The position numbers and the translations under genes were made by a program. Positions 1 to 64,000 of a stretch of 64,000 nucleotides of DNA are shown piece after piece. Position 1 is the stretch's first letter, and each line of letters starts with the position of its first letter. Below the pieces are notes generated by a model. The model was not told the DNA's origin. It saw only the letters and a list, made by a program, of their open reading frames with translations, and did no database searches. This DNA is from Branchiostoma floridae. Lineage: Eukaryota > Chordata > Leptocardii > Amphioxiformes > Branchiostomatidae. The stretch spans positions 23,721,932 to 23,785,931 of the forward strand of contig NC_049980.1 in NCBI RefSeq assembly GCF_000003815.2, written 5' to 3'.

Positions 1-869
1 TGCGGTCGGGGTGTGTTCCCCGCCCACCCACCCAAGAACACACCCTCCCCCGACGTACAGGCTGATTGATAACCTAGTTAGACTTACGAACTGGTAATTA
101 AGTTGATGCTCAACCTTGAACGGAGTAAAATTGTTATGACTATTCAGCACTTAGAATGAGACACCCCGCGTGGTTCATGCCTTGTGGAACAACAACTTCT
201 TGATTCCTTCCTTAGTTGACCTCTTCTTCGCTACCTTGTATTGTATTGCTTGTATTGTATTACCGTACTTGCCGTTCAACCTTGCATTTAGTTTTTTACT
301 TGACCTTGTTACTCAGACCGTAATTGTGCTACTCGTTCCTTACTAATTAAGGTCATTATTACGCCACTCTTCTGACATGGTGGCCCCCATGTGACGTAAA
401 CTTACTGTGACTTACTGTGACTTGAGTTAAGTTGCAAGTCAGGATGCGTTAAACATCCGCTGGACAGAGCATTGGTTTAACCGACCAGCCCGACATTGGC
501 TTCACATTGGCTTCTTATACATTGGCAACCAGGGTAAAACGTGTCGCCCGCTCGCAGCATGACTTGCTTAGTTCATGGCTATTACACTTGTTATGACCAA
601 GGACGTTATATCAACTGACTGACGAGGAGCCATTAAACACCCGGCCGCCGTGATGGTGACGCCGCTACCCTACCCCACATATTGTGTCTGTGTTATCTGT
701 GAGTAGACAGGAAATGGAGTTCTCTTCGGAACTTGTGGAGAAGAGAACCAACACTCCTCACCCCCGGAAATCATTATGTATATACGTTTATGTGTATGTA
801 CGGTATGTATATACTTCCTCATCCGATAGAGCTCATGGATCAAATTTAACTCAAAACAGTCACCACTGG
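1..869. other. No gene recognised
   Basis: The sequence starts with a GC-rich CCCGCCCACCCACCC run. It contains a short TTACTGTGAC tandem near 404-421, but no open frame with domain character and no clear element ends. Confidence 0.5.
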
Positions 870-1862
870 GTAGCTGTAAACGGATTTATTTTTCCTTCAT
901 ATTGAACACTTATTTCGTTATCAATCAGGAACCTGATATTTCTGAGGCGCGCATCCCGACACTAATTCACCCTCACCCCGACCATACCGTACGGCATTAC
1001 GGGACATGCCCCCATGTATAGCTCTAGAGCTCATATATGAAATAGAAAAAGGTCGGTACCGTTATGTACCAGCCAACCAGAGGCAATGCCCTTTATGTAA
1101 AGATGGTGTTGAAGATGAGCATCATTTTCTAATGACATGCCCTACGTATAGCGCAGATAGACAAAAATTAATGGATATGATCACATGTAAATCTAGCACA
1201 CCTTTACCAAAGACAAACACATGTACTTTCAATCTACTTATGTCATGTCCAGACTACATATCTTCGTATTTAGGCCAATACATATGTAATGCTCTAAAAA
1301 AGAGAGAATCTATTGTACAGTAACAGACCGACTTGTTTAACTTGCATATTACACTATGTCAATACGCCATTTATGTTCATATTCCTGTACTATACATGTA
1401 TGTAGTTATAGACCTTAGACAAGTATCATTGTATTAATTGACTTATTACTGTTGCCCAATTGTACCATGTACAAATGTCGCGCAATAAAGTTCATTCAGT
1501 CATTCTATATATAGATCATGTTAAACCCAAGATAGGTGAAGTATATTTTAAACCCGGAAAGCCCATATTATTGGGTACATGTAAACGACACTCGCACGGC
1601 ACCCATGAATATACTGTACGATATGTATAAGTTTCATGAAGAGTTAGAGCTAATAGATTAAGTTTTTCTCAAGATATTCAAAATTCATTTCGAGCACAAA
1701 AAGTCTACAATATTGGGTATCTGTTTACGACTTCGGTTTTCTTCATATTGAACATTTTTTTTTGTTATCAATCAGGAACCTGTTGTTTCTGAGCCGCACA
1801 TCAATATCCCTGCACTCATTCACCCCCACGCCGACCATACCGTACGATATTACGGGGTGCAC
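870..1862. repeat. Diverged direct repeat of about 130-150 bp (870-1010 and 1715-1862)
   Basis: Both blocks contain CTTCATATTGAACA, then GTTATCAATCAGGAACCTG, then GACCATACCGTACG followed by an ATTACGGG run. The second copy is diverged by substitutions and small indels. The LINE fragment lies between them, so the pair may be ends or internal parts of one older element. Confidence 0.6.
1006..1500 (+). mobile_element. LINE (non-LTR retrotransposon) 3' fragment with RT zinc-binding tail
   Basis: The reading frame 1006-1323 contains CPLCKDGVEDEHHFLMTCP, the C-x2-C ... H-H-x-C zinc-binding motif found at the C-terminus of LINE reverse transcriptases, followed by LLMSCPDYISSYLGQYICNA. After the stop the sequence runs to TCATTCAGTCATTC at about 1492-1505, compatible with a LINE 3' end. 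Only the last tenth of the polyprotein is present; this is a 5'-truncated dead copy. Confidence 0.7.
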
Positions 1863-2663
1863 TTCCAAAAGATGACCTATGGGTGAGCCAAGAGGATATA
1901 CCCCCGGTACTCACCTAGTTATTCATATAACTGATGATCAAATCATCGCGGCTCTGCCGACTGATAGGTATCTCAGGCTACACAGACTACTACAGTTAAA
2001 CTATATTCCAAGCCGGTATGAACCGGCTGCTGCCATCTGTCCGTTCTGTACTGTTTGTTGATCGTATAAGGATCTGGTGACATCTCCACGCAGATACCGG
2101 AGGCGGCGATAACAGCGCCATAATGTCTCGACACCTGACAGAAAGGTGATCTTGTTTACCCTTCGATAATGTTTCGTGTCTACACTTTGAAGGTGTTTTC
2201 GCCTGCCTAACGAGTTCGCCTAAGGACCCAACAAAAGAACACGTCCAGATTGTCCCGCCCTACGCCGAAATTGCTTTGCTTGAGGGTTTATCATCAAATC
2301 AAAGACGCCCGATACAGACACATGAGATTATCCCAAACTGCCTCTGCCAATTGTTACGATTCTAACTACGAGTTTACAAATATGAAAAATACGTTTGTGT
2401 GAGGCAAATATATAATGGCCTACAATTGTATATTCCACATGACGATGGTTTCCATGTAACATGTTTTATGCAGAATCCCAGTCTGCGTTGCACGATTAAA
2501 GGAAATGTCCAAAATCCCCTTTCATATTGCGCTGTAGAACTTCAATTCGATTCTGCAACGTCATTTTCACGCACGCATTGGGGCACACCAGGCGATGTAC
2601 CACAGGGAAGGACAGCTGGGAAAACGTGCAAATTTAGCCTACACAACATCTGCTTTGAGATAA
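1863..2663. other. No gene recognised
   Basis: Two short frames (60 and 90 codons) are present, without conserved motifs, splice-phase partners or recognisable family features. Confidence 0.5.
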
Positions 2664-2878
2664 TACTGTAAATGCAGGATGCTGCGGTGGTTTATGTTCG
2701 CAGTTTTCGCGTTGCAATTTTACAGCGAACTTAAAACTAGCGCGAACATTTTTCCATGGCTGTAAGAGACTAAAGTGCATGTTGCTACCGCGAAGTTAAA
2801 ACCACCCCGAACAGGCCTTTTCCCGCTACCGCGAATTAAATTAAATTAAATCCCCGCGAACTTACAACATTTACAGTA
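2664..2878. mobile_element. MITE with CTGTAAATG termini and TA target duplication
   Basis: Inverted termini CTGTAAATGC (from 2666) and CATTTACAG (to 2876) are flanked by TA on both sides. The interior repeats AACTTAAAACTAGCGCGAAC-type and GTTCGCGG-like words on both strands, so it can fold. A related copy lies at 37172-37361. Termini and TA suggest a Tc1/mariner-type non-autonomous element. Confidence 0.65.
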
Positions 2879-3189
2879 ATTCACGCAGACTGAAAAAAAA
2901 TAGCCGCGGGGTTATGGGCGTATGGACGGAACGGGTGACATTTGTTATATCTTTAGATCGCCATAGAATCATTTCTTTACCATAACATGTGACATTTTCA
3001 CATTCAAGCATTTGCAGAAACGTAAATAGTAACCATTCAAAGTCATCATGAAAAATACGTCCCAACCACAACCAAACTGTCTTACCAGCAAATTTGTGTC
3101 AAAGCCAGACAGTGATTAGCGAACACACCCAGATTTCCAGGAAAGACCATTATATGCAGACGATGTTGTTAAAAGGTGACGCTACGCTA

Positions 3190-4850
3190 TCATACTGTAT
3201 CATATAATACTGGAGGTATTACGTCAAAACCGGTATAACCGTTTTAAATGTTTTACCTTTTTAATTAATTGTTTGTCGTATATTTCTAGTTTGGACCTAT
3301 TTTGTTCTATGTTGCGCCAATCTTGACGCATTATTTAAAGTTGGGCTCGAGCCAATCTTGACCTCGGTTCAGGGCCATGACCGGCTAAGGGGCAAGATGG
3401 GAGCGGAGCCGTGCCTTATTCCGGCCATAAATTTGCTTCATGATCACACAGATTATGAAGCAACTGTTTCAGCGGCATTTGTTAAATCGTCACAGTTTTC
3501 CTCTGGAGGCGGCCGAGAAGATTAATGCTCCCAACGAACGTACTAACGACGGAACAAACAAACATCATCTTATAATTTGCTGTGAATAATTGCACATGTC
3601 CCAACTGACAACGAGCTAAATAAGTGGACTCCATTGTTCTACACAACGCTCCTCCCCTTGTTTAACAGGTTTAGCGCATTCTTATTACGTTTGCTTCATT
3701 GATATTCGTCACTGTCACTGCCAGATATCATTATCGGGGACGCTAACTCGAGTGGGTAGTCCGCGTCTGCCTGCTCCTAGAAGAGCCGTTCCTACAAGTC
3801 TCATCTTTACCGTCTACAAACCACCTGCCGATGTGGCGATAGTAAGTGTAGTTGTATTTTCAGTCTTTATTTCACCTGTTTTATTTGCACAGTGCTTGTG
3901 TACGTTCCAGTTGTCCGATCTACACCGGACAAAAAGATTATCTGTCGCAGTGCGTCGATGGGCGTGCGGTACGCGTCTTATGACACATTTTTGTGTGTGA
4001 AAAAAGCCCCGCGTGGTGTTTGGTCTTGAGTGGACGTACGACATATACATCACGGAATATATTTTCTTCAGGCCAATCATAAAAGATCAAAGTTGGATTG
4101 TGGTTTCAACGACGTGACAATAATACCTATCAAGTTGGTATAAACGTATGTTCCTCTAACTTTTAAGTTCGTGTCACTTGACACATGACTCTGCTGAGTC
4201 TGCTCCCTTTCACTTTTACTTGGTAACTGGAGGTAATTGTATCGCGTCAAAACAGCTGCTTAAGATTACTGAATGCCTAAATTGTTCTCTTGTTTGCCGT
4301 ATTCTTCAAGTTGTGCATCTCTTGTTCTGAGTTGGGCCGATTTTGCCGCATTCTTCTAAGTGGGGCGCGGGCACATTGTTCTGGGCTGGGTCTTGGGGTT
4401 GGGTGTTGCCTTGGGCGGCTCAGGGGATGGATGGGAGGGGAGCCGTGCCTTTTTCGGTTCGTTTGACGGAATGTATTTCAAATCATGTCCCAACTTGGTC
4501 GATTTTATGACTTGTTAAAAAAAGAGGACGTTTCGTAGGTATTGAGTGCTCATGATGCAAATGTTTCAGCGTCTGTCAAATCATCACACGGGGTCGGCTG
4601 ACAGGGACCTGCCTTAAAACATGCGCGTTCAACAGGATCAATGCTTTGAACGAACGAACGAACGAAGAAACAAACAAACAGTATCATATAATGTGCTGTG
4701 AAAAGTTGCCCTTGTCCCCATTGTTGTGCACAACGCCGCCCCTTCCCTTGTTTAGCACGTTAAACGCCTTTCTATTATGCGTCATTGTCAGATATCTCGA
4801 TATGTCTGCCTGCCTCCAGAAGAGGAGTTCTACCAGATCATTTTCAAATC
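3190..4850. repeat. Two diverged copies of a block of about 650 bp (about 3200-3810 and 4200-4840)
   Basis: Shared landmarks in the same order are TGGAGGTA(A)TT, GTTCTATGTTGCGCCAA / GTTCTGAGTTGGGCCGA, GGGAGCGGAGCCGTGCC / GGGAGGGGAGCCGTGCC, ACAAACAAACA, TTGTTTAACAGGTTTAGCGC / TTGTTTAGCACGTTAAACGC and GTCTGCCTGC. No frame stays open in either. Old tandem duplication or two copies of an unidentified transposon. Confidence 0.55.
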
Positions 4851-5009
4851 TTTTTGATACCCGGAATAGATGAGCATTTGACTGATGGTATTATGTATTT
4901 TTATCGTCAAATTGATGAAGCGAATGAAAGTTAAATTATCAAACGGACACATCTCGGGCCCGTTTTCGATAAAACTGATGCTTACGGTACTACGGAACAT
5001 TCGGTTTTG

Positions 5010-5180
5010 ATATCTCGTGTTCTGGACACGATATGGCCAAGACTTTAAAGTGGTAGATAGCTCTTGTGGCTGAAAGCAAGTGGTGTGGGCCCACTAGCTG
5101 CTTGTTTTGAAACTGAAGGGGTCTGTTTAGCGTTAGACTTTGTCAGGGAATAACTCAAGAAGTTGCGAATGTATGGAAGT
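5010..5180. repeat. Fragment of the ACCTCCATG/CTCTAGTTT repeat family
   Basis: The words ATCTCGTGTTCTGGACACG, GGTAGATAGCTCTTGTG and GGAATAACTCAAGAAG match, in order, the interior of the repeats at 29640-29790 and 30665-30820. It is an isolated internal fragment of that family. Confidence 0.5.
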
Positions 5181-6636
5181 CTTGTTTTCTTATGCACAAA
5201 TACATAAATAATGAATTCTTCTTTAATAAAAGTAGGAATATAGAGCATTTTCACCGAGAAAGTCTCCTTTCTCCTTAGAAAGAAGTGGTAGAATGGCAAG
5301 ATAATAGCTTTGATATTCACAGTCTACCCAATGAACCGAAAAAGCCACGACCCCCTCTCATCATGACCTTTAGGGTCGCATGTTTCAAACTTTATCAGAT
5401 TCCTCCGGGCCCGACTGACGGGTATTCACTAAGCAGAGGTTACAGTCGAGGGGACTAGTAGTACTAGTATTGGCCGCGATTTCTTTTGTCTACGAGCTCC
5501 CTCCACGGAACTTCTGGCACCAACTTTAGCCTAGAGCTCTGCTGGGAGAATAGCCGACAGGGACCTGTCTCCGAAATCTACGACCATCCAAGCATTCTAG
5601 ACTTATCGAGCTCAGACACACACTCACAAGGGGAGACACATACACACCGACGTTATCAAATACATAACGGGAGGTGCCCCAACATGGTACGCTTTTTCTT
5701 GCGCTCAAACTCATGGCGCTCCATCGCTAGTTGCCTGAGAGTGGTCAAATTTTGATGACTGAATTTTTTACACATAGATTTGAACAACATACTTGAATAA
5801 GAAATGCATTCATGTGGTTCATGAACCTTTCGCGCTGCGTGTTACAAGCGGCAAACACTGTGAGACAATTTCGTGTATGTAACCTTCCAATTTTGTGCTA
5901 CGCTGGACAGTGTGCCTAACTTGCAATTGGTACGCTTTTTTACATTTTGCTCTCTTCAAAAGTAAGTGGTAAATTTAAGTACACAGAAAAAAATTAATAG
6001 TACGATATTTTAGCTTTCTTTTGACAGTAAAATCGTGACTGTATGTACTTCTTGTCTCACATGAGGAAGGCTGTACCTAGAACAATCCAGCTGATGTTGT
6101 TACGGGCAATGGGCTGAATGCACTGATTGTGAATGCCCGACTAAAAAAACCATTACGAAAAAACTACGACGCCAACATCAACAAAACTCTGTCTGATTAT
6201 AAGAAAATATCATCTACATCTCTCTATCAAGTCTTATTTTCATAGACAGCACGAATCATTTGTTAAAGTCCAATAAATCTTTGGAGCGTTCTCTAGTCTG
6301 CCACCTTCACAGCCACACTCCCTTGGGAGTACAATGGTGGCAATGTTTATGTCGCTTCCTTTTGGTTGCTTTTCTACTCAACAAACATTTGAAGACCCAT
6401 ATCCATAGTGTTTTATGGAGCTTTATTTATGTGTATCATGACAGTTGTGTGACTGCTTGAAAGAGTTCGTATAGTTAGCGACACGAGCCGCCAATACGCA
6501 GAGACCGGTGACCGCAGTGATTCAGCACTGTCAACATTACTGTTAGAATTCTGTTTTAAAAAAAAATGAAGTAAATATGTTAAAGTATACTTGGAATGCA
6601 AATTAAAGCTGTGTGCATGGACTTGGTTTATTACCT
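5181..6636. other. No gene recognised
   Basis: AT-rich intergenic sequence. The two overlapping opposite-strand frames near 5486-5755 show no domain, and no terminal repeats are visible. Confidence 0.5.
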
Positions 6637-8100
6637 CCATGAAATGTCATGGAATGGAGGTTATATTTTCTGTTATGTGTCTCTGTCTGTGTAGATGATT
6701 ACTCAAGAACGGCTGGATGGATTGGTTTCATACTTGTTGTGTTGGTGGGGTGTGATGAAAGCTCGAATCGATGAGATCTTGGGAGCCGTATCTGTCGTTA
6801 TAATCGATGTAATAATATCAGAAATCACCCCTATATTTGAGATATATTGATACAGGCATCGTGCTGTATGTGTTTGTTAATGGGCTTAGCTGCAAGCAGA
6901 TAGTGAGGTGACAGCTGTTTGGGGAACCCCCAGTAGTTTTATTTATGTCTGCTAAGGACTGTTTGAAATATTTGTAACAGTTGGCACAGTAGTTACCTCC
7001 ATGAAATGTCATGGAGGTTATATTTTCTGTTATGTGTCTCTGTCTGTGTACAAGATTACTCAAGAACGGCTGGATGGATTGGTTTCATACTTGTTGTGTT
7101 GGTGGGCTGTGATGAAAGCTCGAATCGATGTGATTTTGGGCGCCGTATCTGTCGTTATAATCGATGTAATAATATCAGAAATCCCCCCTATATCTGCGAT
7201 ATGTTGTAACAGGCATCGTGCTTTAAGTGTTTGTTAATGGGCTTAGCTCCAAGCAGATAGTGAGGTGATTTGTATGACAGCGTTTGGGGAACCCCGAGTT
7301 TTTTTAATATGATAATTAGTTTTATTTATGTCTGCTTAGGATATCATGGAGATGTGAAGCGTAAGTATAATTGTAAGAAGTTGAGGTACATTTAACGGTA
7401 ATGCTTAACAGGTATGGATGTCTCACATACTGTACTGCTGATTTGAGTGACATGGTGATTAAAATGCCATTAGGTCCTCTCATCTTAGATGGGTTGGGTG
7501 TCAGAAGTTTTATGGGCGATACAGATGTTCTGATTTCGTTACGATAAGGGACAGTTGTTAGTTGTCTCTTTCGTAGCCAATGGTACTTGTTTTTTAGCAG
7601 ACGGGGTTGGCGCCAAGTATTCATCTTACAGTTGATGTAGGGCTATCAGAGGAAAGTGTGCATCTCATTTTTGTACCGTGTGAACAGCTGATGTTATGAC
7701 ATATTGGTGGAAAATCAAATCACCATCTGACTAAAGTTGGCCACATCCCTTCTTCTTTCTGAGTTTCCCAACTTCCTCCCACCACACCGCTCTGAGGCAC
7801 ATAGTCGAACCTCAATAATGCTGACAACCTTAGACAGTTTAAATGCCAAACATCAAGCTGAAGGAACACCACGCTACCATATGCCGTCGACCTCTTAAAC
7901 GCACATTACACAATTAAGTGTCACATTTTAATAATTACTAATCAGATGGACATCCTCTGTGTCATTAAATAAATACACCACTACTTTCCCATAACATTTA
8001 TAACCATTACTCTCAAATACAACCGACTATAAACATACATACCATCCACAAAAAAGCAATAAATATTTCATGGTGGTATGAGGTCCCCGAACTCTAGTTT
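6637..8100 (+). mobile_element. Repeat element with ACCTCCATGAAATGTCATGGAGG start and internal 350-bp tandem copy
   Basis: TTACCTCCATGAAATGTCATGG, a perfect-hairpin start, occurs at about 6637 and again at about 6992; each is followed by the same 350 bp (TACTCAAGAACGGCTGGATG, AAGCTCGAATCGATG, CATCGTGCT, TTTGGGGAACCCC). The far end at 8070-8100 is TTTCATGGTGGTATGAGGTC followed by CCCGAACTCTAGTTTA, the same end as in the intron copies at 30470 and 31495. No ORF supports an autonomous element. Confidence 0.6.
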
Positions 8101-9187
8101 ACCTTTGTAATCAGCATAGTCAGTGGCAACAAATACGGTGTACTTATGGATAATAAGATCAGCAAAAAATCCGTGCCATCTTACGACGGGAACCATCTTA
8201 GGGCCGCCCCCGTTACAATTCTGGCGAAGGTAACGACAGCTTGTAGTGAGTGTAATAGTAACAAGGGTGAGATCAAGGCTAGAAATGTCTGGCGCAGACC
8301 AGGGTTTTAGTGATGGGTTCGGTATCTGTATTTCATCTTAGGATAATGCTTTGAGAAACGATGCGGCCAACGCAGGACATGTAACGTCATATGCGCAAGT
8401 TGAATCTTTATGTATACGCAATGAGCTTCTTTTGAAGTAAAGTCAAACCCCAACGGTAGTGAGCCCGGCAGGGCCTAGTTTTAGGTATAAGCGTAGGTAG
8501 GGTACTTGTTGTTGGCAAGGCCTAGGGCATCGTAAAATGAACGAGTTTTGCACCCTGTTGCGCTTTTTGAGTGGAACTGTTTTTCGATAGATGACTGTTT
8601 ACCTGTTTTGGGGAGGCGGATTAAAAGTTTTAAAACAAATCTCACAACCAAAGTTTTTTTTACCGATATTTTGGCTTTATTTAATCAACGAATTAAATCC
8701 GAAGGGCAAGTTTGTTTGGTAACCTGAATTGAAAAAATACATACAAAATCTACTAACAAAACCGCAGATTCTTAGCCGAAATTAGCTCCCGACTGTCTCC
8801 CGACGATGGTTAGGAGTCATTCGGGAGCTAAGTCGGCTCACGCGGCGTCAGCGGAATGTTTTGAAATTTTCACTGCGCTAATTACAGGTTACAACAAAAC
8901 ATGTTGAACAGATTCAGTCAACATATACAAAATATGCCATCATTAGATGGACTCATCTTTTCCTCGCCTTTAAGTTATAGTAGAGATAAAAAAAACAGAT
9001 ATTTTTTTACGATAGACGACTTGTCTTGTTGCAGTACTTCAGTGTATGAAATAGGTTTTATGGAATCTGCAGCCAGACGAGGTACATTACGCATTCGACA
9101 GTGACATGGTGTGCTGAATTAAGGTATAACTCGAGGTAAAGTTTTAAGTTGCAAAGGTAAAGTTTTGGTGTTTTTCCATTTTCTAGG
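8101..9187. other. Upstream region of the Ig/FN3 gene
   Basis: Contains the likely promoter and any non-coding first exon, but no TATA box, CpG cluster or clear start was recognised. TTTTCTAG at the end could be an acceptor for a 5' UTR exon. Confidence 0.35.
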
Positions 9188-9260
9188 ATGGCTTGCCTCT
9201 TACGAAAATGTTGGCTGTTAGCAGTCGTTCTCCTCCTCTCTCCATGGCTAGCGCAAGCAG
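9188..9260 (+). CDS. Exon 1: signal peptide
   Basis: The first exon encodes MACLLRKCWLLAVVLLLSPW followed by LAQA: a basic start, a hydrophobic core and a small-residue cleavage site, typical of a secretory signal. It ends AG|GTACGTG in phase 1 and joins the acceptor TTCTTGCAG before 10129. The ATG at 9188 was chosen because it gives an intact signal peptide and nothing upstream in frame adds domain sequence. Confidence 0.8.
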
Positions 9261-12200
9261 GTACGTGTGTCGCTGGTGTATAATACTAGTACTACCTGGA
9301 TCAATATCACTACAGTGCATTTACGTATTGTTATCAGTCATTAATGACTTTGGCTGCTATGAATTGTTATTCAACAGAAGATGGTTTCAAATGAGGTACA
9401 CTACTAGGTCCAAGAATTACATCTGTGAATAGTTTAATCAGGTTGACAAGTCACTGGATACCGAAGTTCTAGTACAAAATGTAATTTGTACACAACAATG
9501 TGTTTTTGCCTAACTGTCACCTTGCTCAATAATGACTGGCTCGGCCACGTTTGGGACCTAATTCTACGTCACGCTGCAGCAGCGACACCTAGCTACAATG
9601 AGACGTAGAAACAGTCATTGAGGAAGTGGAGTCACTAAAGCTAAGGGCACAACCCGTCGTACGTGCAATTTGTCCGTGCGTTTTTTTTTTTTTTTTTTTT
9701 TTTGTGGCACGTATTTCTGAAAACGTTCAGGCTGTACAAGGCAGGTGCGTCGCCCGTACTGGCACGTACGGGGGGCGAATCCGCAGCCCGATGGCACACA
9801 AAGTTTTCAACGGTGCCTGCACGTGAAGTTCTACGGCGTGTCTGTGTGTTCCAAAAGCCGTTGTATTCCCTACAAGTTCGTACGGAGGCGGTACCTACCA
9901 CTTACGGATCCCAAAAGATTGCCCACGTTTTGCACGAAGACAGCACGTATTTGCATGCACGGCGGGTTGTCCCCTTAGCTAAAACGCGTGATCTGCTGAG
10001 ATGTGCATTCTCATCTTTCGTTAACCACGTTGTGTTTGCACCTCTTTGTTTGGACGTATCTACTAATAAATCTAGTACACGATTAGAATGAAAACATCTT
10101 ATTCCAATATACATCGTGCTTCTTGCAGAAGAATTGAGCTTGGCAGCCAGTCTTGGCCTCGACCCAAACACGGTGATACTTGACCCCTTCAATCTAGAGC
10201 CGGAGGTTAGGCTGCCGTGTAGCTCACCAAGAGAAGCGCCGATCACTTACAGTTGGAGAAAGGATGGTCAACCGTTAGATCTGGTGAGGACATCCACTAT
10301 TTCTTTCTGTTTACAGTGGTTTACATAAAGTCATCATGATATGTTATATCATATACATCAAGGAGTTTCAACCTCCTTGTATACATGGACCAAACGCTGT
10401 AATCTCCACACTTTTTAAAACTTAGTCTGCAGTTACTTCCATGAAGAGTTTGTAGCTTTTATCATTATGCAACGAAAAACGAAGTTTCATTACAGTGGTA
10501 TGTACCAAAGTGCTGTATTTTGTCATAGAAAAAAAATAATATCAGAGGCAATAAAAATGATGACGTCATCAATTTGCCCCCCAAAAATCAGATTTAGAAT
10601 TCTTTAATGCCCATCTATCAACATTCGTTACGGCTCCATTCGTTCTTAATTCATTGATAAGAAAACAGTGGAAGGTCAAAATGCCAATTTAGCCAACCGA
10701 GATACCTTAAACGTGTATGAGGTGTGGCACTCAACCACGGGACATGAGGCTTTATGTCCCATTCAAGAGGTGGTCGCTAACCAAAGCTACTCATATGTGC
10801 CTGCGTAGAATGAGCAAGTACGGACAAAGTGCCTTTCCGAAGGGCACATTACATTTAGGGCCTGCTAGGGGCGTTACTAAATTCTTAGTTATCTTTTGTA
10901 ACAGAATTCTCGACAACCACCATACCAGATGGATGCCGGTGAATTGATCATCAGGTTCCCAGAGAAGAGCAAAGATGAAGGATTTTATGAGTGTGTGGCA
11001 TCAAACGCTCATGGCGTGGTTATCGCCAGGCATGCTAATTTGACATTTGCTTGTGAGTCAAACTTTATTTATTTACATTATGATGCCATTGTTCTCAGTT
11101 TCTGGATCTTATGTGACCGTGTGTGATGGTACTTGGAGGCAAAATAACGAACTACCAATGGGGTGCAGAACTCTTTCGCTCATGCAGTGCTACTGAAGGT
11201 GTGACCGGTTTTCAACTTGTTTTTTTTGGCGACGCCTCAGGGGCGAGCCTAATGTTTATAGTGTGCGACCGTTTGACAGGAATTCTAGGAATTCCGCAGG
11301 CATGCGAGGAATTTTTCTACGGGTATTTTTTTCTACGGGTATTTTCTACGGGTATTCCCTAGGGAATTTGTTTTTGTGTGTAACTTTAGTCTGCTTTGGG
11401 TATGGCGTATAATAAGATGACGTGACCGATGTTATAAACCAGGATTTCATGTTTTAATACTCGTTTCACCATCAAGTATACAGCACATTACATTTTTAAA
11501 CAAAATACCCGATATTATGTATCGTTAGGGTAGAATTGTGGGTCAGTTATATTTTTTGCTTGACCATTCGGCGTAATGATGTCGTGTATGTATGAGGATT
11601 GTTTTGTTTCGTTTGAAGGTTTTTATTTCATATCTTTCTGTTATTTCATTTTGTATGGTTGTGTGACGCTTGAATCCCTTTTTTTCTTATTGCTGTGATG
11701 TTCATTTGGTTACCAAACCATCGCGACAAAGGGGTGTACTTGTCAGTCGATTCTTCCTGTAACCTGGGGGTTGTCATGCCGGCGTTCACCTGTGGGGACA
11801 GATTGTGAGAAAGGATTGATAGTATTTTTTTCTGTTAGTTACAGGCCGTCGGTAGTGATGTAAGGCATCAAAGTAATTTAGATATAATTTATAGCAAAAG
11901 TCATACATATTGAATTACAGCGCTTATATTGTCATGTCAAGTCAAAGTCCTTCCCGCTCCATGGTGCATAGGGCGGCGCCCATGTTCTTGGAGTAACCCT
12001 GGGCCAAACAAATGCAATTACTACAGTAGGGGGCCAGGACACTGGCTGTGGTGTGTGTTCAAATTACATACTCTTTCCCGAATGCTGAGTGCTAAGCTGA
12101 GAAATTAGCACGACCATTTAACACGTCATACTATATTGGCCGGGGATCGAACTTACGACGTACCGAATGCATGGCGAAGACTTTTCCCACTCGTCTCATT

Positions 12201-15200
12201 GCACCGGCGATAACGCTTGTGCAGCTAGACAACAATACTCGTGATGCTAACGTGCTGTTACTTTGACCGATGAGGTCTATTTCTCTTATAACCAAAGGGC
12301 ACAAAAGTGCATTATCATTTACCTTTTGGTGTAGCCCGAGTTTTGAATCATTAAAGAAGTTTCAGAAATAAAATGTACCACCGTGAATAAGAAATGATGA
12401 CACAAAATATTCTTTCTCGGCTTGGCTTCGCATGATCGAAGGCACATCACAATATCAATATACATGTCGGCTTAAAAGCCACAAGCGACGGCTATCGGGT
12501 CTAAAATGCAGTACACTGTTACGTCGGGTTGCGTAAACCAGTATACAGAATATTTCGTCCATCATACAAGTAAAACGGCTGCATTTGCAAGAGATATCCA
12601 ACTTCTACGTGTGGAAGGGTGGTAAAGGTGATTGGAAAAGCATCCTGTATACAACGGCTATATCATCACCAGCCTGTAATAAGACAGAATGAAATAAGTC
12701 ACATGTACGCTCACCGCTATTAAACTGCTTGGAGGACAATGGGTGATCAGATTACCGGTACCGTTTTGGCTACAGTCAGAGTGATAAGACGGCGGGCGAT
12801 CGGAGGACGGATGGGAGTATGGCAGTTCCGGCAATCGTCGGCTAATTGACGACTCGTGCTCAGCAGTATTACTATAGAACTGTGGATACGTGCTTGACTG
12901 TACTAGTCCACAGACGATAAAGGGTGAGTGAAACGCAGAGAAAAAGATGATTGAGAACGGGGACCCCGGTAACAAATCGTATCTTTTACTTTAAGACCAC
13001 GGGAAACAGATGAATATGACCACGAGAAACAGAAGCGTTTGTTGTTCGGCGGCGGCAAGGTGGCGAATGGAATTCCACAGGAGGGCCTCATGGAGCGCTG
13101 ATATCTTCGGCCGATCAAAAACAAAAGGGTTGTGCCTGGTTGTGCCGTAAACAACATGTGGTATGAGTAACAAACTGCCAAGAAGTTTCCACGTTGAAAG
13201 ATATTCTCTAAACAAAATCAAAAAACTCTGGCGAAACAAGGTCACAGATGAAGACTAATTCCTACACAACAATACGCTGTAAAAATGCCAAAACTGTAAT
13301 GCCGTTAATATGGGACTCATATTTTATCTTGCCGAAACGTGATGTTGGCGGACTTTTTGAAGACCAAGGTCTCGGGCGGTTTGGGGTAAGATTTGGGCCC
13401 ACGAGATTAAGGTTGGCAGTGTTACTCAACCCAAGCACACAGTCCCAAAATCCACCTGGTACGATTCACATCGTAACGCTCTCGGTTTATTTAGCTCTAG
13501 TCACTCTTAACAACTTGTGACGTATCTATTATACACATAATACGTGCTATCATTAGCAAGGTACTCTCACCGAAATTGAGTCGCTTGTGCATGTTCACTG
13601 TCCAGTTGAAGCGCCGCGTCTAACTCGGCCGACCTTGTCCGCCGCGCCAACTCCGCCTGACTAGATAGTCAGTGATCGATCTTTAGTGGGAAGCAAACTG
13701 ACGCTATTCTGAGGGCTGCCATTGGTTGGAAAATGTACTTGTGCAGTTCCTATTTGTCAATGTTTACAGGCTGACGTCAGCATGGTGACCAATCCCAAGA
13801 CGATGTCCAGAGGACGGCCAGGGACCGCCCGTTTTGTTTGTTTTAACTATCCAAGCGGGGACGATATAGTCACAGCTTTCAAAACGGGGATAGAAATGTA
13901 ACCAAAAAGGATCTATTTTACGATGGGTATATTGCAACCTAACAACACTAAAAGCAATAGCAGCGAATCAGAACATTATAACCCGGAACTTTTTCATGCC
14001 TACCTTAAAAATTAGTACTAAGTTTTAACGGCTACAATGTTTCCTGTTTATTGACGAAGCGTAAAACAATAGATATATCTTGTACCGTCTTCTCTGAGGT
14101 GCGCTTATCGGGTAGTTTAGTTGATATTTTTGATCATGCATCATATACTGGGCGATGTTAAATTCAGTATCTCCGGTAACAGTCCTGGTTATATTGACCT
14201 CTTATTTTCTTTTTCCAAAATGTGACTAGACATTGCATCTCCGAGGTTTATACTACTCTAATTAGATTCAAAAATAAAGGACTTTGCCCTTTCATCTTGT
14301 ATGCAGATACACACCAACATGTGTTGTATCAATCACACACGAATATATTGCCATTGTAACAAAAAGAACTAGTCTATATTGTGACACGCTGTAACTATTG
14401 TGGGGAAATAAGATATACATAGTACATAGGTAGAATGATCTAGCAAGACCTCAAAATTAACCCAAACACGACTGCGTACTAGTTACCACTCGTACATTGC
14501 AATTGACCAGTATTTATTTTCTTTCTGAGTACCTATCGTAATCCACAATGTATGGGTTACATGAGTTATTACCTCGTAAGCTACCATTTCTTAAGCTGGC
14601 TCTATCTCACTCCTATACAAGGGAAGAATGACACTTAAATACACAGACATGTCACTTGATGACAATGTTTTATTCACTTTATAAGAACCAACATTCAATG
14701 CTATACCTGAGTCCGATTAAATGGTCATGTTTGAGAAATGGCGGTGTGTTGTCATATAAAAATATATTCTGTGTATAAAAATCACTATAAAAAACAAACA
14801 CTCAATGCTATACTTGTGTATATATAAATCTATTGTACAGTGGTCACAGCTAACTCGTGTTAGAATGCAATTGTACATACAGACTTTTCCTTATAGACCG
14901 TCTATAGATAATGGTTAAGATTTTTTAAGAAACTATAGAAGGGATACTCAATCGAATGGTAACTTATTTAACGTCACTTGATAATTTCGAGGTCAGATCG
15001 TCCATATGCAAACTTAGAATCAGCGCCCACCCCCTTGAAATAGAGAGCGGGCAGTACAAAAAGCTACCCGTGGGCGAAAGAACCTGTAATCATTGTAATG
15101 CAAAACCGGTGGAAGACGAAATACATTTTATTGCTAACTGCCTCTCAATGACCAGGAAAGATGAAGAGGTATGCAAAACATACAAAAACATCGAAACGCT

Positions 15201-18200
15201 TACCGACGAAATAAAACTATAAGGCTGTTAACGTCACATAACCCACTTATCATAGAAGAAGTGGGGTACTTCGTCTTCCTCTGCCCCCAAAAAGAAGTCA
15301 ACTCCATATGCGTAGATTGTAGCTCACTGCAGTCAATATTTTTGATAGGATATTGCTTTGATTACAATTGACATCGTTGTTATCTATACCAAATAATTTT
15401 ATGTATGTTTACTATATCAACTGTATGCTTCTTGTTGCAATTAGTCACGGGCAAGAACTTGCAAATAAACCAACATGTATAGCCTTGCACATCTGGCCGA
15501 AAACCGCCAGAAGTAGAAAGACCTTGTAAACTAGTCTGACTGCCCCTACGGCCACCAGCTACCACATGTTTGTCTTCGAGGGGTTTTCGAGGACGAAATT
15601 CGCTAAGTTCTTATAGCGCTCAACCACGCTCCTTTTGGCCCCGACCCGGATGGCTTTCTCCTGCAGGCGCAGCAGTGGCCCGTGGAGCTTTGCGGGGTAG
15701 AGGTGAACGAGGGGGTCCAGGCACGCCTCCTTCGCCTTGTCCAGCTCTCGCTGAAGTGAGTTCTCCTAAAGAGAAAATTAAATGAAACCAACGTCAGGTT
15801 TATTTTCAACTGCTCCAATTTTCCGCTCGCTGCCGCAATCATTTGGGCCTGGCGGTTCTGGCTGACACATGTTACCAAACCCGGGACGGTAGGGAGCCTT
15901 TGTCGGCACTCGACTGTGACGTGGTGGAATGTTATGATCGATTAGGGAATAATGAAGACTTGTTTCATGCTGTGAGAGCACGTTGCTGACACCCCGGTTT
16001 GTCTCTCGCTAGGCCTGGATGTAATTAGAAGCCCGGTGCGATAACTGTTTTCTCACGATTAGAAAATAAAGCCACCTGGGCGAAGCTAAAAACTTTTGCA
16101 TTTGAAAAAGGCGAGAATACACTGAATACAGTCACCCTCTTTTAACCTGTGCTTTGAAATCTGCACAAGCTAATCAAGAGGTGGGGGAAACCGAACTGGG
16201 GTAGGTTAATTTTTGGACGGAAAAAACAGAGAAACTAATGGTTTTCTCGCAAGCGGGGAGAAACGACGTCGTTTTGTTGGTGCTGGTGGGGGAAGCCAAA
16301 CTTTCCTGTGTTGTATTTGTGGGTGAAGTTTTCAACTTAGGTCGCACTATGTACCAAGTCAGCGAATAGGTTCCTACTTATAAAATCGACTGGGGTATAA
16401 CTAATACGTGTTTCATTCGTTTCGTGTCAAGCCATGCATAGGTCCTTTCTCATACGCCGGGAACAACTCATGTCTTTCATGTCCGTCATAGTTACCAACT
16501 TCAAATCCGATCAGCTAAGGAAACAAACTCGTTTCCTCCTTTTCTGCGGGGATACAACGTCAACCCGCCTGTTCAGGAAAAAATGTTGTTTTTCCGGTTC
16601 TGTGGGGTGATGTAACTTGAACTCGCCCATCCTAGCAAACAAAGTGTCGTTTTTTCCTGTCTGTGGGGAGATATAACTACAACCCGCCTGTTCTGGGAAA
16701 CAAAGTGTATTTTTTCGATTCTATGGGGAGATACAACTTCAACCCGCCCGTCCAGGAAATACAATGTCATTTTTCCGTTTCTGCGGGGAGATACAAGGTC
16801 ATACAACTTCAACCCGCTCGTCCAGGAATCAAAATGTTGTCTTTTCCTTCCTGCGGGGAGATATAACTTCGACCCGCCTGCCTATACTAGGAAAACAAAG
16901 TGTTGTGTCAACGTTTTTGCGGAGGCTACCACTTAAACCTGTCCTGCCAGCACTATACCGCATTGTTTCGTTCGTGTCCGCGGTTGGCCCATACATCAAG
17001 TACTTAATACATCTTTCAAAACCCAGGTGCACGAAAAAAAAACATTCCGGAAAAACCGTACTAACCTCGATATCGCTCTCGCTACCGGAGCTTGAGTCCT
17101 CCTCCAGTGGGGCTGGCTTTGCCTTTTTGGCTGGCGGAGGGAGGCCGGACGAACTGGTGGCGTCGGGTCTCTCGGGGCGGTTCGTCGGTGGGGTCCAGGA
17201 GGTTTGCGACCGCCTGGGCTGCGGTTTTGCCGGTCTTGGATGATCGGATCGGCTGCCTGGGTGCCGCGGCATCGTTGGCTGCCATGATCAAGAAGTGCGC
17301 CAAGCGGACGATCGTCTCGTGTGCCTTGAGGTCCTTTCCCGTCATGTTAGGAGGAAACCGGAGTTCTCTCCCGTGAGGGTCTCCAGCCGCTCCGCCAGCT
17401 CGTCGTCGCTGAGGCTTCGGGGCGGCACGTCGGCTTCGAATCTAGCAAGGATAGCCTCCTCCAGGAGGGGAGCCTCTCCCCGCACCGCTTTAACAACATC
17501 TAACAAATTCTGCCCCACAAGGGTGGCATCTCCGCGCAGGACGGGTGGAGCCGGAGCGCTCATAGTGAGGTCCGTGCCGGTCCAGTTTGCGACGCGGAGT
17601 GAGCCCACATGTAAGGTTTGTTGCATCTAACCCGCTCATCGCGCGAGACTTAGAAATGGTGAATCCATATGGTCTTAGTTACAGGGAAGTCATCACGCGA
17701 TGTCACCGCGTGACACGAGCGGCACCCAGTAAGGCCACAGTAAGCACATTTCGTGGGTGACATACCTGCAGACTCCAAATTTTATACGATAAAAAAAACA
17801 AGATGAGTAAAAAAACAAGATGCCTAAATTTTCAAAATGGATATAAAAACCTTGTAACAACAATATTGTAGTGACAAACGATGGTCACCTATCACTTTGA
17901 GCCAACAAGTCTTTTATTCCTGAATTTCAAGCAGGCACAGTGCGCAAAGTGCCTTTATAATAGCCAACATGTAGGTAGCCTGGATACCATACCCCAACCT
18001 CAAATATCTTTCGTGATACTTGAGATCGGGCTGGGGTTTGGATACCAGGCTAACATATAGGCTACCACAGTCACACAGGTGTTACCTCTACAACTACGAA
18101 CCAAGTTTCACTCACGGGTTGGCGGAAACGGCTGCCCGGTCGGTCGGCGGAAACCCCTGCCCGGTCCGGTCCGGAGGATGGTTTATTTTCTATTTCAGTA

Positions 18201-21200
18201 TTTTCTCGTCATTGAAACATGTCTTGAGTGAGAAAGATGTCTTCCATAAAATCTACTTACTGTTACCTAATCTTAGGTGAGGCGAAAGGGTCAACACATG
18301 TTATTCAATTAAAAGAACCAATACATCTCCTCATTGGGTTAAGTTTATGAAACTCGAGTAAGATCTTCAAAACTCCTCAAAGTTAAGGGATATGTTACGG
18401 TCACATTACCCTGAACCGGGCGGTCGGGCAGCTCTCGGGAACGAATTAAAAGTATTATATAAAGGTCTGAAAACACGCAAACTGTAAAGAAAATAAGTCA
18501 TGACCATAATTTGTGAATTGATAGACAGCTATATTTCTAGTTTTTGTTTCCGGCAACATTCCGACAGTATCTACCATTTGGGGGGTCTTTCACTCTAGAA
18601 ACAAGAGGTCGAACTCGAAATTTTAGACGCATACCTTCTTCTAATACTCTCATCTTGTGTCATTGGGTAGGTTTCGAACTCTGTTAATCTGAAACAGAGT
18701 TTGAACTCAATCGCAAATTTCAGCTGAAGCTTTTCTTCATAGCTATAATAGTGATGTTTTGGGCGCATGCGCAAAACAATTAATTAGCTGCTCGAACTTT
18801 CACCCATGACCTGTGACCTCTCAGTCTTCCTACGCATCAATGGTGGCTGGTGGTTCGATCTAAGCACCTCTGTCAAGTTTCATTTTATCGGAAGTTTATG
18901 CGGTTTTGACATGCCAAATTAAAACACGCACCGTTTGCTGTATAAGCACCTGGATAAGATACCAGTGCGGGTGCTTGCCCTTCCGCGGCTTTATAAGAGC
19001 GCATCACGTTATTGCTGGGTGGAGCACTGATCAAATTTCGTACGCGTACGCTCCCAGGCTCAGCATGGCAGCTCTGTTTCAACAAACTGCCCACGGTATA
19101 GCACAGTAAACATGAATACACTCTTCATGCCGTGTAGGCTCAAATATCAAGATGTACTTGAGATACACAGCAGGACTGGTCCGACCATTTTAAAGCTAAG
19201 GGCACAACCCGCCGTACGTGCAACTGCGTGGTGTCTACGTGCCACAACTGGTGCTGGTAAAGCTAAGGGCACAACCCGCCGTACTTGCAACTGCGTGGTG
19301 TCTACGTGCCAAAACGTGGGAAATCGCACAGAGATTGTACGTTGTAAGCACGTACAACTCACTTACCACTTGCGCAACGAACGATGCACGCGACCGGCTC
19401 ACGGCCAGGCGTGGCGTGCAGACCACATACTTACACCTTAGCTTGCGCAACCGTGCGAGAGACGTGCGTTGAGACGTACTCCCTCCCTGCTCTTACCAGT
19501 CCTTCGCCACGTTTTCGGAAAAACGTGGCGGACGTGACCTCCAAAAAACGTACGGACAAAAAGCACGTACGGCGGGTTGTGCCCCTTGCTTAAACGGGCT
19601 GCTAACTTCAGCTCAGTCTTGCTGATGGGGCCCTGTGGACGGTTATAATTGTTACTTAATTCGAGGTAAGATATGGTCAGTGAGATGAGATCAGCCCTGT
19701 TGTGTTTTATAAGGTCACCTAATAGCGTTTGACGGTTCATTGCTTATGAGATCCTATACTGGTCTTCCCATAACTGTTGGTAGGCATAATTTGACAAGAT
19801 GTTAATGTTTTGAAGGCATAATAGACAAGTAAGACACGTCCTAGTCACAAAGAGGTTTGATTAGAGGATGTGGTGCTAAAAGATGACAAAACAGGACAGC
19901 CCACGATACAGAGCTAGTGATGTCCATTTTTTGACGAGCATTAAAGTTGGGTATCACCGTCCTACACATGGTTTAGCGGTTTCTGTGTTTGTTCAGGCCT
20001 AGTTGACAGATCAGAATACATGCGTTACTGATAACAAGAGCCACCCGTGAGAGAGGGCCACGAGGAAATAAGTACCACATGATCGCCTCCCCTTCCACGG
20101 AGATGTAAACAAACCGCCACTGATTACTGAGGGTCTGCATGGGGGGGTCTTGGTAACGCTTAACGGTGAATTCAGGAGGCCCGGTAACGCTTAACGGTAA
20201 ATTCAGGAGGCCCGGTAACGCTTAACGGCAAATTCAGAAGGAATTACAAAGCATAACACTAAAGTAACATTGACGTGCATTCCTATCCATACAACGCTAG
20301 AGTAGTGATATCAATTTGTCAAAAAATCCGACTATAAATGACATTGTGAGAAGCAAAAGGTGCCCGGCCCAGAACCCGGAGGAATGACAGGGACAATGTC
20401 CATGACATCTGTAAATTGACGGAGGCAGAGTTCCCGGCCCGCCACAGAGACGGCGGCAGCAAATTTCTTATGGGGGGATTAAACTATTGTTTCAGCACAT
20501 GGAGCGCCGAAGGCGCGACGCATTCCAGGGGGGTCCGGGGGTATGCTCCCCGGGAAAAATTTAAAATCAAGACCCTATTAAATGCTATTTCCTGCATTTT
20601 CCGGCAAATTTTGCCGACCGACTAAGCTAGGTTGATTTTGACATTTTCATAAAATTACACATGGTTATAGCTTTGGCCTCCACCCCCAGAGCCCCCGACA
20701 TAGTTTACCATTTCGAGCTCGGAAAGCACGAGACGTTGCAATATAAGTCGGGGAAAATTTCAAAATCTGGACTGCCTAAAACGCCATTTACTGCATTTTG
20801 AAGAACAGATTTTGCTGTAAGACGAAGCTAAATTAAATCACACTACAGTATTAGAGAGAAAACGTTTTTGTGCCAAAACCCACGCCCCAAACATATTTTC
20901 GCCATGTCGTCGTGAGCGCCAAAGGCGCAAGCCGTTGCAAGGGAGGACCGGAGAAACCTCATTTTCTGCATTCTAAGAGTAACGTTACTTTTTGCCCGAA
21001 AATAAGCAAAGTTTGACACTGAAATCTGTATGAGTGATAAATGAGTGAGGGCGACGCTTCCGCAACATATTTTACCCTGTCCAGAGCCAAAGGTAGGGAG
21101 GCTCGGAAAAATTTTGAAATCTGTGGACCCTTTGAAACGCCATTTCCTGTATTTTCAGGGGTTCTATCTGGTATTTGAATTCGTGTGTATGACGAGTTAC

Positions 21201-24200
21201 GAAGAATTTCTTGGTAACGCTTAACGGTGAATTCGGGATAACAAATAACGATTAACGTTGAATTAAAACGACCAATAACGCTTCACGAAGAATATACCGA
21301 TAACGTTTAACGGTGAATTAGAGCAGGTCGGTAACGATTAACGGTGAATTAAAATGGCTCATAACGCTTAACGGAAAAAGGCATGCAGACCCTCATTACT
21401 AGAACAGAACCACTCACACTCACAGAACAGAGCAGAACCACCGCGACGATAATCACGCTCATGCAAATGCATGACATGTCTCTTTCTCCCTACATAACTT
21501 TAAACTAAGATGCCCCATCTCATGTTTTCCCTGTAGCGCCCAGCGTCCGTTAAGGGCCCCGGCCACCCAACTCACCAAGCGGCAAGCTTATACAAATCAT
21601 CACATTCATCACACAATACGGCTAAGTAAAAGGAAGGCATACATGACATCTATACACCAGATATTTCTAAATACAATCCAAATCATATGAGTGACCAACT
21701 TACCTCCCCTTTTGTCAGTTGTTTTGTAACAAAAGATAATGTGCTGCATAGTTATTCTGCCATAGACGCACGGCAAAAGCCACCACGTAGGTCACATGGG
21801 AGGGCACCCCGTGGTCGGCATGGGCCCGACGAACACGTGTCCCGGCGGAAGAGGCGGTACCCTCCAGATTGACGTAAACCCGACCTCACTACCCTTCCGG
21901 GACACCAAAACGTTCATCGCTGGGTCACTGCACCAAAACGTGGACGTATGGGAAAAACTAGCAAAATTCTTGGGACAAGGGCCTGGAAGTCCTTGTTTGG
22001 ATAAAGAATAAAGTTCAGGATAAGAAATTCTTCGCCCCGCGTTTGAGGGTAGCTTTAGAGGGCAGACGTAAAAGTCGGAACAGGTCATCGACCCGAATTG
22101 CCACCGAAGTGACAAGTACACCGAGTAGCACGGAACAAAACTAAGTCGGTATGAACAGTGGCTTCTGCATCATAATCAAGTCCTACTCTCGCGGAGACTA
22201 TTCCAAAGTTGGAAGTCCCCGATGAAGGAGTGTCCGTTTGCGTTTTAATCACAGCTGGCACGTTTAAAGATCCACGAAACGCCAAATCTTTGACCCGTAT
22301 TTCAACGGAACCGAGAAGTTTTTACCCGCAAGCACCAAACTACCGTAACTTGGTTGTATCTGCCTGTATGTCACAGAAGGTCGTTCAGCTCTTGATCTTT
22401 AAGCAGATGTTATAGAATGGCTTATTCATACACCTATGTCAACATTGCGGCGTTGGCCAGATACCTTGCTTCCTTGGAACCGATGACATAAAATGGATTA
22501 CCCGAAACCCAACACTTATCTGGCCAGGCGCAGATTATTGCACAATATCAATGTAACATGTAGCATGCTTGAAATAAACTTTCTAATTTCAACTTTGTTA
22601 ATTGTTTTGATATTTCTCTATGGTAATATTTAACTTGTGCGAGGTTATATGCATCTTACAAACGAGACGTTTAAATAATGCCGTAATTGCGCGCGCGTTC
22701 AGCTAAGGTTGTCGTTTGTCTAAAGTACAAATCTGCGGTGGAATTTTGCGGTCCCCCTGTAATTAGAATCTATAACATTGCAAATTACACTAATTGGGTA
22801 ACGTTATATTTCATTGCTGCATATGATCTGAGCATTTCCACACCGCAATGGACCATGTTACAAAGCGACATCCTTCCTGTTGGCCATGATCACCTTGGCG
22901 TACAGCCATGTGTACCTTTGGTCCGCTCAGAGAAGTCGCTATGGACGTAACAGTACAACATAAAAGCTCATATGATAATGGGGTTCACTCACACGCACAG
23001 ACATAAGATTGTAGGGACTAATACGTTTTGCATTCCTTTTATGCGCGTATCTATATCGATGTACTTAAGGTGTACAGAAAAAGCACATACCTCAATGTTG
23101 CAGTTGTTTCCAAAATCTTGGTATTTGTTGTCATCGGCAAATTACAGACGGTTTCACATGAACATTGTGATAGATTACAACAGACCGCATCTATGTATTT
23201 GATTCTACACAGGTGACAATATGTTCACTTTAATAATACAGACCTTGCTACCAATCCATATACAACACCATCTAAACCACACCATTAACAACATCATACT
23301 ACACAGCACATCAAGGACAACGTGACGCGACACTACGACACTAGCACATACAGCCCGGAACATGACCATGACTTATCAAGCATACAATTCCTCAATCATC
23401 TCTATCAAGATACCACATACATGTATAACAAAGACAAACGATATTACCGTCGCCATGGCAATGCTTTTTCATTGCCACGCTTTTTCAGATTCAGACCCAT
23501 TTGACCCGGCTCCACGGCCATCTGTATCTGGGAGTCAAGGCGAAGGTGCGGTGCTCCAATGCCAGAAACCAGTATCATTTCCAGGTACTTCACTACCTTC
23601 ATGAGTTCCTTTTTGGGCTCCTGGGTTAAAGTTGTGCTTTCTACCAACCTACAAACCTATCTTGCTAACCAACCTCATATTATCAAAGTCACTAACAGAT
23701 GAGGTGCAAGTAAACCAGTATTCCTGTAACAGTTGTGTATCATTCATCTTATCAATTCTCTCATAAAAATCTTTTATAAATTGCCTGATGTTATTTCAAA
23801 TTTCTTTGTCAATTTGAATACTCTTTCTAGTCCGTCCTCTCTTCCAAGCGTATCAAACACCCAGAAGACACCAATTGGAAGAATAACCCTGTGCTTACTG
23901 TGCCAGCAGTTACAGCATTTTGTTGTCCACACATCTCCAGGCCTTATTTTCTTCTGGGTGGAATCAGGCTCGCTGGCCCCAGCCTTCGCAAGTACCGACC
24001 AGCGAGTGTATGCGTCCATAAGGACAGGGGATTTGTACTTCGCCCGTGCAGAACCAAACGATTCGGAAGACTACCAATGTCTGGTGCGACTGGCTTTAGG
24101 CGAGAAGTCTCCCTTACAACACCTGAGCCCAACAGTCTCATTCTCGGTTACAGCTCAAAGTACGTAATGACTTCCAGAGATCCAGGGTGTCGATGCCTCA

Positions 24201-27200
24201 TGGTTGAGTTTGCAAAATTATCTGCATCTTGCTGCAGATTTTTATACGGAAACACATCTATTGTTTTTCGTTGTCATAAACCTCTTTTAAGACCTGACAA
24301 TTTTCAATTTGACTAATATATATATTTTAACCTCCTTGCTAATACTAAATATAATAGTAGATTGTAGCAGTTTCCTTTCTGTATATCAGCAGAGGAATGA
24401 ACTAAACTTATGCACGACCATTTACTAAATCGAGGTGTTCTTTATCTTCAGCCCCACCTCAATCGGCTCCCTTCTTGGTTCTTAACGAGGGAAACTCCAT
24501 TTCGTCCATGGCCCATGCCACCGTCCTGATGGAGGGTTTCGCCTATGGGAAGTGAGTCGACATTTCCTCACAATCCCATTTTTATAGCTGCACTGGCTGT
24601 TCTACATACTTGTACTACAACTGAAAGTGACATTTAGCCCTCAAAACAAATATCATTGTAACAGTTGTTTTTCCAGTTACCCAATCGACCTTAGCAAAAA
24701 CCTGCAGACCCTTGAGTCTTTTTGCTTTCCAACATGTTCTTCTCATTTTTCAAAGTGATAAGAATTGTAAAATGACCCACAAAACATATGTAGGGCCCTT
24801 TGATATGTTACATAATATCAAGCTTGCACCTATAGAATATGATGTTGGCAATACCAGTGTCCTGCTGCATTTCAGTTTTACACAATTAAACTGTAATTGT
24901 TGGATCACTTTGCTCAAAATCTGAATAAATGCAAATCCCTACTTACCGACCCTGAGTTTTTAGGACCGTATAAATCAGAAAGAAATTAATTTTCAGTCCT
25001 TACCAATATTGATAAATATACCTGGCATCTACATGAGTATAATGCGTATACCATTGGTAAATGACATTAATAACAGTATTACATTATTTTTATTAATCAC
25101 AAAGATTTCATTAAAAAAAAGTATGTTTTCATGTTGCTTTTCCTTACATCACCCCCATTACTTACCACCCACCCTGTTCAAATATGCCACAAGCCTGTAT
25201 TCTCATCGATCCTGTTCCATCGTAGCCCCATACCGACCTTGTCGTGGCGGCGTGTGGATGCACAAGGCAATGTAGTTGCTATGCCGCCGGCCGCTAGACT
25301 GACAATGGAAAACTTCAACAGAGCTTTGACCATCACTGATATCGAGGAGGCAGACGCAGGCTTCTATGAGGTCACCGCTACCAACAGTTTGGGGACACGA
25401 TCACAGAGAACTCAACTCATTGTCAATAGTAAGACATTACACACCCTATGTGGATTTCCTACTACTGCCACATAATGACTATATGATTATGATCAATCAA
25501 TTTAATTTTTTTTTCAAATACAAAATGTAACAATCTGTTTCTTTCGTAATTGGCTGTTCCGTGTAACATTTTATCACAGGATAGTAACCAATCTTATTGT
25601 TCCTTCCCGGTTATTTTAGAGAAAAATGGAGAAGCGACAGGGCAATTTGTTTTTTAATTAGAAAAAGTCTTGAGGAAAGAGAAGGTTTACGTAACATAAA
25701 CAACATGGCACGTATCATGCAATGAACCCCTTCCTTTTATCTTTCCGAATGTTCAGTAGTGACTTTAGTAACCATCTAGCTAGTCGCTTGTTGCTTCTTG
25801 TTAAAAAGTATGATAACAAAATGTGTAAAGCCCTAAACATCACTGTTCACATCATTCCAATATCATCGCTACCCTTAGTCACTACAGTGGTCTAAAAAGA
25901 ATGGGACTTTTTTTACTCCCTACAGGAAGACCCGTGTTTTCAAAGGGTTTGTCCCATAACAACTACCACCTGCTTCTGGGGGAGACGGTGACGTGGGAAG
26001 TCGCCTGGGAGAGCTCAGGGGCTGTGGACGTCTTCTGGCTGCATAACACTATGGTTCGTAGTCTATACTTCAAAACAACACAATACTCACGTGAAATGAA
26101 CAAGAACGGGGAAATCATATAGCCTTCATAGAAACTAGACAGCAACATATGCAAGCCAATACAGCATACATGTATTTCAACCATTTCCCATCTCATGCAA
26201 AAATAGACTAATGTGTCCTTTGGGTAGATAAGTAATGCACACCTATGCCTTCTGAATCATCATCAGATTCTTTCCATCCCTATTCCTTGGATTGTGATCG
26301 TGGCAAACGAAGCCAAATTTCTTGACAGGAGAAGAAACATCAGGAAAGGGAAGATTTTTCAGATTTCAGATTGAAATATAATCAGGAAAAAGAGTTATTT
26401 TAACCCACACCTGTGGTACGGTTGAAACATAGATATTGCAAACAAGTAACAGAATTCAGTGTCGCAGAATCAAGGCATAGATCTATAAGATTGTTCAAAA
26501 TCTTCTATTAATTTTCATGAGTAATTTCATCGGGTTGTTAAATCATGTGACATTTAATCATTATAGTCCAATCTTCTTCTTACCAATGGAACTGACAGTA
26601 GAAGGACTAGGACAATCAAAACTTTGTCAGGTAAAAATAAGAACTTTGTTGTATACACGAAACTCCAGTATCATCGCAACATGCAACCTCTCTCTGCTTT
26701 ATGTAGACACTGACAGAAGGAGGCAGGTACAGGATGACGGAAACGGGAAATACAGCGACACTTCAAATCCGCGACGTGACTCATGAAGATAGCGGCACCT
26801 ATCAGTGCACAATAACAAACATGTACGGCAGGAAAACAAGCACAAGCTTCGCAGAACTTCGCGCAGGAGGTAATAGTTTTGCATGGAAATAGATACAAGC
26901 TGACGATTAAAGCTGAGAGACTGACACAATCGGGATTTCAAAAACAGTACGTACTGTGAGAGCTAGACATATTAGCTTACTACTAATGAGGATGGTACCC
27001 ATAATCCATATACATGTGCAGCCCCCAAACACAGTTCATATATCATCATTACAATGATGATATATGAACAATGGGGGTTAACCTAAAAAAAGGTTACAAG
27101 CTAATGTGTCCTCTCAAAAGGGTCCAATTATAATTTTCATAACATAAATACAAGCGATCGCGATGATGTCACGGTGACGCAGTGGTAGGCAAAAGCAGGT

Positions 27201-30200
27201 GTTTGGCAAAAGCTTGATTTACATATTAACCAGTAATTTGATCTGCTAATTTGAATATTAATTCTTAATCCAATCTTTTGACGTTCTGGTAGGCATCAAC
27301 CGCCCAATACCCCGGATATAAACAACAACAGTGATCCCTCGTATGAAAGCACGTGGACGGCCTGTAGTTAGAAATGCTCAACAAGAACAAATTGAGCCAT
27401 GGTACTTTAGCAACCAAACCAGACAGGTTATTGGGTTACCTGAAGGAATTCAGTACTAAGTCTTCATTCTCAACAGCTCTATGGTACTTGGAAAACCTTG
27501 GACTGATTACATGTGTGACTATTTTATTCTGAATGACTATTTTATTCTTTCCAGCTCCATCCTATGTGAGACACATTAGACTGACAGAAAGTGGGAGCAA
27601 TTACGCTGTGCTAAGCTGGGTCGTACCCCAAGGCTTTGACAGCGATGACATAGGCGGGTATCAGGTGCGGGCCATACCAAAGAGTGGAGGAGACACAAGG
27701 ACCATTGATGTTGGTTCTACGGAGACAACAGCACGGATTGATGGTTTGAATGGTGTCTCCGGTGGTTACACATACCAGGTAAGACAAACTGTTTAAAATG
27801 TCATAAACAATTCCACCAATGAGATGAATTGAGGTGACTGCATATATTATGTTGGGGGGATTTGAGAGAGAATTCAGAATAAAAGGCAGATTAGAATGAT
27901 GATTTTGTTTTCTTCTAGCTAGTGTGGTATGCCACAAATATGTCTGATTCTACATTACCGCTATAGGGTAAGCTGGCTTATATGGATTATAAGGGAAGGA
28001 GAAGCAGCTTCCTCAAGAATAGTTTGGGCCCTCTCTTGTGCAAAGAGGCAGCAGATATAAGCCTGTCAATCTTCTTCCAGCTTTTTATCTTTTTTTTAGA
28101 TGATAACTCATTCTGACATCTTTTTTTCTGCCCAGGTCCGTGCAAAGAATGATAAAGGCACATGGGGTCCATGGACAACATTTGGAGGTAACAGTTTTGC
28201 ATGGAAATAGATACAAGCTGACGATTAAAGCTGAGAGATTGATACAATCAGGATTTCAAAAACACCTACTAGTACTAGTACGTAGTGTGAGACCTTGTGT
28301 AAACTCTAACTACAGACATGGATGGTACCCATATATACATGTGCAACCCCCAAAACACAATTCATTTATCATCACTACAGTGGAAATTAACCTAGTTAAT
28401 GTGTTCTCTAGTTCCAATCATAATTTTTCATGACATAAATCAAAGCACGTGGACAAAGTAAGTTGAAAATGCTCAACAAGAACAATGAGCCATGGTTACT
28501 TAAGGGCAACCAAAGACAGGTTATCTAGTTGCATGAAGGAACGCCTCATTCTCTCCAGCTCCATCGTATATGGAAAATCTTAGACTGATAAATTACAGAG
28601 GATCGATGTACACTTGTGTGGGCTATCAGGGTTTGATAGACCCGAATGACTATTTAATTCTTTCCAGCTCCATCCTATGTGAGAAACATGAGACTGACAG
28701 AAAGTGGGGACGGTTACGCTGTGCTAGGCTGGGACGTACCCCAAGACTTTGACAGTAGTACAATAGGCGGGTATCAGGCGCAGGCCACCCGGAAGAGTGG
28801 AGGAGACACAAAGACCATTGATGTTGGTCCTGGGGAGACAACAGCTCGTGTTGATGGGTTGAATGGCAACTCAGATGGTTACACATACCGGGTACGAAAA
28901 AAACTGTCGACTGTTTAAAACAGTTTCAAAAACAATTTCACCTGAATGAGATGAAACGCCGAGATGAAAGCATACATTATGTTGGAGGCCGATTTGAGGG
29001 AGAATAAAAGGCGGATTAGAATGAGGATTTTTCTTTCATCTAGCTAGTGTGGTATGCCAGAAATATGTCTGATTTTTACATTACCGCTACAGGGTTAAGC
29101 TAGATGGGCTCTCTACTGTGCAAACAGGCTGCAGATATAAGCCTGTCGATTTTCTTCCAGCTTTTAGTCTGTTTTTTTTTTTACAAATGATAACTGACAT
29201 TCTAACATCTTTTGTTCTACCCAGGTTCGTGCAAAGAATGATGAAGGTGCATGGGGTCCATGGACAAAATTTGGAGAGGACCGTGGCGGATCTGGTGTCA
29301 GAACTACAGGATCCACCAACACTCTGCTGGCCTGGCTACTCCCACTGCTATTTGTGCTCCTGCTGTTGCTGATCCTACTGGTTAGATTATTACCTCCATG
29401 AAATGTCATGGAGGTTATATTTACCTCCATGAAATGTCATGGAGGTTATATTTTACCCTGTGTTTGTCTGTGTGTCTGTGTGTCTGTCTGTCTGTGTGTA
29501 AACAAGATAACTCAAGAACGGCTAAATGGATTGTTTTCATACTTGGTGTGTTGGTGGGGTGTGATGAAAGCTGGAAATGATTAGATTTTGGGCCCCCTAG
29601 CGGCTCCCCTTGGTACTGCAACGCAACTTCCGGTTTTGCCATCTCGGTGTTCTGAACATGCTATGGTCACGATTTTTGAGTATTAGATAGCTCTTGTGCT
29701 CAGAAAGAAATGACATAAGTTTGGGCCCCCTAGCGTCTAGTTTTGGGATAGCAGGGGCATTTTTGTCAAAAACTTCTGAAGAGGATAACTCAAGAAGGGA
29801 ACAGAGGGTTTTCATGATTTTTGGTATGTAGGTACCTTAGACAACGTTGTACAAGATGAAATACTAATTATGCAAAATAGGAGTACATTTGCATAATTAA
29901 TGAGAATATTCTATCATAGCAGTTTTTTCAATGTATCTCTTGTTCCCAACATGCTATGGTCTTGACATTTAGGCGGTAGATAGCTTTTTGTGTCATGACG
30001 AAGTGGAGTAAGTTTTAGCCCCCTAACATTTAATTTGGGAACTGCAGGGGCGTTTTTGTCAAGACATTCCAAAGTGGATAACTGCAGAAAGGATTGACAG
30101 ATTGGCATCATATTAGGCATGCGGGTACCTTAGACAAAGATGTTCATAATGATATACATGTTATGCAAATGAGGACTTAATTTGCATAATTAATGAGGAA

Positions 30201-32004
30201 ATTGTATAATTCCATTGTTTTCAATAACTGGACTTCAATAAATGTAACACATGTTAATTATGATAGGTGGAGTATAAGCAGATACCAAATATGGTAATGA
30301 GGAGCTTATTTGCATAATTTATGTAAAAATTGCAAAACCGCTTTATGATTAATAATGGGAAGTTTATAATTGTGACATGGGTACGTTAGTCAATGATGAA
30401 CAACACCATGCATAAATTATGTCTGTGTGTTAGTCAATTTCATTAAATTTAGGAAAGCTCTAAATTTTCATGGAGGTATGAGGTCGCCGAACTCTAGTTT
30501 ACCCTGTGTTTGTCTGTGTGTCTGTGTGTAAACAAAATAACTCAAGAACGGCTTGGTGGATTGGTTTCATACTTGGTGTGTTGGTAGGGTGTGATGAAAG
30601 CTGGAAATGATTAGATTTTGGTCCCCCTAGCGGCTTCCCTTGGTACTGCAGCGCAACTTCCGGGTTTTCTATCTCGTGTTCTGAGCAAGCTATGGTCACG
30701 ATTTTGAAGTTTTAGATAGCTCTTGTGCTCAGAAATAAGTGACATAAGTTTGGGCCCCCTAGCGTCTAGTTTTGGGAAAGCAGGGGCATTTTTGTCAAAA
30801 ACTTCTGAAGACGATAGCTCAAGAAGGGAACAACGGATTTTCATCATTTTTGGTATGTAGGTACCTTAGACAATGTTTTACAAGATAAGATACTAATTAT
30901 GCAAAACAGGAGTACATTTACATAATTAATGATAATATTCTATCATAGCATTTTTTTCAATGTATCTCTTGTTCCAGACATGCTATGGTCTTGATATTTT
31001 GGTGGTAGATAGCTTTTGGTGTCATGAAACATTGGAGCAAGTTTCAGCCCCCTAACATTTAATTGTGGAACTGCATGGGTGTTTTTGTCAAGACACTCCA
31101 AAGAGGATAACTGCAGAAAGAAACAATGGATTGCCTGCATTTTAGGCATGCGGGTAGCTTAGGCAAAGATGTTCATAATGATATACATGTTATGCAAATG
31201 AGGACTTAATTTGCATAATTAATGAGGAAATTGTATAGTTCCATTGTTGTCAATAACTGGACCTCAATACATGTAACACATGTTAATTACGATAGGTGGA
31301 ATATAAGCAGATACCAAATATGGTAATGAGGAACTTATTTGCATAATTTATGTAAAAATTGCAAAACCGCTTTATGATTAATAATGGGAATTTTATAACT
31401 GTGACATGTGTACGTTAGTCAATGATGAACAACACCATGCATAAATTATGTTAATGTGTTAGTCAATTGCCTGAAAGTTACGAAAGCTCTAAATTTTCAT
31501 GGAGGTATGAGGTCGCCGAACTCTAGTTTCTTCATGCATTTGCAAGTGTAACCTATTAAGTATATGTAACAGTGGGATGTTGTAAAATGGTTTATCAAGA
31601 CCTTAATGGGGGATACTGTCTGACATATGCACTTCCAGACAGATGTAGGAGAAATGTAAAAGAATCTTGATAGACAGCCCTGACCAAGTGGCAGATACAT
31701 GTATACTGCTCAGTTACTTGTCTCTCTCTCTTTGCTTGTTTGCCAATGTATGTAATTGTGCAGTCATGTAATCAATGCCAAGTCATGTAATTAATGCAGC
31801 TTACTAGCTGCCAAATTTCAAGGTTTTGGATACTTACTGTCGTTGATCACCCAGTGTTGTTGCTGCTGCCTATGGCTGGGGTTGTGTGGAAAATACTGCC
31901 CCTGCTGCACCTGTTGGACAAGGTGTTTTGGAGGACGTGGTACCGGTAAATCAAAACCAGGACCTGGATATATCGGACCAGCAGGTGACCTTAGTAAAAA
32001 TTAA
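9188..32004 (+). CDS. Ig(4)-FN3(2) transmembrane adhesion/receptor protein, L1/neurofascin/contactin-like
   Basis: Fourteen exons: 9188-9260, 10129-10283, 10905-11052, 23489-23584, 23941-24159, 24452-24551, 25226-25428, 25926-26053, 26707-26869, 27555-27778, 28136-28187, 28668-28891, 29225-29380, 31855-32004. They total 2091 nt (696 residues), with every junction phase matching. Order: signal peptide 1-24, Ig1 25-125, Ig2 126-230, Ig3 231-331, Ig4 332-428, FN3-1 429-520, FN3-2 521-615, transmembrane helix about 623-647, 49-residue tail. Each Ig or FN3 domain is split over two exons, as in L1-family and contactin genes; Ig2 carries a GDLYFARAEPNDSEDYQC stretch resembling neurofascin/L1 Ig2. 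Known relatives act in cell-cell adhesion at the plasma membrane. This one is shorter (canonical L1: six Ig, four to five FN3) and lacks an ankyrin-binding FIGQY tail. A splice-like TTTTCTAG sits one base before the ATG, so a non-coding 5' exon may exist. It may continue into the CARD exons downstream. Domain content is solid; orthology is not settled. Confidence 0.82.
9635..9985. mobile_element. MITE with AGCTAAGGGCACAACCCG inverted termini
   Basis: The left end AAAGCTAAGGGCACAACCCG and the right end CGGGTTGTCCCCTTAGCT are imperfect inverted copies of about 30 bp. The interior includes a homopolymer of 20-odd T (about 9680-9702) and words related to the termini. It lies in intron 1 of the Ig/FN3 gene. 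Several overlapping reading frames here are artefacts of the element. Confidence 0.65.
10129..11052 (+). CDS. Exons 2-3: Ig domain 1
   Basis: Exon 10129-10283 (acceptor TTGCAG, donor CTG|GTGAGG) and exon 10905-11052 (acceptor TAACAG, donor CTT|GTGAGT). The B-strand cysteine lies in RLPCSSP, the C-strand tryptophan in TYSWRKDGQ, and the F-strand motif is DEGFYECVASNAHG. This is a complete I-set Ig domain with its canonical disulphide pair, and it corresponds to the membrane-distal Ig of L1-type proteins. A 12.4-kb intron follows. Confidence 0.85.
11925..12235 (-). mobile_element. tRNA-derived SINE
   Basis: On the minus strand, GAGACGAGTGGG resembles a pol III A box and GTTCGATCCCC is a good B box about 45 bases further on. 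They are followed by an unrelated 200-bp body (CATGGGCGCCGCCCTATGCA, CCATGGAGCGGGAAGG). Spacing and orientation fit a tRNA-type SINE. It lies in intron 3 of the Ig/FN3 gene. Confidence 0.55.
12236..14949. other. Intron 3 sequence without recognised genes
   Basis: Several short minus-strand frames at 12658-13245 overlap one another in different frames and show no domain. Apart from the CRE/CCAAT cluster nothing structured was seen. Confidence 0.45.
13715..13800. promoter_or_regulatory. CRE flanked by two CCAAT motifs
   Basis: ATTGG (13721-13725), the palindromic CRE TGACGTCA (13772-13779) and CCAAT (13789-13793) fall within 75 bp in an intron. This may be a cryptic promoter or enhancer, but such short words also occur by chance. 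Confidence 0.2.
14950..15400 (+). mobile_element. LINE 3' fragment, frameshifted
   Basis: Frame 14956-15222 carries CNHCNAKPVEDEIHFIANC, the same zinc-binding tail as the copy at 1006. A second frame from about 15219 carries LLTSHNPLIIEEVGYFVFLC, which in the other copy lies in one frame, so a single-base frameshift has occurred. It is a dead, 5'-truncated copy in intron 3 of the Ig/FN3 gene. Confidence 0.6.
15559..17626 (-). pseudogene. Two-exon GC-rich coding remnant, frame-disrupted; function unknown
   Basis: Exon I runs 17626 to 17066 and exon II 15765 to 15559, with donor GAG|GTTAGT and acceptor CTCTTTAG|GAG in phase 0. Exon I opens with MQQTLHVGSLRVANW and contains LLDVVKAVRGEAPLLEEAIL and SLSDDELAERLETL, then stops. 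A -1 frame opens exactly at ATGA (17342-17345) and reads LKAHETIVRLAHFLIMAAND and QAVANLLDPTDEPP. The original frame returns near 17180 with LPPPAKKAKPAPLEEDSSSG and SESDIE. Exon II reads ENSLQRELDKAKEACLDPLV, later RVGAKRSVVERYKNLANFVL, ending NMW. Its codon use is far more GC-rich than the surrounding intron. Net frame change is zero, so two compensating indels, assembly errors or a frameshifting transposon ORF are all possible. It lies antisense inside intron 3 of the Ig/FN3 gene. No family was recognised. Confidence 0.5.
16547..16900. repeat. Minisatellite, about six units of 58-70 bp
   Basis: Units begin TG(C/T)GGGGAGATA(C/T)AAC followed by CAACCCGCC(T/C)GTC and a T-rich spacer, at about 16547, 16602, 16664, 16722, 16782 and 16853. 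One unit has a 10-base internal duplication. It lies inside the intron of the antisense remnant 15559-17626. Confidence 0.75.
17976..18056. mobile_element. Small foldback element, TAGCCTGGATACCA termini
   Basis: The left arm TAGCCTGGATACCATACCCC and right arm GGGGTTTGGATACCAGGCTA are near-perfect inverted copies around a 30-base centre containing TTGAGATCGGGC. The same arms recur, separated by an insertion, at 55130 and 57250, and once more at 57360. Confidence 0.65.
18057..19189. other. Intron 3 sequence without recognised features
   Basis: Contains a GCCCGGTCGGTCGGCGGAAA stretch near 18133-18160 with a short internal duplication. No frame or element could be supported. Confidence 0.45.
19190..19597. 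mobile_element. Second AGCTAAGGGCACAACCCG element, left end duplicated
   Basis: The left terminus occurs twice, at about 19192 and 19259, each followed by TGCAACTGCGTGGTGTCTAC. The inverted right terminus CGGCGGGTTGTGCCCCTTGC lies at about 19568-19590. It is the same family as the element at 9635. Confidence 0.65.
20124..21399. mobile_element. Non-autonomous DNA transposon with subterminal repeat arrays
   Basis: Terminal inverted repeats TGAGGGTCTGCATG (20128-20141) and CATGCAGACCCTCA (21382-21395) are perfect and flanked by the 4-bp duplication TTAC. Just inside the left end there are three, and inside the right end about six, same-orientation copies of GGTAACGCTTAACGGTGAATT. The middle has about four diverged 190-bp units, each with a GCGCC-AAGGCGC palindrome or relic, a GGGGAAAATTT run and an AACGCCATTTCCTGCATTTT-like segment. 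No transposase frame is present. Confidence 0.75.
21780..22130 (+). mobile_element. Possible DIRS/YR-type retroelement polyprotein fragment
   Basis: Frame 21796-22011 contains NPTSLPFRDTKTFIAGSL and NVDVWEKLAKFLGQGP; a shifted frame continues WIKNKVQDKKFFAPRLR. The series recalls the segment just before the reverse transcriptase in DIRS-like polyproteins that are common in invertebrate genomes. This is recognition by eye, from weak similarity; the fragment is short, frameshifted and ends before any catalytic motif. Confidence 0.35.
22131..23488. other. End of intron 3, no recognised genes
   Basis: AT-rich sequence leading to the Ig2 acceptor TTTTTCAG. Short frames lack Ig or other domain motifs, so no Ig exon appears to be missed here. 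Confidence 0.5.
23489..24159 (+). CDS. Exons 4-5: Ig domain 2
   Basis: Exons 23489-23584 and 23941-24159. The B-strand cysteine is in AVLQCQKPVSFP, the C-strand in LIFFWVES, and the F-strand in DSEDYQCLVRL. The E-strand GDLYFARAEP is the closest visible match to L1/neurofascin Ig2, where a GDLYF motif is common. Phases 1/1 join Ig1 to Ig2 across the long intron, supporting one gene despite the 12-kb separation. Confidence 0.85.
24452..25428 (+). CDS. Exons 6-7: Ig domain 3 without canonical cysteines
   Basis: Exons 24452-24551 and 25226-25428. The tryptophan core (PIPTLSWRRVD) and the E-F region (LTITDIEEADAGFYEVTATN) are clear. The position of the F-strand cysteine is valine (FYEV), and the B-strand HATVLMEGFAYG has no cysteine either. 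Both halves of the disulphide are lost together, which suggests a tolerated, stabilised fold rather than random decay. Splice sites are good (TCGTAG acceptor, AATA|GTAAGA donor). Confidence 0.82.
25926..26869 (+). CDS. Exons 8-9: Ig domain 4
   Basis: Exons 25926-26053 and 26707-26869. Exon 8 gives LLLGETVTWEVAWESSG and VDVFWLHNT; exon 9 gives ATLQIRDVTHEDSGTYQCTI. The F-strand cysteine is present, but the B-strand position (TWEVAW) is not cysteine, leaving an unpaired thiol. The domain ends with AELRAG before the first FN3 domain. Confidence 0.82.
27555..28187 (+). CDS. Exons 10-11: fibronectin type III domain 1
   Basis: Exons 27555-27778 and 28136-28187. FN3 landmarks are the B-strand tryptophan in AVLSWVVPQGF, the C-strand GGYQVRAIPKSG, the loop ARIDGLNGVSGGYTYQ and the G-strand region VRAKNDKGTWGPWTTFG. 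The WGPW motif resembles a WSxWS-like box. The exon pair is duplicated almost unchanged immediately downstream. Confidence 0.85.
28551..28640 (+). pseudogene. Decayed extra copy of an FN3 first exon
   Basis: CTCTCCAG|CTCCATCGTATATGG followed by AAAATCTTAGACTGATA resembles the start of the two FN3 first exons (CTCCATCCTATGTGAGA...). The frame hits TGA/TAA quickly and the rest of the domain is missing. It looks like a leftover from the tandem duplication that made FN3-2. Confidence 0.5.
28668..29380 (+). CDS. Exons 12-13: FN3 domain 2 and transmembrane helix
   Basis: Exons 28668-28891 and 29225-29380. FN3-2 (AVLGWDVPQDF, GGYQAQATRKSG, ARVDGLNGNSDGYTYR, VRAKNDEGAWGPWTKFG) differs from FN3-1 by only scattered substitutions. 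After a short stalk (EDRGGSGVRTTGS) comes LLAWLLPLLFVLLLLLILL, a single-pass membrane helix. The donor CTG|GTTAGA is weak and lies about ten bases before a repeat element. If unspliced, the frame ends at TGA (29399-29401) inside that repeat, giving a receptor almost without a tail. Confidence 0.83.
29389..31530 (+). mobile_element. Tandemly duplicated repeat element in the last Ig/FN3 intron
   Basis: The element starts with two adjacent copies of the ACCTCCATG...CATGGAGGT hairpin. A 1.03-kb unit (GATAACTCAAGAACGGC, TGGTGTGTTGGTGGGG, GGGCCCCCTAGCG, ATTTGCATAATTAATGAG) follows and is repeated from about 30500 to 31530. Each unit ends TTTTCATGGAGGTATGAGGT then CGCCGAACTCTAGTTT. The terminal CTAGT is Helitron-like, but no matching subterminal hairpin was confirmed. 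Confidence 0.65.
29399..29401 (+). other. Alternative stop codon for an unspliced receptor isoform
   Basis: If the weak donor after exon 13 is not used, the frame adds VRLLPP and stops at this TGA, which is part of the ACCTCCATGAAATG repeat terminus. The product would be a membrane protein with a six-residue cytoplasmic end. Confidence 0.4.
31855..32004 (+). CDS. Exon 14: cysteine-rich juxtamembrane tail
   Basis: The acceptor GATCACCCAG opens a phase-0 exon matching exon 13. It encodes CCCCCLWLGLC, then GKYCPCCTCWTRCF, then a Gly/Pro/basic stretch (GTGKSKPGPGYIGPAG) and a stop at 32002-32004. Eleven cysteines in the first 24 residues directly after a membrane helix suggest multiple palmitoylation. 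An internal donor CAG|GTGACC after 31984 (phase 1) would instead link to the CARD exon at 32484 in frame. A second frame is also open here but fits neither neighbouring exon phase. The exon is inferred from phase, composition and splice signals only. Confidence 0.6.
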   Translation, partial: CCCCCLWLGLCGKYCPCCTCWTRCFGGRGTGKSKPGPGYIGPAGDLSKN

Positions 32005-32483
32005 ACCTTAGTAACTTAAGTGCTAACGACAAAATGGTAGTCATGCTTCATCTTAACTTGAAAGTTCATCTGTGCTGGTGGAAGACATTCTGGATAAAGT
32101 TGAACAGTGTGACTGATCAACTCCAGTCTTTGTCAAGGAATGGACGTGTAAATATAGCCTGGTAAACATGTAATTGTGATATGTGATGTTTTGGGATCTT
32201 GTTATTCAAAGAAGAAAGAAAGAAGAAGTTTTTGCTTTGTGATGTGCCTTTTCTTTTTGTGGCGTTAGGAGAAATTTTTAGCTGAATATAACATGTGTAA
32301 TCCATTTCACATCAAGCTGAAATCAATTCCAGTATTCAGAGAACAGTTACTTACTATTCAATGGATTGAGATATCTAAAGAAATCTGTAAATAGAAATTC
32401 CGATACATGTATCATGCTCATACTCTACAAAAATGTATGTGTGTCTGGTATCTTAAACCCACTTTGAGACCTTTCTCCCGCAG
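31985..32483 (+). other. Candidate intron linking the Ig/FN3 gene to the CARD exons
   Basis: The stretch starts GTGACC after CAG and ends with the pyrimidine-rich acceptor CTTTCTCCCGCAG. Joining 31984 to 32484 completes a codon (G plus AC) and then reads the CARD ATG and onward with no stop. If used, the two plus-strand models become one 1141-residue protein. If not, this stretch contains the 3' UTR of one gene and the promoter or 5' UTR intron of the next. No clear AATAAA or TATA box was seen in it. Confidence 0.45.
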
Positions 32484-32485
32484 AC

Positions 32486-33125
32486 ATGGATAAACACCAC
32501 CGAGAGATGCTGAAATTGTACCGACCTGACGCTGTTAAACACGTGAAACGTCCTGACCGGGTAGCTATGCACCTGTCCTCCACAAACGCACTTCCGGACA
32601 GCGTGATCAAGAACATCACCAAGTAAGACCTGCATTTCATATGTTTGTAAAATTAGAGTCAGGGGAGTGAAGGGTAGACAATGGGTCATTCCTCACAGGC
32701 TTGTTACTAATCTATAGTCATTCTGGCATACATGTTGATTTATGATCAACTTGTTAGATAAACTCAAATTCTCATAATTGACCTCTCAGAACAGTTGCTT
32801 CTTTATATATCTACAGTGATGGTACAATTCTTCTTATCTTCCCTCCCTTTCCTCTTTCAACAACTTTCCCATCAAAAGAAACCAGCATTTGCTATAATTG
32901 CTACTACATGTACCATTTCACAATGAGCAGTGAACCTACTGGCATTATTGGATTCTATTGGTCCCACTTGATGCCTGTGTTTCAGTCAGCATACCCAAGA
33001 CGGGTATAACAGGAAGATTGTGGACAGCCTGACAATGTATGGAGATAATGAGGCCTTCAATGGATACTGCACTGCACTGAGGAAGGATAAGCTGTACTGG
33101 CTGGCAGACACCTTGGAAGGGCGAG
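32486..33125 (+). CDS. CARD1 exons
   Basis: Exons 32486-32622 and 32986-33125 join in phase 2. Helix-like blocks: HHREMLKLYRPDAVKHV, RVAMHLSSTNALPDSVIKNI, RKIVDSLTMYGDNEAFNGYC and ALRKDKLYWLADTLEG. Spacing and the final ALR-LxWLAD-LEG pattern match CARDs. It is clearly diverged from CARD2 and CARD3. Confidence 0.75.
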
Positions 33126-36100
33126 GTTAGTACAATCTTTTAAAAAATTAGTCAAAATGTAATGCAAGTGGTCCTATAATCCTAACAGGCACATTTTGTA
33201 TCAAATTAACTTATCTTCTTCAGACTGGAAATGGAATATGTCACTTGCTTTTCAGATTTATGAGTAACTGAGTTCATTTCAAGATTTTGAATTGCCAAGG
33301 TATTTTAATAGTTTGTCAACTACACATCAATGATTGTAATGTTCTGAACTCTACATTTACCTTCTTCTTATTCTTACGATACTGGACAAAACCCTGCATG
33401 TGGCATTATGTCCAGGACTTACTTATGGTCAGAGGCCTTACCCAAGTGTGGCCTGAAACTAGATGATCATAACTAAATTGGCCTTTTAAGTTTGAATTTG
33501 AGGTAATAAAAAAAAAGAACCTTTCTATCTTTAGGACTGTCTGTGTACCGCCGGGAGCAGCTGATGCAGCATCAGTCTGTCCTGGTGGAGAGGATGGACC
33601 CTGACATAACACTGGCCCATCTCTCCAAACGGAAGGTAATCAAATATTAAATGTTTCAAAAGTAAATTGACATCTGAAATATTATCACCAGGCAGTATCA
33701 TTCAATTTGATAAATACTATTCCTACTGTTCAGGATCTTTAAAGCAAAGGGAGCTAGACAATTCCAACGTCTTCCTAATAATTGGAAATAAAAAGGGTGG
33801 GCTCTAGAGCTGATGCAGAAGATGATACAAGGCAATTAATTATCAGTTGTCCAAAAACCAAATAAATAGAATATTTTGGCTTGCATTGACCACATTCAAT
33901 TGTAGCAGTTTTCCAACTGCTAACATTCCTGTACGAAAATTAAAGGATTTGTCTAATGTACTGACCAGGTGTTCACCAGTGCCATGACTGAGTATGTAGC
34001 GAGTGCACACTCTCGCGAAGAGCAGAACAGACGCATCATCCATCTGCTACAGTCTCGTAATGACGATGAATTCTCCGTGTTCCTCGATGCTCTCCGACAG
34101 AATCAAAGCCAGGCTCACCTTGTGGAACCTTTTAGTATGTATTGCATATCTGAATCTCTTACAGTTAACATTTATACTTTCATTGTGTGGTCAGGTCCTT
34201 GCTACATTGTATGTATCACTAACAGTAAGTTAAATTTATCATTTGTAAAGGGTAAGGAAACCTACAGCTCTATAATTGGTTCTTTCCAGTCACATTAACA
34301 AAGTCATAAAAGCTCAAAGTCAAGTTGTTGATAATCAGAGGAATGTCACAGAGAGGGAAAGAGTTGCTCAGGAGAACTTTAATAAACCGTTGAGGGTGCT
34401 GTTACATGTCTTGCGCTCATCTTACGATTTTAATACCGTAGGATTGTTAAGCAGGCTGCAACCAATCATTGACAAGGATCTAAGACATTGTTGTAGGTAC
34501 CAAGCAGCTAATCTTTGCAGGACACATGTATGGCTGTCAAAAAATGTTCCAAGTTATCCAATCGCACGATGATCGCATGACAAACGTGACCGTGACCTAA
34601 ACCTCCTTACCTTGGCTAATAAATGTAAGAAAATGCCAATACTAATCATAACAAGAAAGACATGGAATTTTGTGACCTTTCACCTATATCATACTACATG
34701 TCTTATGGTCCTCAGGATACAGCCTTGATAGATTAAGATTCTATAATGGTAGACAATACTAACAACCAGTTAATGTGTTCTTCCCTCAAGTTCTGTCGGG
34801 CCAGAAGAAGCAGCAGTCACAGGTGCAATGGAACGGTGTTGGCAAGAAGACAATCTCAACAGTGTCGACAGGTCAGTCCTGTATGTTTTAGGCCCTGAGA
34901 TACATCTGCACATTGCATCAATTAAATGCATAGGCAGTAAGGACTGTCTTGCTACTGGTGACCTGGTTGAGTGTGGCTTTAAATGTGAGGTGTGAGTGTA
35001 GAATAGGTTTACATGCATAAAATCATGACAGTTACTGAAACTTGGAAAGGTGAAATCTTCCAATCCACTACACTTGCTAAAAGTCAGGTAAGACAATGTC
35101 AGATGCCTACCAGTAGTAATACTGTAGCTATTGTCAGCATTTGTATCATTTATACCCATCTACATGTTGAAAGATTTTCTTGCTCTACATCATTTCTAAC
35201 CATGTACTGCCCCAACAGGTGAGAAGGAGGCCTTCATCAGCCAGCAAAGTAAGCAAACAACCGTAAACGGGGGTCTGTATTTCACTGACGACACTTCTGG
35301 AATGGTCAATGGACAAGGTGTGTCCATTACTTTTCTAGGTGGACTACATATATGTTGCCGAAAGGGTCACAATAAGAATAGTCTGTTCTTTCACTGTTCC
35401 CTTAATTAATTTGTGACTGGAGGGTAACCTCCGTCGACAAAGTATTGTGAACCGTTTTTGCGTTGAGTGTTCGTACCAATATCTCTATGTTCCATTTGCA
35501 GCAATCGTATGTGGTTTGGCATGTCTGTATTCCATTGCGCGATGATGCGCGTTCCTTTCTTTTCGCGGTAGCTGTTTGTATAATCGATGTAGCAATTTTT
35601 TTTGCTTGAATGCCCTTGTAAGGAAATGATATTAACTCTACATCTACCTGACTTTTAAGCTTGAATTTGGAGTAATAAAGAAATTGAACCTCTGTACCTT
35701 TAGTAGTGAGGCTGTCTGTGTACCGACGGGAGCAGCTGATGCAGCATCAGTCCATCCTGGTGGAGAGGATGGACCCTGACATAACACTGGCCCATCTCTC
35801 CAAACGGAAGGTAAGCAAATAAATGTTTCAAAAGTAAATTGAATTCTCATCTGAAGGATTATCACCAACTTATCATTCAAGTTGATAAATTTCATTCCTA
35901 CAGTCCAGCATCTTTAGAACAAATTCCAACATCTTCCTAGTAGCGAGCGAGCGTGACCTCTGTGAAGGTGTGGCATAAGTGTGTTTGGTTGACTTGAGGC
36001 TGTCTACACCATTTACCCTTGCTATTGAAAAGTTAACTTAATAAGAATATCTAAGCTTGCGTTGACCACATTCATTTGTTGCAGTTTTCCAACTTAAACA

Positions 36101-37177
36101 TTCCTGTACAAAAATAAAAAGATTTGTCTAATGTACTGACCAGGTGTTCACCAGTGCCATGACTGAGTATGTAGCGAGTGCACACTCTCGCGAGGAGAAG
36201 AACAGACGCATCATCCATCTGCTACAGTCTCGTAATGACGATCAATTCTCAGTGTTCCTTGACGCTCTCCGACAGAATCAAAGCCAGGCTCACCTTGTGG
36301 AGCTTTTTAGTGCGTATTGCTTTATTTTCTTGAATCTTGTTTTTATCTTGTCAATTGCCTACCAGTAATACTGTAACTATTATCAGCATTTTTAACATTT
36401 CTATTTTAATCTTGAGAGATTTTCTTGCTCTACATCACTTCTAACCATGTACTGACCCAACAGATGAGAGAGAGATCTTCATCAACCAGCAAAGTAAGCA
36501 AACAACCATAAACAAGGGTCTGTTCTTCAGTGACGCTTCCATCAAGTCAGGTGCTTCTGCAATGGTTCAGATTGGACAACCAGTTATCCTGGAGGTCAAT
36601 GGAGAAGGTGTGTCCATTGCTTTCTAGGTGGACTTTGTTGCTGAAAGAGTCATACATCATACAAAAAATAGTCTGTTCTAGATCTTTTAACTTTTTTTCA
36701 TTTTGACTTGAGCGACCATTTAACAAATGGAGGAAAATGCATGTGTTGTGATAAAGTGTCATTACATGGCCATTTGTGTTTTGGGCATGGTATTCTACTA
36801 TTGATTAGTTTCATTGGTGATATTGTGGTGACGAATGAATCTGTTACAGCACAGGGTAGTCCAAACTACATCACATGATCCTCAATTAAAGCTTTGCCAA
36901 AAGGCAATACAGCTAATGCTGTGCTAAGGGCTATGTTTCAAAATACTTTCTTGTTCTTTTTCAAGTTGATGATGCCCGTTGGTTGCTGAATGATGGACCC
37001 CTGCCTCAAAACAAAGGCATCCACGTCCGTACGTCCGGTCGGACCCAAGAGCTGAAGATAGATGCCATGACCCCTGACCTGGCAGGCACCTACACCTGCC
37101 AAGGTACCACACCAGAAGGCGCCAAGCTGTCATGTGATATCAACATCACGTCTATGGAATCCCAAATGACACTGTAA
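32486..37177 (+). CDS. Triple-CARD plus Ig-domain protein (possibly the cytoplasmic part of the upstream receptor)
   Basis: Exons: 32486-32622, 32986-33125, 33535-33635, 33969-34134, 34791-34871, 35219-35317, 35704-35810, 36144-36309, 36464-36607, 36966-37177. They give 1353 nt (450 residues) with all phases consistent. Order: CARD1 1-92, CARD2 93-181, linker 182-241, CARD3 242-332, spacer, Ig about 360-445. CARDs are six-helix death-fold modules that assemble apoptosis and innate-immune signalling complexes by homotypic contact. CARD2 and CARD3 are near copies made by a local exon duplication. A strong acceptor sits two bases before the ATG, so an upstream exon must exist: either a 5' UTR exon or the receptor's tail exon, which joins in frame. 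No caspase, kinase, NACHT or helicase domain is visible. Domain calls are firm; whether it is a separate gene is open. Confidence 0.78.
33535..34134 (+). CDS. CARD2 exons
   Basis: Exons 33535-33635 and 33969-34134. Key blocks: YRREQLMQHQSVLVERMDPD, ITLAHLSKRKVFTSAMTEYV, REEQNRRIIHLLQSRNDDEF and SVFLDALRQNQSQAHLVE. The HLLQSR ... FLDALRQxxQ pattern is a textbook CARD helix 4 to helix 6 signature. Confidence 0.85.
34791..35317 (+). CDS. Linker exons between CARD2 and CARD3
   Basis: Exon 34791-34871 (ILSGQKKQQSQVQWNG, basic and glutamine-rich) and exon 35219-35317 (GEKEAFISQQSKQTTVNGG) are both phase 1 at each end, so either could be skipped without breaking the frame. The second is a shortened relative of exon 36464-36607: it keeps ISQQSKQTTVN but lacks the VQIGQPVILE strand that starts the Ig domain. 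Confidence 0.55.
35704..36309 (+). CDS. CARD3 exons, recent copy of CARD2
   Basis: Exons 35704-35810 and 36144-36309. The first differs from its CARD2 counterpart mainly at the 5' end, where the acceptor context gives VVR before LSVYRREQ, and by one V-to-I change. The second differs at about three residues (EEKNRR, DDQFS, LVELF). Flanking intron sequence is also similar, pointing to duplication of a genomic block. The frame stays open through both copies. Confidence 0.78.
36464..37177 (+). CDS. C-terminal Ig (I-set-like) domain exons
   Basis: Exon 36464-36607 supplies a spacer (NEREIFINQQSKQTTINKG) and strands A-B (VQIGQPVILEVNGE). Exon 36966-37177 supplies ARWLLNDGPLPQ (C-strand tryptophan), TQELKIDAMTPDLAGTYTC (E-F) and AKLSCDINIT (G). 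The B-strand cysteine is absent while the F-strand cysteine is kept, as often found in intracellular I-set domains. The TAA stop at 37175-37177 lies inside what looks like the left terminus of a MITE. Confidence 0.75.
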
Positions 37178-37361
37178 CTGCATTTAAGTTTGCAGGTATT
37201 TGATTTTGCAGTATAGGGAGCAAATAGAGTGTTTGCTGTTTTTTTTAAGTTCACAGTTAAAACAATTTTAGGTCTAGGTGGGCAGAAGACAGAACAAGCA
37301 TTTTTGCAGTGAAGTCACTGGGAACACACTAAAAACACTGCAAATATTTCTGTATTTACAG
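37172..37361. mobile_element. MITE copy overlapping the CARD-Ig stop codon
   Basis: It begins CTGTAACTGC and ends GTATTTACAG, like the termini of the element at 2666-2876, and shares interior words such as TTTGCAGT / AAGTTCACAGTTAAAA. TA is present on the right flank but the left base pair is CA. The TAA stop of the CARD-Ig frame is within the left terminus. Confidence 0.45.
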
Positions 37362-38083
37362 TAGTTACATTTGTAAATACTCTCAGGTTAAAAGATAGAC
37401 AATTCTAGAGAATCATTCTGATGCGACCGATGCTTACACTGCAAAATATTGTACTATCCAAATATTAAGTGTCCAGCAACCTCATAGCTTCCTTGATTAC
37501 TAATTCTCCTATTAGGCTAAAACATTAATAAGATAAAGCTTAATATCATAAGGCCAGGTTTCTAGCCAGGATTTTATTTTAGCGTAATGGTATTAGGAGG
37601 ATGATGTGGAAGGGTGGTCTTGGCCCTTCCACAGTGAGATTTTGAAAATGTAAAACATCGGCATGATAACGGTATGCATGAGGGGACTTAGTGTAACTCT
37701 GTTAGCAACACGTGTAATTTGAAGGACTTTTTAGTCAGTTTGTAGTGACACATTATAATTTTTCATACTTGATTAGACATTTTTCGACAAGTAAATGATA
37801 GCAAAGTAGCACTGTCCAGGTAGTTGAAAATTAGCATAGTGGACCTCATTAATTTTAGCGTGGTGGTGGCAAATTATAGCATAAATACAGTATGTGTACT
37901 AGATGGTGGAAGGAAAACAATCGTTATTTGTACTTTTAGTGTAGCCCTACAATGTAGATGGCTACTTTGGAAAACTTACTTTTTCAATATTATTTGATGA
38001 TTAGTAGAGAAGAGATGTTATATTATGGGTTAGAAGGTTTTAAGTTACCATCATGATGTTGTATTTCCTACATTATAATTGAC
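37362..38083 (+). other. 3' flank of the CARD-Ig gene
   Basis: No coding sequence is visible. This stretch may contain the 3' UTR, but no convincing polyadenylation signal was identified, partly because of the overlapping MITE. Confidence 0.4.
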
Positions 38084-39436
38084 AGCAGGGTTCTCACCAG
38101 GATTTGTTTACATCAAAGGGGGCATCTTAGCGCAGCAAAGCCATGTGGCAAGTGGTTCAGGTGTGAGCACTGTACAGGGGTCTAGGGGCATCCTCCCCCG
38201 TGAATGTGACACACACCTACACCTAAGACCTCATTCACTCTCAAAAAGAACAAGCAGATTTAACATGATTCTGATCAAAATTTTGCTATCCAATTTAAAA
38301 AATGCATTCACACCCATTTTCAGACAATCCGATTACTTGCACACAATCCAAGCTGATTGCGATTCCCCACCTGGCCTTTGACCCCATTCACACTCAAAAA
38401 AACAAGTGGATGATCTGGATACAAATTTTGCAATCTGGTTTAAAAGAATGTCTTCACTCTAACTTGTTTTCCAGGCATCATTGATAGGCACAAAAATAAG
38501 TAATGTGAGCAAAGCTGTCAGTGTGGCGTGTTTTGGCTCCCGGACTACGCAAACTTTGACTCCTTGTACCTGGATAGAAAACTTCCAACTGGGGGCAAAT
38601 TGGAACTTTACTATTACACCTTGCGCAGATGGATTGCAAACGAGGAGTCGGATCAGTAAAAATCTAAGCCGACTAGAGTGTTCACATTAAAAAAAATGGA
38701 GAATTGCAGTTTAATCAGATTGCACATTTATCTGCTTGCTTTTTTTTTAATGCAAACGAGGTCTAAGGCCCTGTTGATGATGAAAAAAATCAAACGTTTC
38801 CATTTGGCCTGACAGCAAATGGTTTGCATTTTGCGTAACTTTGCGATGCAAACTTGCACCCACGAGCAAACCGTTTCAGTTCCTTGAAAAGGCATGGTAA
38901 TGCATGGTGATATGACCTCTGAGCTGCTGAGGTTGTTGTGATTCTGCACTTACTAATGCATATTATTGGTCTTTGATCGGAACTGAACGAATGTCTTGAG
39001 GAAGCCACGTTCCTTCATGGCTTTGGAAATGTCACTTTTTGCTGTGATGCCACCAACTATGAATGCAAGTGTCGGATGTAATCCGAATCTACACCGCTCC
39101 TGCGTTCATGATGACAATTCGCAATTTAGGATAACTAGAAACCATTAAAGATCCACCTCGCAAGGAGGTTTAAAAAATCGGTTTGGGCATTCAGGATGAC
39201 AAATTCATCCGTTTCAGCTTGCCAAGGGGATAGAATTGCTTCATTTTTTGCATCATGAATGGGACACTTTTTCCTCATTTTGAGGGCCACATTTTATGAA
39301 ATAAGGGCAACACATTTATTACAAAACAACAGAGAAGTCCTCTACACTGGTTGAAGCCAGGGGTTCAAATCACAGTGTAGATGATGCAAGTCACAACATA
39401 TAGCCACCCCCATTGATTAGCTGCACTGGCGAGAAC
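38084..39436. mobile_element. Possible hAT-like element with CAGGGTTCTCACCAGG ends
   Basis: Left CAGGGTTCTCACCAGG and right CTGGCGAGAACCGTG are imperfect inverted copies, and GACAG flanks both sides. The interior includes AGGGGTCTAGGGGCATCCTC, related to the palindrome-bearing repeats at 20525 and 50285. The ends resemble the better-defined element at 50185-51972. Confidence 0.45.
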
Positions 39437-40689
39437 CGTGGACAGAATATAATTAAGTATTATATAAAGAAGTTATGTCTTTATGAATTTTTGTTAGCTT
39501 GATATGCTCCACATATTGTGGATAGTAAATATTTTAAAATGATTAGGAGTTCAAGTCTTAGCAAGGTCTTAGGAACCCTTCAAAATCTACCTAGAACTTT
39601 AAGTGATTAACATGCATGGTAGTTGATAAGGTGAAATACTGTACTGTGTGACTTTTTCTCGTTTATCTTTTTTTAATAAAGGGGCAAATTTGGTTACTTC
39701 CAGACTGCTGTGGATTTCTATGGCTCAGAATTTACTCTTATATAAGTTACAAAGATCCAAGATCCAAGTTAAACATAATCTTCTTTTGTCATACTCGATC
39801 AAGTTGAAGCACTGACAACGTTCTGCTTCCAGTATTCCTGTTGAGCATGACTTCAGTTAGTTCTTTCACAGGTAAACCAGTTTCAGACTCGATAAGTTCT
39901 CTCTCCTCTCCAGCCTCTTCTCCTTTTGGCTTTTGGAGAAGTTTATCCATCAGATTATGTATGTAGTAACTGTTATGTAGTTACATGTAGGTTTTGATCA
40001 TGATGAGAGTTTAAAATGATATAAAATCGCCCCTCCTCTTATGGTTATGGTAATGCAGCAGAACTTATGGTTTTGATATCTCTTGAGCATGGGAAGAAGT
40101 GACATACAAAATGTAGGTTTGAGCCCCTTAGCAACTTGTCAACCTTTACTATTACTAAATGACTATAAATAAACAGTCATATAGTATTAGAATTTTGCCA
40201 TCTGTAATGTTGACATACCTGCAAAAGGAAAATCCCGATAGTACAGCAGAGTATAATTTATTTGTCATCAAAACTTTTGAGGTAAAATTATTGTGAACAC
40301 AGTCTGCAAGAACTGTATACATATTTTTATTCACTGGTCGTCCATTCTGCTGTAACATATGCAATTCCTTATGTATGCTAGGAGTATTGGAGTATTGGCA
40401 CTATTATAATTTTGTAAATATTTAAATACAGTACATGAATTCCTTTTGAAAGTTAAACCCCAGTATTAAATTTGAATTGATAGGCCTTGTGTGTTCAAGT
40501 TAAAATCTCACACAAATAATAAGTCCTCACTTAATGTTACATGAAATTATTTTGGTTAAAAACTATTAAAATGCCAGTTAACAAAAGAATGCCCCCTCAT
40601 AATAACTGTTCCAACATATCAAAAATGATGTTGTTTGACTCACCAAATTTTATGAAATATAGTATGATCAACAATACCATTTATTTGCG
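39437..40689. other. Intergenic, no recognised genes
   Basis: AT-rich, with one short relic of the repeat family at about 40065-40145 (GATATCTCTTGAGCATGGGA, GAGCCCCTTAGC). Nothing else supported. Confidence 0.45.
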
Positions 40690-41052
40690 GCATTAGTTCA
40701 TTAGATTGATAATATCAATATTCATGTATGGTATAGTCTTATAAAACAAGATAATAAAGGATAAAAACCATGTAAAATATTCCACAAAATTACCTTGTAC
40801 AAAACATGCATATAAAATGTTGTATACTGTATAACATAATACAGTCCAATGCAAGTCATACATGTTTTACCCTTGATCTGCTTGTGTATGTGTGTATACG
40901 CATGAAATTCTGAAGTACCATTTAAATGCAGCAATAGTTCATTAGATTGATAATATCAATATTCATGTATTGGATAGCCTGATAAAACAAGCTTAAGAAA
41001 ATATTAAAAGATAACTAGAAAGGCCGACATTTGCTTGGGTGCAAATACAGCA

Positions 41053-42842
41053 TATTTCAGCCATACCCATTCCCACGCAACATTGGACTGTTCCAAGTCA
41101 CCCCTGCGCAAAAATGCAATATTTTAATGTAAGTTATCCCCAAAAGAGAACTAATATTGTGAATTGATTCCATGTCAAAACAGAGCTTGCCCAATATGCC
41201 CCGGGCCCATATGGAAGAATATAATCTTCCACAGGAGCGCATATGCATAACTGATTGGTTTTTAGAATTGCGGCAGCTCCTATTTTTCCGAGAGTGAAAA
41301 AAAACGCATCTTCCATTCAGAAGATTTTCGTCATGAAATTACATGACGCCATTCAACAATTTCCACTTCGATAACTAGGTCTAAGTACTGTCATAATCTC
41401 CTTGTGATGTGGGTACATTTATTATTGCAGTGAACTTTTTTTAAGCAAGTAGGGCATACGTTTTAATAATTGTCAGGTGCAGGTACTGTGTAGTAGGAGT
41501 GTTGTTATTTTTTTCAAGCTAAAACTTCAATCTTCTTCTTGTTTTGTATGAGCCATTACATAAACGGAGACGTCTCGAAATTTTACAAGAATTTTACCAC
41601 CCTGTCGCTTCATTTCTTTTCTGAAAGATCCCAGGACCAACAAGTTAATTTGATTTTGCTTTATCTATATATTTCATTTTCCTTCGAATTCTTTGTTAAG
41701 TATATGCCCCTGCATACCACTGTTAAATTGTTTTACTTTGTATGCAATCAGCCATCGGACGTAATCTTGTCTGAGTGTTATAATTTCCTGCTCGTAGCGT
41801 GCGAGACCTGGAGGATAGGTGTTTCTACTTTGTTCGGGGGTTTCTTTTCGGAGGTCAGTGGTGATACTCTGGTACTGAGAGTGTTTTATTGGGCTCAAAC
41901 TCTGGCAGTTTAAAGTTACTTACAATTTGAATGTACAAAGTTTACTTCAAAAAAGAACAACAACAACACTAGAAGTACCTACATTTGTTCGGGAAAAAAT
42001 ACATGCATTCTCGCCACTGTCAAACTTAACGTTACGTATCAAAACTAAACGCAAGCCGTCCAATTTTCCCTGTCCAAATCTGCCGAAAATGATTGATAGT
42101 GCCGTGCGGAATGTTGGTAAATTCATCGACACTAACGTTCAATGCACGCGTACCGTCCGCTACCGCTCAAATGACCCTGTCTGAACTCCAAATCATCGCA
42201 AACTACAATTTCAAACCCGGCAAAGGGGACCATATGGCCACTGTAAGGCTGTAATATGCATCTGTATATACGGGATTGCAAGGCCCCGCTTATGAATATT
42301 AACTAGCATTCGCCTTTCTCGTCGCTGATTGGCTGGCGTCCATAAAGTAATTATCTCTCGCTCTCCCCAGACCGCTGGCACCTGGCACGTGTGGGCTCTG
42401 GGGTCACTGGAGTTCACGGCAGGAAGCCGAAAGAAAACCAATTTCCCCTCAGAAAAGCGCTGAAATTAAGCATTTTAAAGTAGTTTGTGCCCAAAATTTT
42501 ACTTGGATCATTTTACCAACTATCTAATGCCTATCTACACCAAATTTAAGGTCATTCCATTGTAATTCAAGGGAACAGGGGGCCACAATATACCGTTTTG
42601 GTCAAAACATGACCTTTAAACTTCAATAAAATCATTTTAGAGGCAGATATGAAAAAAATGAGAAAAAAGCACATCGGTATTGACCCACTCTACCCTTGTG
42701 CCAAATTTCAGGTCATTCGGTCACGGAACGACGGAGATGAATCGCTTTGAAGATTTGACAGGAGAAAGAAAGAAAGAAAGAAAGAAAGAAACATTACGAA
42801 TACAATATATTTCACCATACCATATATGGTATGGCTGAAATA
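41053..42842. mobile_element. 1.79-kb element with TTTCAGCCATACC termini and TA duplications
   Basis: TTTCAGCCATACC starts at 41055 and GGTATGGCTGAAA ends at 42840, each bordered by TA. It contains an (AAAG)n run near 42767-42790 and a 124-codon frame (41539-41913) with no recognisable domain. TA duplications fit a Tc1/mariner-type non-autonomous element. It lies between the CARD-Ig and MCPH1 genes. Confidence 0.6.
42767..42791. repeat. (GAAA)n microsatellite
   Basis: About six perfect AAAG units within the 1.79-kb TA element. Confidence 0.85.
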
Positions 42843-43399
42843 TAAAAACCATGCAAGATATTCCACAAAATTACATTGTACAAAACATGCATTAAAATGT
42901 TGTATACTATAACATAATACAGTCCAAATGCAAGTCATGTCTAGCCTTGATCTGTATGTATGTATGTAGGTATGAATTTATCAAGTGCAGAAATATTTCT
43001 GCAGCATGTAGAAAGTTACAAATACAATTGTCACCTAGAAATGAATATCTTGGTTTGCTGCAGTTCAAGCCAGTACCTCCAGCTAGTATTAATTCATTTT
43101 ATGAGAAGTACATGTATATGGTACCAACAAAGTGACTATCTAAATACATATCAGGAAGAATAATACATGTACCAAAATATAGAAGACCATGCAAATTTGC
43201 ACTCTGAAAACATCATTCTGCTAACATGCACAATGAAAGGTGCAATTATAGTCATAATAAAGTAGATGAAATGTAGATATCTTGCACAATTTATAGATGC
43301 AACAATCATTATTTCATGTATAAAGAACAGTTGAAAATGTTAAATAAAACCATATAGCAAATTGATATGGCCCCTACTTGACACACGTCGCTTCACACA

Positions 43400-44089
43400 T
43401 CAGAACTCTGGACTTGATGCTCGCCTTGTTTTCTCCGGCTGTACGAGGTAGGAGTCAAGAGGCAGTGTCCTGTGCTCGGTGATGGAATCTACAGGAGAGA
43501 GTGGATTCACATTTACATTGTACATCATTTGAATTCTGTACACTGCAAAGTCTATCATTGACAAATGGCAACAGCTCTAGGGCCATTATCATGTACATGT
43601 ATATTGGAAACAAGCTAACACAGTCTTGAAATCTAAAATGTTGTCTTTTATTTTAATCTATTAAGATTTTCTATTACAATAGATCCAGAATGGAATTAAA
43701 ATTGTGTTTTCAAAACACGAAACCTGCAATCATCTGCCTATAGTATATACATTTTGTATGCACAAAAAAGTTGACAATTTTGGCATTATATACACAATGT
43801 AGATACCATGAAATGTAAACTGTTGCAACAATTCTAACTTGAAATGTTAATACCAACCTAGCACCCAGAGCTCAGTAACAACCAAGGCATCGGTCCTCCT
43901 CTGCGGGTTTCCTACAACGATCCTGGCCCTCCTGATGGAGGTACAGATTCTCCCTCCACACAGCTCCACCAGGTGCACCAGGCTGGAGTATGGAGGGGAT
44001 GTCTGTTCGGAGATATAGATGAGCCCACAGTCAGAGAACAGGTCCTGGTTGTAGGGGCCTTCTGCTGCCTGCCTCTCCAGACGTGCCTC
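43400..44089 (-). CDS. MCPH1: MCPH1 exons 15-16: BRCT3 and C-terminus
   Basis: Exon 44089-43858 gives LFSDCGLIYISEQTSPPYSS, LVHLVELCGGRICTSIRRAR and VVTELWVL. Exon 43488-43400 gives DSITEHRTLPLDSYLVQPEK and ends SSPEF with TGA. The layout SPPYSSLVHLVELCGG parallels the third BRCT of vertebrate microcephalin. The last residues beyond SYLVQ are about a dozen longer than in vertebrates. Confidence 0.93.
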
Positions 44090-47000
44090 CTGCAAAAGCA
44101 CAAGTCATGCCTCAAGTCGTCTTCATACCATCATCAAGAAAACTGTCATTCTTAATAGGCAAAGGAGCACCAGTACAAACGGAAACAGTATTAGCACTGT
44201 CCACTCAGAAATTTACTAATACAGTCAAACCTGCCCGAGCGACCACCTCTTCTCAGCTACCACCTGGCCATTTCGACCGCTTTTTCTCGGTCCCGATTTA
44301 TTTTCCCATTGACGTAAGCATTAAGCGACCTTTTCTCAACGACCACCTGGCCAACGCGACCGCGACCGGCCCAAATTGGGACCCATAACGACCGCATCAT
44401 TTTCAAAATTGAGGTTTTCATCGATTTCTGATGATAACTAGCGCGATTTTGTGCCGAAATCGGCCGGTTTGCGTCGGATTTTGGGGTTAAATTTACAGTT
44501 TACAGTGTGCATGTTGTATTTGACATTAAAGACCTTGCTTCTTTGCGTGCGTGCAGTGTGCTTGCTATTGGCCATTAAACACAACGGAAACCATTTATAC
44601 TTTGCATCGGGCATGTTTTGAGTCGATACTCTTCTCAGCGACCACCTGTCCAAATCGACCGCTTTTTCCCGGTCCCCCGGGTGGTCGTCTTGGGCAGGTT
44701 TGACTGTAATAGCTGTTTACAATCCTGAGGAGGGTACTGCATTTATTTCTAAATTGCATGAGATTTTGAGTACAATTACACAATTATGGAATTTGTCCGC
44801 CAGTGACAGTATTGTTCTGTCTAGCAGCCAATCTACAACTAGTACATATTCTGCTGACATGAATTATTACTTATTTTGTGTTTTCAGGTGTATCATTTCA
44901 CATGGTTTTCCATATATTTCAGGTAGATGACAGCTTCTTTTTTACTACTCTTGTGTATGTGACCTTTCTTTTTCCATCTAAATCATAGCCAGTATGTATC
45001 ATATATATGTATATATATATGATCTATATACCTACATGATATATCACGTCCTCTCATGCACATAGGAAAAAGAAGGACTGTTAACCTGAGCTGCAGGAAA
45101 AGCCTCATGGAGTTCATACGGTTCTTCTTCCACATAGCGCCCCACCTCGCAAGACTTCAAGACCTGAGTGACACACATAGCGTATTCTTTCAGAAAAAGG
45201 ATGACATTTTTGGACATTAAAGAAGCAACACTGCAGCTCAAATATCATGATCGTACTTAGTATCTACAACAAACTGTTTGTTTGACAAAAGAGGACAGTA
45301 CCCGGGCAAAAAAAGCAGTAATGTATGAAGATGATGAGTTAATGAAGATCTTCTTTTATTTTCTAGCAGGGATTTGATTAATAAATGTAAACCTTCCCTC
45401 AGAGTGGAAAAAATTGCAGCATGACAAGATGTCTGAGCTCACCCATTCTAATGACACCAGCCAGCAGCCCTGAGCAATGGCACTCAGAACATTGAGGGTT
45501 CGCCGATTACTGCCGGACACAACATGTGTAGTTCTCTCTGTAACATCCCTCTCTAGGTAGGAACCTCCCAGCTGTTTCATCACCGAAATCACCAGTTCCT
45601 GGTCCCTGTAGAATCCATTAGAATTTATGACATGTTGGTGGACCTTAAACAACACTCAAAGTGCATCTAAGCAGGAGTGTCAAGACTACGGACAAGTATA
45701 CCTGGGGCAAATGGGCTTTATGAAACATTATCTTGATGAATGGAAATGATTTCAGACTTATATTATAACCATCCACCCTCAATCTGTTCCAGCTGAAGAC
45801 ATTTCAATATTCTCAACTCTCAAGAGACTTATTATATTAATAGTATCATCATTTGTTGTCAGTCTGCATGGCAAATACAAAGATAAGAAAGATAAATCTA
45901 TAAAAAATAAACACTGCTTACTTTGTGTGCATGCTGGTCATCACTAGGGCTTTCCCAGTCTTCTCTTTTTTTCCCACCTTCTGCCTGCTCCTCCTGTTAC
46001 ATGACAGTCTGGTGGCTCCTGTGCTACTACTGCTGGTGGAACTGTCCAGGTCAGAAGAGGTTGGTTTCCTTGAAGTCTGGGGAGAAAGATTGGAGGCACA
46101 TGAATGTACAGAGCCTCACTGATTAGCAAACCGATTGTCTTTAATGTCAACAAACTTCAAGTAGGTATAGAGGATAAAAAAGGCTGTTTCCTATTTCTTT
46201 ACAAAATGTTTTTGGTAGCTATTAATACTGCTAAATGTAAATGTTAAATTTGAATTTAAGTCAAATTCTGTAAAATGTTTGTAGCTAATGCAAATCAGGG
46301 AAAAACAAGGGTAATGGGTTCTTAAAGTACCTTGGCTTTTTTCTGCGCTTGTTTGTTAGTGTCCTTCCTGGCTGACTTGGAAGAGTGTGACTCATCCATC
46401 TCTCCATTGCTGCTGTTACTTGAGCCAGAGCTGCTACTCACCCTTCTGCTTGAACATCTGCTCGAATCTTTACCTTTCTTACAACTCCTTTTGCTGAGAC
46501 TCGGTCTCTGTGGAGGGGCAAATTCTTCAAGACTCCTTCTGGAGGGCCTTAAAGGTTCCACAACAGAGTACTGACTGCTTGCGAGATCAACTACTTCTGC
46601 ATCATCCTCAACAGGTATAGCGACAAGGGATTTCCCTTGAGAGTTTCTCCCAGCTTTCTGATTTTGTTTACTTTGGTTTGATTTCTTCTCGGGTGTCCTG
46701 CTTGTCTTCTTGGCTGCAGTGTTCTTCCGGCCTTTCTGCTGCGAGTCGGGATCATCACTATCGCTTTCATTATTGCTTCCCCTATCATTGGCTGGATTTT
46801 TCTTCTGCTTGCTGCCCTGCCTCAAGCTTGCCAAGGCTCGTGCACTTGCTCTAGCTGCAAGTTCTCCCAACCCATCACTACTGTCCGAATCCCAGTCCCA
46901 CTGTGGCACTGTGGCTCCTCTCTTCACAACTTTACTCCCTCCATTCCCTGCATCATTGTCTGATTTTGCCTGTTTGCCTTTCTTTGCAATTTGCTTGGCC

Positions 47001-50000
47001 TCGTCTTCAGAACTGTCAGTTGCCGCCCTCCACTTCCTCTTTGCTGCAGCATTTTCTTTGTTTGAATCCATTCTCTTACTACTATTCAGTTGTACATCAG
47101 CATCCATGCTACCCTGTGACTCCACACTAACCCTGCCAATAGTGCTTGTGGATACTGGGGTCTGGTCACGCTTGCCAGATAGCACACCTACTGTCTTCTT
47201 CACCCTATTTGTTGCAGCTGATCCAGTAGGTTCTTGTGGACATATCAGCTCTGCAGCTGGTCCGCTGTTCATTGTCGACAACAGACGCCTCTTTCCTGAG
47301 CCACTCTTTGCCGGCTGTTTTAAAGAGTTGTTCCCTTCTGGTTCTCCATCCTTTGCTGGTAAACTAGACAGTCTTCTACTTTGTCTTCGCTGTTTCTTGA
47401 AACTATCAGAAGACGTTTCCATTCTTGGCTGACTGTTGCGGCCTGAAACATTATCACTGGGCACCTGTTGTTCGTCTTCAGCACACGTCTTCTTCTCACA
47501 GCTACTGTTGTTGTCAGACTCTGCTCCACCTAGGAGATAGTGGACAAGGACTATCAAGTAGCTATGACTGTATTTCAATAAGTACAAAATGCAAAATTAC
47601 TTCATAGTAATCATACATATGAGCTTTTCACAGTTGCCACAATTTGAGAGGATAAAGTAGTTTCTCCCCCAAAATACTAAACTATTAAAGCAGCAGTATT
47701 TAACTTCAGTTCTATGCTTTATAAAAGCAAGATGCAGAACAGCGAAGAATAACACAGGTAAGAAGGAGACAGCTACATTGAAAGTGTTGAGGTACAAAAT
47801 ACACTATAAATGTCAGAAATGCCCCAATGTTCACCTACAATAGGGATCTCAGACAACCAGTCTATTGTAAATGGCAATAAATGTGTCTTTGATTTCAAGT
47901 TTGTCATTTCAGCATTTGATGACACAGTGACTCACATACATGTTTTACATCTATGTATACTTTTGACTGTACAAAATCTTTTGAATATTTAGAACATACC
48001 AAAGAGCCTTTTCTGAGACAAGGTCCCCTCTGTGAAGTTAAGTGGAGATGCCTGGTTTTCCTGGCGAGCCATCAGCTGATTCCTCTTTTCACGCATGTTT
48101 GGAGGCGTGTCAGGGATGGCCAGAGGCATGCTGGGTAATACCATCTCCTGGAAAACATAAGAGAGGGTGATGTCAGTAACAGTCCTTAAACTTTTCCTTA
48201 TATATCCATATCATGCAAGTCTGATGTCACAATTTCAAATCAAATCAAATAATTATCATGCAAGTTTGAAGCCATAATAACCACAGTTGTCAAGAACCTG
48301 CAAGGTGGGATAGGCTTCATATGATGTTCTAAATCGTGTGCGTGGCAGAATTGTTGTGCCTTCAAGCAAGAGAGTTCCAAATTGAGGTGTTTGATAATTT
48401 GTTTTTCCACAGAATAGAATTTTCCACAGAACTTCCATAGAGCGGAATTTGTTGCAAACAGTAAATCTCTTAGAAGCCTTAATACAATGCCTACAATTAG
48501 ATGTGCAGAGATTGGGTATGACAGGTCGTTCTGTATAATAAAACCAGTTGCTGCCATGCCATATGCCTGTTGTTCAGTTGTTATGCTAAAGGGAAGTTAT
48601 ACCGGGCCATATACAAACAGATACAGGTGACCCACCTCACTGTTGGGATCCTGTGTGTCCTCCACATAAACTGTTGCCTTGTTGGGGGTACCTGAAGGGG
48701 TGGTACCTGTCACCGTTTTCCAGCGGTTTGCCAGCTCATGATGGCGGCGCCGCTTCCGTACTCTCTCTGCACTCCCGGCCAACTCCTCCTCAAAGCTTTT
48801 AGGCTGCATGGACCTGTACCTCTGTACAGTGGTGGGCAAAGCAAGATGTATGGAATTAAATATGCATAGGCCTGGGAAAAGTAGTTTTTGTTTTCAGATT
48901 TTGGCTAAAAGATAAAACAGTGTTTGTAACTAAAAAACTACCTGTTTTACCTACATGCCAAACATAGCAAGGTGTGTTGTAGTGAACAGGCATGCCTACC
49001 CTTATCCTTGTCAGTACAGGTGTGTTTCCTTCATCTGGGCGGCTGATGGGAAACAATCCTTCATTCACATGGACCTGCTTCTCTCTGCAACTAGTGGGTT
49101 TAGATATATAAGAGTTAGAAAAACATCATCATCATATCATGCAATCTTTAAGTTGGATCCGGCCAAATACATGGGCCTCCCAACCTCACCAATGTTTTTG
49201 TTCTAGTTAACTGCACTCACTATTTTGATTTTTTCACAGCATCACCACTGCACCTGATTGGGATGGCTCTTTAAGCGGGTTTTACTCAGTAAAATATAGG
49301 ATAGAATAATTCACTATATCATGTGCATGCACTTATTTTATCTTGGAACAGCACTGCTCCTCTCAACAATATTTGGCAGAGAAGCACTCCATACTTTTAT
49401 TGATACTGTCAAAAGCCAGCACAATATCACACTGTGTAACATTTACAGGCTTAGAATGCATGAAACTCCTTTACCTTTCCACCCAGAGCACAGACACGAG
49501 GTGAATGCCTTTTTTGGTGGCCCTGTCCAATGTGCTCTTTCTACCGTCCTTGAAGACCACATGCGTCACCTCACGGGAAAGTTTCGGTTCCACCTGCAAG
49601 CATAAAGATACAAATTAGTATGTAGATCCATGAAGAAAAAAAAGTTGAACATTATAAGGTCATACTAGTAAATAAATGTTTGCTGTGTACAGACATATTC
49701 AAGTCACACGTCAAATGCAAAGCTGAATTCATTCAGGCTGAAGTAGAAGTGATTCCAACATACATTTCAATAATAACTGTGGCACACCGTCACATAACAT
49801 TGGGGTGTTTGGCTCAAAGCCCAGATTTAGAGCTCTTCAACTTCAAGTTGCCTGATATGCTCCAACATGGGTAAGGATGGTATTGGATGGCTAGGACATT
49901 GAATAGAGGTCTTGTGTTTGATGAAAGAAAACCTTGCACATAAAAGATCCTACGACACTTATCGAAAAAGGTATGGGTCCTTCCTGGTGTGCGTGATCAA

Positions 50001-53000
50001 TTGAATCTGTTCGGATATACAACTTGTACTCTCCAGTACAAACCTGGTGTGTTACACCATATGAAGGTTTAACGGGTATGCACGCAGTACCAACAAATAA
50101 AATCCCTTACATGTATGTTCTGACATACATCAGAGTAACTATCAAAGTTACTGCAATGTGCCCTATGTTACACTAAGTCAGTAACAGCGTTCCCGCCAGG
50201 TTCTTGAAAGTATGCGTCCAAATATTTGGGAGGGGGGTATTGAGCGCCGGAGGCGCGAGACGAGCGCCGCAGGCGCTCGCATTCTAGGGGGGTCCGGGGG
50301 CATGCTCCCCCTTGAAAATTTGGATTTTCAAACTCTCTAAAACACAATTTCCTGCAATTTGAGAGGAAAATCATGCGCTTGAGATTGGCTGTCGGTTGCC
50401 TCTTTTACTCCCGATATTCAGTAATCGACGACCGCCCTCTCGAACCCCCAAAATATTTTAAAAAACTATAAGCACAGGGAATCAGCCTTCCGTGATCTGG
50501 CCCGGGTATAATTTGTCCAGACATGAAAATTTTGGATTTTTGATGCTTCGCAACAGGGCTCTAGCCAGTTCGTCAGCCCATGGAAAAATTTTGCCAATTT
50601 TTTTCGTCATTGAATAAAAAAATGTCTACCTCGTGCGATCGATGTTGCGCCCTTCCGCCTCAAATAGTTTTCCGAGACGATAAAATAACGACGCCATCAC
50701 ACTTTGTGTTTTGTTCTATTTTTCGCGATGGCTTTACTCAAATTTTTCGAATCGGTGGGGTTTTACAAGGCCGTGCCGTCATTTTCTACGAGCGTGCGTT
50801 TGTTTCCTGCGACCTCAGGTAACCCCGTTTTTGGCGTGAAATCTTTGGCTGGATTTCTTTTTAAATAGACCAAGAACGTTATACATTACGAAGGAGGACG
50901 ATCTGCTGCCTCTTTGGCAGTGATCAGTGTCGGTGTAGCATTGAAGCAGTAGCCAGAAAGACGTCCCAACGCGCTGGGCGCTGCGATCGACGGTCCCTCT
51001 GGGGAGCTAGGGGGGCGTGCCGCGCCATGTGCCACGGAGGCCAGTGCCAGTGTACAGCCGACTCGATCGACGCTTGACAACAATATTGCGGCCCCATTTC
51101 TGCCACAAATTTTGTCTTTTTGAAACAAAAGAAATTTTGGAAATAAGAAATAAAGTGTATAGTTTAACTTGGATAAATGGGGAAACTTTAATAGTAAATT
51201 GTTAGCAGCTAGGGAAGAAACTTGCCAGACGACACGGGCGGCTACCAGTATCACAAAACAACGTCACGTGCGTCGGAAACTTTTGTTTTTTCCCGGTGAC
51301 CAATGACAGAGTACATCATTACATCTATCAAACGCTGATTGGTTATAAAGATGATTGGATTTGGACCTGGTGGCCAATCGAGACTGCTTGGCGCCGGCGG
51401 CCTGTTGTCAAAGATACCGACTGCCAATCAACTGCCCACGGCGTGAGAACATTTGTTGAGATGTGCAACACTCGCGCAGAACAGTTTGTTCAATACTAGT
51501 ATTGCCCACAAATCATTAACAAATACGTGAAAATGAGGACAAGTTATAAAGTATCATGTTAAAATCAGAATATAAAATCTGCATAAGATTTCTTCCAGTG
51601 TTAAAGAATCCTGATTGTCAAATGTATTCACGGACTACAAAAAATTACATTGCGCAACGGACGGCTCAGACTGGCGCGTGGCTGGGTGTGTCGCACGTGG
51701 GTCCGCTAGCTGTAAAACGTGCCGCGCTCCGCCCCATTCCCAGACTACTGGGATGACCGAAAAGTGAACAATTTGAAGTATAAATTGTAAAGGTAGGATT
51801 CCTTCTTATAAAGACAGATTTTTTAAAGATTCCAGATACATTTTGTACACTGGTGGTACAAATCAGCCTTTCTTTCAGATTTTTTTATGGACGCATTCGG
51901 CCGAGCCGTGTGCATCTTTCCAGAAAAAAATGCGTCCAAAGACGTAAAGACGTATGCCTGGCGGGAACGCTGGTCAGTAATATACAATATAGTACTTTAC
52001 TATGCCACAAGGCTTACCTGAGCACCCAGCAACTCCAGTTGCTTAGCCACAGCTTTGGAGCGATTTTCCATAGTGTCATTGCACCGCACCTCCACATAAA
52101 CAACTACACCTGTGGTGGAATAAAAAAAGTCAATCCAATGTACATTTACGTACAGTCAAAGACTGCCAATGACTTAAAGGTCAAAGGATGAATACTGGAG
52201 TTATGTGGACAGGTGGTCACTATAGACAGGATTCGTAAGGCTTGTGTAAATGGGAAAATTATCTAAGGGACCATTAAAAAGTGGTCACATTGGCCAGGTG
52301 TTTCCTTGTATGGGATGGCATAGTCATTTGGTTGGAGCGACAACTCAAACTAGAAAGACATACCTCACTGGATGTAGTTACTTAAAGCAAGAATGCTGTA
52401 AGTATTCTTCATAACCATATAAAAACATGGATTTTGGGTCCTTATTATGTTAAATATATTAAACTACCCAAAGACACATTTGGGTTTACACTTACCTTTT
52501 AGAACTCTGTTGTCCACTGGTTGTGTGGAGGGGGGCAAGTCATCATCATCATCACTGTCCAGGACCAGGGCCTGGTTGGCAGGGCTCGGTGTGTCTGTGG
52601 GCAGCAGCAGACTAACCTGGTCCTGGAGACGTGGGCTAGGGGTGTCGGCAGGTAACATCAGCCTCTCCAGACTGGGCTGACCACTAACACCTGGTCTGAG
52701 TGTTGGTGTCCCGGGCTGGGAACAAATACAATGAATGGTCAGGCCTAGGAAAAAAATGCTGTGTTTCCTGTTTCAGTCCTAAAAAAATTAGCGTCAGTAG
52801 GGAGGGATTATCTTCTTTTTTCTTGTAATTTTTTTAGGCTGGCCAAAACTTTAGTGATACATATTATAAATTGAAATGCAATCTTTGAAATCTTTCAATG
52901 TCAAACTTTAATTTTGTGCATAATAGATACATCTATTCTTTATTAGATATAGAGGACGAACAGTGTTTTTCAGTGTTTTTAATTCAATGGGCAGGCTGAA

Positions 53001-56000
53001 TAAAGATTCTAACTGTAAGCTATGTGACTCCACTGCTCACCCCCCAAAAAAGGCCAGGGTCAGCATGTTTTTCTGGGGTAGGGAAACAGGAAACACAACA
53101 TTTTTTCCAAGGCCTCATCAACACAGAAACCTTCCATCAAAAGAAAACCAACAAAAAAGGAATGGCAAAAGGATCTTTAATGAATTTTTACCCGGGGTAA
53201 ATTGGGTGAGTCAAGCTCCATTTCTCTGACACTGTGACAAGTGGTGTTGTTTCTCATGGTGGTCTTGTGACTCTTGGTTAGAAGGCTGGGTGATTCAAGG
53301 TCCATATTTTGTATAGATAGGCTAGTGACATCACCGAGTTGGGGATTCTGTCCTTGACTCCCACTGAGCTGACAGGACTGAAAAGATACAGTTTTGTATT
53401 TCAGAAATAGATACATTTGTAGTTGTACAAGTACTTTGCTGAGATAGGATGTACATTATTTACCTGAAGTATCAATAACACCCCTGAAATTCATTTCAAT
53501 GTAGAATGATAATGGTACGTAATTATAACAACTGTAATATTAATAGCAGGCATAAAGACATTTACATGTCATTGATATTTGTAATCATAGCATTTACAGA
53601 GTTCTAAAATGAAGACACAGCCTTACTTGACTTACTGGGTCATCCCAGCTGTTGCTGGCCACACCCACACTGACCAGGCTCCTCCGACTTCCTGCAGAAA
53701 AAAAGAGAGCTATATAACTCAGCCTCAGGGCACCTGAAGGATACACTAGTAGTACTAGTGCAAAGCAATCGAACAATGATTTTCCCAGGTCACAACACAA
53801 ACAGCAAATCTTTTTAAAGTAGTATAGTAATTATTTTTGAACCAATGAAATATATAATTAAAGGCTATGGCCACAGCAAGTAAATTTTATGGATGACATC
53901 AGCGCGCCGCACATTAATTCTTGCCTGATTTCAGAAAAAAAAACAAGAAATTTTTTCTTCTGCAGGGATGGTCAACATGACGATAAAGTACCAAAATGAG
54001 CAAATATGTTCTGTTGTAGCCTAATAATTGTTCTTGTAGAAGTGAAACTTGCGAGGTACCCAGGACTGTAGTTGTAGAAATGAAACTTATTGGATAGTTG
54101 CAAAAGTGACACCAATATGGAAGCCATGATTGGCATGAGTGTGGTAGCCAACTTTCCAGTCTATTACTAGTATCACTTTTACCACACCAGTACATGTCTT
54201 GAATACAGGAATGTATGCCTTGTTGGCTCCAATACCATGTTTTGTCCCTTTAATTCTTTAATTCATCATAACTTTATGGTGCCTATTTTGGAAATGTAGC
54301 CATATTGTTTTTTTTTCACACATCTTATTGTTTTTTTCCGCCCTATCGCACTATTTTTGCAGTCTGCAGAGGATATCATCCATAAAATTTACTTGCTGTG
54401 GCCTAAAAATCTGGGTAAAAAGAGAGTACGTAAGGTAACAGTCACTTAAGCAACTGGACAGATTTTGGAAATGGCCAGACCTTTCAGATAGCATCCATGG
54501 CACTTTTGTTCATTTTCCCAAATCTGTCCAGGTAAATGAGTATCTGTTACCTTGCTATGCAAGATATTTTTTCATTTTAACATATTAACAACATTCTAAA
54601 ATCTTACTGGTGGGATTTGTTTTGGCACTTCCATTTGCAGGATTACTTTTCTGTCTGCCAGGTGTTCCTGCTGAACTCCTGCCGGTCTGGCTCAGACCCA
54701 GGGTACTCTGCCTGCGGGAGCATCGGCCAGCTTTGATGGCCAGTCGGCTCATTGGAGACAGCTGGAACAAAATATTGTAGATGCATATATTTCATTATAG
54801 CCATCTTTACATCACAGTGAAATGTTACTTTATGTTAATTTCTTTATTTAAAGCTGATACACATAATGTAGTTATTAACTGGTCAATTAGCATATTCATC
54901 AAAGTGAAAGCCACAAAAACGGGATGGAAATGATACCTAACATTAGAACACCTACAATATTTCAATTTGTATTATGCTGCTAGGGGTTTTATCAATTTGA
55001 CATCGGAGTTCTGATGACAACCCTGTCTGAAAACTTTGTAAAATTTAACAAAAGCAAAATACTAGTAATGGCATAAAGCAAATAATGGTATACAAAACTG
55101 GTCTTCACACAAGTTACAGTCTTCTTCATCTAGCCAGGATACCAGACCCCAGCCCAATCTCAGTACAGTAGAAGCGCAAGTCTACGAAAGCTTCACCTTC
55201 CGCACTGGAACCGAGTGCTGAAAACAATGGTCGAATCGGCCTCAGCACTCGGCGCCCAGTGCTGAAGAATGTTCAGCACTCGTTTTCCAGTGCTGATCGG
55301 CCTTTCTCCAGTGCTGAAGCTCCCTTTGAAGCACTCGTTTTCCAGTGCTGAAAAGACGTCAGCACTCGTTTTCCAGTGCTGAAAAGACGTTTTCCAGTGC
55401 TGAATGTTCGTCAGCACTCGGCTCCAGTGCTGAACTCGCGGCCCGGGCGGCGACGGGTCAGGTCAAAAGTCACTCAGCACTGGTTACCCAGTGCTGAAAC
55501 CGCCGTCAGCACTGGAACCGAGTGCTGATATACAAAAGCTTCGCCTTCCGCACTCGATTTTCCANNNNNNNNNNNNNNNNNNNNNNNNNNNNNNNNNNNN
55601 NNNNNNNNNNNNNNNNNNNNNNNNNNNNNNNNNNNNNNNNNNNNNNNNNNNNNNNNNNNNNNNNCTTTCTTTCCTGGTTAGTAGTTGCACAAAACAAAAA
55701 TCTGCATGAGCATACAAAAAGTCATGAGAAAGTGGGCGTATACTGACAAGAATTTCATTTAGTTTTGGTCCGTCACAACCGCTATGACGTAAAACTTTAC
55801 TGCTGGCCGCAGCATTAAAAATGGCGGGAAAATGGCGGCGTACGTTCAATTTGACCCATTCAGCCGTAGATCCGGGCGATAATGCAACGGTTCCTCACAC
55901 TTTTACGTACACGAGTTGTAGGTCACCAAAAGAAATTCAAGATTGCTGTTGAATCATGCTCGTCTTGTGCCGTGAGCACATGTGATTATTATCTACAAAT

Positions 56001-57802
56001 CTGGCGATGAACGTGACAGTGTGTTTGTCCCACGACGAGCTCGCCTGCCCCGAAAATGACCTGAAAACTTTTGGCCTTGTTGTCTTCGAATGCATTGTTA
56101 TCGATGCTTTGTAAATTATGTATTGGACACCTAGATGTCTGAAGTGTGCATACCTCAGAAATAACTATTGTTGCATGTGTAGATCTCTTTAAGTTCCACT
56201 ATTTTTAATCGAACGGTATAAGGCTTATGACCGGTATCATGCCAATGCATGTTATACTGATTAAAAATAAAGTTAAACTTTTGGTTGTGCTATTCAATTT
56301 AATGTGTAACTTGGTGTATGTATGTAGAGTATAGATACAAAGTACTGAAAGCGGTACTATATACGATACTAATAAAGATGATTATTCAAGTTTATGCACT
56401 TTTAGCTGGTGTGTTACGCCGAACGGCGGTTATACCAGCTATATAACGTAAGATAGATACAGATGCAAAAAAGCCTGAATTTGTGTTGTTTTGTGTAATT
56501 GAAATGTATAAGGAATGGATATCATTAAAACGGGATTGCAAACAACTTTATTATTATTACCGCCCACGTAAAGAAAGCGTCACGACGATCGCGAGTATTT
56601 TCCATTATCCCCGAAGGTAATCGACAAATGAACACTGTTATATAGAGTTATAGAGGTGTTATAGAGTAGAATGTAACGATAGGTGACGTTTATAATCCAG
56701 CAATCTTACGTTTTAGTCGAGCAAGGACGTCATATAACGTCCTTGAGTCGAGCAAAGGACGTGTCGTAACTCCAAATTACTGTATACTAGTATGTCAGAG
56801 TCTAGTCTCCCGCTCTCTCAGCACTCGGTTTCCAGTGCTGAAGCCGGCGTTTCCAGTGCTGAGAGCGCCAGCACTCGGTTTCCAGTGCTGACGAACATTT
56901 GTAGCACTCGGTTTCCAGTGCTGAAGCCGGCATCTCCAGTGCTGCGAGCGCGTCAGCACTGGTTTTCCAGTGCTGACGAACATTCAGCACTCGGTTTCCA
57001 GTGCTGAAGCCATCTTCAGCACTGGTTTCCAGTGCTGAAAAAGGAGGGTGAAGCTTTCGTAGTTTTGCTTTTGAAGCCGCAATTATCCAGCTGGTGCAAT
57101 AATGCGAAGCTACTAGTATCTAGCTGGAACGCACCGGTTTGGGATTTTAGGATTCCGTGCAGTTAACAGAAGTGTGTGTTAATCCGTTGTGCAATTAACT
57201 GGCTTCTACTGTAATATCTTCCATGTGGCCCACACGATAGATAATTTTGAGATCGGGCTGGGGTCTGGTATTCAGGTTAGCTGTACATAGAATTTTTGGG
57301 TGGGCCCTAGATTCGAGGAGTGGGGCAGTATAATTTAGCCTATCTATCTATAGATATTTTTGAGATCGGGCTGGGGTATGGTATCCGAGCTAGTATGGCC
57401 CTGGACTCTGTCTGGAAACAGTATATGGCATCCAGCCTACTACATCCAGCCATGAATAACAAGAACTGCGAGTACAATATTTAGAACTGAATCATGCCAT
57501 CATAAAAATCACATAGAAAGCTGCCTAAGGTAGGCTCTACGTACGAGTATACGATTTGGGCGTTTGTGCTCAACATCTCCAGACTGAAGACACTGTACTA
57601 CCCTCACTGAAGTGAAGCAAAGTCATGAGGCTGAGTTACACCGAACTGGGGAGGGGGGGTAAAAGATCCAACACAAATAAACTGGACAACATAGGGACAA
57701 CATAACCTATTAGGGACAAGGTTCAGATTTGTCGTGAATAGTTCTTACCTCAGTGGGTAACGGTGCCATGGATCTTCGCTTGGAGGATCTGCTGGGAGCC
57801 AT
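43400..57802 (-). CDS. MCPH1: Microcephalin (MCPH1), three-BRCT chromosome condensation/DNA damage protein
   Basis: Sixteen exons on the minus strand, 5' to 3': 57802-57749, 54761-54608, 53691-53636, 53377-53192, 52715-52496, 52109-52018, 49593-49475, 49084-49000, 48821-48636, 48147-48000, 47529-46331, 46076-45922, 45605-45443, 45163-45086, 44089-43858, 43488-43400. The sum is 3216 nt (1071 residues), phases consistent throughout. BRCT1 (about 224-330) matches vertebrate microcephalin motif by motif: VLKGVVVYVEV, REVTHVVFKDGRKSTLDRA, HLVSVLWVE. ALVMTSM precedes BRCT2 (TTHVVSGSNRRTLNVLSAIA, GCWLVSLEWVLKS), and BRCT3 ends WVLDSITEHRTLPLDSYLVQ. Microcephalin acts in the nucleus, restrains condensin II-driven chromosome condensation and binds phosphorylated proteins at DNA breaks through BRCT2-3. 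Odd: about 223 residues precede BRCT1, which in vertebrates lies at the extreme N-terminus. An assembly gap falls in intron 1. Confidence 0.95.
44220..44708. mobile_element. MITE with CAGTCAAACCTGCCC termini in an MCPH1 intron
   Basis: CAGTCAAACCTGCCCGAGCG at 44222 and the inverted TGGGCAGGTTTGACTG ending at 44706 are flanked by TA on each side. The interior repeats GCGACCACCTGGCCA-type words on one strand. It lies in the intron between the BRCT2 and BRCT3 exons. Confidence 0.75.
45086..46076 (-). CDS. MCPH1: MCPH1 exons 12-14: linker and BRCT2
   Basis: Exon 46076-45922 ends KTGKALVMTSMHT, matching the conserved LVMTSM entry into BRCT2. Exon 45605-45443 carries DQELVISVMKQLGG, TTHVVSGSNRRTLNVL and GCWLVSLEW. 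Exon 45163-45086 carries VLKSCEVGRYVEEEPYELHE and AFPAAQ. The THVVSG motif and the following Arg and Lys residues are where BRCT pairs bind phosphoserine. Confidence 0.93.
46331..48147 (-). CDS. MCPH1: MCPH1 exons 10-11: disordered central region
   Basis: Exon 48147-48000 (EMVLPSMPLAIPDTPPNMRE, later ASPLNFTEGTLSQ) and the large exon 47529-46331 of 399 codons. Together they are rich in Ser, Lys, Gln and acidic residues, with TPP/SP sites and several basic clusters that could serve nuclear import. One compact island stands out: VPQWDWDSDSSDGLGELAAR, with aromatic and acidic residues in an otherwise low-complexity exon. In vertebrates the central region binds condensin II; a similar role is inferred, not shown. 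Confidence 0.9.
48636..52109 (-). CDS. MCPH1: MCPH1 exons 6-9: BRCT1 and following conserved linker
   Basis: Exons 52109-52018, 49593-49475 and 49084-49000 form BRCT1, ending WVEREKQVHVNEGLFPISRP. Exon 48821-48636 encodes RYRSMQPKSFEEELAGSAER and a highly basic RKRRRHHELANRW segment. The MQPK(S/D)F motif after BRCT1 is also found in vertebrate microcephalin. BRCT1 of this family is needed for chromosome condensation control and centrosome functions. The intron between 49593 and 52109 holds a 1.79-kb transposon. Confidence 0.92.
50177..51980. mobile_element. hAT-like non-autonomous transposon in MCPH1 intron 6
   Basis: CAGCGTTCCCGCCAGG (50185-50200) and its exact inverse CCTGGCGGGAACGCTG (51957-51972) are flanked by a perfect 8-bp duplication GTCAGTAA. 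Eight-base duplications and a CAG start are typical of hAT elements. The interior has the palindrome-rich GAGCGCCGCAGGCGCTC and GGGGTCCGGGGGCATGCTCC repeats and a GC-rich segment with several CCAAT motifs (51299-51430). No transposase frame is seen. Confidence 0.8.
51297..51435. promoter_or_regulatory. Cluster of five CCAAT/ATTGG motifs inside the hAT-like element
   Basis: GACCAATGAC, CTGATTGGTTA, GATGATTGGAT, GGCCAATCGA and GCCAATCAAC occur within about 130 bp, together with TTGGCGCC (E2F-like) and, 30 bases before, GTCACGTGCG. This resembles a captured promoter. Motifs are seen; activity is inference. Confidence 0.3.
52496..57802 (-). CDS. MCPH1: MCPH1 exons 1-5: N-terminal extension before BRCT1
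   Basis: Exon 1 encodes MAPSRSSKRRSMAPLPTE. Exon 2 starts LSPMSRLAIKAGRCSRRQST. Exon 3 is RSRRSLVSVGVASNSWDDP. Exon 4 contains two related stretches, MDLESPSLLTK and MELDSPNLPR. Exon 5 contains PADTPSPRLQDQ and PTDTPSPANQ followed by an acidic SDDDDD run. The region is basic at the start, serine/proline-rich, with no folded domain visible and several S/T-P sites. Exon 5 ends in phase 1 and splices precisely before VVVYVEV of BRCT1, so the extension is genuinely in frame. Exons 1-3 rest on splice logic alone; 4 and 5 have longer open frames. Confidence 0.78.
55195..55564. repeat. Hairpin array, left block (CAGCACT...AGTGCTG units)
   Basis: About a dozen CAGCACTCG or CAGTGCTGA words alternate so that many pairs form short hairpins, for example TCAGCACTCGTTTTCCAGTG. 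Spacers of 5-30 bases vary. The block is cut by the 100-N gap at 55565, so its real length is unknown. Confidence 0.7.
55565..55664. other. Assembly gap of 100 N
   Basis: Exactly 100 consecutive N, the usual placeholder for a gap of unknown size. It falls directly after a hairpin-repeat block, which probably caused the assembly break. Confidence 0.95.
56815..57042. repeat. Hairpin array, right block
   Basis: The same unit as the left block (TCAGCACTCGGTTTCCAGTG) is repeated about six to seven times with linkers such as CTGAAGCCGGC and CTGACGAACATT. It is subterminal to the right inverted end of the inner element. Confidence 0.75.
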
Positions 57803-58110
57803 CTGATCAAACAGGACTTTTGCACGGACGAGGAAAGAACGTTAGAAGTAGTGACACATCGACGCGATGAGAGGACGCTCGCACCTCCCTTGCCACAACC
57901 TGGTAAATTTGAGCACAGACTTGCGAGGATAAACTTCTCGCAGTAGCCTTCGTGATGATTTACATATCTCTGGGACCCTGGTTCTCAGGAAAAAGCCAGA
58001 GAAACTAGACTGTGAAAAATTTCGGCATCAACCGACCCAACTCTAAATTCAAAGATGGCGCCTTGATGACTTGCCCAGACTTGCCCGATGTCACGTGACT
58101 AAGAAAACTA
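57803..58110 (-). promoter_or_regulatory. Putative MCPH1 promoter/5' UTR with YY1-like and E-box motifs
   Basis: Upstream of the MCPH1 ATG lies AAGATGGCGCC (58052-58062), matching the YY1 core often found at transcription starts, and TCACGTGA (58091-58098), a palindromic E-box. No TATA box is obvious. Motif presence is seen; function is inferred. Confidence 0.4.
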
Positions 58111-58549
58111 GGTTCTGGGAACGAGTCCGTCATTCTTGCCCCCAGCATCGTTTCTTTTCCACATTCTGCTAAAATAAATAAATAGTAAATTTGTGGTCAA
58201 GTCTAGTAGTAGTACCTGCCTAAGACCAGGGACCCTTGCTCTTCTCCGTCAGAACTCTCTAGGTTGCACGGTTCTTTGTACTTGTTTCCGCAAACTTGGG
58301 TCTTCTCTGTATTTCTACACTTTCGTAACTTGATCCTTCCAGCGCTTCGGAGGTCTACCCCGTGGTCTTTTGAAGCACCTGGTTCTTCTAGGCTTTATGG
58401 ACTAATATGTACAAATATGTATAACATATCATTGTACTAGAAAACAGATTTATTTGAATATGTTATATTCTTTACGTTCTTTTACGTGTTTTAAAGAATC
58501 GCTTTCACTGATCGAATAATAACGTTATAGGGGGCCCAAACACTCGGCG

Positions 58550-58556
<7 letters not shown>

Positions 58557-58630
<74 letters not shown>
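58557..58630. repeat. (TC)n followed by (TA)n microsatellite
   Basis: A TC dinucleotide run of about 15 units passes directly into a TA run of about 20 units, followed by three TATTATATACTAG copies. Likely hypervariable. Confidence 0.9.
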
Positions 58631-58633
<3 letters not shown>

Positions 58634-58744
58634 TATATACTAGTATATTATATACTAGTATATTATATACTAGTAGCTATCTACCTACCCACATACTAGA
58701 TATCAATACAATCCATCCAGTCGTTCTTGAGTTATGCTGGTCCT

Positions 58745-58768
58745 CTACACACACACACACACACACAT
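58745..58768. repeat. (CA)n microsatellite
   Basis: About 11 CA units in otherwise unremarkable intergenic sequence. Confidence 0.85.
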
Positions 58769-61700
58769 AACTTACATGCACAAATACATTCAAACACTCT
58801 TGACCTTCTTCAATTGTGAGTGCCGCCACTCGAAATCACATGGAATCGCACTATCACATGTCAATACCCAAGGAAAACATGGTTATAGAAAAAACTGATG
58901 AAAGCATTTTGATTCGCTCCTTCAAAAGCTAACTGTGACCGCTCATCAGTGCATCTTGTTGTATAGTTTTCGCCCAAGGACAAACAACATTCCATTTTTA
59001 ATTGGGATAATAGTTATAACTAAATCAAACAGGAAGGAAAATAAGATAGGGGAAACAAGAGCCTTTTGCACTGATTTAATTTTTGTAATCTTTTGACAAC
59101 ACTTCAATGTGTAAAGCCACCCACGATAGGTTACTTGTCCGCCTAGCTCCCACCATTGCACCCACTCCTGCCTACTTGAAATCCATTTATCTCCGAACAA
59201 TAGAACAACTAACTTTACCTAAGACCCAAGTCTGCAGGTGTTTACCTCAGCATTGTGATTTATGGTTTGTTGGTTACCATCCTGTAGTTGTGTATTAGTG
59301 ACAGCTGTTTGCAGGGACCTACAGGCATAACCGTCCATAGACAACATTTGCACGCGTTATTTAACAGAACTATCCTCAGGCTGAGGACGTTCGCGAGGTT
59401 CCGTTCAGAAGGTGGTATATTGTCTGCGCCCGTGCGCCTGCGCCGGAAAGTACATCAACAGAAATGAGTAGGAGAGAAGGTCTATTTGAACTCTAACCCC
59501 AAGTCACTACAAGAGTTCAAAAGGTGCTCGGTTCCAGCAGGAGTGTTACTCCTACGGTACCCAACCTAAGAACTCTACTTTACTCTAATCCAAAAGAAAG
59601 GCTTTGATGACATTTGATTGGGTGATGACCTGTTCCCGTTGATCGATAAAAAAACAACGCGTATCACCAGCCAGGGCCACACACAGGTGGGTCAGGGGAT
59701 TCGAAGGGATAATGATCGATAATGAGTACTAGTATTCTACGCGGGTATCAAGGGACACAATGGACGTCATTTTTCAACACGACAGCCTTTACTTGAGGGA
59801 GTGGCTGTTGAAGCTCGCGCTACTCTTGTTTATGGATCTTTATGGGCTCATCCGACTCGAGGATGCTTTTCGTAGTATTCTCCAAGCAGAGGTTTGGTCA
59901 CGGAGACCCCGAGGGGAGCGAGCCCGGTAAAAAAACTACAAATCAAGACCACTACTATCTCCGCCGACCCGCGATTCTACATAACCTGGGGACTCCAACA
60001 CCAACGTTGAAGGTCTAACGTAAATAGCTGCTATGATTCAACATCAATGCCAGAGTCGAAGGCATGAAGATTGCGGCATTTACCCCGATATGTAACTTCG
60101 ACTCATACGATTGAGCTGGGGTCAGTGACTAAGGCGTAAGGGAAAACGATTGCATGCCCCAAGCAACAATCTGTCAACTAATAAGGTGTCAATTATACAA
60201 ACCAACCTACCGGACAGTCCTTCATGTACACGTATTTTGTTCCTAATAAACAGCAAGTGCTGCTTAATTCCTTCTAATCATCTACTCGGCAAAGACAATT
60301 TGGTGATGCTTATGTTTGTAAGTTGGAGATCCTTATGTTTGTACCAGTTTACTAACACTGCGAAACAACTTGTGTGACCTGCACGTTGTCCTCCCGGGGA
60401 GTGATATATGTTATAGTAATTAAGGCACATGATACATAGTGTACAGAAGAAACTGCTATGATATAATCAGGATTATAACATGGTGTGGGTGTCACTACAT
60501 CTGTACGTTAAGACGCCCTTTCATGACGTCATATCACGACAATGGAAATATGGGAGGTGAAGGTTTTTAAGAGGGGTGTTTGAAATTTCCGATTTCTGGA
60601 CCATGGGTTGAATCGTGGTTTGATAAACGTCAATAATGCAGCAAAGGAGATCATTACACCTTCCCTCCCACATTCAAATAGTGGACCGGCCAAACAACGA
60701 CATTGAAGGAGGCAATGTGGCTTGAAAGATGCGGTGATTTAACCTTGAGTTGGCCGACATGTCAAATTTACGGGCGAGGTTGAAAAGTACAGGTGACTCA
60801 TCCAGAGCCGAGGACGACGTGCTGAGTGTACCCGACTGGAGGAAGGTCAAGCCCAAAGAACTATGGGTGTTTTGTCCCTGAAATGAGGACAACAACATCC
60901 CAAGATAGAAATGAGGACACTGATATGAATTTCGAAAACGAACAGGTATGGTTTTATAACTTCAGATATGCTTAATAAGACAAAGCATACAATTAGTCGC
61001 CCTTGTTACAGGAGCAGTTTTGTACAAGAGAAAGATGATAGAAGTCACCAATACAACAGACACAGTGGCAACTTAATCATGTTTGACCTGAGCAGCACAC
61101 GAATACAATTGTGTTTGACCATAACAAGAACGTGGCAAAAAAAACTACATTTCCTGGTTCACATCTAACAGAACGGAGACCTTTACATTTGAGATAAACA
61201 TTCCCGAAGTCGAAATCCAACTGCACCTACTATTTCAGAACGCCTTGCAGTATACTTTTACAACTGAAGACGCTAAGTAAGTGTCAGATGTAGTTCACTC
61301 CGACCTTGCAGGCGGAGCAGTAGGTGCGTAAATAATTCATCAACAACGTCCTTGCCTCACACCGTGGGCCTGACATATCCAACCGGCGAGCAAAGGTTTC
61401 ACGTCACTGACGACCGTATAGACGAGTAACGTCATTACGGCTATCTTGTTTCGCCGTCAACTAGAGACTGATTGCTTTTACTATTGTGTAAATAAATAAG
61501 AAAATCATTACCGAATGGTTTGCACAGCGAAAAATGCACTCGATCTCCAAACCTATATTAGAGTGTGAAATGTCCTAATTGATGGCATCACTAGCGCATA
61601 GTACGAGTAACAATATAAAGTGTTAGATGGGTACTAAGAAATTCGCGTGTGACATCCAAATAGTGAAAAACAACAACATCGAGACAATGCAAAACCCGAT

Positions 61701-64000
61701 ATGCTTTGATATCGCCCCCTGTTGTGTGAATGTAAAAGGTCATATGACATCACAGTCTGTAATTTCGTACCTGGACGCTTCAATACAAAAGGGTTGTCCA
61801 CAAACACTGTCGCTCCCGACACTTTCCCTTCTCGGGGGGCGAGCTCTTAATCTCACGGGACAGACTTTCTCTGGTGCTGGTGTGAATAACTCAACACTTG
61901 AGGGTTAACAGATTCTACTGACAGTTGTCGGCCCGGGATACCGTCCTATTCAGGTGAGTCGGAACATCTTCGTAGACACCTCCGTTATCGCGGTCTTTTT
62001 AGCTAGAGTGTTATGGCGGTCCTTCGGTGGGCGTAAACCGGTTGGGGCATATTCTAATCTGTTGCAAAGCCTGTTCTGGGTAAGTTTGGTGTGTTTGTAT
62101 CGAGTAAAATGTTTGTTCTTGGACGTTGGTCCCATATTAATGGTTATCATTGACTATTACCGCCTCCGGTCTCCTTGTATTCTGAAACTCTTTGTAACCG
62201 TTGCACTCGAGTGAAGTCGATGATAACGCTTCCATTGTCCGTACTGTAACGGCAGTGACTTTCATATTCAGCTTCCAAAATAAATTCTCTGCAACAAAAT
62301 GTGATTCGTCTTGACCATATCAGAGAGGGATCAGTATATCATAAGATCTCAACAATATTCAGACGTTGAATATTGAGATATTTTGAAGACAACAAATCAA
62401 GCCTTGTCTCCGCCCCAAGGCAAAGCTTATCGAGACTTAAGTACATGCCGCTCGCAGCCATGCTACGCCCACTTTTCATTACAGAACATGTTAATGCAGA
62501 AGTTACCTTCTAGGCCGTCTTTGTACGTCTCTTAGAATTGCAAACAGAAATGTGCACAGATGTTAAACTTTAGTCACTACAGTCAAATCCTGGTAAAATA
62601 ATATAAATTGAAATCTTCAGAGTAGTTAAAGAATCCCCCCCCCCCCCCAATGCATGGCTCCCTGGTGGTCCATGATTAGTGTAAGATTTCCCTTTTTGTT
62701 GTGCTTGACGAACAGACAATGTATGGAACAATGTGAGGTGCTGGTTCAACAAAAATATAATTGTGGAATCAGTTGCACACATACAAATGGATAATACTGT
62801 CAAATCTGCTGGAGGCAAAAGGAGTGGGACACCTAGCGTCCGAAATGATATGCTATTTTCAGACAAACCATGTTATTTTCAACGTGTGGAATGCCCCTCT
62901 ACGCGACATGCAATTATACAGTTAAAAGTAAACTCCCATGTTTTTACGGAGGATTTAGAAAAGTTTGCTGCAATACGGAGGTGTTCTGACGTGCGTTTCA
63001 ATCAGAAGAATGTAACTCTGTCCACTCTTACAGCATTGACAGAAAATGATAGTTGAAGAGACTAGCTACTCTTTATCTCTTTACCATGTTGTTTTGGGTC
63101 GAATCTGCCATTTATCGTAATTGCAGGGACAAACTCGGGAGAAAAACGAAGCAGCACTAGTAAAAGTTTGGGTTAAGATGTATTTAGAGATTCACCTCAA
63201 CCTAGTTTTGTGACAAAAGGAAATGTGCTCAAAGAGACTTCAGAGGTCGGCTGAGAGTCAAAGAGTGCACAGAAAATTTGTACGTGTTACTCAGGACCAT
63301 CAGCCTATTCTGTAGCACCATGCAACTTACTTCACGCTACAGTTACACAGATAACTGTCATTGGACATTACTACAATTCCTTACGCCCCGATATCTCAGT
63401 GGACATAATTTCTTAATGTCTTAACAGGCATGGAGATGTTCCATCAACTTGATTGTTTTCTATAACTTTGCCATTCAACCACATGGGTATAGCAGCACAT
63501 GGACAGTCTCATCGGCAATGAAATTATTGAAAAGACTTAGATTATTTCACATACGTTTTATCCCGTGACAGTCCAGGGCCAGGATCACACCCGTTACTGT
63601 AACGGAATTAACGGTTTTTCAAACGTTCTTCTAATAAAGTTCAACAAGACCCCGAGGCACACAGCTGCACAAATGTCAGTTAATGCGATCCAAGTCGATC
63701 ATGATTATACAGTTTGTATTTGATTTTACCGCCAAAGCAAAATACAATAAGATTCACAAACTAGACCAATAACAAACTGTACGCGGTGTTGATGAAAATG
63801 AATATTGTACTTTCTACAGCGCAATACAAAGGGCTTTGATGGCCAAACTTAATCTGACAGACTCAATGAATCAAAATTACCAATACAAAAATTGCCAATC
63901 AATGACACGCGTAGGGACAGACTTCTTGTAGCTTGATTAAACCGTTCTGTTAGTAAAAGTTTTTCTCTTTCAAAAAGCACTACTACGAGTAATCAAATGA
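58769..64000. other. Upstream intergenic region, no recognised genes
   Basis: Frames of 60-107 codons occur on both strands but none shows domain motifs, splice partners with matching phase or biased codon use. The longest, 62733-63056 (+), begins within sequence lacking a promoter or acceptor and encodes no known pattern. Distant exons of a neighbouring gene cannot be excluded. Confidence 0.4.
62636..62649. repeat. Poly-C tract
   Basis: An uninterrupted cytosine run of about 13-14 bases on the plus strand; possibly a sequencing-prone site. Confidence 0.8.

Follow-up and report, generated by a model that had tools for sequence, protein, structure and literature searches.

A probable receptor gene in the window

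The window is a 64,000-nucleotide stretch of the Branchiostoma floridae genome. On its forward strand, an open frame runs from an ATG at 9188 to a TAA at 37177 and encodes 1,140 residues, or 1,141 codons with the stop. The rebuilt frame begins with a signal peptide, followed by the domain order originally predicted: four Ig domains, contactin-like in sequence, two FN3 domains, a transmembrane (TM) helix, a Cys cluster, three CARDs and a final Ig domain. The predicted count of 1,141 codons was also reproduced, but these are distributed over 24 exons rather than 23 (Table 1).

Splice sites were scored with generic frequencies, not trained on lancelets, and three sites were set by hand rather than taken from top-scoring pairs. 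The scoring returned no splice pair at the signal-peptide junction, which was placed manually; the CARD2 donor at 34134 was placed by analogy with CARD3, the top-scoring pair having used 34251 instead; and the CARD3 acceptor at 35707 ranks second to 35704. The small exon at 34791–34871 is considered tentative, because it had no match in the loci searched (E ≤ 0.01) and the frame also closes without it.

Table 1. Exons of the proposed gene and the intron at the receptor–CARD junction (window positions).
Feature	Positions	Strand	Remarks
Exon 1: start codon and signal peptide MACLLRKCWLLAVVLLLSPWLAQA (by eye)	9188..9260	+	DNA conserved with L037/L038
Exon: Ig1, first half	10129..10283	+	
Exon: Ig1, second half	10905..11052	+	
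Exon: Ig2, first half	23489..23584	+	
Exon: Ig2, second half	23941..24159	+	
Exon: Ig3, first half	24452..24551	+	
Exon: Ig3, second half	25226..25428	+	
Exon: Ig4, first half	25926..26053	+	Weak donor, -0.8
Exon: Ig4, second half	26707..26869	+	
Exon: FN3-1, first part	27555..27778	+	
Exon: FN3-1, end	28136..28187	+	
Exon: FN3-2, first part	28668..28891	+	
Exon: FN3-2 end, stalk, TM helix LLAWLLPLLFVLLLLLILL (by eye)	29225..29380	+	
Exon: juxtamembrane Cys cluster and tail	31855..31984	+	Alternative in-frame donor after 31945
Intron between receptor half and CARD half	31985..32483	+	499 nt
Exon: CARD1, first half; two bases, then ATG	32484..32622	+	
Exon: CARD1, second half	32986..33125	+	
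Exon: CARD2, first half	33535..33635	+	
Exon: CARD2, second half	33969..34134	+	Donor set by hand
Tentative linker exon	34791..34871	+	
Exon: linker, first copy	35219..35317	+	
Exon: CARD3, first half	35707..35810	+	Near-identical copy of CARD2; acceptor set by hand
Exon: CARD3, second half	36144..36309	+	Weak donor, -1.8
Exon: linker and first strands of C-terminal Ig	36464..36607	+	
Exon: C-terminal Ig domain and stop codon	36966..37177	+	

Pfam matches above cut-off were to CARD and I-set, and to fn3 on the window; an NCBIfam search yielded nothing useful. Ig1–4 resemble contactin-2 (E = 2e-52, query residues 13–385 of 396, by sequence only), which narrows the adhesion-type receptor proposed earlier to a contactin-like one. 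CARD2 and CARD3 matched Pfam CARD above the curated cut-off. CARD1 of the window had no Pfam match, and was assigned because the equivalent domain of the paralogous loci L029 (6.6e-8) and L031 (3.3e-5, just above cut-off) did match; that of L027 fell below cut-off. Neither a caspase-like domain nor any effector domain was found with Pfam in the parts scanned. The C-terminal Ig domain has no B-strand cysteine in the nine strands compared, which would suit a cytosolic docking domain. Its PDB matches were generic Ig-superfamily proteins. Kinship with MALT1 was not supported, MALT1 being absent among the 51 matches listed.

Paralogous loci

Ten further loci in the same genome, on two chromosomes and both strands, carry TM, Cys segment, CARD(s) and Ig colinear on one strand. 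With the window included, the order TM, Cys segment, CARD(s), linker, Ig was found on one strand in 11 of 11 loci, the TM, Cys segment and linker being recognised partly by eye. (Inspection by eye confirmed the TM in L034, the final Ig in both L028 and L029, and where the linker begins in L029.) These sequences point to a receptor family of at least eleven loci. Ig and/or FN3 domains lie upstream in eight of the ten further loci, in two of these eight only by partial matches below cut-off. No Ig/FN3 ectodomain was found in L031 and L032, two tandem loci that bear only a TM stub. The relatives on C9 have several FN3-like exons, recognised by eye and through partial, below-cut-off Pfam matches; the upstream Ig/FN3 exons of L041/42 and L045 gave Pfam matches that were partial and below cut-off, or none, and the second CARD-like pair of L041/42 had no Pfam match.

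A CARD probe gave 10 matches at E 0.05 in nine loci, all nine of which have the TM and Cys part and the C-terminal Ig; weaker CARD matches elsewhere lie mostly outside this count. A contactin-type Ig2 probe gave six matches at E 0.01, five of them within or just upstream of the family loci examined. The sixth lies about 12 kb upstream of a match resembling the C-terminal Ig, at a locus outside the set examined. Among 15 weaker C-terminal-Ig matches, two on C9 (L041/42 and L045) and one on C18 (L040) were examined and the other 12 were left out; L040 has Ig-like repeats and no recognisable CARD in its listed open reading frames.

The proposed receptor–CARD junction

The Cys exon of the window starts at 31855 (CACCCAG/TGTTGT, the slash marking the splice site) and ends in a phase 1 donor after 31984 (CAGCAG/GTGACC). 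The acceptor of the first CARD exon, at 32484 (CTTTCTCCCGCAG/ACATGG), leaves two bases before the ATG, so that phase 1 meets phase 1 and the in-frame join of 31984 to 32484, claimed from the first inspection, is confirmed on sequence. A second in-frame phase 1 donor after 31945 (ACCG/GTAAAT) resembles by eye the donor of L029 and scores 3.10, versus 2.96 for 31984. The splice may use either donor. Both are middling, at about 3 bits, and this was counted against the single-gene reading. Past the donor there is an in-frame stop, at which the read-through tail ends in GDLSKN. The intron contains no AATAAA and one ATTAAA, at 32000.

For the family, the scoring took in each GT of the tail frame and each AG within 60 nt upstream of the first-CARD Met, beginning from hand-chosen start strings; those of L034, L041/42 and L045 lie in a small separate tail exon that was placed by eye. 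The best donor in the tail frame was in phase 1 in 10 of 11 loci, and the best acceptor kept the matching phase, again in 10 of 11; only in L032 was neither best-scoring site in the expected phase. The acceptors of L030 and L031, and the second choice in L032, lie 9 nt further upstream yet are in phase. The phase is kept despite tail lengths that differ widely among loci, and the junction gap is only 182–512 nt (nine loci measured, between sites chosen by eye). The original prediction had put in-frame joining by chance at one in three and had called the evidence only suggestive; recurrence at this level on each side goes beyond chance.

We consider it probable, at roughly 85% and judging from sequence, that the window contains one gene for a type I membrane receptor that is contactin-like outside, with one TM helix, a Cys-rich juxtamembrane segment and a three-CARD tail ending in Ig. 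The ten colinear loci and the conserved junction phase support the single receptor gene with a CARD tail that had been proposed, and since ten sister loci share the membrane-to-tail arrangement, the Ig/FN3-to-CARD join is unlikely to be a gene-prediction artefact. The in-frame stop past the donor, the ATG two bases past the acceptor and the single ATTAAA would also fit two neighbouring genes, one for a membrane protein of the Ig/FN3 type whose Cys-rich tail is short and the other for a cytosolic protein with three CARDs and an Ig, having an intron in its 5' UTR. Such an arrangement is very improbable in view of the phase agreement on each side, including the in-phase acceptors 9 nt further upstream, the variation of read-through tails and stops among paralogues, and the constant presence of the TM and Cys part in the nine CARD-probe loci. 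The short gap, with an acceptor nearly on the ATG, is reminiscent of downstream genes in trans-spliced operons, in which case cleavage of a single pre-mRNA would give two mRNAs, the acceptor ahead of the CARD ATG being used for trans-splicing. However, the top-scoring donor of the tail frame is in phase in 10 of 11 loci, making an operon-like locus exceedingly improbable; we know of no spliced-leader trans-splicing in lancelets. Both readings were rejected as the main one on the strength of the junction phase and the order of the parts, which recur from locus to locus.

The first CARD starts with a Met in 11 of 11 loci, which counts against a purely internal position, since an internal residue needs no Met, and leaves room for an additional CARD-only product, as far as sequence can suggest one. 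The locus could then yield two products, the full-length receptor and a soluble CARD-CARD-Ig protein that an internal promoter or start codon at the conserved Met (32486) would produce and that would serve as a positive or decoy partner. In L033, an exon that is an internal CARD elsewhere serves as the first CARD and has GMS in place of GLS; on C6 and C215, matches to single-exon CARD homologues likewise begin at Met. On the other hand, this Met could be left over from an N-terminal CARD that was captured, and it also opens one internal CARD exon of L034. We regard two products as possible, though rather unlikely.

Related architectures and possible signalling

The single-gene receptor shares with contactins (CNTN1–6; axonin-1) the Ig-then-FN3 layout and an Ig1–4 region that aligns nearly full length with contactin-2. 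Contactins have six Ig and four FN3 domains, are GPI-anchored and have no cytosolic part, whereas the window gene has four Ig and two FN3 domains outside and a TM helix (by eye), followed in frame by the Cys cluster and CARDs. Like UNC5 and other death-domain receptors (p75NTR, Fas), it would be a surface receptor with a death-fold domain in its tail; those receptors have a death domain, not a CARD, and different ectodomains.

Surface receptors usually reach the caspase or NF-κB machinery via TIR or death domains and adaptors. In the window receptor, the ectodomain might bind a trans partner or a microbial or cell-surface ligand. Clustering of the receptor by its ligand would gather the CARDs at the membrane, assisted by S-acylation of the Cys cluster, and the gathered CARDs could seed assemblies that include CARD-bearing caspases or Bcl10-type adaptors, the C-terminal Ig being a candidate cytosolic docking domain. 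The gene would probably couple an outer part of nerve-adhesion type directly to a cell-death or inflammation signalling tail. If true, this would connect cell recognition with CARD assemblies by a direct path, in a chordate noted for its shuffled immune genes. It is also conceivable, though unlikely, that death-fold partners play no part in signalling by the tail and that the CARDs serve as a scaffold, as a negative regulator or for homotypic clustering in adhesion only. The failure to find an effector domain in the parts scanned would agree with this, as would the variable number of CARDs (from a single one seen in each of L033 and L045, through three in the window, to about five by eye in L034), but CARDs are recruitment modules in described systems.

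Amphioxus has hybrid immune genes such as TNFR-caspase, LRR-caspase and TIR-NACHT (Zhang et al. 2008, PMC2575513), which show, in the same animal group, domain shuffling of this kind, with the signalling path shortened as a result. The word immunoglobulin is absent from the main text of that paper, and no Ig/FN3-CARD receptor appears in the text consulted. In the MALT1/Bcl10 CBM complex, as portrayed in the sections of PMC5978004 consulted, death-fold and Ig domains occur together in the cytosol. The window tail also pairs them in its predicted cytosolic part, but with CARDs rather than a DD and with no caspase-like domain in the parts scanned. No description of a contactin-like Ig/FN3-TM-CARD-Ig architecture was found in the portion of the literature searched for it.

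More broadly, we see an even chance that these loci form a lancelet multigene family of contactin-derived surface receptors wired directly to CARD signalling, with a soluble CARD-Ig regulator perhaps made from each locus as well. A recognition module of neural type would then have become a receptor for innate immunity or cell death that needs no TIR, TNFR or adaptor step. The family would illustrate how an adhesion protein acquires a death-fold tail through a phase 1 exon join, and its many copies amount to a series of natural experiments on the junction and on gene loss.

The read-through tail was rejected as a true C terminus, as stop positions vary between close paralogues; the 12 codons compared, with one synonymous and three nonsynonymous changes, are too short for a rate test. 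Two comparisons of outer and inner parts were counted in favour of a single gene. For the window versus L027, dN/dS was 0.44 in the outside part and 0.38 in the inside part. (Only this pair was used; the inner sums for two L028 pairs were excluded, the C-terminal Ig rows with L028 being spurious.) The identities of one outer and one inner probe increased together, with a Spearman coefficient of 0.67 over ten pairs of five loci.

Reading frame and domains of the gene model

The window was found at C2:23721932-23785931 of the assembly searched (513,431,437 bases in 431 contigs), and every site listed in the original prediction was present at its position. The open frame that had been claimed was also recovered. 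It was built by scoring in-frame donor and acceptor pairs, with three sites placed by hand (signal-peptide junction, CARD2 donor 34134 and CARD3 acceptor 35707), and runs from the ATG at 9188, where it resembles a signal peptide, to the TAA at 37177, encoding 1,140 residues plus the stop. The junction between the Cys-cluster exon and the first CARD exon (CARD1) scored 9.3, ranking third among 22 scored junctions (range −1.8 to 15.1). The donor after 31984 that had been proposed for this junction is indeed in phase 1 and in frame, but a second phase 1 donor after 31945 (ACCG/GTAAAT) scores slightly better (3.10 vs. 2.96). The frame is kept with either donor. By eye, the 31945 donor resembles that of the paralogous locus L029, and the 31984 donor those of L027 and L028. 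The intron between the TM and Cys exons carries a tandem repeat.

A PDB sequence search with Ig1-4 matched contactin-2 at E = 2e-52, with an alignment spanning nearly the whole query. The top 10 matches (among the best 60 of 142) were contactins or axonin-1, with titin, neurofascin and Robo ranking behind. Pfam matches in the window comprised I-set domains, two fn3 stretches and an I-set match in the C-terminal part, and the PDB matches of this C-terminal Ig were generic Ig-superfamily proteins. CARD2 and CARD3 passed the Pfam CARD cut-off, and CARD1 of the window had no Pfam match; at other loci, CARD1 of L029 (6.6e-8) and L031 (3.3e-5, barely) passed and that of L027 failed. The CARD part matched PDB weakly: the best match (0.014) was a designed protein, followed by CED-3, NOD1 and caspase-9. 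The CARD2 exons are copied inside the gene, at 97% and 95% amino-acid identity, and the third CARD is probably a recent copy of them.

As read from the sequence, this architecture would place a contactin-like recognition part outside and the CARDs inside. Clustering would be driven by ligand or cell contact, the Cys cluster would be S-acylated, and CARD assemblies would be nucleated. A published account mentions that amphioxus caspases can carry CARD-type prodomains (PMC2575513). The B-strand Cys was absent from the C-terminal Ig in the nine strands compared (one representing L031 and L032 jointly, with L029 unrepresented), which suits a cytosolic location but is no proof of it, because the outer Ig3 and Ig4 likewise lack the full Cys pair, as judged by eye.

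Paralogous loci in the same genome

A CARD probe at E 0.05 gave ten matches, corresponding to nine loci because the window holds two copies; C2 carries seven of these loci and C9 the other two. A C-terminal Ig probe found this domain at all nine and gave 15 weaker matches on C18 and C9. The junction was examined in these nine loci and in two weaker C9 matches (L041/42 and L045). On a single strand, all 11 loci ran from the TM through a Cys-rich segment, CARD(s) and a linker to an Ig. In L034 the TM was recognised by eye, as was the beginning of the linker in L029, and for L028 and L029 the final Ig was examined too. Upstream of the TM, nine of the 11, including the window, had Ig and/or FN3 domains. 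The FN3 of L034 is unambiguous (Pfam 2.1e-11). The upstream Ig and FN3 domains of L041/42 and L045 are partial, sub-cut-off Pfam matches (fn3 0.0006 to 0.05; I-set 7e-5 and 0.012), and two of their eight upstream peptides had no Pfam match, nor did the second CARD-like exon pair of L041/42. No Ig/FN3 ectodomain was found in L031 or L032, where only a short ATG stub precedes the TM. L033 had no match to the first half of FN3, and its first CARD is absent.

A contactin-type Ig2 probe at E 0.01 gave six matches, including the window, L027 and L029, with none reported for L028 or L033. For L030 and L034 the match was same-stranded and located upstream of the examined piece, at a distance of about 2 kb and 5 kb. 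The sixth match, C9:8967355, has a C-terminal-Ig-like match outside the 11 loci about 12 kb downstream of it. The CARD search of the genome gave 48 matches up to E 1; the weaker ones elsewhere fell mostly outside the loci examined, so that CARD-only relatives may exist. Two single-exon CARD homologues, L035 and L036, are possible relatives of a captured CARD.

Paralogous loci and other features (positions without a contig prefix refer to the window)
Feature	Position	Strand	Content
L034	C9:9089000-9098500	minus	about five CARD-like units, by eye
L041/42	C9		Ig-like and FN3-like exons, TM, five-Cys run, CARD (Pfam 5.9e-10), second CARD-like exon pair, linker, Ig
L045	C9:9062500-9071500	minus	FN3-like exons, TM, Cys cluster, one CARD (Pfam 2.7e-8), long low-complexity linker, Ig (I-set 1.2e-6)
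L031 + L032	C2:23603000-23618000	minus	tandem mini-versions: TM, Cys segment, two CARDs, Ig
L035	C6:490000-498000		CARD homologue, match within one open frame and beginning at a Met
L036	C215:172000-180000		CARD homologue, match within one open frame and beginning at a Met
CARD2 exons and copy	33535-34134; 35707-36309		copied inside the gene
Intron repeat	29477-31268		about 1 kb, two copies, 92-93% alike, with 300-nt sub-repeats
Retroelement-like	946-1323; 14929-15222		resemble reverse-transcriptase zinc-binding fragments, by eye
BRCT region	45356-45655; 46322-47596	minus	BRCT domain (Pfam 1e-7) adjoining 424-residue open frame

Phase and first Met at the CARD junction

At each locus, all GTs were scored from a chosen start string in the tail frame up to the first stop, and all AGs within 60 nt before the first-CARD Met. 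The best donor was in phase 1 in 10/11 loci and the best acceptor was phase-matched in 10/11, L032 being the exception for both, with its expected sites ranking second. The donors sit 46 to 400 nt from the start strings. Eight loci have the expected acceptor 2 nt ahead of the ATG and the other three have it 11 nt ahead, with phase kept in all. At 1/3 each, at least 10 of 11 would arise by chance with a probability of about 1.3e-4 per side if the loci were independent, a value that overstates the strength because paralogues are not.

The first CARD opens with a Met in all 11 loci (32486 in the window). In L033, an exon that is internal in the other loci is now the first CARD, and its Leu reads Met. 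The conserved Met may be a relic of a captured N-terminal CARD, or it may initiate an additional product located in the cytosol. The junction gaps span 182-512 nt in the nine loci measured; the polyadenylation signal AATAAA occurs in three of these gaps and ATTAAA in four (L031 has both), a spread that neither backs nor rules out a transcript end there. L027 and L028 differ in the stop codon that closes their read-through tails.

Divergence, literature and neighbouring features

Between the window and L027, dN/dS was 0.44 for six outer segments and 0.38 for six CARD, linker and Ig segments. Identity in Ig3 correlated with that in the CARD (Spearman 0.67, p 0.035; ten non-independent pairs from five loci), although L029 vs. 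L033 runs against the trend (Ig3 43%, CARD 63%).

Among the matches listed in the open-licence literature (titles and opening abstracts), no Ig/FN3 receptors with CARD tails were described from lancelets. The gene may already be present in an unpublished or uncurated model. The amphioxus immune repertoire was reportedly studied by Huang et al. in 2008.

Elsewhere in the window, only the first of the two retroelement-like fragments matched Pfam, below the cut-off. The open frame beside the BRCT domain had no Pfam match; judging from the domain, this region is perhaps a gene of the DNA-damage type.
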